A stretch of 45,218 nt of DNA from Calditrichota bacterium (lineage in GTDB: Bacteria > Zhuqueibacterota > Zhuqueibacteria > Thermofontimicrobiales > Thermofontimicrobiaceae), in contig JAADFU010000018.1 in assembly GCA_013152715.1 (NCBI GenBank), positions 58,616 to 103,833 on the forward strand. The letters are read 5' to 3'. Under the pieces are notes generated by a model. The model searched no databases. It saw nothing but the letters and a program-made list of their open reading frames with translations, and was not told the DNA's origin. A program made the position numbers and the translations under genes. Shown here piece by piece: positions 1-45,218 of the stretch (position 1 is the stretch's first letter; each line of letters starts with the position of its first letter).

Positions 1-1
1 G

Positions 2-430
2 GGAGATGTCAACTCGCTGGTTTTCGATACACAAGCCGGCAAAATCGGCGTGGCGATTTGTTACGACCGCCATTTTCCGGAGTACATGCGCGCGCTAAAA
101 TTGGGCGGCGCAGAATTGGTGATCGTGCCGCAGGCGGGCGCTGTCGGAGAATGGCCGCCGGGATTATTTGAGGCGGAATTGCAAGTCGCCAGTTTTCAGA
201 ACGGATATTTCGCCGCTTTGTGCAACCGCGTCGGCAAAGAAGATTGCGTGGAGTTTGAAGGAAAATCCTTCATCACCGCGCCTGACGGCAGCGTCGTTGC
301 GCAGGCTCCGGCTGGGGAAGATTTTATTTTGATTCAAGAAATTGATCTCGCTGAAGTCGAAAATTGTCATGCGGAACGCCATTTCCTGCGGGACAGAAGA
401 CCGGCGATCTATCGGGAATGGTTCAAATAG
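2..430 (+). CDS. Nitrilase-family carbon-nitrogen hydrolase, C-terminal part (5' end outside window)
   Basis: The reading frame is open from the left edge (frame begins at base 2), so the start is missing; the internal GTG at 50 is not a credible start because family sequence continues upstream of it. The visible 142 residues contain the nucleophile-cysteine motif GVAICYDRHFPE followed by GGAELVIVPQA, as in N-carbamoylputrescine amidase or beta-ureidopropionase-like members of the CN-hydrolase superfamily. The catalytic Glu and Lys would lie in the missing N-terminal part. The frame ends normally in a region typical of the family C-terminus (FIxxEIDLAEVE, then RRPAIYREW). The likely reaction is cytoplasmic C-N bond hydrolysis of an amide or N-carbamoyl substrate; the exact substrate cannot be told. 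The amidase gene starts 38 bp downstream and may be co-transcribed. Family confidence is high, substrate confidence low. Confidence 0.88.
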   Translation, partial: GDVNSLVFDTQAGKIGVAICYDRHFPEYMRALKLGGAELVIVPQAGAVGEWPPGLFEAELQVASFQNGYFAALCNRVGKEDCVEFEGKSFITAPDGSVVAQAPAGEDFILIQEIDLAEVENCHAERHFLRDRRPAIYREWFK

Positions 431-468
431 AGCGGTTTTCATTTTTTTCAAAAATCGGGAGAAGAACT

Positions 469-2160
469 ATGGCAAACGCGAAAAAAACGGTTAAATGGGT
501 TCTTTTGATCATCGGAATTGCCGCGCTCGGCTTGAGCATCGCATTGAATATTTACGTTCTCACGGGAGGAAAAAATCTCACTCGCTATCACGTTGCCGCG
601 GCGGAAAAAATAATCGGACTCAAGTTTTCCGGAAAAGAGCGAGCGCAAATGTTGCCCATGCTGCGAAGAAATCTTTCCAAATACAAACAAATGCGAGCGA
701 CAAAAATTGACAATAGCCTATCGCCGGCGATTCTTTTTCAGCCCATTCCGCCAGGGAAAAACATTCCCATCAAGCAGGGAATTTTCGTTACGCCGACGCT
801 GCCGAAAATCTCGGCTCCCAAAAATATTGACAATCTGGCTTTTGCCACAATTCCGGAATTGGCTTATTTGATTCGGACGCGACAGATTACTTCTCTTGAA
901 CTGACGAAAATGTGCATCGCGCGATTGAAAAAATATGGTCCTCAATTGGAATGCACAATTACTCTCACAGAAGATTTAGCGCTTCAACAGGCTCGGCGCG
1001 CCGATGCGGAGATTGCCGCCGGAAAATATCGCGGCTTGCTGCACGGCATTCCCTTCGGCGCAAAAGACCTACTGGCCGTCAAAGGCTACAAAACCACCTG
1101 GGGCGCCGAACCGTATAAAAATCAGATGATTGACGTGGACGCCACCGTGATAAAAAAATTGCGGGACGCCGGTGCTGTTTTAGTGGCGAAACTCACCCTC
1201 GGCGCGCTGGCAATGGGCGATGTCTGGTTTGGCGGAAAGACTCGCAATCCCTGGGACATCACTCGCGGCTCCAGTGGTTCCTCGGCGGGTCCGGCTTCTG
1301 CAGTGGCTGCCGGTCTTGTTCCGTTTGCCATTGGCACGGAGACCTGGGGATCGATTGTGTCGCCGTCGACGGTGTGCGGCGTGACCGGCCTCAGACCGAC
1401 CTTCGGCAGAGTCAGCCGCTACGGCGCCATGGCATTGAGCTGGACCATGGACAAAATTGGTCCTATTTGCCGCAGCGCCGAAGATTGCGCCATTGTTTTT
1501 AATTCAATTATTGGCGGCGACGGCCAGGATTTGACTGTTGTCGATTTTCCGTTTCCTTATAATCCTGACATTGACATCAGCAAACTGCGCATTGGCTATT
1601 TGAAAAATGATTTTGACGCAAATTACAGATTCAAAAAATCTGACTCGCTGGCGCTGGAGACGCTCAAAAAAATGGGCGCAAAACTCGTTCCCATCAAACT
1701 GCCAGACGTGCCTTATTCGTCCATTTCGTTCATCCTCTCTGCCGAAGCGGCGGCTGCCTTTGATGAATTGACTCGTTCCAATCAGGACGATCTGATGAAA
1801 CGCCAGAGCGGAAATGCCTGGCCCAATACATTTCGCGCGTCTCGTTTCATTCCGGCGGTCGAGTACATTAACGCCAACCGCATTCGCACGCGGCTCATCT
1901 CAGAGATGGCAGATTTGATGAAAAATGTCGATTTGTACGTAGCGCCTTCTTTTAAAGGCGGCAACCTGCTGGTGACTAATTTGACAGGTCACCCTTGCGT
2001 TGTCGTGCCTAATGGTTTTTCAAAGAAAAATTTGCCCACGAGCTTTTGTTTTGTGGGTCAATTGTACGATGAAGCCACCATCCTGGCGGTCGCGCATCAG
2101 TTTCAACAAGCGACAGATTTCCACAAAAAACATCCGGCGATGGACTGGGTGAATGAATAG
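469..2160 (+). CDS. Membrane-anchored amidase-signature (AS family) hydrolase
   Basis: This 563-residue protein belongs to the amidase-signature family, which hydrolyses amide bonds with a Ser-cisSer-Lys triad. The Lys is K199 in GIPFGAKD, the cis-Ser is about S271 in the stretch RGSSGSSAG, and the nucleophile is about S295 in GTETWGSIVSPS. The spacing of 24 residues between the two serines matches fatty-acid amide hydrolase. A hydrophobic segment at about residues 10-33 should act as a signal anchor, placing the catalytic domain (about 130-550) in the periplasm, which is less common than soluble amidases. The start at 469 was chosen over an in-frame ATG at 364 because GGGAGAAG precedes it at good spacing and the 364 start would overlap the nitrilase gene by 67 bp. 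It is unlikely to be GatA, since no GatB or GatC is adjacent and it is anchored. The substrate is unknown. Confidence 0.85.
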   Translation: MANAKKTVKWVLLIIGIAALGLSIALNIYVLTGGKNLTRYHVAAAEKIIGLKFSGKERAQMLPMLRRNLSKYKQMRATKIDNSLSPAILFQPIPPGKNIPIKQGIFVTPTLPKISAPKNIDNLAFATIPELAYLIRTRQITSLELTKMCIARLKKYGPQLECTITLTEDLALQQARRADAEIAAGKYRGLLHGIPFGAKDLLAVKGYKTTWGAEPYKNQMIDVDATVIKKLRDAGAVLVAKLTLGALAMGDVWFGGKTRNPWDITRGSSGSSAGPASAVAAGLVPFAIGTETWGSIVSPSTVCGVTGLRPTFGRVSRYGAMALSWTMDKIGPICRSAEDCAIVFNSIIGGDGQDLTVVDFPFPYNPDIDISKLRIGYLKNDFDANYRFKKSDSLALETLKKMGAKLVPIKLPDVPYSSISFILSAEAAAAFDELTRSNQDDLMKRQSGNAWPNTFRASRFIPAVEYINANRIRTRLISEMADLMKNVDLYVAPSFKGGNLLVTNLTGHPCVVVPNGFSKKNLPTSFCFVGQLYDEATILAVAHQFQQATDFHKKHPAMDWVNE

Positions 2161-2169
2161 CGAGAAGAT

Positions 2170-2203
2170 GGCTCTGCTGTTAATTTTGCAGCGGAGCCTT
2201 TTT
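2170..2203 (+). terminator. Rho-independent terminator after the amidase gene
   Basis: A 10-bp stem, GGCTCTGCTG pairing with CAGCGGAGCC with one G-U pair, has a short AT loop and is followed at once by TTTTT. It lies 10 bp after the amidase stop codon and separates this gene from the long plus-strand operon. Confidence 0.85.
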
Positions 2204-2538
2204 GGTGAGAGTTTTTCTGAAGAAAGACAAAGGACGCTTATGAGTTGCGGTTCCCTGATGGGGCAAAAAAATCGCCGTGTCAATACTATCTTAATCAAAA
2301 AATGGCCAACAACCTCGGGTAACTATTCGCAGCAGTCCCCCATCTGATAAATTTCTTACACCTTTTCTGGCATTTTTTTTTGCATTGGGAAATTTCCAAA
2401 TATAAATTTGTCCAATTTGAGCGCGTTGCATTGTTTTTAATTTCATAAAAATTTGTCATTTTATCGAAAGTTAGTATAGACAGTTAACAAACAAAAACCA
2501 ATGCCAATTTTCCCTCGAACAAAAAATTAACTTATGTT

Positions 2539-2574
2539 ATTAATTTTAATAAAGTAAAAATCATTAAAATTAAT
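2539..2574. repeat. Perfect 12-bp inverted repeat upstream of the promoter
   Basis: ATTAATTTTAAT (2539-2550) and ATTAAAATTAAT (2563-2574) are exact reverse complements separated by 12 bp. The centre-to-centre distance is 24 bp, and the right arm ends 22 bp before the -35 box. This could be a dimeric regulator site. The arms are entirely A/T in an AT-rich region, so chance is a real alternative. Confidence 0.45.
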
Positions 2575-2596
2575 TCACATTTTTTTAAAATTTATC

Positions 2597-2625
2597 TTGA
2601 CAATATTTTAAAAATTATATATATT
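2597..2625 (+). promoter_or_regulatory. Predicted sigma-70-type promoter of the receptor operon
   Basis: TTGACA (2597-2602), a 17-bp spacer and TATATT (2620-2625) form a near-ideal housekeeping-type promoter. Transcription would begin near 2632, leaving a leader of about 240 nt before the first receptor gene at 2873. It is the best promoter match found in the intergenic DNA. Confidence 0.65.
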
Positions 2626-2872
2626 AGTTTATGTATGTCAAGCTAATGTCATAATATTTTCTTCAAATAATTATCATTCGATTTGCTTTCATCAAGCCAA
2701 AATTAGATGAACCACTAAAAAGTTGGTCTCATGTATAATTTATTTGAAAACCCTCCTAACTTGGGAAATAAAATCTCAACATCTCTGAAAACTCCAGACC
2801 CGAGCGAAAAAAATTACCCCATCAGAACAAATATATTGCAAAATTTACAAAAAACTAAGGGAGAATAGTGAC

Positions 2873-5800
2873 ATGAACAGGCTCATGACAGCTATTTTAG
2901 CGACGTTATTTGTCTCTGCGTCTTTGCTTTTTTCGGGAACGACGGGAAAAATTGCCGGGACCATTACAGATGCACAGACAGGCGCTCCTCTGCCTGGCGT
3001 GAATGTGATTATTGAGGGAACCAATTTGGGCGCCGCATCTAATCTTCAGGGATACTACGTCATCCTGAACGTTCCGCCCGGAACTTATACCATCAAAGCC
3101 ACAATGATAGGCTACTCCACTGAAACTTATGTCGATGTCCGAGTTAACATCGACCTCGCGACGACCATCGACTTCAAATTGAAAACACAAGTTTTGGAGG
3201 GCGAGGAAGTGACGGTAGTCGCCGAAAGGCCTATTGTTCAGGCGGACGTATCATCCAGTATGGCAAATATCCAATCCGAACAAATCAAAGCTCTGCCCGT
3301 CCAAAACATCGACGATGTTATTGGCATTCAGGCGGGTGTATTGGGAATGTCCATTCGCGGCGGCAGTTCTCAGGAGACAGCGTTTATGTTGGATGGTTTT
3401 ACGATGCGGGACGAGCGAACCAACCAGCCCTATTCCGCGGTGAGTCTGGCTTCCATTAAAGACATCCAGATTCAAACCGGCGGTTTTTCTGCTGAATACG
3501 GAAATTTGCGCTCCGGCATTGTCAACGTTGTTACCAAAGAAGGTGATTTCAATAAATACAGCGCGACAATTGACGTTCGCTACAGCCCGGCAGCGAAAAA
3601 ACATTTCGGACCTTCGGGCTACGATCCAAATTCTTACTGGAACCGTCCGTTTTTAGATGACGCCGTTTGCTGGACAGGTACAGAAGTTGGCGAGCCGTTT
3701 GACGATTTGAACGGAAATGGTACCTGGGATAGTAATGAACCCTTTACTGACTACAACAATGACGGCTCCCGGACTTACTGGAACGATTACACACAAAAAC
3801 AGTATCCCCGATTTGAAGGCTGGAATGCCGTGTCTGAGAGGACGCTTCAGGATGACGATCCGAATAACGATCTCTCTCCCGAAGCAGCCCAGCGCGTTTA
3901 TCGCTATCAACATCGCAGACAGGGGGACATCAAAAAACCGGATTATATCATTGACGGCGGTTTTGGCGGACCTGTTCCTTTTGTAAGTAACAAACTTGGC
4001 AATCTCCGCTTTTACCTTTCTCATCGCCAAGAACAGGACATGTATCTCATTCCGCTTTCCCGGGACGCTTACTCTGACAATGTAACAACTTTGAAATTAA
4101 CTTCCAATTTAACTCCTTCGATGAAATTGACCATTACCGGGCTATATGGTGAAATCCGTGCGACGAATAGCAACAATGTCGGCTTGCCCGGATATTTCCG
4201 CTCAACCGGTTCCATCGCTCGTAATTTAGGCAGGAGAAGCTACATCACAGCTATCATGTATGCTACGGATTACTGGTGTCCCACGAGCATTTATCGTCAC
4301 ATGGCATCGGCGAAATTGACCTACACCAAAAGCCCGAGCACATTTTACGAGTTTCATCTGGAACGCATCGGTAACATTTACCGCACGCGCCCCAACGCAC
4401 TACGCGACACGAGCAAAATTGTCAAAATTGGAAATGATTACTGGCTTGACGAAGCGCCTTACGGCTACATGCCCTATCCGAGTTCAGGAATCGACGGTCT
4501 GCGCATGGGCGTCGGCATGAGTAATTCGCGCGATTACAGTGAAATTTACACGACCACTGCGAAATTCAGTTTGACCAGCCAGGTTAACCCCACCAATCAA
4601 ATCAAAACCGGCGCTGAATTTATTTACAACGAACACTACGTAGAATACGGCGGGATTGATTTGACTTTACCCTCCGGCAGACCTTGGACTATCTGGGACA
4701 AACATCCTATCAGAGGAGCGGCTTACGTCACTGACAAATTGGAATTTCAGGGATTGCGCGCCAATATCGGTGTCCGCATTGATTACATCCACGCCGGTGG
4801 CACATGGTATGACATCGACAACCCCCAATTTTGGTATGACCGCGACTTTTTCAGCAGCAACTACACTGCTGACGTTGAAAATGAAGTGACCAAGAAAAAA
4901 ACAAAACGCCTTTACTACATCAGCCCGCGACTCGGTATTTCGCACCCCATTTCGGCAAATGCAAAACTTTATTTCAACTACGGACACTACCGCTCTATGC
5001 CTGACGCGGCGCGGCTGTACACCTTGCAGCGGGTCACAGAAGGCAGCGTTTCTCAAATTGGCAATCCAAATAATACGCCGAGCAGAACAGTTGCCTACGA
5101 ATTAGGTTACGAGCACAATCTTTTCAATCAACTCTTGCTACGCGTCGCTGGTTATTATAAAGATAATACACAGCAACCTAACTGGGTGCGTTACATCAGC
5201 GCTGACAGCAAAGTGAATTATCTGATGGCAGACGACAATTTTTACCAAGACATCCGCGGTTTTGAAATTACTTTAGAGCGATTGTATGGAAAATGGATTT
5301 ACGGCATGGTGAATTACACTTATCAGGTAGGTACCGCCGGCTATTTCGGAAAACTTCGCTATTATGAAAATCCGGCGGAACAACGCAGCTACGACCGGCA
5401 AAATATTTATCAGGAAAAGCCGTTGCCGCGGCCTTATTTCAAGGCGAACATTGTATTTCACACGCCTGTTGATTTTGGCCCCACGTACATGGGACGTAAT
5501 TGGCTGGGAGATTTGTTGCTAAGTTTTCGTTTCATGTGGCGCGAGGGAACCTATTCGACATGGACGCGCGGCGTAAGTCTTCCCGGCGTTAAATATAACG
5601 TTCAATGGCCTGATTATCACAACACGGACATGCGCATCAGCAAAAACTTCAAAGTCGGGAAATACAATCTGGAATTCTTCATGGATATCCACAATTTATT
5701 TAATTCGAAAATTTTCTCCTCTTATTCATTTGCTGATGGCAACGACTACCGCGATTATTTTGATTCGCTGCTCTGGCCAAAAGACGTCGGCGAACCGCTC

Positions 5801-6016
5801 GGTTACACAGAATTCGGCGACGATAAAATCGGCGACTTGAGACCGGCTAATGTCGCTTACGATCCCCTTGAGGCAAATCCGAACAGTGATCCGGAAATCG
5901 AAGCCCGCAATCAGCAGCGCAGAAAAACAAAATCCTATATTGATAATCCAAATCTGAAATGGCTGTATTACCTGAATCCGAGAGATATTTTCTTTGGTAT
6001 AAAAATTAATTTTTAA
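2873..6016 (+). CDS. TonB-dependent outer-membrane receptor 1 (Oar/SusC-like architecture)
   Basis: This 1047-residue protein starts with a signal peptide (about 1-22), then a carboxypeptidase-regulatory-like beta-sandwich (GKIAGTITDAQTGAPLPGVN, about 25-110), a TonB plug domain (about 125-225, with IRGGSSQETAFMLDG and AEYGNLRSGIVNVVT) and a long beta-barrel ending in an aromatic residue (GIKINF), as expected for barrel insertion. It should sit in the outer membrane and import a ligand using TonB energy. A motif rich in Asp, Asn and Gly at residues 277-298 (DLNGNGTWD, then EPFTDYNNDG) resembles a calcium-binding loop. The start is supported by AAGGGAG 9 nt upstream. It is the first gene of the operon, followed after 58 bp by an X-family gene, and is a clear paralogue of the receptor at 11582. 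No SusD homologue is adjacent, so a true SusCD pair is not supported. The ligand is unknown. Confidence 0.9.
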   Translation: MNRLMTAILATLFVSASLLFSGTTGKIAGTITDAQTGAPLPGVNVIIEGTNLGAASNLQGYYVILNVPPGTYTIKATMIGYSTETYVDVRVNIDLATTIDFKLKTQVLEGEEVTVVAERPIVQADVSSSMANIQSEQIKALPVQNIDDVIGIQAGVLGMSIRGGSSQETAFMLDGFTMRDERTNQPYSAVSLASIKDIQIQTGGFSAEYGNLRSGIVNVVTKEGDFNKYSATIDVRYSPAAKKHFGPSGYDPNSYWNRPFLDDAVCWTGTEVGEPFDDLNGNGTWDSNEPFTDYNNDGSRTYWNDYTQKQYPRFEGWNAVSERTLQDDDPNNDLSPEAAQRVYRYQHRRQGDIKKPDYIIDGGFGGPVPFVSNKLGNLRFYLSHRQEQDMYLIPLSRDAYSDNVTTLKLTSNLTPSMKLTITGLYGEIRATNSNNVGLPGYFRSTGSIARNLGRRSYITAIMYATDYWCPTSIYRHMASAKLTYTKSPSTFYEFHLERIGNIYRTRPNALRDTSKIVKIGNDYWLDEAPYGYMPYPSSGIDGLRMGVGMSNSRDYSEIYTTTAKFSLTSQVNPTNQIKTGAEFIYNEHYVEYGGIDLTLPSGRPWTIWDKHPIRGAAYVTDKLEFQGLRANIGVRIDYIHAGGTWYDIDNPQFWYDRDFFSSNYTADVENEVTKKKTKRLYYISPRLGISHPISANAKLYFNYGHYRSMPDAARLYTLQRVTEGSVSQIGNPNNTPSRTVAYELGYEHNLFNQLLLRVAGYYKDNTQQPNWVRYISADSKVNYLMADDNFYQDIRGFEITLERLYGKWIYGMVNYTYQVGTAGYFGKLRYYENPAEQRSYDRQNIYQEKPLPRPYFKANIVFHTPVDFGPTYMGRNWLGDLLLSFRFMWREGTYSTWTRGVSLPGVKYNVQWPDYHNTDMRISKNFKVGKYNLEFFMDIHNLFNSKIFSSYSFADGNDYRDYFDSLLWPKDVGEPLGYTEFGDDKIGDLRPANVAYDPLEANPNSDPEIEARNQQRRKTKSYIDNPNLKWLYYLNPRDIFFGIKINF

Positions 6017-6074
6017 CTAAAAATAAAATTAATCCGGCATTAGTTTGAATTATCTGAAAAAATAGAGGGTTAAT

Positions 6075-8246
6075 ATGAAACACAGCGAGAATAAATTTTT
6101 GCAAGGGATGCTAATTTTGGCAATCTGCTTTTTGCTTGTGACAGCAATTGCCAATGTCGCATTTTCTCAAGAAGTCAAATGGATAAAGATCGGATCGCTT
6201 CATTCTTGGTTTCGCGCCGATGGCTGCGAACCGGAAGTAGGCCGCACCGGACTGCAATCGGACCAGCAAGATGGTTTTCGCTGGCCTGCCATGTACCAAA
6301 AACAAGACAATGTTGCCGCCAAAGCGTTGTGGATTGGCACTTCAAATTACACTGATGCTGATCAGTACGGCGGAAATTTTTACCCTTACAAAGTTGTGCA
6401 TGTCGGCCCGCGCGGCTGGGACGTCAATCGTGAATTTATGCCCATCGAGTTCAAAATGATCGGCAAATTTGATCATCCGCGCGTTTATGTGGATGGCGTC
6501 GTCGGCTCCGAGCTCATGTGGGACGACCAAGTCGACGAAATTGACGATAATTTACCGTGCGACCGTATGATTTACAATGTGGTGAACACTTCCATCGGCA
6601 TCACGCTCACGAGAAAGATTTACGCCTGGGCGCAGCAGCGCAACGACAACTATTTTGTCACTGAATACATTTTCAAAAATACCGGCAATGTGGACAAAGA
6701 CGATGAAATCGAGCGACCAGATCAGACGCTGGAAAATGTCTATTTTTTCTTTCAGTATCGCTACGCCATAAGTCGCGAAGGCGCTGACGCTACTGATCTG
6801 AATTCCCCGCGTTGGGGAATTAATACCATGCTCAGCACCCGCGGCGAGGCCAAAGCGGCATACAGCTTTGGCACTTACAATTACACCGGCGATTACGAAG
6901 ACTGGCTCAACGGCGATACTGATGCCGATTCTCTGCGCTGCCAGTTTGCCTGGGCCGGAAAACACTCTCAAGCGAGCTATGATTTGCTTGGCTATCCCGA
7001 CGTCAAATACAAATCCGGCAGACTCATGGGACCGCAATTTATCGGTGTCGAAACGTTACATGCGGACAAATCTGCTGAAGATAAAAACGACGATCCGTTA
7101 CAGCCGACAACGACGACCTACCAGCAATCAGACGATCCGCCGACTCGTCCCAACGATCAATTCGACGCGTCGCGCATGGCTGAAGAGTGGAAATGGATCA
7201 CGCGCGGTCACCGTCTGCCGCGGCACGACGAACTTGTCGGCGACGGCTTCCCCGATCAATTGGAAGGAACGCCCGGCGGATTTTCCAACATGAACGGCTA
7301 TGGTCCTTACACGCTGGGCCCCGGCGACAGCATTCGCATTGTGGTTGCTGAAGGCGTTAATGGATTGGACAGAAAACTCTGTGAAGAAATTGGCAAAAAC
7401 TGGTATAAGAAAAATTCACCTTATACTTTGCCTGACGGTTCGAGTACCACAGATCCAGACGAATACAAAGATGCCTGGGTCTTCACGGGAAAAGATTCTT
7501 TATTCAAAACCTTCAGTCTGGCTCGCAGCAATTACAGCGCCAATTTTAACATTCCGCTGCCGCCTCCGCCGCCGAGCTTTTTTGAAGTCAAATCCGGCGG
7601 AGACAGAATTCGTCTCACCTGGGACGGCAACGCGGAATCATGGCCTAATTTCGCAGGCTATCGCATTTATCGTGCTGCTGCGAAATACGACACAACGTAC
7701 AATTTGATTTTCGCCTGCGGGCAGGGAACCGACTTCCCGGAAATTGTGCATTCTTATGATGACACTTCCGCGCATCGCGGCTATTCCTACTATTATTACA
7801 TTTCTTCTTTTGACGACGGAACCGCAGATCCTCAGGGTGAATTGCACAGCAGCATGTTCTGGACGCGAACCATCGAGCCGGCATTTCTGCGCCGTCCAGC
7901 CGGAGATAAATTAGCCGACATTCGCGTGGTGCCAAATCCGTACAACGTCAGAAACCGTGATTTCCAATATCCGGGAGAACCGGATAAAATCATGTTTTTG
8001 AACATTCCGGCTGAGTGTATCATTCGAATTTACACAGAGCGCGGAGATTTGATTAATACAATCATTCACGACGACGGCAGCGGTGACGAGTCCTGGAATT
8101 CCACAACTGAATACGGTCAGGTTGTCGTCAGCGGCGTCTATCTCGCAGTCTTTGAGGTAACCAATGACTACAAAGACCCGCAGACGGGCGAAGTGCTTTA
8201 CCGCAAAGGCGACAAAGAAATCAGAAAATTTATTATCATCAGATAA
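6075..8246 (+). CDS. Exported X-family protein A, with FN3-like and FlgD-like C-terminal domains
   Basis: I do not recognise the main domain. The 723-residue protein has a signal peptide (about 1-32, ending near AFSQ) and a unique N-terminal domain of about 450 residues that opens with IKIGSLHSWF. Next comes a fibronectin-III-like domain after a proline run (about 495-600, with IRLTWDG and FAGYRIYRA), then a FlgD-like tail from about 615 (VVPNPYNV, FQYPGEPDKIMFL, YGQVVVSGVY) ending in FIIIR. The tail resembles T9SS-type sorting domains but has PNPYN in place of NYPNPFNP. The neighbouring gene at 8280 is a close tandem paralogue; the copy at 14754 is more distant. GAGGGT precedes the ATG. Each X gene follows a receptor gene or another X gene, so a surface partner of the receptors is a reasonable inference, not a demonstrated role. 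Confidence 0.75.
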   Translation: MKHSENKFLQGMLILAICFLLVTAIANVAFSQEVKWIKIGSLHSWFRADGCEPEVGRTGLQSDQQDGFRWPAMYQKQDNVAAKALWIGTSNYTDADQYGGNFYPYKVVHVGPRGWDVNREFMPIEFKMIGKFDHPRVYVDGVVGSELMWDDQVDEIDDNLPCDRMIYNVVNTSIGITLTRKIYAWAQQRNDNYFVTEYIFKNTGNVDKDDEIERPDQTLENVYFFFQYRYAISREGADATDLNSPRWGINTMLSTRGEAKAAYSFGTYNYTGDYEDWLNGDTDADSLRCQFAWAGKHSQASYDLLGYPDVKYKSGRLMGPQFIGVETLHADKSAEDKNDDPLQPTTTTYQQSDDPPTRPNDQFDASRMAEEWKWITRGHRLPRHDELVGDGFPDQLEGTPGGFSNMNGYGPYTLGPGDSIRIVVAEGVNGLDRKLCEEIGKNWYKKNSPYTLPDGSSTTDPDEYKDAWVFTGKDSLFKTFSLARSNYSANFNIPLPPPPPSFFEVKSGGDRIRLTWDGNAESWPNFAGYRIYRAAAKYDTTYNLIFACGQGTDFPEIVHSYDDTSAHRGYSYYYYISSFDDGTADPQGELHSSMFWTRTIEPAFLRRPAGDKLADIRVVPNPYNVRNRDFQYPGEPDKIMFLNIPAECIIRIYTERGDLINTIIHDDGSGDESWNSTTEYGQVVVSGVYLAVFEVTNDYKDPQTGEVLYRKGDKEIRKFIIIR

Positions 8247-8279
8247 TTTTATCAAAATTCCCATAAAAAGAGAGGTCTG

Positions 8280-10481
8280 ATGCTTAATTTTAAAAAATAC
8301 CCAGTGTGGGAAACTCTGTTGACTTTAATCGTCACTTTTTCATTTTTTCATCAGGCGCCACTTTTTGCCCAGGAAGTCAAAGAGATCAAAATCGGCTCGC
8401 TGCACAATTGGTACCGTGAAGACGGTTGCGAACCGGAACATGGCTTCCTAAAAATTCAGCAAGCCGGTCTGGAATGGCCGGCGCAGTACCAGGACATGGA
8501 CTGTCAGGCGGCAAAAGCGCTCTGGATCGGAACGTCAAATTACACCGATGCGGACCAGTACGGGGGAAATTTTTTTCCCTACAAGGTCGTTCACGTAGGT
8601 CCGCGCGGCTGGGACACGCAAAGAGAGTTTATGCCCGTTGAATTCAAAATGATCGGCAGATTTGATCATCCGCTGGTTTACGTGGATGGTAATCCCGGTT
8701 CAGAATTGATGTGGGCTGACGTCATCGAGGAAGTTGATGAGAATCTTCCCTGTGATCGGTTGATTTACGACGTGGTGAATACGTCCATCGGCGTTACTAT
8801 GACGCGGAAAATTTACGGTTGGGCGCAGCAGTATCATGACAACTATTTTGTGTACGAATATATTTTTAAAAATACCGGCAATGTCGATAAAGACCCGGAC
8901 ATTGAAAAGCCTGACCAAAGCTTGGAAAATGTTTACTTTTTTTTCCAGTATCGCTACGCCGTCAGCCGCGAAGGTGCCACCTGGACCGGGCTAAATTCCC
9001 CGCGCTGGGGAATCAGCCAAATGCTCAGTTCCCGCGGCGAAGCCAAAGAAGAATTCAGTTTTAGCGATTATCATTACACCGGCGATTATGAAGATTGGCT
9101 GAACGGCGACCCTGACGCAGACTCGCTGCGCTGTCAATTTGCCTGGGCAGGAAAACATTCAAGCGCGAGCTACGACATAATCGGCTATCCGGATGTGAAA
9201 TACAAAACCGGCAGACTTTCGGGACCGCAATTCGCCGGAGTTGTTACGCTACACGCGGACAAATCTCCTTCTAACAAAGACGATGACCCGCAACAGCCAA
9301 CGACCACGACGTACCAGCAGTCAGACGATCCCCCCACTCGTCCCAACGATCAATTTGATGCCTCGCGCATGGCCGACGAATGGAAATGGATCACAAGAGG
9401 CCACAGGTTACCGCGGCACGACGAATACGTCGGAGACGGCTTCCCCGATCAGTTGGAAGGCACGCCGGGCGGATTTTCCAACATGAACGGCTACGGCCCT
9501 TATCAACTGGCCCTGGCCCCCGGAGACAGTGTGAGACTGGTAATCGCCGAAGGCGTCAACGGTCTCAATCGTCAGCTTTGCCAACAAATCGGAGCAAGAT
9601 GGATTAAAGCGCACAACAATTCTGCGGATCAGGGCCCGTTTGACCTTCCGGATGGGACGACTACCACTGACGAAGATGTTTACAAAGATTCCTGGGTAAT
9701 GACTGGCAAAGATTCTTTGTTTAAAACATTTGGCAGAGCTCGGAGAAACTTTGTTGCAAATTTGCAAATTCCCATGCCTCCGCCGCCGCCTTCGGTTTTT
9801 GAGGTAAAATCCGGCGGCGATCGAATAAGATTGTCATGGGCTGAAAATGCAGAATCATGGCCCGGATTTGCCGGCTATCGCGTTTATCGCGCCGTAGCAA
9901 AATATGACACAACTTACAACGAAATTTTTGCCTGCGGCGAGGGTACGGATCACCCGGAAATTGTGAACACGTATGACGACACTTCAGCGGTTCGCGGCTA
10001 TTCTTATTACTATTACGTTGTCTCTTTTGACGATGGGACTAACAATACGAATCCAGCGACAAATCCGACGGGGTCTTTGCACAGCAGCATGTTCTGGACG
10101 CGCACCATTGAACCGGCTTTTTTGCGCAGACAGGCGGGCGATGCATTGTCAAAAATCCGCGTGGTACCTAATCCGTACAATGTTCGCGCGATTGATTTCC
10201 AGTACCCCGGTGAGCCGGACAAAATAATGTTTTTGAATATTCCTGCGGAATGCATCATTCGTATTTATACGGAAAGAGGCGATTTAATCAAGACTATCAT
10301 TCATGACGATGGTAGCGGCGATGATTTTTGGAATTCGGCGACGAAATACGGACAAGTAGTCGTCAGCGGCGTTTATATCGCTCTTTTTGAAGTTACCGCT
10401 GATTACGCGGATCCTCAAACCGGAGAGATTCTTTACAAAAAAGGCGAGCGCGAAATTCGCAAATTTGTGATTATTCGATAG
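8280..10481 (+). CDS. Exported X-family protein B, tandem paralogue of protein A
   Basis: This 733-residue protein is collinear with the previous gene product and nearly identical over long stretches (for example TTTTYQQSDDPPTRPNDQFD is shared exactly, as is FPDQLEGTPGGFSNMNGYGP). It has a signal peptide (about 1-30), the unrecognised N-terminal domain, an FN3-like domain with IRLSWAENAESW and FAGYRVYRA, and the FlgD-like tail ending in FVIIR. Differences include a short insertion near residues 446-452 (KAHNNSADQGPFDLPDG) that makes it resemble the third copy, so the copies may have exchanged segments. The gap to the previous gene is only 33 bp, and AGAGAGG precedes the ATG at 8280. The role is unknown; it is inferred to act at the cell surface with the neighbouring receptors. 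Confidence 0.75.
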   Translation: MLNFKKYPVWETLLTLIVTFSFFHQAPLFAQEVKEIKIGSLHNWYREDGCEPEHGFLKIQQAGLEWPAQYQDMDCQAAKALWIGTSNYTDADQYGGNFFPYKVVHVGPRGWDTQREFMPVEFKMIGRFDHPLVYVDGNPGSELMWADVIEEVDENLPCDRLIYDVVNTSIGVTMTRKIYGWAQQYHDNYFVYEYIFKNTGNVDKDPDIEKPDQSLENVYFFFQYRYAVSREGATWTGLNSPRWGISQMLSSRGEAKEEFSFSDYHYTGDYEDWLNGDPDADSLRCQFAWAGKHSSASYDIIGYPDVKYKTGRLSGPQFAGVVTLHADKSPSNKDDDPQQPTTTTYQQSDDPPTRPNDQFDASRMADEWKWITRGHRLPRHDEYVGDGFPDQLEGTPGGFSNMNGYGPYQLALAPGDSVRLVIAEGVNGLNRQLCQQIGARWIKAHNNSADQGPFDLPDGTTTTDEDVYKDSWVMTGKDSLFKTFGRARRNFVANLQIPMPPPPPSVFEVKSGGDRIRLSWAENAESWPGFAGYRVYRAVAKYDTTYNEIFACGEGTDHPEIVNTYDDTSAVRGYSYYYYVVSFDDGTNNTNPATNPTGSLHSSMFWTRTIEPAFLRRQAGDALSKIRVVPNPYNVRAIDFQYPGEPDKIMFLNIPAECIIRIYTERGDLIKTIIHDDGSGDDFWNSATKYGQVVVSGVYIALFEVTADYADPQTGEILYKKGEREIRKFVIIR

Positions 10482-10530
10482 ATCAAGAAAATACAAAAAA
10501 ATCAACCATATCAGTTAAGGAGATTTTACA

Positions 10531-11547
10531 ATGAAAAAATCTTTGTTTCTTTTCATGATCACAGCCTTAACAATTTTTCTGATTGTTCCAGCGGGACATG
10601 CGCAGAAAAAATTAGCTCAAACCGGATTTCAATTTATGAGCGTTGGTCTGGATGCCAGAGCGACCTCTATGGGCGAAGCTTTCACTACGATCGATGGTTC
10701 GTCTGTCTGTATGTTTTACAATCCGGCGGGCTTGGCTTCTATCAATTCTTTCATCGATCTCTCTTTCAGCACCATGCAATGGATCGCAGACATCAAGTAC
10801 AGTGGCGGGACCATGGCGCTGAATTACAACAACGGACATTACGGCGTTTTCGGATTAAGTTTTTTGTCTGTTGACTACGGCCAATTCGAATGGACACGTG
10901 TCGCTGAGAATGACCAAGGATTTGAGGATATCGGCGAGCTATTGGGTAATCCCAAGCCAAATGCTTACGCGTTCGGGCTTTCTTACGCCAGACAGTTAAC
11001 AGACCGCTTTTCCGTCGGCGGACAGGTAAAATATGTTTACCAGGATTTAGGCTCCAGTTTCGCGCCTGTTTACACCGAGGAAGACACTATCATGGAAAAG
11101 AAAAAATATGACCTTGATGTGTTTGCTTTCGATTTCGGCACTATATATCGCACCGGTTTTCGGAGTCTGGTGTTTGGTATGACCATTCGAAATTTTTCAC
11201 GCGAAATCAAGTACGAAAAAGAAAGTTTTCAATTGCCAATGACTTTTAAAATTGGTATTTCCATGAACGCCTTTGATTTTGTGCCAATTTCTTCGGAATA
11301 TCACAAACTAAATATCTCCATCGACGCGGTTCATCCCAGATCTTTCCCTGAATACATCAGCATCGGCGGGGAATACGATTTTATGAACATGATTTTTCTC
11401 CGCGCCGGTTACATGTCCAGTCACGATGAATATAACATCAGCTACGGCGTTGGATTTAAAGTGTTCGGCTTGGGGTTAGATTACTCATACGTGCCATTCG
11501 ATGTTTTTGATGACATCAATCGAATTACGGTGAATTTTACTTTTTGA
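10531..11547 (+). CDS. PorV/PorQ-family outer-membrane beta-barrel protein
   Basis: The 338-residue product has a signal peptide (about 1-24, ending GHAQ) and the N-terminal hallmark of the PorV/PorQ family: SVGLDARATSMGEAFTTIDG followed by FYNPAGLASI. The rest alternates hydrophobic and polar residues as in a barrel of the FadL-like class, and ends ITVNFTF. In known T9SS organisms PorV collects cargo proteins carrying the C-terminal sorting domain at the outer membrane and passes them to attachment machinery. The gene lies between X-family gene B and receptor 2, with gaps of 49 and 34 bp, and AAGGAG precedes the start. Its place among tailed cargo genes rather than core secretion genes suggests a dedicated carrier, but it could equally be an unrelated porin of the same fold. 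Confidence 0.8.
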   Translation: MKKSLFLFMITALTIFLIVPAGHAQKKLAQTGFQFMSVGLDARATSMGEAFTTIDGSSVCMFYNPAGLASINSFIDLSFSTMQWIADIKYSGGTMALNYNNGHYGVFGLSFLSVDYGQFEWTRVAENDQGFEDIGELLGNPKPNAYAFGLSYARQLTDRFSVGGQVKYVYQDLGSSFAPVYTEEDTIMEKKKYDLDVFAFDFGTIYRTGFRSLVFGMTIRNFSREIKYEKESFQLPMTFKIGISMNAFDFVPISSEYHKLNISIDAVHPRSFPEYISIGGEYDFMNMIFLRAGYMSSHDEYNISYGVGFKVFGLGLDYSYVPFDVFDDINRITVNFTF

Positions 11548-11581
11548 TCAAACCACGAACATAAATGAGGATGGGTGAGCA

Positions 11582-14500
11582 ATGGGAAAAATTCCCTTTT
11601 ATTTGCTAATAATCTTTTTAAGCGCTGCGATGGCGCTGAACGCAGGCACGGTGGGAAAAATTTCCGGGAAAGTAAGCGATTCGCAAAACGGAGCGGTTTT
11701 ACCGGGCGTGAACGTCATCATTGAAGGCACAAATGTCGGCGCGGCAACCGATGCCGGGGGCTATTACGTCATCATAAACGTCCCGCCGGGAAATTATACA
11801 CTGAAATTTTCCATGATTGGCTATGCCGAGTATAAAGTAGAAAATGTGAACGTCATAATCGATCAGACAACAACAATTAACGCTGCGCTGAAACAGGAAG
11901 TAATCGGCGGAGAAGAAGTTGTTGTGGTCGCCGAAAGGCCTGTCGTGCAGAAAGATATTTCCAACAGTCAGATGAGTATCATGTCGGAAACGATCCAGGC
12001 CTTGCCCGTGGAAAACGTGCAGCAAGTTTTGACTTTGCAGGCGGGAATCGAAAAGGACAGACAGGGCATTCGCGTTCGCGGCGGCAGTGCTTCGCAGACG
12101 ATTTTCATGTTGGACGGCCTGTCTATGAATGACGAACGCGCCAATATTCCCTACACCGCCGTCAGCCTCAGTTCCATTCAGGAAATTCAGATTCAAACCG
12201 GCGGCTTTAATGCGGAATATGGCAATATTCGATCAGGGCTGGTCAATATCGTCACTCGCGAAGGCGACCGCAGCCGGTACAGCGTAAGTTTGTCCGTTCG
12301 GTACGGGCCGGCGGCAAAAAAGCACTTCGGACATTCAATTTACGACCCTTACTCTTATTTCAATAGGCCCTATCTAGATCCGACTGTGTGCTGGACAGGC
12401 ACGATGAACGGCGAACCTTTTGAAGATTCGAACAACAATGGCGTCTGGGATACGGGCGAACCTTTTACCGATTACAACGGCGACGGCGTCCGCAGTTATT
12501 GGGACGCACACACACAGCGACAATATCCGCAATTCGAAGGCTGGAACGCTGTCTCCTACGCCACGCTCCGCGACGACGATCCGACCAACGATTTGACGCC
12601 GCAGGGAGCGCAAAGACTGTTTGAGTGGCAGCATCGCCGCCAGGGCGATGTCAAAAAACCGGACTATGTTGTTGATTTCGGCTTTGGTGGTCCCGTGCCT
12701 TTTTTGAACGAAAAATTAGGTAACCTTCGTTTTCATCTGTCGCATTTCCGGGAAAAAGAATTGTTCGTCTTCCCGCTGTCACGCGACGGATATTTTGACC
12801 AGCATACGCAGCTAAAATTGACGTCTGACATCGCGCCAGGCATGAAATTATCTTTCCTCGGACTGTACGGCAAAATTTCTTCGGTTTCACCCTATAGCTG
12901 GACAACGACACCGACCGGCTACGTCCTTCGCGATCAGGCACAAATTGCCAATTTGGTGCACAGCAGCAGCGGAAACAGTGTCGTTTACATGCCCGGTTAC
13001 TACAGCCCCACCGATATTTACCGCAGTTTGTTGGGTCTAAAATTCACGCACACGTTGAGCCCGCGTACATTTTACGAGGTCAATGTGCTGAATAAAGGCA
13101 GCCGCTACGACACGTACCAGATGACGCCGCGCGATACCACGAAAAAGTTTGAAATCTTGGACAACTTTTTTGTTGATGAGGCGCCTTACGGCTATTGGGG
13201 CTACGGCGTTCCCGGAATCGACGGCATGAGTCTGGGCGGCTGGATGAATTTGGGAAGAGACAGCACAGTGAATTCCACGACTTCGTTGAAATTTGACATC
13301 ACCAGTCAGGTAAACAATAATAATCAGGTAAAAGGCGGATTTGAAATCGTTTACAATGATTTCAACATTCGCTCCGGCACTTACAGCCCTTCCATGAATA
13401 CCTGGACTCGCAGCCAGCGTTATCATGTATTTCCGTTTCGCGCTGGCATTTACGTTCAGGATAAAATGGAAATTCAGGGCTTTATCGCCAACATCGGCCT
13501 GCGGCTTGATTATTATGATTCCAATTCAAAAAAATATCTGTTGAGCCAGTACGACAAATATTTCAGCGCCGGCTACGGCAAGCTGATCGAACGAGACCTT
13601 TCCTCGGAAGACACCAAAGCCAGTTGGGACGCTAGTCCGCGTCTGGGAGTTTCTCATCCGATCACTGACAATTCAAAATTATATTTTAACTATGGCCATT
13701 TTCGTTCTGAACCAGCTTCGACGTACCGTTTTCGCATTCAACGCGAGTCCAGCGGATTGGTTACGTCCATCGGCAATCCGGAATTGAAACCGGAAAAAAC
13801 AGTGGCCTACGAGCTTGGTTTTTCTCAAAATTTATTGGACATGTTTTTGTTGAACATCGCCGCTTATTACAAAGATGTGACTGATCAAATCGGCTGGGTT
13901 TATTACCAAAATGTGAACAGTTCAGTACAATACAACAAGCCGGAAAACAATAACTACGCTGACATTCGTGGCTTTGAATTGACGCTGACTAAGCAAAGAG
14001 GAAAATGGTTTACCGGATTTGCGAATTACACTTATGACGTGCGCACTTCCGGCTATTTTGGCCTGTTACGCTATTACGAAAACCCGACCGAGCAGCGCAC
14101 CTATCTCAAAGAAAATCCGTATCAATCCAGACCACGACCTCGTCCCTACGCGCGGCTGAATCTGGATTTTCACACGCCGGATAATTTCGGGCCTCTTTGG
14201 CTGCGGCTGAAACCACTTGCCGGCTTGAGACTGAATGTTTTAGCGGAATGGAAATCCGGGCGTTACGAAACCTACAATCCGAACAGCATTCCGGGGATCG
14301 TGGATGATGTTCGCTGGAAAGATTATTTTAATGCGGATTTGCGCCTGTCCAAGCTTTTTCACATCAGCAAATATGAACTCCAGTTTTACGTTGACGTTTC
14401 CAATGTTTTTAATAACAAATACCTGACTGCCGGGTTCTTTGAATATCGAAATTATGCCGGATTTGCCGACAATCGCGATTATCTCGCTTATCTGGAATCC

Positions 14501-14734
14501 CTTAATTTTTCATGGGAAGACGGCGTAGAACATGGAAATGATCGCGTGGGCGAATTTCGGCCGGTCGGTGTGAAATATGATCCCTTGGAGCCGAATCCTA
14601 ACAATGATCCTGAAATTGAAGCGAGAAACAAAAAACGAAAAGAGACGAAATCGTATATTGACAATCCCAATATTGAATCGTTAGCTTTCATAAATCCGAG
14701 ACACATCATGCTCGGAGTCACGATCAATTTTTAA
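11582..14734 (+). CDS. TonB-dependent outer-membrane receptor 2, paralogue of receptor 1
   Basis: The 1050-residue protein repeats the architecture of receptor 1: a signal peptide (about 1-22), a carboxypeptidase-regulatory-like domain (GKISGKVSDSQNGAVLPGVN), a plug domain (IRVRGGSASQTIFMLDGLSM; AEYGNIRSGLVNIVT) and a beta-barrel ending in MLGVTINF. The predicted calcium-type loop is kept at residues 281-302 (DSNNNGVWD, EPFTDYNGDG). Conservation with receptor 1 is strong in the N-terminal domains and the C-terminal strands, and weaker in the middle of the barrel, where ligand-contacting loops usually lie. The two may therefore recognise different ligands. It is followed after 19 bp by the third X gene, repeating the receptor-then-X order seen at 2873-8246. 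The ligand is unknown. Confidence 0.9.
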   Translation: MGKIPFYLLIIFLSAAMALNAGTVGKISGKVSDSQNGAVLPGVNVIIEGTNVGAATDAGGYYVIINVPPGNYTLKFSMIGYAEYKVENVNVIIDQTTTINAALKQEVIGGEEVVVVAERPVVQKDISNSQMSIMSETIQALPVENVQQVLTLQAGIEKDRQGIRVRGGSASQTIFMLDGLSMNDERANIPYTAVSLSSIQEIQIQTGGFNAEYGNIRSGLVNIVTREGDRSRYSVSLSVRYGPAAKKHFGHSIYDPYSYFNRPYLDPTVCWTGTMNGEPFEDSNNNGVWDTGEPFTDYNGDGVRSYWDAHTQRQYPQFEGWNAVSYATLRDDDPTNDLTPQGAQRLFEWQHRRQGDVKKPDYVVDFGFGGPVPFLNEKLGNLRFHLSHFREKELFVFPLSRDGYFDQHTQLKLTSDIAPGMKLSFLGLYGKISSVSPYSWTTTPTGYVLRDQAQIANLVHSSSGNSVVYMPGYYSPTDIYRSLLGLKFTHTLSPRTFYEVNVLNKGSRYDTYQMTPRDTTKKFEILDNFFVDEAPYGYWGYGVPGIDGMSLGGWMNLGRDSTVNSTTSLKFDITSQVNNNNQVKGGFEIVYNDFNIRSGTYSPSMNTWTRSQRYHVFPFRAGIYVQDKMEIQGFIANIGLRLDYYDSNSKKYLLSQYDKYFSAGYGKLIERDLSSEDTKASWDASPRLGVSHPITDNSKLYFNYGHFRSEPASTYRFRIQRESSGLVTSIGNPELKPEKTVAYELGFSQNLLDMFLLNIAAYYKDVTDQIGWVYYQNVNSSVQYNKPENNNYADIRGFELTLTKQRGKWFTGFANYTYDVRTSGYFGLLRYYENPTEQRTYLKENPYQSRPRPRPYARLNLDFHTPDNFGPLWLRLKPLAGLRLNVLAEWKSGRYETYNPNSIPGIVDDVRWKDYFNADLRLSKLFHISKYELQFYVDVSNVFNNKYLTAGFFEYRNYAGFADNRDYLAYLESLNFSWEDGVEHGNDRVGEFRPVGVKYDPLEPNPNNDPEIEARNKKRKETKSYIDNPNIESLAFINPRHIMLGVTINF

Positions 14735-14753
14735 CAAAACCAGGGAATGAAAA

Positions 14754-16916
14754 GTGAACATAAAGCAAAAAAGCAGACAATTTGCACTATTCATTTGCAT
14801 CGCACTGATGAGTACAATTATTTTTCAAATAACCCCTGCCAAAGCACAAGTTGCCGGAACAGAGAAACGATACATCCGCATTGGTTCTTTGCAGAGCTAT
14901 TTTTCTGCCTACGGCTCGGAGCGGGCATGGAACAATTCCTATTACGAAGGACTCGTTTGGCCGGCGGATTATCTGCAGCAAGACAACGCCGTGATCAAGC
15001 GAGCGTGGATTGCGGTGCCGGATTTCACTAATCCTGAAGGCAAACATTACGACTACTACGGAATCTATTTTGCCAGGGATGAATATGTGGATGTTTCTCT
15101 TTTTCCTATGGAATTAAAACAAACGGCCAAATTCGCGCCACCCATGGTCTACGTGGACGGCAACAATATTTCCGCCATCTACTCCGGAGACATTGACGAA
15201 ATTAATCCCGACCAAATTGCGGATCGTATCGTCACGAATGTAGTCAATACCTCCATGGGACTTACACAGACGCGGAGAATTTACGCTTTCAGCCAGCAGT
15301 ATCACGACAACTATTTTATTAAAGAATTTATTTTTAAAAATACCGGCAATACGGATTACGACGACGACATTGAGCTGCATCAAACGCTAAAAGGCGTAAG
15401 AATTGGCTGGGGCATCCGCTACAGCGTCTGCCGTGAGGGGGCGAGAAAAATCGACGGGCCGCAGACCTGGGGACAGCACACTTGGGTCACCAAACGCGGC
15501 GAAGATTATCCCAGTCACGCGAACGAAGTTATTACCGAGGCCAATCCCATCGTCGAATGGATTCGCGGCGCGTTTGCCTGGGCCGGGCAATCTTCCACGA
15601 ATAATTATGATAATATCGGAGCTCCGGACATGACCGGAAACGGTCGCTTGTGTTCACCGCAGCACGCAGGAATTGGCATTCTTCACGTGGACAAAAGCGC
15701 GACCGACAAAAGTGACGATCCTTACCAGCCAGCGGTTTTGGGCTGGCACGCCGGAGACACCTATCCTAAATTAGGTGACATGTCCGCTGATTACGAAGAT
15801 AACATGAAATATCTTTACGAAATGCTCAGCGGTGTACCTTATCGCGGGCTCGGCGGCACCGACCGTTTCGACGAAACTTACATGGCGACGCATCCGGATC
15901 CGTACACAGTTCACAACGATGGCGGGGGAACAAATATGTGGATTTGTTATGGGCCTTTTGATCTCGCTCCCGGAGACAGCATTACCATCGTTGAAGTGGA
16001 AGCTGTGAACGGACTAAATCGCCAACTATGCGAACAAATCGGCGCGAACTGGAAACATGCCTACGATGATCCGACAGACAAAGGACCTTTTAAATTGCCG
16101 GATGGATCAACTACCGACGACAAAGACACCTACAAAGATAGCTGGGTTTACACCGGCAAAGATTCCATCATGTTAACTTTTAGCCGGGCGAAAAGAAATT
16201 ACGATTCCGGCTTTCAGATTCCTCAGCCGCCGTTGCCGCCGCCTGTTTTTGAAGTGAGTTCGGGTGGCGACAGGATTTTCCTGAGATGGACGGCAAGCCC
16301 TTCGGAAGACCAATCCGATTTTGCCGGCTATAAAATTTACCGCGCCGTCGGTAAGCCGGATACGACCTACCAAAAAATTTATGAGTGCAGTCCCGGCGTG
16401 ACAGAATTTGAAGATGTTACGGCGATTCGTGGGTACAGTTACTACTATTACATTGTCGCAGTCAACAACGGCGACAATAATACATCCGGCGAGCTGAATC
16501 CGACCGGGCAGCTTCACAGCAGCCGTTTTTACACAAGAACCACAGAACCGGCCTTTTTGCGAAGAAAACCAGGCTCAAAGTTAGACAGCATTCGCATTGT
16601 GCCCAATCCGTTCAACATCAGAGCTAAAGATTTCCAGTATCCCGGCGAAGCGGACAAAATCATGTTTTTGAATATTCCCGGGCATTGTACCATTAATATT
16701 TACACTGAACGGGGCGATCTGATTGAGACGATTCATCACGAAGACGGCAGTGGAGACCATGAGTGGAATTCCATCACTTCGTCGCGCCAGGTTGTAGTGA
16801 GCGGAATTTACATTGCTGTTTTCACTGTGACTCAAGATTACAGCAATCCGGACACAGGGGAGATTATTTTCAGAAAAGGGAATTCGACATTCAAAAAATT
16901 CGTTATCATTCGATAA
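14754..16916 (+). CDS. Exported X-family protein C (diverged third copy)
   Basis: This 720-residue protein is the diverged third member of the X family. It has a signal peptide (about 1-31, ending PAKAQ), the unrecognised N-terminal domain (here RIGSLQSYFSAYGSE), an FN3-like domain (IFLRWTASPSEDQSDFAGYK) and the FlgD-like tail (IVPNPFNI, FQYPGEADKIMFLNIPGH) ending in FVIIR. The start is GTG, chosen because it gives the signal peptide and lies 8 nt after AGGG; the ATG at 14747 is in another frame. The N-terminal half has diverged strongly from copies A and B, while the tail and the domain junctions stay similar. This fits specialisation together with receptor 2. The function is not known. Confidence 0.75.
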   Translation: MNIKQKSRQFALFICIALMSTIIFQITPAKAQVAGTEKRYIRIGSLQSYFSAYGSERAWNNSYYEGLVWPADYLQQDNAVIKRAWIAVPDFTNPEGKHYDYYGIYFARDEYVDVSLFPMELKQTAKFAPPMVYVDGNNISAIYSGDIDEINPDQIADRIVTNVVNTSMGLTQTRRIYAFSQQYHDNYFIKEFIFKNTGNTDYDDDIELHQTLKGVRIGWGIRYSVCREGARKIDGPQTWGQHTWVTKRGEDYPSHANEVITEANPIVEWIRGAFAWAGQSSTNNYDNIGAPDMTGNGRLCSPQHAGIGILHVDKSATDKSDDPYQPAVLGWHAGDTYPKLGDMSADYEDNMKYLYEMLSGVPYRGLGGTDRFDETYMATHPDPYTVHNDGGGTNMWICYGPFDLAPGDSITIVEVEAVNGLNRQLCEQIGANWKHAYDDPTDKGPFKLPDGSTTDDKDTYKDSWVYTGKDSIMLTFSRAKRNYDSGFQIPQPPLPPPVFEVSSGGDRIFLRWTASPSEDQSDFAGYKIYRAVGKPDTTYQKIYECSPGVTEFEDVTAIRGYSYYYYIVAVNNGDNNTSGELNPTGQLHSSRFYTRTTEPAFLRRKPGSKLDSIRIVPNPFNIRAKDFQYPGEADKIMFLNIPGHCTINIYTERGDLIETIHHEDGSGDHEWNSITSSRQVVVSGIYIAVFTVTQDYSNPDTGEIIFRKGNSTFKKFVIIR

Positions 16917-16974
16917 AAATAAATTAAGAAAACAAAAATTCTAATAATCCCTGCTATTTGAAAGGAGAAATAAA

Positions 16975-18174
16975 ATGAAAAAGCTTCACGCAATTTCAAT
17001 TATTACGCTGATTTTGCTCACCACCGCCTTTTTCTTTGGCTGCGAAAACAAATACCCTGAGAGTCTCTGGGACCCCAATGCTCCTGCCGGCGCGCAGCCT
17101 GTTATCGAGCAAATAATTCCGGCAGACAGCACTTATGCCGGCGTCGGTGAAATTGTCATCAAAGGAAAAAATTTCTCATCGGTTAAAGATTACGACTTGG
17201 TCTTTGTCGGCGGCAAAAAAGCCGAAGTCGTTGCCGCGACTGAAACACAAATTACTATTAAATCACCGGTTATTATTGGGGATTCGTTGGAGATAAAAAT
17301 TGCTGTTCACAAGACTGATCTTTTTAGCGACCCGGTGTACTATAAATTGAAAGCAGCCGTTTCTGTCATCGGTAATTTGGCAGAAAACAACTGGATGGCT
17401 TACGCCATTGCTGCGGATAGAGCGGGTAATGTCTACGTTGACATTGAGGGGAAATTACTCAAAAAGATTGACACCGAAGGAAATGTAACCCATGTCGCTG
17501 ACGTTACTTTTCTCAAAGCGAACGGTATGAAATACGGCCCTGACGATAAAATTTATGCTGTTTTTGCTGCGGGACGTGTGAAAAAGGTGGCAACTGTAGA
17601 CACTTCAGGCGCCGAGGGAACATACGTAACACTTCCCAAAGAGCCAAAGGATATTGATTTTGATGCCAGCGGAAATGCCTGGGTCACGGTCGACACTGAT
17701 GTCTACCTCGTTAAGCCCGACCAGAGTAAAACGAGCGTCAAAACTTTTCCTTTAAAACTCAAAACGATTCGTGTTTTCAATGATTATATTTATGTGTCAG
17801 GATTTGATGACGCAACAGGGGAAGGAAAAATCTGGCGAGCGCCGATTCAAGGAGAGACGCTCGGAGACGAGGAAGTATTTTTAGACTTTGCAAACGAGGA
17901 TTGGCTGACGGGCATTACGGTGAATTCTTTCACTTTCGACGTCGATGGCAAAATGTATCTCGCGACTGATAATACGGACGGAATTTTAATTTACAATCCC
18001 GCGGATGGCAGCCATGAGGCTCTATTCCCAGGATTAATTGCCCCGAATGTCTGGGCGTTCTGCTGGAGCGAAGGTAATTTCTTGTTTGCGATTCAACAAT
18101 TAGACTCTTATTCCAATATCCTGAAAATTGACGTTGGCAAAACCGGAGCTCCTTATTACGGTCGTCAACTTTAA
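16975..18174 (+). CDS. Lipoprotein with IPT/TIG domain and beta-propeller
   Basis: The 399-residue product has a lipoprotein signal (hydrophobic segment, then FFGC with Cys at residue 23), so it is probably lipid-anchored to a membrane. An IPT/TIG immunoglobulin-like domain follows at about 38-125 (VIEQIIPADSTYAGVGEIVI, then KGKNFSS). Residues about 130-399 form repeated blades of an NHL/SMP-30-like beta-propeller (AADRAGNVYVDIEGKLLKKI; FDVDGKMYLATDNTDGILIY). AAAGGAG precedes the ATG. Lipoproteins next to TonB-dependent receptors often bind ligand at the surface, as SusD and SusE do, but this fold is unlike SusD. It may be a ligand-binding or structural partner of receptor 2 and X protein C. 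It has no sorting tail, in contrast to its neighbours, which fits the lipid anchor. Confidence 0.75.
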   Translation: MKKLHAISIITLILLTTAFFFGCENKYPESLWDPNAPAGAQPVIEQIIPADSTYAGVGEIVIKGKNFSSVKDYDLVFVGGKKAEVVAATETQITIKSPVIIGDSLEIKIAVHKTDLFSDPVYYKLKAAVSVIGNLAENNWMAYAIAADRAGNVYVDIEGKLLKKIDTEGNVTHVADVTFLKANGMKYGPDDKIYAVFAAGRVKKVATVDTSGAEGTYVTLPKEPKDIDFDASGNAWVTVDTDVYLVKPDQSKTSVKTFPLKLKTIRVFNDYIYVSGFDDATGEGKIWRAPIQGETLGDEEVFLDFANEDWLTGITVNSFTFDVDGKMYLATDNTDGILIYNPADGSHEALFPGLIAPNVWAFCWSEGNFLFAIQQLDSYSNILKIDVGKTGAPYYGRQL

Positions 18175-18221
18175 TTTATTTCAAAATCTGTCGATCTTTT
18201 TGAAGTTTAATAAACCTGATT

Positions 18222-18240
18222 GAGAGGAGGTGATATCTCT
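18222..18240 (+). promoter_or_regulatory. Orphan extended Shine-Dalgarno-like element in the loop of a small hairpin
   Basis: GGAGGTGAT here is a 9-nt match to the complement of a typical bacterial 16S rRNA 3' end, far longer than the sites before the genes in this window. No gene starts at suitable spacing: a GTG at 18230 overlaps the motif and would encode only about 15 residues. Arms GAGA and TCTC could present the motif in a loop. The true site of the next gene (GAGGAGG near 18306) is separate. It may be a remnant start, a ribosome standby site or a leader peptide. Confidence 0.35.
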
Positions 18241-18316
18241 TAACCCAACGGGGGAATACTTCTATTTATTCAATTAATTTTTTGTATCATCAATCATTAA
18301 TTTTGAGGAGGTTTGT

Positions 18317-20548
18317 ATGCAAAAAGCAAAATTGCTACTATTGTTATTCCTAACTATCTCGCTGGCGGTGCCGGCGCTGTCGCACGCCTGGGTCAAAGAA
18401 AGAGGCCCGGCATGGCAGTATGACAGCGTTTTTGCCGACTCAGCGGCTACCGGGGAAAAATATGTTTCCGGCGGACATGGCATCGTCGTGGACAAATATG
18501 ACCGCGTTTGGTTAGGAAGCTACTATGCCGGCAATACAGGAGGTATTGTCGTTTTGAATGCTGACGGCACACCGACTGATTTTTCACCGATTGATTCAAT
18601 TGCCTTCGCGGATACCACTTTCAATCTGGCGAAAACCAATGGCTGCCGCGGAATGAATGTGGACAAAGATGGCAACATTTTGTATGCTAACAAAAGCACA
18701 TTAATCAAAATTGATGTCGAGACAGGTCAAGGGTTGGCGTATTGGGTTGGCCCCGGTAGTTTGACCAAACCGGCTGTAGATTCCGAAGGTTACATTTATA
18801 TCGGTAAAGTTGTTGGCGTGGGTCCCATCAGCGTGTTGGATCCTGCTACTTTCGATGTGACCCAAGAGATCACGTTAGAACCTGCTGCCGGATATACTCG
18901 CGGTATCGAGGTAGCTCCGGATGGAAAAACGATCATCTCCGGAAATTTAAGCGCCGGCGGACCCGTTTATATTTATACCACCGAAGACTACGTCACTTAC
19001 ACCATGACGGATAGCCTCTATCTTGACGATTACGGACAGAATATTTTCAAATTCCAGTGCGTTACCATGGATTGGGGTCCGGACGGAAAATTGTGGATTT
19101 CTCACGATGATTCCTACGCTGCCACGGGAAAATACGAGAATGGTTTTGTCGTAGTAGACCTCAACACAAAAAAATATAGCTATTTCTTTGTGCCCATGGA
19201 TTCCACAGAATACAACGGGCCGCGCGGTATTGCGTTCACCAATGACGGCAACACCGGCTATTTCACCAGTTTTACGGCAAACAAAGCTTTCAAAATCACA
19301 CGTGCCGAATTAATGTCTCCGGGCGAGTGGGTTTACGATGACGGATTGAATGTCGGCTGGAGCTTTGACAGCTATCTTGATTCGCTCGAAACCGGTGAAA
19401 AACTTGTATCCGGCGGTCATGGCATCGTTGTTGATAAATATGATCGTCTTTGGATCGGAAGCTACTATGCCGGTAACACTGGCGGAATTATTGTTCTGAA
19501 TCCCGATGGCACACCGACCGATTTTTCTCCGATTGCATCGGTAGCTTTCTCGGACACGACTTTTGATCTGGCAAAAACAAACGGCTGTCGCGGAATGAAT
19601 GTTGACAAAGACGGCAATATCCTTTACGCGAACAAGAGCACTTTGATCAGACTGAACGTGGAAAACGGTGAAGGTTTGAACTACTGGGTCGGTCCTGGCA
19701 GTTTGACCAAGCCGGCAGTGGACGCGGAAGGTTACATTTATGTCGGCAAAGTCGTGGGCGTGGGACCAGTTAGCGTTTTGGATCCGGCTACTTTCGATGT
19801 CACTCAGGAAATCACACTGGATCCGGCGCCAGGTTATACTCGCGGTATTGAAGTTTCCCCTGACGGGAAGACGATCATTTCTGCAAACCTGTCCGGCGGT
19901 CCTGCCTATATTTATACGACAGAAGATTATGTTACCTATACTTACACTGACAGCATTCTGGTTGATACCGGCGGCTACCCAGTTTTCAAATATCAGGTCG
20001 TAACCATGGACTGGGGCCCGGACGGAAATCTCTGGATTTCGCACGATGATTCTTACGCCGCAACCGGACGCCACGATAATGGCTTTGTCGTCGTGAATCT
20101 GGAAACAAAACATTACGATTATTTCAATATGCCTGAAGATTCCACAGAATACAATGGCCCGCGCGGCATTGCTTTCAATAGCACTGGCGATATTGGCTAC
20201 GCAGTAAGTTTCACTGCCAGCAGAGTGTACAAAATCGTCCGCACCGGAACAGATGTGCAGATTAAAGATTTTGTGCAATTGCCGAAAGAATATATTCTGG
20301 ATCAAAACTATCCCAACCCGTTCAATCCGACCACAACAATTCCTTTCAGCCTGCAAAAATCGGGCAAAGTTGAACTCAAGGTTTTCGACATTCTCGGACG
20401 GGAAGTGATGACTCTGATCGATCGTCGCATGCAGCCAGGGTACCACAAAGTTACTTTTGACGGAAATGGGCTGGCTTCCGGTGTTTACCACTATCGTCTG
20501 AAATTTGACGGACAGGTTTACACAAAACGCATGCTGCTGCTCAAGTAG
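18317..20548 (+). CDS. Exported tandem-duplicated beta-propeller protein with T9SS-like sorting tail
   Basis: The 743-residue product has a signal peptide (about 1-24, ending LSHA), two near-identical halves of about 314 residues, and a C-terminal sorting domain (DQNYPNPFNPTTTIPFSL, about 655-743) ending KRMLLLK. Each half carries SGGHGIVVDKYDR, YYAGNTGGI, KTNGCRGMNVDKDGNILYAN and WGPDGxLWISHDDSYAATG, typical of NHL/SMP-30-type beta-propeller blades. It is the last gene of the operon, 142 bp after the lipoprotein gene and followed by a terminator. The strong SD GAGGAGG supports the start. It probably works outside the cell as a binding module; enzymatic activity is possible for SMP-30-like propellers but no active site can be claimed. 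The blade style resembles the preceding lipoprotein, so the two may be related. Confidence 0.8.
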   Translation: MQKAKLLLLLFLTISLAVPALSHAWVKERGPAWQYDSVFADSAATGEKYVSGGHGIVVDKYDRVWLGSYYAGNTGGIVVLNADGTPTDFSPIDSIAFADTTFNLAKTNGCRGMNVDKDGNILYANKSTLIKIDVETGQGLAYWVGPGSLTKPAVDSEGYIYIGKVVGVGPISVLDPATFDVTQEITLEPAAGYTRGIEVAPDGKTIISGNLSAGGPVYIYTTEDYVTYTMTDSLYLDDYGQNIFKFQCVTMDWGPDGKLWISHDDSYAATGKYENGFVVVDLNTKKYSYFFVPMDSTEYNGPRGIAFTNDGNTGYFTSFTANKAFKITRAELMSPGEWVYDDGLNVGWSFDSYLDSLETGEKLVSGGHGIVVDKYDRLWIGSYYAGNTGGIIVLNPDGTPTDFSPIASVAFSDTTFDLAKTNGCRGMNVDKDGNILYANKSTLIRLNVENGEGLNYWVGPGSLTKPAVDAEGYIYVGKVVGVGPVSVLDPATFDVTQEITLDPAPGYTRGIEVSPDGKTIISANLSGGPAYIYTTEDYVTYTYTDSILVDTGGYPVFKYQVVTMDWGPDGNLWISHDDSYAATGRHDNGFVVVNLETKHYDYFNMPEDSTEYNGPRGIAFNSTGDIGYAVSFTASRVYKIVRTGTDVQIKDFVQLPKEYILDQNYPNPFNPTTTIPFSLQKSGKVELKVFDILGREVMTLIDRRMQPGYHKVTFDGNGLASGVYHYRLKFDGQVYTKRMLLLK
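18440..20250 (+). repeat. Internal tandem duplication of the propeller-coding segment (period 942 bp)
   Basis: The coding sequences of the two propeller halves are offset by 942 bp, exactly 314 codons, as judged from the matching GGCGG(A/T)CATGGCATCGT sites at 18470 and 19412. Protein identity is very high, but third positions differ widely, so the duplication is not brand new and the protein is under constraint. Confidence 0.8.
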
Positions 20549-20575
20549 TTTTTGTTTGAGCTGTTATCAAACATA

Positions 20576-20604
20576 GCCGGCGAAAATTTTTCGTCGGCTT
20601 TTTT
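20576..20604 (+). terminator. Rho-independent terminator ending the receptor operon
   Basis: GCCGGCGA pairs with TCGTCGGC (one G-U pair) and is followed by TTTTTT. It lies 28 bp after the propeller gene stop and closes the operon. The stem sequence and its tail TTTTTTATTA are nearly the same as in the terminator at 23837-23884. Confidence 0.88.
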
Positions 20605-20722
20605 ATTATGAATTCTCCGAAAAAAGTGACCTTAAATGTTGATTTTCATAATTTTTTTAACTAAATTTCATTGAGAGAACTTTTAGCCAGATTGAATTTG
20701 AAATCATTGAACGGGAGAATCT

Positions 20723-23700
20723 ATGAGATTAAAATTGTTAGCGCTGATATTTTTTTGTCTTTCATTTGTCTTAAAAGCAGGCACGCCGAACGAAGAATTC
20801 CGCGCAACCTGGGTCATTACCTGGGAATATATCAGTTCCAGCAGCAGTCAGAGCCAGATAAAAGCGAGAATCCGAAAGATAATGGATGATCACAAAAAAG
20901 CGAATATGAACGCGGTGCTTTTTCAAATACGCCAAAGCGGAACTGCCTATTATTCTTCATCTTATGAGCCTTGGGGGTATTACGCCGGCTATCGCGATCC
21001 AGGATTTGATCCCTTAGCTTACGCCATACAGGAGGCGCACAAACGCGGGCTTGAACTGCACGCCTGGTTCAATGTTTTTGCCGCGTCTTCTACTCACGAA
21101 GGGACACCTGCCGCCGAACATCCGGAATGGATTACCCGCGACCAGGACGGCAATCCAATGACGCAACACATTGCCCTCTCTCCTGGCCTGGAAGAAGTGA
21201 GAAATTATACTATTCAAGTGGCGATGGAAATTGTGAGAAAATATGACATCGACGGACTTCATCTCGATTATGTGCGCTGGAATGAATACACCAACAGTCC
21301 ACGCTCTCTCAAATTTGGAAAAATCGCCTCGGAAAAACGATTTTTGGATGGCATGATCACCGAAGAACAGATCGAAGAATTAAATACTAACATGTCGGGC
21401 CGTTATCTTTACGATTACCAACATCCTTTCAGCGCCGGAGTTCCGCAGGGATTTTCGTCATGGGATGATTGGTGGCGCTGGTCTGTCACTGACTTTGTTC
21501 GCGTGCTGCACGATTCCATTCAGGCAGTTAAGCCTCACGTGCGGCTTTCCGTAGCTGCGCTGGGCAGATACAACTGGGGCGGCTGGCAAGGTTACAGCTC
21601 TGTTTATCAGGATGCAGCGCTTTGGTTCAACGACGGTTACATCGAACAACTGACTCCCATGCATTACCATTGGCTGAGTGGACCAGAATTTTACGGAATG
21701 CTCAAAGGAAATGGCAGCGAGTCGTGGCAGCCGTGGATTCAGAAAGGAATTCAGGACGGAAGACTTTATTCAGTCGGACCTCCCTCGTACCGTTTGGAAG
21801 ATAACAACATCTGGAGTCGACACGAGTCCATTGTGGACTATTCGCGCCGCGTGCCCTGGGTCGATGGATTCCAATTTTTTAGCTACGGCTCATGGGAAGA
21901 TTACAATTACTGGGAAAAGGCGAAGTCTTTATTTTTTCAAAGAAAGACAAAAATTCGCGCGAGTAAAACGATTGACTCCACTCCGCCGGACTCGCCCACA
22001 ATTACTTTGCAAAAAATTGATTCTTTGGACTACGTGCTGACAATTGTGCCGGCGGCTACGGTCACTGAAAATCAGTGGTTTGCAGTCTATCGCTCTGAAG
22101 ACGATACTCCAGACGTCGACAACGACGAAATCATCAACATCCATTTTGGCAAAGACAACTACAGCACTTTTGATCGTTTTGACGGGCTGCAGGATTATAA
22201 CGGAACTTACAAATATTTTGCCACAACGCTTGATCGATTTTGGAATGAATCCGCTCCTTCCACGTTGGCGCAGGGGGACTCGCTGCCATCTTTCGCGCCG
22301 ATCGTGGTGGATGCTGATCCGGCGCCGGGTGACACGATTCCGGCAAATTCAATGATCCGTTTTCAGTTTTCCAAAACAATGGTGCCCGAATCTATTGAAA
22401 ATGCGGTTACACTTTCTCCTTCAGCGACAATTTCTGAATATCACTGGTCTGACGATTTCAAAAGCGTGACTCTTGTATTTGATTCGCCGTTGCAACCAGC
22501 AGCGGAATATTCACTTACGCTTTCGGCAAATGTCACCGACGTCAACAATACGCCGCTCGATGGCAACGGAGACGGAGTTGCTGGCGATGATTTTACATTA
22601 CAATTTTACACTTTGCCCAACGACTTGAACGGGCCTGTCGTTGTTCAGAGCAATCCAAATATTGACAATCAAACAACCAATTTTCCGATTGACGGCGTGA
22701 TGACAATTGTTTTCAGCGAGCCACTTGATCCGACGACAGTGAACAACAATACAATCCAATTGTTCGACAGCAACGGCTTGATTCCGTCAAATTACAAACT
22801 GACGCCCATCAGAAAAAAAGCGATTGTGAGCGTGCAAACTTCTTCGCCGCTGGAAAATGATGCCTCCTACACATTAGTTTTTTCCAGTGAAATTTCGGAC
22901 ACTGCCGGGAATACGCTGGGCAACGATATTTCCATCGATTTCAAAACTTCCAATGTTTACTATCAGGAAACCATTGATATTGAAAAATTCATGTCCTTAA
23001 CAAATTGGGAGCAGCCAAACTACAGCGGTTCGACCGTCGGCATTGTTATTCCGAACACGGCTTTCGAAATGTCCGGAGAGGCTTACTTGCCATCCGCGTC
23101 GAGTCGCCAGAGAAATTCGGCGCGTTTGCGTTACGAATGGGATTCCAATGCTGCGGAATATTTGCTGCGGGAATACGCTTCCGGTTCCGGAGTAAAAAAT
23201 GTGAAATTTGACACATCGTATGTTTTGCAATGTTTTGTGTTTGGCGATGGCAGCAAAAATAAATTCCGTTTTAGTCTGCGGGAAGAAAATGGGCAGGGCT
23301 ATCCTCTGGAAGTTTCCCAATGGGTGACGATTAATTGGTACGGCTGGAAAATCGTCGAATGGGATTTGAGCGACCCCAATTCCGTCGGCACATGGCTGGG
23401 AAATGAAATTCTGGATGGCAGCAAATACTACATTGACAGTTTCCAGTTGACGCACGAAAATAAAGAATCTGAGTCTGACGGGAAACTATTCTTCGATAAT
23501 CTCAGAATAGTGAAAAAAAGCCAGGTACCTTCAGAAGTTGAAACGGAAAAAACGCAATTGCCGCGTACGCTTGTTCTTCGGCAAAATTATCCCAACCCGT
23601 TCAATCCGACGACAACGATTTCCTTTTCAATTCCAGAAAAGGGATTAGCGCAACTAACCGTGTTTGATGTCCTGGGCAGAAACGTTGCGGCAGTGATTAA

Positions 23701-23827
23701 CGAAACGCTGGAGCCGGGAACTTACCAGATTCCTTTTGACGGTTCAAATTTGCCGTCAGGAATTTACATCTACCGCCTGCGTTTTGAGAATAAAACTTTT
23801 TCCAAGCAGATGCTACTGATGAAATAA
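20723..23827 (+). CDS. Exported glycoside hydrolase-like GHL10 (DUF187-type) multidomain protein with sorting tail
   Basis: The 1034-residue protein has a signal peptide (about 1-18) and a TIM-barrel of the glycosyl-hydrolase-like 10 family (about 24-405). Visible family motifs are EEFRATWVITWEY, the segment ANMNAVLFQIRQSG, LHAWFNVF and DIDGLHLDYVRW (residues 175-186, with D182 a likely active-site or core acidic residue). Then come an FN3-like domain (about 412-525), two Big_5-type Ig-like domains (about 530-635 and 640-745, each with the VVxSNP or VVDADP start), a beta-sandwich of carbohydrate-binding style (about 750-935) and the NYPNPFNP sorting tail (about 950-1034). GGGAG precedes the ATG. 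It probably cleaves a glycan at or outside the cell surface; the substrate cannot be named. It sits between two terminators and so is probably transcribed alone. Confidence 0.85.
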   Translation: MRLKLLALIFFCLSFVLKAGTPNEEFRATWVITWEYISSSSSQSQIKARIRKIMDDHKKANMNAVLFQIRQSGTAYYSSSYEPWGYYAGYRDPGFDPLAYAIQEAHKRGLELHAWFNVFAASSTHEGTPAAEHPEWITRDQDGNPMTQHIALSPGLEEVRNYTIQVAMEIVRKYDIDGLHLDYVRWNEYTNSPRSLKFGKIASEKRFLDGMITEEQIEELNTNMSGRYLYDYQHPFSAGVPQGFSSWDDWWRWSVTDFVRVLHDSIQAVKPHVRLSVAALGRYNWGGWQGYSSVYQDAALWFNDGYIEQLTPMHYHWLSGPEFYGMLKGNGSESWQPWIQKGIQDGRLYSVGPPSYRLEDNNIWSRHESIVDYSRRVPWVDGFQFFSYGSWEDYNYWEKAKSLFFQRKTKIRASKTIDSTPPDSPTITLQKIDSLDYVLTIVPAATVTENQWFAVYRSEDDTPDVDNDEIINIHFGKDNYSTFDRFDGLQDYNGTYKYFATTLDRFWNESAPSTLAQGDSLPSFAPIVVDADPAPGDTIPANSMIRFQFSKTMVPESIENAVTLSPSATISEYHWSDDFKSVTLVFDSPLQPAAEYSLTLSANVTDVNNTPLDGNGDGVAGDDFTLQFYTLPNDLNGPVVVQSNPNIDNQTTNFPIDGVMTIVFSEPLDPTTVNNNTIQLFDSNGLIPSNYKLTPIRKKAIVSVQTSSPLENDASYTLVFSSEISDTAGNTLGNDISIDFKTSNVYYQETIDIEKFMSLTNWEQPNYSGSTVGIVIPNTAFEMSGEAYLPSASSRQRNSARLRYEWDSNAAEYLLREYASGSGVKNVKFDTSYVLQCFVFGDGSKNKFRFSLREENGQGYPLEVSQWVTINWYGWKIVEWDLSDPNSVGTWLGNEILDGSKYYIDSFQLTHENKESESDGKLFFDNLRIVKKSQVPSEVETEKTQLPRTLVLRQNYPNPFNPTTTISFSIPEKGLAQLTVFDVLGRNVAAVINETLEPGTYQIPFDGSNLPSGIYIYRLRFENKTFSKQMLLMK

Positions 23828-23836
23828 TTTGAAAAC

Positions 23837-23884
23837 AAAAAAAGCCGGCGCCTCAAATTCAATCTGGTTGACGTCGGCTTTTTT
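23837..23884. terminator. Bidirectional terminator between convergent genes
   Basis: A run of A, then GCCGGCG, a loop of about 24 nt, CGTCGGC and TTTTTT forms a hairpin flanked by A and T tracts. It can end transcription from both the glycosidase gene (plus) and the cohesin-repeat gene (minus). Confidence 0.85.
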
Positions 23885-23900
23885 ATTAGATTCCTTGGAG

Positions 23901-26669
23901 CTATTTCAGCAACAGCAGTTTATTTGCAGCTTTTTTTCCCTTGCTGGTTTTTATTTGAAAAAAATAAATCCCTGATCCGACGACAAATCCATTATCATCA
24001 CGACCGTTCCAGCGAATTTCATGGCTGCCCGCTTTCAAATTTCCCGCAAAGATGCGCGCTACCCGCTGACCCCGGAAATTGAAAATCTCAACAACGACAT
24101 GGTCTCCCGTAGCTAATTGGAACGGGATCACCGTTGAATTATTAAATGGATTGGGATAATTTTGACCTAATTGGAATTCAGCCGGAGAATTTTCTCCTTT
24201 TTGCTTTTTGACCCCCGAATGGCGAGCAATTTCAAAAGTTCCGTCACTGATATCCTCGCTCGAGTTGCCATCGAAATCAATTACCGTCACTCGTGCCAGT
24301 CCGACTTCGGTCGCTGAGTCCGGAATCTGCCACAGAAAAATGCCGCTGGAATCAATGAAATCAACTCCCAAAGCGCCCAAATTTTGCCAGTGCACGCCAT
24401 TATCCAGCGACAGCGCAAAAATCAAAGAATCAATCGCTCGGTTGTCCGAAGCTTCCCAGCGGAGTGTGTCCCCGTCGCCGGCGTACAATTTTTCTCCGCC
24501 ATTTGGAAAAAGAACCGCAACAACAGGCTTAACCGTGTCAATCGCCACAAAATTGACACCCTCATTGGAGGCATTGCCGAGGACAACTTCTCGCTGCTGT
24601 GGATCAAAAATCGCCCAATCGGCTTGCGGCGAGACGACATAATTCCCGGGCTCCAATTCGTAGAATCCAAAATAGCCATTCTCATCGCATACGACGCTAT
24701 CAACTTTGCCGCCGGATAATTGAACCAGCACATCGGAGACAGGCTGTCCCCTGCCGTCTAAAATCAAACCCGAAATTGTTAGCCAATAATTGTATTGAGC
24801 AATTGCCATGTGAGCTGAATCCATTACGACCGAAATTGGATTCCCCGCCATTGGCGCTCCATCGACGAGCCAATTTTCCAAACGAAGAGTATCCGTGTTC
24901 TGCAAAATGATTTCTGGCGCCTCGCTAATTTCAACAGTATCATCCTGATCATGCCAGCCAATCTGAGAGAATTCCCACAGGCCCGCGGGATCGGTTTTTA
25001 TTGATAAATAAAATTGACGCTGAAATTCAACTTTTGGAGTCAAAACCGAATCTGCTCGCAATTGGTGGAATCTTGTCCCGCCATCTTCCCACGCCACAAA
25101 AACAAAGCGGCTTGCGGAATCCTGATTTGTCACAATAGAATCGACTCCGATTTCGTGTTCCGATTCGAATTGCCAGAATTGTTGATACGGCAGCGAAAAT
25201 CGAGCACCATCAACGTAAACAGGCAAATCAGTGAAATTTCCGGCGATAGTGACCAAAATGCTGTCCGCTCGGTAAACGGATCGCAGTTCATGAGCCTTGT
25301 CCATGACAACATTGATTGGATTCCCCCAAAGAGAATCGCCATCAAAAACCCAGCGGTCGAATTGATATTTTATTTCATTTTTCCAAAGCAAATTGTTTGG
25401 AGTAAAAATTTCTATTACGGTATCAGCTTCGTGCCAGCCAGTTTGAGTAAATTCGACGAGGGAATCAGGCTCAGACATGATTTGCAAATAAAATTCATGG
25501 CGCCAGTCCGCCGTCTCTGTGATCGGATGATTCATAATTACCAGTGAAGCAAAATCGGAGCCGGAATAGCTACCAATCCCTGTTCCCTGCCATGAGGCAA
25601 AAACAAATCTTTCTGCGGAGTTTACGCTGTCCGCAGCGTCCACACTAAAATATGCGCTGTCGCCGGCATCGTACCAACCGGAACCGGCAGGATTTCCGTA
25701 ATCCGAAACAATGGTCAAAAAATGTTGCAACTGCCAATTTGCGGTTTCGACGGCAGCTTCTGTAACTGCGAATGAAAAGGATGCTTCGCTGCTGGACTGA
25801 GCGCCTTCCCAATTCAAAAACACGGCCCGCGTCGTGTCGCCAAAGGCAATCAGAGAATCCACTGAGACAAACGCCTTGCTTCCGCTGAGGTACCATCCCT
25901 CGCCTGTCGGCACGCCAAAATCGGATTGTACTTCAACATAAAAATAGGACAAAAAATTGCACTGAAAAATCGTGTCAGCGTTGGCAACGACAATGTGCGC
26001 CGTGTCGCCGCCATCGCCCCAGCTATCAAATACGTATCGAGTGTCAGAATGAAAAATTTGCTCTTTTGCCACACCGAGGGCGTGCTCCGTGCCAGAGTAC
26101 CAGGTTGTATCAAACGGCAAAATTCGTTGAACTTCGTCAATTTTAATTTTAACTGAATCACTGACATTCGCTCTGAAGTTTACTGTAATCAGCGGCGCAA
26201 AAATTCTAATTTTTCCGTCAGACGTAACAACAGGAGGATCCCCCGAATTGAATAAAAATTGATCAAAATGAATCTCCGTTGAATCGAGATGCTTACCGAC
26301 AGCAAGAAACGATAACTTTATCAATTGTCCACTACCAGAAAGCGGTCGCACTCCGTAATCGCCGACTAAAATCTTCCCCGCCGTTTTATCATTTGCAAAG
26401 GGCTGCAATGGTTGCCACTGCTCACTCAGCGTCTGGGAAATAGCAAAACCCAGATAGCGAATCACAGTACTATCAAAAATCAAAGTAAATTGATAGGAAT
26501 AAATCGAATCCGGCAACTCCGAAACAGTCAGCGGAACGACAATTGTATCGCCGATGGTAGCTGTCGTGTCCGGCAGCGCGACTTGAACTTGCGAAAATCC
26601 GGCGACCGCAAAAATCATGGAAGAGATCAAAATCGACCAAATCCCGCTAACAATTTTCAATCTTTTCAT
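23901..26669 (-). CDS. Exported cohesin-like and InlB-type repeat protein with sorting tail
   Basis: The 922-residue protein begins with a signal peptide (about 1-27) and a cohesin-like domain (about 28-160: VALPDTTATIGDTIVVPLTV, then YSYQFTLIFDSTVIRYLGF and GSGQLIKLSFLAVG). About six divergent InlB-B-type repeats follow (about 165-630; blocks such as SGWYDAGDSAYFSV then RFVFASWQG). Then come a carboxypeptidase-regulatory-like domain (about 633-715: SGLILDGRGQPVSDVLVQLS), an Ig-like domain beginning FPNGGEKLYAGD, and the sorting tail (GQNYPNPFNNSTVIPFQL). No catalytic domain is seen, so it reads as a scaffold or adhesin. Cohesins bind dockerins, and the two genes just upstream in transcription order encode dockerin-like domains, so it could be their partner. 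It is the last gene of the minus-strand cluster, ending at the bidirectional terminator. Confidence 0.8.
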   Translation of the reverse strand: MKRLKIVSGIWSILISSMIFAVAGFSQVQVALPDTTATIGDTIVVPLTVSELPDSIYSYQFTLIFDSTVIRYLGFAISQTLSEQWQPLQPFANDKTAGKILVGDYGVRPLSGSGQLIKLSFLAVGKHLDSTEIHFDQFLFNSGDPPVVTSDGKIRIFAPLITVNFRANVSDSVKIKIDEVQRILPFDTTWYSGTEHALGVAKEQIFHSDTRYVFDSWGDGGDTAHIVVANADTIFQCNFLSYFYVEVQSDFGVPTGEGWYLSGSKAFVSVDSLIAFGDTTRAVFLNWEGAQSSSEASFSFAVTEAAVETANWQLQHFLTIVSDYGNPAGSGWYDAGDSAYFSVDAADSVNSAERFVFASWQGTGIGSYSGSDFASLVIMNHPITETADWRHEFYLQIMSEPDSLVEFTQTGWHEADTVIEIFTPNNLLWKNEIKYQFDRWVFDGDSLWGNPINVVMDKAHELRSVYRADSILVTIAGNFTDLPVYVDGARFSLPYQQFWQFESEHEIGVDSIVTNQDSASRFVFVAWEDGGTRFHQLRADSVLTPKVEFQRQFYLSIKTDPAGLWEFSQIGWHDQDDTVEISEAPEIILQNTDTLRLENWLVDGAPMAGNPISVVMDSAHMAIAQYNYWLTISGLILDGRGQPVSDVLVQLSGGKVDSVVCDENGYFGFYELEPGNYVVSPQADWAIFDPQQREVVLGNASNEGVNFVAIDTVKPVVAVLFPNGGEKLYAGDGDTLRWEASDNRAIDSLIFALSLDNGVHWQNLGALGVDFIDSSGIFLWQIPDSATEVGLARVTVIDFDGNSSEDISDGTFEIARHSGVKKQKGENSPAEFQLGQNYPNPFNNSTVIPFQLATGDHVVVEIFNFRGQRVARIFAGNLKAGSHEIRWNGRDDNGFVVGSGIYFFQIKTSKGKKAANKLLLLK

Positions 26670-26795
26670 TTTCCCGCTACTCTTCCTCCGCTTTTTTTCT
26701 TTTAAATATGAAAAAATTCCTCCCCATTTAAAAAACCATAATAATTGCCCGAGAAGGAACTTTGTCTGATTTGTACCAGAAATTTTTCTTCCTGT

Positions 26796-28640
26796 TTATT
26801 GCAATTTAACTAAAGTCCTCTTTTCAACAAAGCCATTTAATTGAAATTGACAAACATAAATTCCACTTGCAACACTCGTGCCAGCATTGTCTTTACCGTC
26901 CCACATTAATTCATATTTTCCCGGCAGCGCTGAATGATTAAGCAACGTCTTTACTTCCTGGCCTAACATATTAAATATTCTTACATTAAGCTCGCCGGAA
27001 ACATTCACATTGTACGGAATAACCGTACTCGGATTGAATGGATTGGGATAATTTTCGCCAATCGTGAAAGCAACTGTCCGAGGATCGCGCAAAACATTTA
27101 AATTTGCAATTTGTGTCTGACTCGCTTGCTGATTAATCTGAAATCTCATGACAACACTGGCATCAAATTCGTTTTTGTCCGGAATAAATTCAAATTCCAG
27201 GCTTCCGATCGTGTCGGAAACAGCGATGGGGTTTGCCGAATAAAATCCGAATATAATTTTTCCCAAACGATGATTGATTAGCAGCGGCGTCGTGTCTGAA
27301 AAATTTACGCCCTTAAATCTTAATTTTTCTTCAGGGAATTCAACCTCTCCGCTGAAAGATAAAATTGAATCCGAACGAACAATTATCGGGAGAGATACTC
27401 TGTTTCGCGACCTAAACTCTATTTTTGTCATGACGGCATTTTCAAAATCCGTCGCTTTTGCCAATCCTGCCTGAGACCAAGCGCCAGCGACATCGCCCAG
27501 TAAAATGCCTGTGAAATCGGCGTGGGAATGATTCGAGTTTAAATTTGAATAATTTCTTAAAGCCGGAATAAAATCCCACTCACCCGTATGGTCATCAGTT
27601 AATGGGTTCAATTCGACAACATATCTCGCGATTAGCGCCGCGTCAAATGCCGTGATCATTCCGTTGCGGTCCACATCGGCGGCAAGTTGCTGATTCTGAT
27701 TGAGCGTATCCACTCCGACGGCGTGCCTGAGTGTGAGCGCCGCGTTGTACATGGTAATCGCCCTATTTTCTGAACGATCTAATTGACTTTTTCCCGGACG
27801 AATGGTAAAATTTCCTCCGGCAGAAAGATCACTAAACTGAAAATAACCGGACAAATTGGTCGATTTCTGGGTTATCTGCGATCCAGTCAAATGAACAGTC
27901 GCATTATCAATCGGATTTTGATTGGAATAATAGCGAACATGGCCGGCAAGCTGGTAAGTTTGATCCGAAAGGAGCGGCAGCAAAACCTGAAAGAAAGTTT
28001 CCGCCATGACGTGGTAGCCGGCATCGTTGGGATGGACATAGTCGTCCATCCACTCCGCAGTCCAGTTCGGATTTTGCTTGATGGCATTATTTTGATCGAC
28101 AAAATGAATGTCCCAGCCGATTGCTTTTTTTTCGGTAAAAAGATTATAAATCAATAAATTCAGATCTTCAGTGCGCTGGGGGCGATTTTCGTAATCATCA
28201 AAACGCGGAATGAGATTGCAAAACAAAATGATTGTGTTCCGATTTCTATTGTGGATTGTATCTAAAATATTCTCAATTTCGACAATCGTAGATTCGTTTG
28301 ATTCTCCTTGGCTAATATCATTTGTTCCAATGTGCAAAAGCACGATGTCCGGGGGATTCAGGCGAAGCCAGTTATTCAAATTGTCTAAAATTTCATCCGC
28401 ACGGTAGCCGCTGTGCCCTTCGTGATGCGGATAAAATCCCGTACCGTCATTCTTCGAGCCGACCATGTCAAAATTAATGCCTTCATTCTGGAGCATCAGG
28501 GACAAATCATCGCGATATCCGGCAGGCTCGCCGTGTCTTCCCATTGTGATCGAATTTCCCAAAGGCATTATTTTCACCTGAGCGACAAGAGAATGGGGAA
28601 GGAAAAAAAGAGCCGCTACCCAAAAATATTTTTCAATCAA
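26796..28640 (-). CDS. Exported SGNH/GDSL esterase with dockerin-like, cohesin-like and sorting domains (copy 1)
   Basis: The 614-residue protein has a signal peptide (about 1-20) and an SGNH hydrolase domain (about 22-225). Catalytic blocks are GNSITMG with Ser30, GTND at 105-108 and DDYVHPND with D200 and H203. The first block has Asn in place of the usual Asp after Gly; the catalytic Ser is intact. A linker carboxypeptidase-like domain (about 230-285) is followed by a dockerin-like pair of helix-loop units (about 290-345; second unit DVDRNGMITAFDAALIARY), a cohesin-like domain (about 404-505) and the sorting tail (ENYPNPFNPSTVIPYNV). SGNH enzymes of this type commonly deacylate carbohydrates; the substrate here is unknown. 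The open frame gives TTG at 28640 as start, but AGGGGG lies 15 nt upstream of it, so the true start may be a nearer unusual codon. It is a paralogue of the next gene, 68 bp away. Confidence 0.85.
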   Translation of the reverse strand: MIEKYFWVAALFFLPHSLVAQVKIMPLGNSITMGRHGEPAGYRDDLSLMLQNEGINFDMVGSKNDGTGFYPHHEGHSGYRADEILDNLNNWLRLNPPDIVLLHIGTNDISQGESNESTIVEIENILDTIHNRNRNTIILFCNLIPRFDDYENRPQRTEDLNLLIYNLFTEKKAIGWDIHFVDQNNAIKQNPNWTAEWMDDYVHPNDAGYHVMAETFFQVLLPLLSDQTYQLAGHVRYYSNQNPIDNATVHLTGSQITQKSTNLSGYFQFSDLSAGGNFTIRPGKSQLDRSENRAITMYNAALTLRHAVGVDTLNQNQQLAADVDRNGMITAFDAALIARYVVELNPLTDDHTGEWDFIPALRNYSNLNSNHSHADFTGILLGDVAGAWSQAGLAKATDFENAVMTKIEFRSRNRVSLPIIVRSDSILSFSGEVEFPEEKLRFKGVNFSDTTPLLINHRLGKIIFGFYSANPIAVSDTIGSLEFEFIPDKNEFDASVVMRFQINQQASQTQIANLNVLRDPRTVAFTIGENYPNPFNPSTVIPYNVNVSGELNVRIFNMLGQEVKTLLNHSALPGKYELMWDGKDNAGTSVASGIYVCQFQLNGFVEKRTLVKLQ

Positions 28641-28708
28641 AATTTTGATAATAATCCCCCTGAAACAGACCCTCTGTCACGGCTTGTTTCACTGGCATTG
28701 TGATGTAC

Positions 28709-30559
28709 CTACTTCAATTTCAGCAACGTTCTGTTTTGAACGAACCTGTCCAATTGAAACCGACAAACATAAACGCCATCAGCGACATTTACACCAAAAT
28801 CATCTCGGCCGTCCCATTTCAGTTCGTATTTTCCTGGCACGACTGAGTGATTAAAAATTCCCTTCACTTCCTGGCCCAAAGCATTAAAAATTTTTACGTC
28901 CAAATTTCCGGCAACTTTGACATCATAAGGCACGACAGTAGTCGGATTAAAAGGATTCGGGTAATTGTTGCCAACAGTCAGAGAAGGCGCGTAATGCCCA
29001 CACAGTCCGTTAAGGCTAATGAGTTGCATTTGGCTTGCGGCCTGATTAATCTGAAATTTTACAGCGACATCAACGTCAGACCAATTTTCCTCTCTAACTA
29101 CTTCAAATTCCAGCCTTCCGATAGTATCTGAAACGGCAAGAATATTGGCCAAATAAAATCCGAATTTGACTTTTCCTTTTCGGTGATTAACCAGCAAATG
29201 TTCTTCTCGTAAAAATTTTGCTCCTCTAAACCTCAAAGCATTTTCCGGAAAATCTAATTCTCCGGCAAAAGACAAAAGCGAATCCGAATGAACAATTATC
29301 GGGACAGAAATTTTATTGGAAGAATGATATTCAATTTTACCTGCCAGAGCATAGTCAAAATTCCCCGCTTTTGCCATTCCCGATTGTGACCAGGCACCTG
29401 CGACATCGCCTAACAAAATTCCAGTGAAATTTGCATCAAAATAATCAGCTTCCAGGCTATCGTAATTCAACGAATCCGGCACAAAACGCCATTCGCCGAC
29501 ATGGTCTTGGCCAAATGGATCTAATTCGACTGCATATCTGGCGATTAATGCCGCGTCAAAAGCGGTAATTGACCCATTTTTGTCCACGTCCGCGGCAGAT
29601 TGCTGGTTTGGATTGAGCGTATCTACTCCCACGGCATGCCTGAGTGTGAGCGCCGCGCTGTACATGGTAATGACATTGTTTTGAAAACGATCCAGTTTGT
29701 CTTTCTCCAGACGTACAGAGAAATCTTCGCCAGCCGTAAGATTCCCAAATTGAAAAGAGCCGGCGAAATTTGTGAGCATTCGATCACTCTGCGAACCAGC
29801 CAAATAGACAATCACGTTATCAATCGGATTTTGATTTGAATAATATTGAACCGATCCCGCAATTTGATGAGTCCGTTCAGCTAACAGCGGCTGCAAAACC
29901 TGGAAATAGGTCTCCGCCATGACATGGTAGCCGATGTCGTTGGGGTGGACGTTGTCAACCATGTACTCGTCGGCCCAATTACTATTTTTATCAAAAGCTG
30001 AAAATTGATCAACTAAATAAATATCATAGCCCTGGGTTTTCTTTTCATTAAATAAACTTTCAATACGCACATTAAGACGTTCATTGTAAATATACTCATT
30101 TTCCCATGTCACGCGGCGTGGAATTAATTTGCAAAACAAAATTTTTATTTGTGGTTTGTAATTATAAATTTTATCTAAAATGCCTTCAATTTCTACAATC
30201 GTTTGTGAATTCGGCTGGCCGGAGCTAACATCATTCGTGCCAATGTGCAACAGAATTACATCAGGATCGCTGTCAACCAGCCAAGTATCGACTTCTGCCA
30301 GTACTTGATCCGCTTTCCACCCTGGATGGCCTTCGTGATCTGAGTCGAAACCAAACCCGTCTGACAAACTTCCCACAAAATCAAAGTCGAAACCCATATT
30401 CAATAGCATAAAATACAGGTCATCGCGAAAACCGGCATAAGGCGGATCTCCCCCTTTGCCTGTTGTAATTGAGTCTCCCAAAGGCATTATTTTTACTTGA
30501 GCAAATAGTGCTTCAGCAGAAAGAAGAAGCAGCGCTGTCCACAGGCATCTTTTTTTCAC
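28709..30559 (-). CDS. Exported SGNH/GDSL esterase with dockerin-like, cohesin-like and sorting domains (copy 2)
   Basis: The 616-residue paralogue of the neighbouring esterase has a signal peptide (about 1-20) and canonical SGNH blocks: GDSITTG (Ser30), GTND (107-110) and VDNVHPND (D202, H205). It then has the carboxypeptidase-like linker, the dockerin-like unit DVDKNGSITAFDAALIARY, the conserved phrase FTGILLGDVAGAWSQ, a cohesin-like domain (about 405-505) and the tail NNYPNPFNPTTVVPYDV. The two copies share the same domain order throughout, so they arose by duplication of the whole gene. GTG at 30559 is taken as the start, with AGGGGG 15 nt upstream, as in the sister gene. It should act outside the cell as a carbohydrate esterase that can join cohesin/dockerin contacts. 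The gap to the next gene upstream in transcription is 82 bp and holds a strong hairpin. Confidence 0.87.
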   Translation of the reverse strand: MKKRCLWTALLLLSAEALFAQVKIMPLGDSITTGKGGDPPYAGFRDDLYFMLLNMGFDFDFVGSLSDGFGFDSDHEGHPGWKADQVLAEVDTWLVDSDPDVILLHIGTNDVSSGQPNSQTIVEIEGILDKIYNYKPQIKILFCKLIPRRVTWENEYIYNERLNVRIESLFNEKKTQGYDIYLVDQFSAFDKNSNWADEYMVDNVHPNDIGYHVMAETYFQVLQPLLAERTHQIAGSVQYYSNQNPIDNVIVYLAGSQSDRMLTNFAGSFQFGNLTAGEDFSVRLEKDKLDRFQNNVITMYSAALTLRHAVGVDTLNPNQQSAADVDKNGSITAFDAALIARYAVELDPFGQDHVGEWRFVPDSLNYDSLEADYFDANFTGILLGDVAGAWSQSGMAKAGNFDYALAGKIEYHSSNKISVPIIVHSDSLLSFAGELDFPENALRFRGAKFLREEHLLVNHRKGKVKFGFYLANILAVSDTIGRLEFEVVREENWSDVDVAVKFQINQAASQMQLISLNGLCGHYAPSLTVGNNYPNPFNPTTVVPYDVKVAGNLDVKIFNALGQEVKGIFNHSVVPGKYELKWDGRDDFGVNVADGVYVCRFQLDRFVQNRTLLKLK

Positions 30560-30593
30560 AAAGCGAATGACGTGCCCCCTAAAAACCTCACAT

Positions 30594-30625
30594 CGCCCGG
30601 ATTAAAATTTATGAAAATCCGGGCG
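30594..30625. other. Perfect 10-bp intergenic hairpin without a direct T-tract
   Basis: CGCCCGGATT and AATCCGGGCG pair perfectly around a 12-nt loop, 17 bp downstream of the giant esterase gene's stop. On the minus strand the T-run (TTTTT) comes only after about 9 further bases, so this is a weak terminator candidate. An mRNA-processing or stability hairpin between cluster genes fits as well. Confidence 0.5.
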
Positions 30626-30641
30626 AAAATTTTGGCGCTCG

Positions 30642-33600
30642 TTATTTCATGAGAATCATTTTTTTCAATTCGCTAAAATAGTCGGTTTCAATCCGGTACA
30701 AGTAAACTCCTGAAGGCAATCGCCTGCCGCTCCCGTCTAGGGCTTTCCAGCGAATGGTGTAAAATCCCGCCGGCTGCGTTTCACTGACCAGAGTTTCAAT
30801 TAGCTGCCCTTGCATATTGTAGACTTTCAGCAGCACGTGGGTTTGTTGCGCCAATTGATAATTGATACTCGTTCCCGGATTGAACGGATTGGGATAATTT
30901 TGAGAAAGAGAAAAATTATCCGGAATCTGTTTTTTCTGCTTATCGACGCTGGAAATCGTTCGAAAATGAGCAGTGATATTTTTGTTGCCATCAATCTGAA
31001 TAATTGCCGGATTGTCTATTCCTTCCAGGTCGCCGGTCCAGTCATCGAATACGTAACCCGATATGGGCAACGGCGTTAAAATAACTACGTCGCCATCTCG
31101 ATACCGAGACTTGAACGGCGTACGATTCACGCTTCCGGCGCTTTCCGGATCGATTGTGACGGAAATCGAGTAGTAAACGCTCAAAATCACAATCGGCTTG
31201 CCATCTGTCCAGTCGGAAACAATGCTGTTATTTGCCGCTGAACGCGCCCGAGCTTTGACTTTGTGAGTGCCCACTAAATTGTAAATATGACTCGCCGCCG
31301 AATCTCCCCAGGCAGACAAAGTGCCATCGCCCCAATCAAATTGGTATTGCACTGCATTCCCGAAACTACTCACTGAGCCTCCGGTTGTAAAAGCAATTGA
31401 ATGTTCTAAATAACCTGTATCCGGACTGGCAATGAACATCGGCATTGATACGGTTTCTTGCGTTTGCTTGAAGAAAGCGATGATGCTTCGATTCCCATTT
31501 AGTGTTACAGTATCCGGATTCGTCGTACCCGTTAAATCGCCCTCCCAGTGGTCAAATTGATAACCGGAAGTGCCAATTGCAGACACCGCCACTTTTTCAC
31601 CGAATCCGTACTTGTTTTTGTTTGGATTCTTTGTGACTAATCCTTTATCTGTCGGACTCACCGTTATGGTCAATATGTATCCCGTAACAGTGACCATCAG
31701 CGTGTCTGACCAATCAGAAATAACATTCGTGTGTGTTTTACAACGCGCCCGCGCTTTGATCGACATAATGCCTGTTACAGAATAAACGTGGTTTTGCAAA
31801 TTTAATCCCCACTCTGAAAGCGAACCATCACCCCAGTCAAACTGATATTGCAATTCATGACCGAGATTACTGCTGCTGCCGGTTACGGCAAATTGCAGAG
31901 TTTGTCCTAAAATACCAGTTGTGGGACCGGTGGGTTTATTGGGTTGCGTCACAGTTTCCTGTGATTCCACAAAAACTGCCGTTACAGCTTTATTCCCCGT
32001 CATAATCAATTGTGCCGGAGTTTCGCTGCCCGTCAGATCACCGTTCCAGTGATCAAATGCATAGCCGCTAATTGCGCTCGGCGTTAGCGTCACGGTGTCG
32101 TCGTAAGCATATTCGGGTTTGGACGGTGATTTTCCCACAGTGCCACTTCCAACTGGATCAACAGCAATGGACAAGCTTAAACCAATGATATTAACGACTT
32201 GTACATTGTCGCCCCAGTTAGAAATAGACGTCGTATCGACCGCGCTTTTGGCTCGCGCTTTGACCGTTTTCGTCCCGCTGGAATTATAAATATGATCCTG
32301 AGTGTCGGCGCCCCAAGGCGACATGGTACCATCACCCCAGTCAAATTGATATTGTAAAGAATTACCCTGTTCACTGCTAGCCCCGCTCGCCATGAAGCTA
32401 AGCGGCTGCCCAATCATGCCAGTCTCAGGCCCGACGACAGAAGTCGGCGGGGAAATAAAATCCTGAGTGACTACAAAATAGGCATAAATTTCCTTGTCGC
32501 CGCTCATTTGAATATTTACAGGATTGCTGTTCCCTGAAATATCCCCCTCCCATCTATCAAAACGATAATTCGCATCTACCGCAGAAGGCGTATCTTCTTT
32601 CCCTGATGGGACATAATTCGGATTTGTTGTCAAAAGTAATTTATCCAGACGCGCGTTAACATCTCGAGAAATTACTTTCAATGAATGCTGCCCTTTTGAC
32701 AAATTGAACGACTGAACCACATGATTATGCGATACTTTTTGCCATTTCCAAACATGATATTCCGGATCCAGATGCCAAGTGAGAACAGACTGGTCATCCA
32801 TCTGAAAAAAGAAGCTGTCTTCTGTCCCGGAAAGAGCATAGCATCTACCCCAAATATAATACGTTCCCGAAGAGGGAATATCTACACCATAAGACGCGGT
32901 TGCAGACATTGGCGTAGAGCTGGTACTATATAGATAGTAATTTCCGGATGCTTGGGGATCGGTTCCCGTCGTAAATGGCGACGCATAATTACCACTCTCT
33001 GCCTCAAGTCTGATATTTGAGTTATACTCCTCTTTACCAGCAGGTTGATAAGTCGGATCGCTGGTAATAAGCAAATTATCCAGCCGAGCATTGATATCCC
33101 GCGTCACAATAGTTAGCGTATGCCAGCCAGGTGTCAAGTCAAATGTCTGTTCCACATGCCAATCAGATACTTTCTGCCATTTCCAGGCATTATAATATTC
33201 CGGATCCAAATGCCAGGTAAGCGTGTCAGAAGAGTTATCTACAATCAAAAAGAAACTATCTTCAGTGCTCGATAGCGCATAACATCGTCCCCAAATGAAA
33301 TATGTTCCGAATTCCGAAACTTCAAACTGAATTTCCGCGCTCCCGCTTCCAGGATCTCTTGAGGTACCATAAATATATTGATTATCAGATGCCTCGTCGT
33401 CACTGCCAACAGCCATGTTGCCACTCAAGGCGCCGCTTTCAGCTTCCACTCGAATATTATCGTCTTTGGTTTTGGGGATGGCCATTAGCCTTACCCATTC
33501 AGCCGGATCGTAAACTGACTTAGAAGGATTTTTATCAATACTTCCCGATCCATCAGGAATGACATGAACAGTTAAGTTGTATTGAATTATTTCGGAAATC

Positions 33601-36011
33601 GTAACAGATAAGCCTGACGACCAATCTGATACTACTTGTGTGAACGTCTGGCTCCGCGCGCGCGCCTTTAATTCAAAAGTGCCATTTGTCACATAAGCAT
33701 GAGTTCGCGTATCCCCCCCCCAACTGGATAAGTTTCCGTCACCAAAATCAAATTGATATTCGACTGGATTGCCTAAAGCAGATTGAGACCCGCCGGTTGA
33801 GAAAGTTAGATTCATTCCAACCTCCCCGGATGTAGGTCCTGTCGGTTTATTGGGAGTTGTTACAGATTCATGTGTTTCAGAAAAATGAGCCGTGATTGCT
33901 TTATTTGAATTCATTACAACCGTCACCGGATTTTGGCTTCCAGTCAAATCTCCGTACCAGGAATCAAAAGCATAAACACCGCCAGCATTCTCCTCTTTCC
34001 CTGAAGGAACAAATGTGGGGTCTTTGGAAAGAATAAATTTATCCAAACGTGCATTGACGTCTCTTGACACAAGCGTAATGGTATGACTACCGACGTCTAA
34101 ATTAAATTCTTTTACCGTGTACCAATCAGACACTTTTTGCCAACGCCATGAATAGTAATGACTATCTAAATGCCAGGTGAGAGTATCCGGGCTACCATCC
34201 ACAACAATAAAAAAACTATCTTCAGTTCCGGAAAGCGCATAACACCTGCCCCAAATTGCATAACTACCGGACTCCTGTACATCAAATGTATATTCTGCGT
34301 AGCCGGATTTGGGATGAGAGCTCGTATCATAAACAAATTGGCCTCCGGAAGCGGTAAGGTCATCCCCGACCCGCATCGCGCCAAATAGTGTCCCATTTTC
34401 CCCTTCGATGTAAATTTTATCAGTCGCCGAACTAGCCGCTTGTGCCGTGAGTTCTACGGTTTCGCCCTCCGCATAACTCAATTTGTCGGGGTTTTTCGTA
34501 ACAGTCCCAGCACCGTCAGGGTCAATTCCGATATCCAATGTATAATAGGGAATCGAACTGTGAAAATTTGCAATAATAGTCCGATTCTTTAGCATATAAA
34601 TGGTAACTGGATTTATTGTAGAAGAATCAATATCTCCGCTCCAATATTGAAAATCGAAATTTTCGTTTGCAGGTACAGCATGAAGAGTGACAGTTTCTTT
34701 CGGTTCATAGGCTAGTTTTTCAGGACTAGTGACAACCTCCCCTGCACCCAACGGATTAACAATAACGGTGAGAATGAATGTTGTATCTCCGTTTATTGTC
34801 ACGGAAGCAAAATTCGACCATGCTGACTTGATATTTGTGTGTACGGAACAACGAGCCTGTGCCTTTATCTGAAAAATCCCATTGATCCCAAAAACATGCG
34901 ATTGGGTGGGACTTCCCCAACCAGATTGCCCGCCATCCCCCCAGTCAAATTTGTATTCAACATCATGCCCCAAATTACTAGTAGAACCGCCCGTGGAAAA
35001 AGTCAATGACTCTCCCGTGTACCCATTAGCGGGCCCTGTTGGCGTGTTTGGAGTAGAAACAAACTCCTCTTCATCATTGACAAAATTAGCAATTATTGTG
35101 CGACTATGTAGCATATAAATATTTATTGGATTAGTGCTATTTACATCAATATCTCCACTCCAATGATCAAAATGAAATTCGCCATAAGCCACAGCGCGCA
35201 TTTGCACCACCTCAGAATAGGCATATTTCTCGCGATCTGGGTCAAGAAGAACTGTCCCCGCCCCTTCAGGATTAATTTGGATTGTTAAAGTTAGCGTAGG
35301 AAAATGGATAGACTGAAGTACAGAGAAATAAGTATCCGCCATAACCGCATAACCGGCATCAGTCGGGTGGACATTATCAATCATATATTCTGTTCGCCAA
35401 TTGTCATTTTGTGTAAATGCTGAGTATTGATCAACAAGATAAATATAAAAACCTTGATTTTTTTTAGTGTTATACAGCTCCTCAATTTTAGCATTTAGGT
35501 CTTGATTTTGAAGGTATTCATTCGCTGGTGTTTCTATGCGTGGTATCAATTTGCACAACAATATAGAAGTTTGTGAATTATAGGCATAAATTTTATCTAG
35601 AATTCCCTCTATCTCACTTATTGTCTGGGAGTTAGGTTCCCCTGAACTCACATCATTTGTCCCAATATGCAACAAGATTACATCAGGCGTACTATCAAGC
35701 AGCCATGTATCTATGTTTGCTAGTATATCATCTGCATGCCAGCCTCCGTGTCCTTCATGGTCAGCGTCAAATCCGCTTCCGTCACTCTGACTGCCAACAA
35801 AATCAAAATCCCAGCCGGCATTTATTAATTTTTGATACAAATCATCGCGATAGCCAGTATAGGGTGGATCGCCTCCCATACCTCGGGTTATAGAATCACC
35901 CAGTGGCATTATTCGATGCGTCGCAAAAACATTTCCGACTCCAATGATAAAAAATAAGGCAACTATTAATAATTTTCTGATCTCCATTCCCGGAACTAAT
36001 TTTCGGTTCAT
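30642..36011 (-). CDS. Giant exported SGNH esterase with InlB-type repeats, PKD domains and nested carbohydrate-binding-like modules
   Basis: About 1789 residues. A signal segment (about 10-30) is followed by an SGNH hydrolase domain (about 32-240; GDSITRG with Ser40, GTND 117-120, IDNVHPTD with D212 and H215) most like that of the copy at 28709. The remainder is about seven InlB-B-type repeats (opening LTIxVxPxGxGTV, closing with a WxGD-type block and xxAxF) mixed with about five PKD domains (YQFDWGDG, then ARC or ARS). Three carbohydrate-binding (CBM35/CBM6-like) modules lie at about residues 529-674, 850-995 and 996-1140. The sorting tail is SQNYPNPFNPGTSINYQL. The start at 36011 was preferred to 36029 because the ATG at 36029 is part of the AGGAGG ribosome site. 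A possible weak promoter (TTTACA, 16 bp, TATGGA) lies at 36069-36096. It probably binds and deacylates an extracellular polysaccharide. Confidence 0.85.
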   Translation of the reverse strand: MNRKLVPGMEIRKLLIVALFFIIGVGNVFATHRIMPLGDSITRGMGGDPPYTGYRDDLYQKLINAGWDFDFVGSQSDGSGFDADHEGHGGWHADDILANIDTWLLDSTPDVILLHIGTNDVSSGEPNSQTISEIEGILDKIYAYNSQTSILLCKLIPRIETPANEYLQNQDLNAKIEELYNTKKNQGFYIYLVDQYSAFTQNDNWRTEYMIDNVHPTDAGYAVMADTYFSVLQSIHFPTLTLTIQINPEGAGTVLLDPDREKYAYSEVVQMRAVAYGEFHFDHWSGDIDVNSTNPINIYMLHSRTIIANFVNDEEEFVSTPNTPTGPANGYTGESLTFSTGGSTSNLGHDVEYKFDWGDGGQSGWGSPTQSHVFGINGIFQIKAQARCSVHTNIKSAWSNFASVTINGDTTFILTVIVNPLGAGEVVTSPEKLAYEPKETVTLHAVPANENFDFQYWSGDIDSSTINPVTIYMLKNRTIIANFHSSIPYYTLDIGIDPDGAGTVTKNPDKLSYAEGETVELTAQAASSATDKIYIEGENGTLFGAMRVGDDLTASGGQFVYDTSSHPKSGYAEYTFDVQESGSYAIWGRCYALSGTEDSFFIVVDGSPDTLTWHLDSHYYSWRWQKVSDWYTVKEFNLDVGSHTITLVSRDVNARLDKFILSKDPTFVPSGKEENAGGVYAFDSWYGDLTGSQNPVTVVMNSNKAITAHFSETHESVTTPNKPTGPTSGEVGMNLTFSTGGSQSALGNPVEYQFDFGDGNLSSWGGDTRTHAYVTNGTFELKARARSQTFTQVVSDWSSGLSVTISEIIQYNLTVHVIPDGSGSIDKNPSKSVYDPAEWVRLMAIPKTKDDNIRVEAESGALSGNMAVGSDDEASDNQYIYGTSRDPGSGSAEIQFEVSEFGTYFIWGRCYALSSTEDSFFLIVDNSSDTLTWHLDPEYYNAWKWQKVSDWHVEQTFDLTPGWHTLTIVTRDINARLDNLLITSDPTYQPAGKEEYNSNIRLEAESGNYASPFTTGTDPQASGNYYLYSTSSTPMSATASYGVDIPSSGTYYIWGRCYALSGTEDSFFFQMDDQSVLTWHLDPEYHVWKWQKVSHNHVVQSFNLSKGQHSLKVISRDVNARLDKLLLTTNPNYVPSGKEDTPSAVDANYRFDRWEGDISGNSNPVNIQMSGDKEIYAYFVVTQDFISPPTSVVGPETGMIGQPLSFMASGASSEQGNSLQYQFDWGDGTMSPWGADTQDHIYNSSGTKTVKARAKSAVDTTSISNWGDNVQVVNIIGLSLSIAVDPVGSGTVGKSPSKPEYAYDDTVTLTPSAISGYAFDHWNGDLTGSETPAQLIMTGNKAVTAVFVESQETVTQPNKPTGPTTGILGQTLQFAVTGSSSNLGHELQYQFDWGDGSLSEWGLNLQNHVYSVTGIMSIKARARCKTHTNVISDWSDTLMVTVTGYILTITVSPTDKGLVTKNPNKNKYGFGEKVAVSAIGTSGYQFDHWEGDLTGTTNPDTVTLNGNRSIIAFFKQTQETVSMPMFIASPDTGYLEHSIAFTTGGSVSSFGNAVQYQFDWGDGTLSAWGDSAASHIYNLVGTHKVKARARSAANNSIVSDWTDGKPIVILSVYYSISVTIDPESAGSVNRTPFKSRYRDGDVVILTPLPISGYVFDDWTGDLEGIDNPAIIQIDGNKNITAHFRTISSVDKQKKQIPDNFSLSQNYPNPFNPGTSINYQLAQQTHVLLKVYNMQGQLIETLVSETQPAGFYTIRWKALDGSGRRLPSGVYLYRIETDYFSELKKMILMK

Positions 36012-36134
36012 CAACACCATCCTCCTCATAAAAAAAACTAAAAAGTTTTCCTTCCGTGTTTAAATTGATCCATAAAATTGCTAAACTTATTGTAAATACT
36101 TTTATTTTATTGAATTCTACCGATCAAATAATGC

Positions 36135-39100
36135 TTATTTCAATAGCGTCATTTTTCTGATTTGCGTAAACTCATCTGTGTGAATTTGGTAAAAATAAAT
36201 TCCTGAAGGAACCTTCATCCCATTTTGATCTGTAGCATCCCAGAGAACTTGATAATAGCCGGCACTCTGATAGCTATCTACCAACTTTTTTATCTGCTGT
36301 CCTTTTATGTTGTAAATTTGCAAGTTAACGCGCCCAGAATTTGCCAATTGAAAATTAATCGTCGTTGTCGGATTAAAAGGATTCGGATAATTTTGGGAAA
36401 GAGAAAATTCATCAGGAATCTCTTTGTCGATTCTTTCAACCCCTGTTATATTTTTAAAATGAGCGGTCACATTTTTATTTCCGTCAATGATTAAAAATTC
36501 AGGATTCTGAATGCCGGTTACATCTCCGCTCCAATGGTCAAAAACATACCCCGAAAGCGGCAATGGAGATAATATAACAACTTCGCCGCTCTCGTAACTG
36601 CTTTTAAATGGTGTACGATTGACTGTTCCAGAGCCCTGAGGGTCAACAATGATATTGACAAAGTAATTGAAAGACTTCACAATAAGGACTTTATGAATAT
36701 CGCTCCAGTCGGATATTACACTGCTGTTCTCTTTGCAGCGCGCTCTTGCGCGAATCTCCATTGTATCACTGTAGCTAAAAATATGCTGTCTGGTATTCTT
36801 TCCCCAATCCGAAAGCGTGCTATCTCCCCAATCGAACTGATATTCAACTTCGTGTCCCAGATTACACGCGGCGCCTGTCGTTACAAATGTCAATTGTTCA
36901 CCGATCATGCCGCTGTCCGGACCAGTTGGCGTAAGCGGCGTGGATACAGATTCGACAACCTCCGAGAAATTTGCAGTGACATTCATGTCGCGTGTCAAAA
37001 CAACAAATATGGGATTTTCTGTTCCTTCAAGGTCTCCGCTCCAATTATCGAAATTGTAACCTTCAATAGCAACCGCTGTGAGTTTCACCGTATCATTTTT
37101 TGCATATTCTTGTTTATCTGGTTCTTTGGTTACAGTTCCTTTGGTTTCCGGATTAATTGTAATATAAATACTAAAATGCGGCACCGGTTCATAACGAACA
37201 ATAATTGTTGCAAACTGACTCCAATCAGACATGACAGCAGGGTTTACGATACTTCGGGCTCTGGCTTTTACAGAAAAATCTCCAGAATCCGCATAAACAT
37301 AGGTCTGACTCGAATCTCCCCAGGGAGACTGCTGCCCATCGCCCCAGTCGAACTGGTATTCCACGGCCGTTCCCCTGTTGTCTAATGCGCCGGACGTTAC
37401 AAAGGTGACATTTTTTCCGACAAAAACAGAATCAGGCCCCGTTAAAGACGTAGGAACGGAAACAGTCTCTTGATAAATTTGTATCACAAAAGCCGGACTC
37501 CAGCCGGACACCACCAGCGTATCGGCAGTGCTTCTGGCGCGTGTTTTAATTTCATAAAGCTGTGAAGCCTGGAAAATGTGAACTGCGCTGGAATCACCCC
37601 AACCGGACAAATTCCCATCACCCCAATCAAATTGATATTGAATTGGATTCCCTTTATTGTCAATGGCTCCGTTCGTCGTAAAAGTTAATGTATCACCAAC
37701 GAAACCGCTATCAGGACCGTCAATCATGGTCGGCGCGCTCACCATCTCAGCGGTTCCTGAAACAAAATGCGCCGTCACATTTTTATCGCCGTCCATTGTC
37801 AATTGAGTCGGATTATCTGTCCCTGCTAAATCTCCACCCCAATATTGGAAACTGAACGAATCTTCATTCGCGACGGCCATTTTTCCTGACGGCTCAAAAC
37901 CACCGTCTCTGGTAATAATTAATTTATCCAAACGAGCCTTCTTGTCTCTTTTGATAACCCGCAACTCATGTTCCCCCGCTGTCAGATTGAACTGTTGAAC
38001 CTGATGTTGATCACTCACCTTCTGCCATTTCCACTTATTATAGTCTTTGTCTAAATGCCAGGTTAAAGTGTCGCCGTCGTCAACGAGGAAGAAAAAACTA
38101 TCCTCGGTATCAGCTAATGCATAACATCTACCCCAAATAAAATAATTCCCGGTAGTCTCAATAATGACATGATAAATGGCATCTCCATCTCTAGGGCTAC
38201 CTTGCGTGCCATAAATGTACATATTCTCCGAAGCAGTCGTATCGGTTTCAACCCAGAAATTTCCGCTCAATGTTCCTGTTTCCGCTTCAACATAAATATT
38301 GCCATCAAAAGGCCCGTTGCCATTTGAAGGAATAGCGTACAACAGCACAGTTTCATTATCTGCATACAAATTTTTTCGCGGCTGAATCTGCACGATCCCC
38401 GAATTCAAAGGATCAACACTTACATCCAAAGTATTTCCTTCAAGCAATTCATTAATGACGATGTCGATACTTTTTGACCAGCCGGATTGAGCTCCAACGT
38501 CCTCACTGCAGCGCGCCCGGGCTTTTACAGAGAAAGTTCCGACTTCTGTATAGGTATGTGTCTGAACTGAATCTCCCCAGAAAGATTGCGAACCATCGCC
38601 AAAATCAAATTGGTACTCTACCGGATGCCCGAGACTGCTTTGGCTTCCGCCAGTAGCGAAACTAATCTCGACATCTTTGTACGCTGCCGCAGGTCCAATA
38701 ACTGTATCTGGAACAGTCACTTGTTCTCCGCCCTCATAAATAAAATTTGCAATAATCGTTCTGCTTCTTCTCATATAAATATTTATTGGATTATCCGTGT
38801 AGTAAGAAATATCTCCACTCCAATGGTCAAAACGATAATTCAAATTGGGTGTGGCATGCAAAGCAACTCGTTCATTCTGCGCATAGGTGTCCTTATCAGG
38901 ATCTTTCTGAACCGTGCCCCCAGCTTCAGGATCGGCGAGTACTGTCAACACATAATTTGCCTGTTCGCCCGTAATATTAATTGTTGCGCTTGGAGACCAA
39001 TTGGAGACGATGTTCGTGTGGACCGCACATCTCGCTCGTGCCTTTATATTGAATGCGCCAGTAGCAGCATAGCGGTGCGAAGCATGATCATTCCCCCAAC

Positions 39101-40133
39101 CCGACTGATTTCCATCGCCAAAATCAAATTGGTATTCCACTTCATGACCGAGTGAACTGGCTGCATTTCCTGAAACAAATTGGACGTCTGTATCAATCTG
39201 GCCGCTTGTCGGGCCGTCCGGTTTATCCGGAGTGGTAACCGTTTCCGTGTCTCCGCCGCCTCCACCATCTTTTACAAAATTAGCTGTGATTGAACGACTT
39301 TTTAGCATGTAAATATTTACCGGGTTGGTGGTGCTTTTAAGACCATCTGTCCAGCGATCAAATCGGTAGCCAGCGTTAGGAATAGCTTGCAGTTTAACCT
39401 GATCTCCGTCATCATAGCCATCTTGTTCAGGCGTAATCTCTACGCGCCCTGCGTTTTCAGGCTCGATTGTAATTGTTAAAATATGCTTATCAGGACCATT
39501 GATGCGTACCGACAATGAAGCTGACCAACCGGAAACTGTATTTGGCTCTGCTGTGCTCCGGGCGCGCACACGGACGTTGTAACTACCTGATTTCCCAAAA
39601 GCATAAGTTCTTGTTGATCCTCCCCATTCAGAGATTCTTCCATCCCCCCAATCATACAAATATTCAACACTCCCCCCAATTGAGCTATTTGCCCCGCCGG
39701 AGCGAAAAGTTAGCCACTCACCGGTTTGGGCGGATGTCGAGCCGCTGGGTTTGTTGGGAGAAGTAATTTTATTATTATCTTGAATCACAAAATTAGCGAC
39801 AATTGTCCGATTTTCTTCCATGTGAATATCCACCGGATTGTACCCGAGTCTATCAATATCGCCGCTCCAATTCAAGAACTGATATCGTCCGCCCGCATTT
39901 GCTTTCAGTGTAACTTTTTCGCCCGCATCGTAATTCGCTTTATCAGGAGTTTTCGTAACTGATCCAGCGCCATCAGGGTTAATCTCGATATTTAAAATCT
40001 GCAAAATAGTTGATTTGGTTGATTTCTCCGAGGAAGTTTCACTCTGAGCCCATAACAACGGAGAAGACAACGATAAAACAAGTCCCCCCAAAAACAAAAA
40101 TTTTTTTCCTGCCTTTTTAACTTTTTGAAACAT
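36135..40133 (-). CDS. Exported InlB-repeat/PKD adhesin-like protein with one carbohydrate-binding-like module
   Basis: The 1332-residue protein has a signal peptide (about 1-30, ending LLWAQ) and no enzymatic domain. Six InlB-B-type repeats alternate with six PKD domains: repeat openings such as LNIEINPDGAGSVTKTPDK, PKD openings such as NKPSGSTSAQTGEWLTF and cores YQFDWGDG. A carbohydrate-binding-like module sits inside the fourth InlB-type repeat (about residues 611-751: IYVEAETGTLSGNF to FEPSGKM). The sorting tail SQNYPNPFNPTTTINFQL is at the C-terminus. AGGAGG lies 5 nt before the ATG. The last repeats match those of the giant esterase closely (GTVNRTPFKS versus GSVNRTPFKS), so these genes share recent ancestry or exchange. 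The likely role is surface binding or a spacer stalk; a similarity to internalin itself is not implied, since no leucine-rich repeats are present. Confidence 0.82.
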   Translation of the reverse strand: MFQKVKKAGKKFLFLGGLVLSLSSPLLWAQSETSSEKSTKSTILQILNIEINPDGAGSVTKTPDKANYDAGEKVTLKANAGGRYQFLNWSGDIDRLGYNPVDIHMEENRTIVANFVIQDNNKITSPNKPSGSTSAQTGEWLTFRSGGANSSIGGSVEYLYDWGDGRISEWGGSTRTYAFGKSGSYNVRVRARSTAEPNTVSGWSASLSVRINGPDKHILTITIEPENAGRVEITPEQDGYDDGDQVKLQAIPNAGYRFDRWTDGLKSTTNPVNIYMLKSRSITANFVKDGGGGGDTETVTTPDKPDGPTSGQIDTDVQFVSGNAASSLGHEVEYQFDFGDGNQSGWGNDHASHRYAATGAFNIKARARCAVHTNIVSNWSPSATINITGEQANYVLTVLADPEAGGTVQKDPDKDTYAQNERVALHATPNLNYRFDHWSGDISYYTDNPINIYMRRSRTIIANFIYEGGEQVTVPDTVIGPAAAYKDVEISFATGGSQSSLGHPVEYQFDFGDGSQSFWGDSVQTHTYTEVGTFSVKARARCSEDVGAQSGWSKSIDIVINELLEGNTLDVSVDPLNSGIVQIQPRKNLYADNETVLLYAIPSNGNGPFDGNIYVEAETGTLSGNFWVETDTTASENMYIYGTQGSPRDGDAIYHVIIETTGNYFIWGRCYALADTEDSFFFLVDDGDTLTWHLDKDYNKWKWQKVSDQHQVQQFNLTAGEHELRVIKRDKKARLDKLIITRDGGFEPSGKMAVANEDSFSFQYWGGDLAGTDNPTQLTMDGDKNVTAHFVSGTAEMVSAPTMIDGPDSGFVGDTLTFTTNGAIDNKGNPIQYQFDWGDGNLSGWGDSSAVHIFQASQLYEIKTRARSTADTLVVSGWSPAFVIQIYQETVSVPTSLTGPDSVFVGKNVTFVTSGALDNRGTAVEYQFDWGDGQQSPWGDSSQTYVYADSGDFSVKARARSIVNPAVMSDWSQFATIIVRYEPVPHFSIYITINPETKGTVTKEPDKQEYAKNDTVKLTAVAIEGYNFDNWSGDLEGTENPIFVVLTRDMNVTANFSEVVESVSTPLTPTGPDSGMIGEQLTFVTTGAACNLGHEVEYQFDWGDSTLSDWGKNTRQHIFSYSDTMEIRARARCKENSSVISDWSDIHKVLIVKSFNYFVNIIVDPQGSGTVNRTPFKSSYESGEVVILSPLPLSGYVFDHWSGDVTGIQNPEFLIIDGNKNVTAHFKNITGVERIDKEIPDEFSLSQNYPNPFNPTTTINFQLANSGRVNLQIYNIKGQQIKKLVDSYQSAGYYQVLWDATDQNGMKVPSGIYFYQIHTDEFTQIRKMTLLK

Positions 40134-40612
40134 TGCGACCTCCTGGAGTGTTATTGCTATGCAATATGCTCGTTCATAATTCTACAAGAACATTTTTCTT
40201 TTTTTTGAAATAGTGAACGCAACAGGCAAAAGAAGAAAAACTTCCTTAAAATAGTGATCCCTGAAATAAAGTCAAGTTGCAAATAAAAACCGTTAAAACG
40301 CTACTACCATGTCAAGAACTTTATCAACATCATTTCCCGTTTTAACGGCTAAGTTATGACTTTCTCTGCTTTCAACGGAATTTTCAGGCTCGTTTTATGA
40401 ACTATTTTGCAAAATACATGCCAAAATAAAGGGTTAAAAACTTAAAGTTATCCAAATTTTGTATTTAATTAAAATAAAGTTTTCAGATTTTCATCTGCAT
40501 AAATATTAAAGAGTTAATACTGGGCATGTCTATAATTTTATATTATTATTAATGTTAGCGTATTTTTAAAATAACTTTGGAAATTCAAACCCCTTTAGCT
40601 CAAAACAGCAAA
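40134..40612 (-). other. Intergenic region upstream of the repeat adhesin
   Basis: These 479 bp hold no credible gene. They are AT-rich and should contain the promoter of the adhesin gene at 36135-40133. I found no convincing -35/-10 pair on the minus strand. The notable element is an 11-bp inverted repeat at 40290-40348. No hairpin with a T-tract was found just after the gene that ends at 40613. Confidence 0.5.
40290..40348. repeat. Perfect 11-bp inverted repeat with 37-bp spacer
   Basis: CCGTTAAAACG (40290-40300) and CGTTTTAACGG (40338-40348) are exact reverse complements. They lie about 160-215 bp upstream of the adhesin start codon. The mixed composition makes chance less likely than for the AT-only repeat at 2539. 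A regulator site with two half-sites, or a scar of a small element, are both possible. Confidence 0.5.
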
Positions 40613-43600
40613 CTAACGAATAAGAACCATCTTTTTTACCTGATTGAATCCAGATGTTTCAAACCGATACAGATACACTCCAGTTGGCACTTTCTCGCCG
40701 TTTTCGTTCCTGGCATCCCAAATTAGCGTATAAAAACCAGCCGGCTTAAATTCATTCAGCAGTACGCGAACAATCTGACCACGAATATTGTAGACAGTCA
40801 ACTTGACTTTTTCGGGTTTTGGGATTTGAAATTTAATGCGTGTTTCCGGATTGAAAGGATTAGGGTAATTTTGTGACAAAGCATACGAAGTCGGTTTTTG
40901 ATTTCCTTCAGATTCTACGCCAGTCACTGACTCGAAGAAAGCCGTGATAGTCGTATCACCCACCATTGTTATCAACTTTGACCGACTTGTATCCCGACTC
41001 ACACCATTCCAATTAACAAAAATATAATTCGGGCTATCATTCGCTTTTAGCTCAACTATTTCATTAAAATCATAATCGCTTTCGTTGGGGAATTTCTCAA
41101 CATCACCGGCATTTTCAGGATCAAGGTTCACAATCAACTTACATCCGCTGATACGAACCTGAAATTCTCCGGACCAATTGGAAACTGAAACAGTATCGCT
41201 TTTGCTTCGCGCTCGAGACCGAACAAGATAATCTCCGGAATTGAAAAATTTGTGAGATTGCACAGAATCACCCCAGGTTGACAACAGTCCATCGCCCCAA
41301 TCAAATTGGTAATTCGCACTATCTCCATTTGCCGTTTTGGCTCCTCGCGCAACAAAAACCAATGATTGTGCCCGATATCCCTTGTCCGGGCCTGTAATTG
41401 ACTGCGGCGCAGTAACAGGAGGCACTTTCACACCAAAGAATGCCGTTACCTCTTTATTACCATTCATCACAATAACACCCGGATCAAAATCGCCGGTCAA
41501 ATCTCCGCTCCAATGATCGAAGCTGTAATTTTCCAAACCCACAGTATACAAACGGACAGTATCCTGATAAGCATACTGAACCTTTTGTGGGCTTTTGACC
41601 ACAACGCCGCTGCTCTCCGGCTCTACAATTATATTCAATTCCAATCCGGAAATTTCAATCAAATGTGGGGCTGACCAATTAGATATCACATCAGACGAAA
41701 CTTTTGATCTGCCACGTGCACGAACTTCAAATGTATATGGCATGAAATAGACGTGCGCCCTTTCTTTCGCACCCCATTGCGAAAGTGTGCCATCTCCCCA
41801 ATTAAATTGATATTCTACCTCATTGCCCAGATTGCTTCTGGCGCTGTCAGTCGAGAAAACAATGTGCTGTCCGATAATCCCTTGTTCGACGGCTACCGGT
41901 GAAATCGGCGGAGAAATTTGTTCCTCGCTTTGTGAAAATTCCGCGACGAAATCCTTGTCACAATCCAGCACAATTGTTATCGGATTATCATTTCCGGAAA
42001 AGCTGCCGTTCCAATGATTGAAAGTGTAACCCTGATTTGGAACAGCAGTCAAATGCACTGTTGCGCTGTCCGGATATTCATCCTGATGCGGACTGACTAA
42101 AATTTGTCCGGCGCCTTCCGGGGCAGCCCTAACCACAAGTTTCCGGCCAGACAAAGTGACATTTTGAGGTTGAGACCAACCGGAAACAATACTCATATTG
42201 ACCTTTGACCTGGCTCTTGACTGGACGAGTTTTATTCCCGTAACAAAATAAGCATGACTTTTAACGGAATCATCCCATGTTGACAGCAATCCGTCTCCCC
42301 ATTTGAACTGGTATTCCACAGGATTACCTAAATTGCTAACAGACCCCCCCGTTGAAAATGTCAGGAATCTACCCATGATACCTGAATCCGGCCCGGCAAC
42401 AAAAGTAGGGGCTGATACTGTTTCTTCCGTCCGGGTAAAATGAGCTGTCACTGTCTTGTCGGAATTCATAACGATATTCTTCGGATTTTCATTTCCTATC
42501 AAATCTCCTGACCATTCAGTGAAAGAATAGCCCTTATTTCCAGCAGCGAACAATTCCACTGTCTCGCCCGCAGCAAAGGTTGAATCATCTGGATTTTTGT
42601 TAACCTCGCCCCATCCCGGAGGATCGATTAGTATCGTTAATGTGTATGCAGAAATATTAATTTCATGTGACGCTGACCATTCCGATACGACACGCGGGTG
42701 CTGAGCGCAGCGCGCGTGTGCTCTGACATACATTATTCCAGTGTTAGAATAAAAATGTTGTTGCGAAGCGTCTCCCCATTCTGATTTCGTACTATCACCC
42801 CAGTCAAATTGATATTCCACTACATGCCCGAAGCTACTTGAAGCATTATTAGCCACAAACGTCATTTGTACGTTTATGGTCCCAGATGTCGGACCCTCAA
42901 TAATTGCCGGTTTAGAAACGGTTTCGCTTATAAAGTTAGCGTAGATAACTCGATCTCTTTTCATAAAAAGGTTGACGGGATTCCAAGTAGTCGTGTCTAT
43001 ATCCCCTGTCCAATTTTGAAATTCCCAGCTTACATCAGCCGGAAATGCACGAATTTGAACAACTTCCGATAAATCGTACTCCTGTTTATCCGGATTAATT
43101 GTGACATGACCGGAGAGATCAGGATTGACATTAACAGTCAACATTAAGCCAGAGACATGTACTATTAATCCGGCCGACCAATCGGAAACTACCTCACTAT
43201 GTTCGGCACAGCGCGCATGCGCTTTAATTTCGAAATCTCCGGTTTTTGAGTAAACATAATCTACTGAAGCTGACCCCCAATTTGATTGGTTTCCGTCTCC
43301 AAAATCGAATTGGTACTGAATACTATGACCCAAACTGCTCGATGCCCCTCCTGTAGAAAAATGATACTCATCTCCGGCTTTAAGACTACTCGGACCTGTC
43401 GGTTTATTAGGAATCGACACGGTCTCCATCACAAAATTTGCTGTAACATTTTTATTGCCATTCATGGTAATTGTTTTCGGATTTGTTGATCCAGTTAAAT
43501 CTCCACTCCAGTGATCGAAGACATAAGCCTGGTTAGATGCGACAGCCGTAAGACGTACTGATTCGTGATAAGCATATTCATTTTTATTTGGACTTCGCTG

Positions 43601-44323
43601 TACTTCACCCGCATTTTCCGGGGAAACTGATACATTCAAATGATAGCCGGCGACGTCCACTTGCAAGCCGCTTGACCAAGAGGATACGATATTTATATGC
43701 GTTGTGCAGCGCGCTTTTGCCTTGACAGTGTATGTCCCTGTTTCGTTATAAGTATGTGATTTGGTTTTGGAGCCCCAGTTGGATTCGCTACCATCTCCCC
43801 AATCAAACTTATACTCAACGCTATGCCCTAAATTGCTTGTAGAGCCTCCGGTTGAATACGTCAATTGCTGCCCGATAATTCCTGATTGAGGTCCTGTTGG
43901 CTTATTTGGTTTAGTGATAATTTCTTCCCCCAAAAAATTTGCAGTAATGTTTTTGGGTCCATTCATCGTAACCTGCGTCGGATTATCCATTCCAGTAACA
44001 TCGCCCGACCAGCCGTCCCAATGGTAGCTCGTCGCCGCAGTTGCGCTGATTTGAACAGATTCATTTTCATCGTACCAAACGCCCGGGGGAGCTGGCGTTG
44101 CTGTGCCTCCCTCCGGCGGATTTTCCGTCATCGACAAGAAATATTGCGTCTTCCAATTTGCCACAACCTCTTTGGGGCCAGACATAGTCGTGCTGCCAGA
44201 ACTATTCGTCCCGCTGTAATCCCCGCTCCACTGCGTAAATACATAACGCGTGCCATTCGATTCATTCGCCGGACTGCTCACACTGAAATTCGCCGTCACT
44301 CCCGAATTGTACCAACCAGCGCC
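40613..44323 (-). pseudogene. InlB-repeat/PKD adhesin, C-terminal part downstream of a frameshift
   Basis: This is the longer piece of a gene that continues in another frame at 44324-45218. About 1236 residues contain about eight InlB-B-type repeats and six PKD domains (openings NKPTGPQSGIIGQQL, NKPTGPSSLKAGDEY, TFVAGPDSGIMGRFL), and the sorting tail SQNYPNPFNPETRIKFQI ending KKMVLIR. The first possible start is a GTG inside a repeat (VTANFSV), so it is not an independent gene. The break is a 7-nt contraction at about 44323, found by comparison with the neighbouring copy at 44513-44540. The protein has no catalytic domain and should be a surface stalk or adhesin. Whether this is a real mutation or an assembly error in repeated DNA cannot be settled here; coding quality is otherwise intact. 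Confidence 0.8.
44145..44322. repeat. 178-bp repeat, copy 1
   Basis: This matches 45041-45218 with 3 mismatches in 178 bp. It encodes one InlB-type repeat module. The offset between copies is 896 bp, which is not a multiple of three because of the 7-nt contraction just beyond copy 1. Confidence 0.9.
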
Positions 44324-45218
44324 GAGTCGTGCGCCGACGTTACTGTCAAATAATACTGCGCATCCCAGTTCGCCGTAACTTCTTTCGGTTGATTCATCGT
44401 CACACTGCCCGATGGGCTACTGCCAGTATAATCCCCGCTCCACGTCGTGAACATATATCGCGTACCATTCGATTCGTCCGCAGGACTGCTCACACTGAAA
44501 TTCGCCGTCGACCCCGAATTGTACCAACCTGTCCCCTGAGGCGAGTCGTGACTCGAGTTTACTGTTAAATAATACTGCGTCGTGAAATTCGCCGTAACTG
44601 TCCGATTCGAACCAGGAACGACGTACGTATGGCTCTGGTTGCCTCCGTCTGTCCAGTTCGAGTAAAGATATTGAACATTCGTCGCGCCGCTTTGGGGCGA
44701 ATCCACTGCCAATGTGTGTTGGCTATTCTCTACCCAATGAAAAACCTGACTACTCGTATAAGTTGTCCCGTCAACGCGAAATGATAAGCCAACAGGATTC
44801 GTACCAACAGTCACATCTACTAATTTGCCAAAATTTGCTGTCACTTGTTTGGGACTCGTCATCTGTACCGTTGCCGGACGAGACGTGCCGCTCAAATCAC
44901 CTGACCAACCTGCCCACTCATACCCACTGGAAACAGTCGCATTGACTTGAACATTCTCTCCACTATCATACCATGCCCCCGGCGGCGAAGGCGTAATATC
45001 ACCCCCGGCACTCGGATTCTCCGACGTTGTTAAATAGTGTTGCGTCTTCCAATTTGCCACAACCTCTTTGGGGCCAGACATAGTCGTGCTGCCAGAACTA
45101 TTCGTCCCGCTGTAAGCGCCGCTCCATTGCGTAAATACATAACGCGTGCCATTCGATTCATTCGCCGGACTGCTCACACTGAAATTCGCCGTCACTCCCG
45201 AATTGTACCAACCAGCGC
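44296..45218 (-). CDS. InlB-type repeat adhesin, upstream part (cut by window edge, frameshifted at 3' end)
   Basis: The frame is open through the right edge, so the true start is outside. About 307 residues contain InlB-B-type repeats of a more uniform kind: SSGYEWAGWSGDLSG; TGWYNSGSTANFSV; NGTRYMFTTWSGDY. A block containing LSFRVDGTTYTSSQ and a TVTANF ending resembles repeats in the cohesin-like protein at 23901-26669. The frame leaves the family pattern after AHDS and reaches a stop at 44296, where the correct continuation (GAGWYNSG) lies in the next frame. With the fragment at 40613-44323 it forms one gene of more than 1500 codons. The nearly identical copies here make recombination or assembly error likely. 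Confidence 0.75.
   Translation of the reverse strand, partial: AGWYNSGVTANFSVSSPANESNGTRYVFTQWSGAYSGTNSSGSTTMSGPKEVVANWKTQHYLTTSENPSAGGDITPSPPGAWYDSGENVQVNATVSSGYEWAGWSGDLSGTSRPATVQMTSPKQVTANFGKLVDVTVGTNPVGLSFRVDGTTYTSSQVFHWVENSQHTLAVDSPQSGATNVQYLYSNWTDGGNQSHTYVVPGSNRTVTANFTTQYYLTVNSSHDSPQGTGWYNSGSTANFSVSSPADESNGTRYMFTTWSGDYTGSSPSGSVTMNQPKEVTANWDAQYYLTVTSAHDSALVGTIRE
45041..45218. repeat. 178-bp repeat, copy 2 (runs to the last base of the window)
   Basis: This matches 44145-44322 with 3 mismatches and stops exactly at the window edge, at the same base where copy 1 meets the frameshift. That is the behaviour of a contig broken at a repeat. Confidence 0.9.

What the first reader, a model, noticed from the sequence alone, without database searches (positions are those of the whole stretch)
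2597..20604. Eight-gene operon pairing two TonB-dependent receptors with three copies of an unrecognised exported family
The sequence shows receptor, X, X, PorV-like, receptor, X, lipoprotein, double propeller, with gaps of 19-142 bp, one strong promoter upstream and one terminator downstream. The receptor-then-X order occurs twice. X proteins have a signal peptide, a roughly 450-residue domain I do not recognise, an FN3-like domain and a FlgD-like tail, so they should be exported and could be non-SusD surface partners of the receptors. This would be a substrate-uptake system of a new type. The pairing is inferred from gene order and co-variation of divergence: receptor 2 and X copy C are the diverged pair.
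Basis: partly seen in the sequence, partly recalled or inferred. Interest (0 to 1): 0.7.

Follow-up and report, generated by a model that had tools for sequence, protein, structure and literature searches.

The report
Nutrient receptors with anchored surface partners
In an uncultured bacterium (candidate division KSB1), outer-membrane nutrient receptors are paired gene-for-gene with a so far unnamed family of surface proteins and with a membrane anchor for them, apparently in place of the SusD partner used by gut Bacteroides, and in this operon the likely food is fragments of other bacteria's cell walls.

Summary
The eight-gene operon is real. X proteins carry a Sec signal, a ~460-residue domain in no Pfam/NCBIfam family, an FN3 domain and a C-terminal domain. 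The "FlgD-like tail" is a diverged type IX secretion (T9SS) CTD, closest among solved structures to PorZ and PorU, the two CTD proteins held on the surface by PorQ and PorV; the operon also encodes a PorV/PorQ-family barrel. Of 90 X genes with a readable upstream neighbour, 84 directly follow a TonB-dependent receptor, across KSB1, Calditrichota, Ignavibacteria, Marinimicrobia and Balneola. The window's genome has no SusD but at least 13 receptor/X-type/PorV modules whose proteins diverge in step (Mantel r 0.88-0.92); tandem pairs never swap partners (55/55). AlphaFold gives a confident beta-rich X domain resembling supersandwich domains of carbohydrate enzymes. Neighbours suggest the substrate: GHL10, NamZ, Amidase_3 and NlpC/P60, all peptidoglycan-active families. 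Best reading: TonB-dependent uptake with a T9SS-exported, PorV-anchored surface protein in SusD's place, here feeding on peptidoglycan glycans. Secretion, physical contact and substrate are inferred, not shown. No description was found in the literature held.

The parts
2597..2625 (+). promoter-like TTGACA-17-TATATT (unproven)
   Evidence: AT-rich leader, sigma-70 consensus untested in this phylum
2873..6016 (+). TonB-dependent receptor 1 (1047 aa)
   Evidence: CarbopepD_reg_2 E 3e-20 and Plug E 4e-9
6075..8246 (+). X copy A (723 aa): signal peptide, supersandwich-like domain, FN3, CTD
6171..7550 (+). X-A N-terminal domain (460 aa), no known family
   Evidence: AF2 pLDDT 91, pTM 0.91; Foldseek supersandwich hits
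7908..8243 (+). X-A C-terminal domain, PorZ/PorU-like T9SS CTD
8280..10481 (+). X copy B (733 aa), 77% identical to A
10531..11547 (+). PorV/PorQ-family outer membrane barrel (338 aa), proposed anchor/shuttle of X
   Evidence: NF033709 202 bits, cut-off 90
11582..14734 (+). TonB-dependent receptor 2 (1050 aa)
   Evidence: PF00593 E 2.5e-27, Plug E 2.5e-8, CarbopepD_reg_2
14754..16916 (+). X copy C (720 aa, GTG start), partner of receptor 2
16975..18174 (+). TIG-domain lipoprotein with propeller-like C-terminal part (399 aa); conserved cassette member
   Evidence: PF01833 E 8e-10; conserved downstream of X
18317..20548 (+). secreted double beta-propeller with type A T9SS tail (743 aa)
   Evidence: TIGR04183 E 3e-10; halves 78% identical; homologues in 42 loci
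20575..20599 (+). intrinsic-terminator-like hairpin
20723..23827 (+). T9SS-tailed GHL10 glycosidase (1034 aa), conserved neighbour of the cassette
   Evidence: PF02638 E 1e-39, Por_Secre_tail; co-location in 25 relatives

Best explanation
The operon encodes two TonB-dependent uptake modules. In each, the receptor works with a surface protein X that stands where SusD stands in Bacteroides. X is exported by Sec, crosses the outer membrane through the T9SS using its C-terminal domain, and stays on the surface because that domain remains bound to the co-encoded PorV/PorQ-family barrel, as PorZ is held by PorQ. Its supersandwich-like N-terminal domain binds substrate and hands it to the adjacent receptor, which imports it with TonB energy. 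The lipoprotein and the secreted propeller help capture substrate. For this cassette the likely substrate is glycan released from foreign or dead-cell peptidoglycan by T9SS-secreted GHL10, amidase and NamZ enzymes. Shown: gene order and its conservation, co-divergence, CTD homology, predicted fold, absence of the two main SusD families, presence of SprA, and enzyme neighbours. Inferred: export, anchoring, contact between X and receptor, substrate, direction of transport.
For: 84 of 90 X genes with a readable upstream neighbour follow a receptor directly, median gap 22 bp. The window genome has 13 paralogous modules with Mantel r 0.92, 0.88 and 0.88, p 5e-5. Pairing agrees 55/55 between 11 two-pair loci. 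In Stygiobacter electus all five strong tail hits lie 4-6 kb downstream of a receptor plug on the same strand, while the weaker tail hits do not. X-type tails match PorZ (E 5e-5) and PorU (E 1e-3) and are homologous to type A CTDs (E 6e-15); type A tails used as a control match PorZ only at E 0.14. PorU and PorZ keep their CTDs and are held by PorV and PorQ (PMC5562754; PMC5121618). SprA present; SusD absent. The N-domain resembles supersandwich domains of GH15, GH94, GH116 and aldose epimerase. GHL10 lies within 15 kb of X in 25 genomes, 30 genes against about 1 expected. NamZ-TBDR-X-PorV-TIG-propeller-GHL10 order in L158, L159 and L161, with a two-pair version in L160. T9SS-tailed Amidase_3 and NlpC/P60 also flank it. 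A GHL10 domain was shown to be a peptidoglycan lytic transglycosylase in Cwp19 (PMC6016235).
Against: Co-divergence and synteny show co-inheritance, not contact. Partial correlations separating tail-anchor from domain-receptor coupling are weak (C-P|T 0.25, N-T|P 0.53). TM-scores to supersandwich proteins are low (about 0.3, best target-normalised 0.42), so the fold assignment is tentative. The X tail passes neither the type A nor the type B CTD model. GHL10 proteins are not all known to act on peptidoglycan, and the NamZ neighbour is absent in the window itself. Some cassettes show more than one receptor-X pair per PorV gene.
Confidence: 0.6

Rival explanations
1. Same module and mechanism, but the substrate is not peptidoglycan: another glycan, a glycopeptide or protein fragments.
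For: GHL10 is a broad family whose specificity is mostly unknown. Other modules in the genome neighbour an alpha-amylase, GH106 rhamnosidase, GH38 mannosidase and S9 peptidase, so the module type is not peptidoglycan-specific. An amidase of family PF01425 lies upstream in the window.
Against: Four different peptidoglycan-active families flank this X cassette in different lineages; NamZ acts on MurNAc, a sugar specific to peptidoglycan.
Confidence: 0.25
2. X is an ordinary T9SS surface protein (adhesin or coat protein) delivered by PorV and co-transcribed with a receptor, without taking part in uptake.
For: Many T9SS proteins carry FN3 and CTD domains; PorV-family proteins serve secretion in their own right.
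Against: Other CTD proteins in the window show no receptor or PorV linkage, while X-type proteins nearly always do. Paralogues co-diverge with receptors and never swap partners.
Confidence: 0.12
3. X is an enzyme whose supersandwich-like domain is catalytic and processes substrate at the receptor mouth.
For: Several near-invariant polar residues (D46, D108, D131, R132, D159, H297, D299 of the mature protein) and fold resemblance to aldose 1-epimerase.
Against: The glycosidases and phosphorylases it resembles carry catalysis in a separate alpha/alpha-barrel that X lacks, and resemblance to the epimerase is weak (TMt 0.42).
Confidence: 0.08

Closest known systems
SusCD/RagAB uptake pairs of Bacteroidota
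   Same: CarboxypepD_reg-plus-plug receptor followed by a co-encoded exported partner; many paralogous pairs per genome next to hydrolases
   Different: The partner is not SusD: no SusD family match, no lipobox, beta-rich predicted fold, carries a T9SS CTD and comes with a PorV-family barrel
PorQ-PorZ and PorV-PorU surface pairs of the T9SS attachment complex
   Same: A CTD protein with a PorV/Q-family barrel; X tails match PorZ and PorU CTDs best
   Different: Here the pair is multiplied many times and tied to receptors, with an unrelated N-terminal domain
Type B CTD proteins with cognate PorP/SprF shuttles
   Same: Cargo-specific outer membrane barrel usually encoded just downstream
   Different: The CTD is not type B (TIGR04131) by the NCBIfam scan, and the barrel is PorV/PorQ family
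Peptidoglycan hydrolases Cwp19 (GHL10), NamZ, Amidase_3, NlpC/P60
   Same: Families of the conserved neighbours
   Different: Here several carry T9SS tails, implying action outside the cell on foreign wall material

Membership tests
SusD/RagB | match to SusD family models | tested here: not met
   X: no Pfam/NCBIfam SusD hit; genome: none for PF14322 and PF07980
SusD/RagB | outer membrane lipoprotein (lipobox Cys) | tested here: not met
   X leaders read by eye end in ...FSQ / ...FAQ / ...AKAQ without Cys
SusD/RagB | alpha-helical TPR-type fold | tested here: not met
   beta-rich AF2 model, pLDDT 91-92
SusD/RagB | encoded next to a SusC-like receptor | tested here: met
   84 of 90
SusC/RagA (TIGR04056) | score above the family cut-off | tested here: not met
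   54.5 and 81.8 bits against 368
SusC/RagA (TIGR04056) | N-terminal carboxypeptidase-regulatory domain and plug | tested here: met
T9SS cargo | C-terminal domain homologous to T9SS CTDs | tested here: met
   hhalign E 6e-15 to type A tails; PorZ E 5e-5, PorU E 1e-3
T9SS cargo | type A (TIGR04183/PF18962) or type B (TIGR04131) CTD model | tested here: not met
T9SS cargo | T9SS translocon in the genome | tested here: met
   SprA_N E 3e-34 in a 2119-aa frame
T9SS cargo | secretion through the T9SS | not testable with these tools
   needs an experiment
PorV/PorQ family | NF033709 above cut-off | tested here: met
   202 against 90 bits
PorV/PorQ family | true PorV or PorQ equivalog | tested here: not met
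   93.6 against 250 and 86.7 against 220 bits
PorQ-PorZ-type anchoring pair | barrel binds and retains the CTD protein | not testable with these tools
   only gene linkage, CTD similarity and co-divergence (r 0.88)
Peptidoglycan-utilisation locus | peptidoglycan-active enzymes in the same gene cluster | tested here: met
   GHL10 in the window and 25 relatives; NamZ, Amidase_3 and NlpC/P60 in relatives
Peptidoglycan-utilisation locus | binding or uptake of peptidoglycan glycans | not testable with these tools
   needs an experiment

The most novel reading that the evidence does not exclude
A general, previously unnamed class of outer-membrane nutrient importers in the FCB group, in which the SusD role is filled by a T9SS-exported protein permanently docked through an uncleaved PorZ/PorU-type CTD on its own PorV-family barrel. 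One conserved member of the class, X, would be the first known receptor system for peptidoglycan glycans, serving necromass feeding.
Probability: 0.4. Interest if true: 0.88.

Novelty: new variant of a known kind. Interest (0 to 1): 0.74.

Why it matters
It would explain how several widespread and mostly uncultured phyla (KSB1, Calditrichota, Ignavibacteria, Marinimicrobia) take up large substrates without SusD or alongside it. It would give a function to the many extra PorV-family genes (25 above cut-off in this genome) as cargo-specific surface anchors. It would also link the T9SS directly to transport. If the substrate is peptidoglycan, it names a gene marker for turnover of bacterial necromass, and cultured carriers exist (Stygiobacter, Melioribacter, Ignavibacterium).

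Tried and rejected
FlgD as the identity of the tail: rejected; the X profile matches PorZ and PorU CTDs and no FlgD, although the related type A tails do match FlgD. X as SusD: rejected. X as a cellodextrin-phosphorylase-type enzyme: only the supersandwich-like region aligns and the catalytic barrel is missing. Testing by partial correlation whether the tail tracks PorV and the N-domain tracks the receptor: inconclusive with 13 modules. Profile comparison of the X N-domain with the N-domains of other X-type proteins gave only a local match (probability 73%, P 3e-5), so common origin of all N-domains is likely but not proven; L044_3 bridges them (E 3e-10). A search of plasmids found no X. Literature searches for the module found nothing. 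Co-folding was not available.

Full report
1. What is there. The window lies in a 4.15-Mb draft genome (G000, contig C18). The closest named relatives of its X genes are candidate division KSB1 MAGs. Eight same-strand genes run from 2873 to 20548 with gaps of 19-142 bp and a terminator-like hairpin at 20575-20599. They are receptor 1, X-A, X-B, a PorV/PorQ-family barrel, receptor 2, X-C, a TIG/propeller lipoprotein, and a secreted double propeller with a type A T9SS tail. The next gene, 20723-23827, is a T9SS-tailed GHL10 glycosidase. The promoter at 2597-2625 is a consensus match only.

2. Anatomy of X. The three copies share 49-77% identity. Each has a Sec-type leader without a lipobox, a ~460-residue N-terminal domain matching no Pfam or NCBIfam model, an FN3 domain, and a C-terminal domain. 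AlphaFold2 with 83 homologues gives pLDDT 92 and pTM 0.88 for mature X-A, and pLDDT 91 and pTM 0.91 for the N-domain alone. The N-domain's best structural matches are proteins that contain a beta-supersandwich (fold names from my own knowledge): GH15 dextran dextrinase, GH94 phosphorylases, GH116, aldose 1-epimerase, copper amine oxidase. TM-scores are low, so this is a fold-level suggestion of a carbohydrate-binding type of domain. The catalytic barrel of those glycosidases and phosphorylases is absent.

3. The tail is a T9SS C-terminal domain of the retained kind. A profile of 17 X-type tails from this genome is homologous to its type A tails (hhalign probability 98%, E 6e-15) but X matches neither the type A nor the type B models. 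Against the PDB it finds PorZ (E 5e-5) and PorU (E 1e-3) as its only convincing hits. The type A tails used as a control find FlgD, PorU and released cargo, with PorZ only at E 0.14. PorU and PorZ are the P. gingivalis CTD proteins that keep the domain and are held at the surface by PorV and PorQ (PMC5562754; PMC5121618). The X operon supplies its own PorV/PorQ-family barrel. This resembles type B CTD proteins, which use a cognate PorP/SprF barrel encoded just downstream (PMC12618676) and may be anchored by it (PMC9143113). The translocon gene SprA is in the genome.

4. Receptor-X-anchor is a recurrent module. In the window's genome most large receptors are followed by an X-type protein (FN3 plus the same tail class) and a PorV-family gene. 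One further copy has the order receptor-PorV-X (L178). Across 13 such modules the protein distances correlate at r 0.92 (receptor-X), 0.88 (receptor-PorV) and 0.88 (X-PorV), each p 5e-5 by permutation. These are paralogues within one genome, so species history cannot explain it. SusD is absent by two family models.

5. Conservation. The X N-domain profile hits 55 of 60 related genomes. A named scan gives 78 loci from KSB1, Calditrichota, Ignavibacteria, Marinimicrobia and one Balneola. These loci were found through X alone. Of 95 X genes, 84 lie directly downstream of a receptor on the same strand (median gap 22 bp), 5 are at contig ends and 6 are other arrangements; one of those is a second tandem X, and three have a receptor one gene further up. 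Of 506 other ORFs in the same loci, 6 follow a receptor. The downstream order PorV, TIG-propeller, T9SS propeller is the most common. In 11 loci with two receptor-X pairs, all 55 locus-to-locus comparisons keep receptor type and X type together; these comparisons are not independent. In Stygiobacter electus all five strong tail hits lie 4-6 kb downstream of a receptor plug on the same strand, and the weaker, type A-like hits do not.

6. Substrate. GHL10 genes lie within 15 kb of X in 25 of the 44 relatives that have both; 30 genes against about 1 expected under a uniform model (both lists are cut at the weak end). A GHL10 domain is the lytic-transglycosylase domain of Cwp19 (PMC6016235). E. 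coli DigH, a denuded-glycan hydrolase (PMC12288456), is to my knowledge of the same family. NamZ, an exo-N-acetylmuramidase family, sits just upstream of the receptor in L158, L159, L160 and L161, with GHL10 at the other end of the cluster. T9SS-tailed Amidase_3 and NlpC/P60 occur in Ignavibacteria and related loci. Four peptidoglycan-active families around one cassette, several with secretion tails, make extracellular peptidoglycan the best candidate. Other modules of the same genome neighbour an amylase, rhamnosidase, mannosidase and peptidase, as expected of a general uptake platform.

7. Mechanism. T9SS-secreted hydrolases cut wall material outside the cell. X, exported by the T9SS and docked on its PorV-family barrel by its CTD, captures fragments and presents them to its receptor, which imports them with TonB energy. 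The steps from secretion onward are inferred.

8. Relation to known systems. It works like SusCD but is not a SusCD pair: the partner fails the SusD criteria of family, lipobox and fold, and the receptors fall far below the SusC/RagA cut-off. The anchoring idea follows PorQ-PorZ. The combination was not found in the papers searched, a library that lacks most subscription journals. I rate it a new variant of a known kind.

Noticed in passing
window 23901-30559, minus strand: A T9SS-tailed cohesin protein (23901-26669) next to two GDSL-lipase proteins with dockerin domains (26796-28640, 28709-30559): a possible cell-surface cohesin-dockerin assembly outside the classical cellulosome hosts.
   Followed up: no
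window 36135-45195, minus strand: Large T9SS-tailed proteins built of PKD and divergent InlB-type repeats.
   Followed up: no
window 18449-19238 and 19391-20177: The propeller gene is an internal duplication (75% DNA identity); many relatives have a shorter, single-propeller-sized version of about 430 aa.
   Followed up: partly
L148:626-1564, L154:4301-5323, L157:1325-2338: Calditrichota loci carry an extra gene of about 313-341 aa without Pfam match between receptor and X; homologues sit between X and PorV in Ignavibacterium loci.
   Followed up: partly
L104:6541-11965: An exceptional X preceded by a 1091-aa T9SS-tailed protein instead of a receptor.
   Followed up: no
window 2614-2641, minus strand: A perfect 12/12 sigma-70-like site pointing away from the operon, overlapping the proposed forward promoter.
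   Followed up: no
L122:3-3764: In Stygiobacter electus and several other loci a sensor kinase of the Reg_prop/Y_Y_Y type and a LuxR-type response regulator lie upstream of GHL10 and the X cassette: a candidate substrate sensor.
   Followed up: partly
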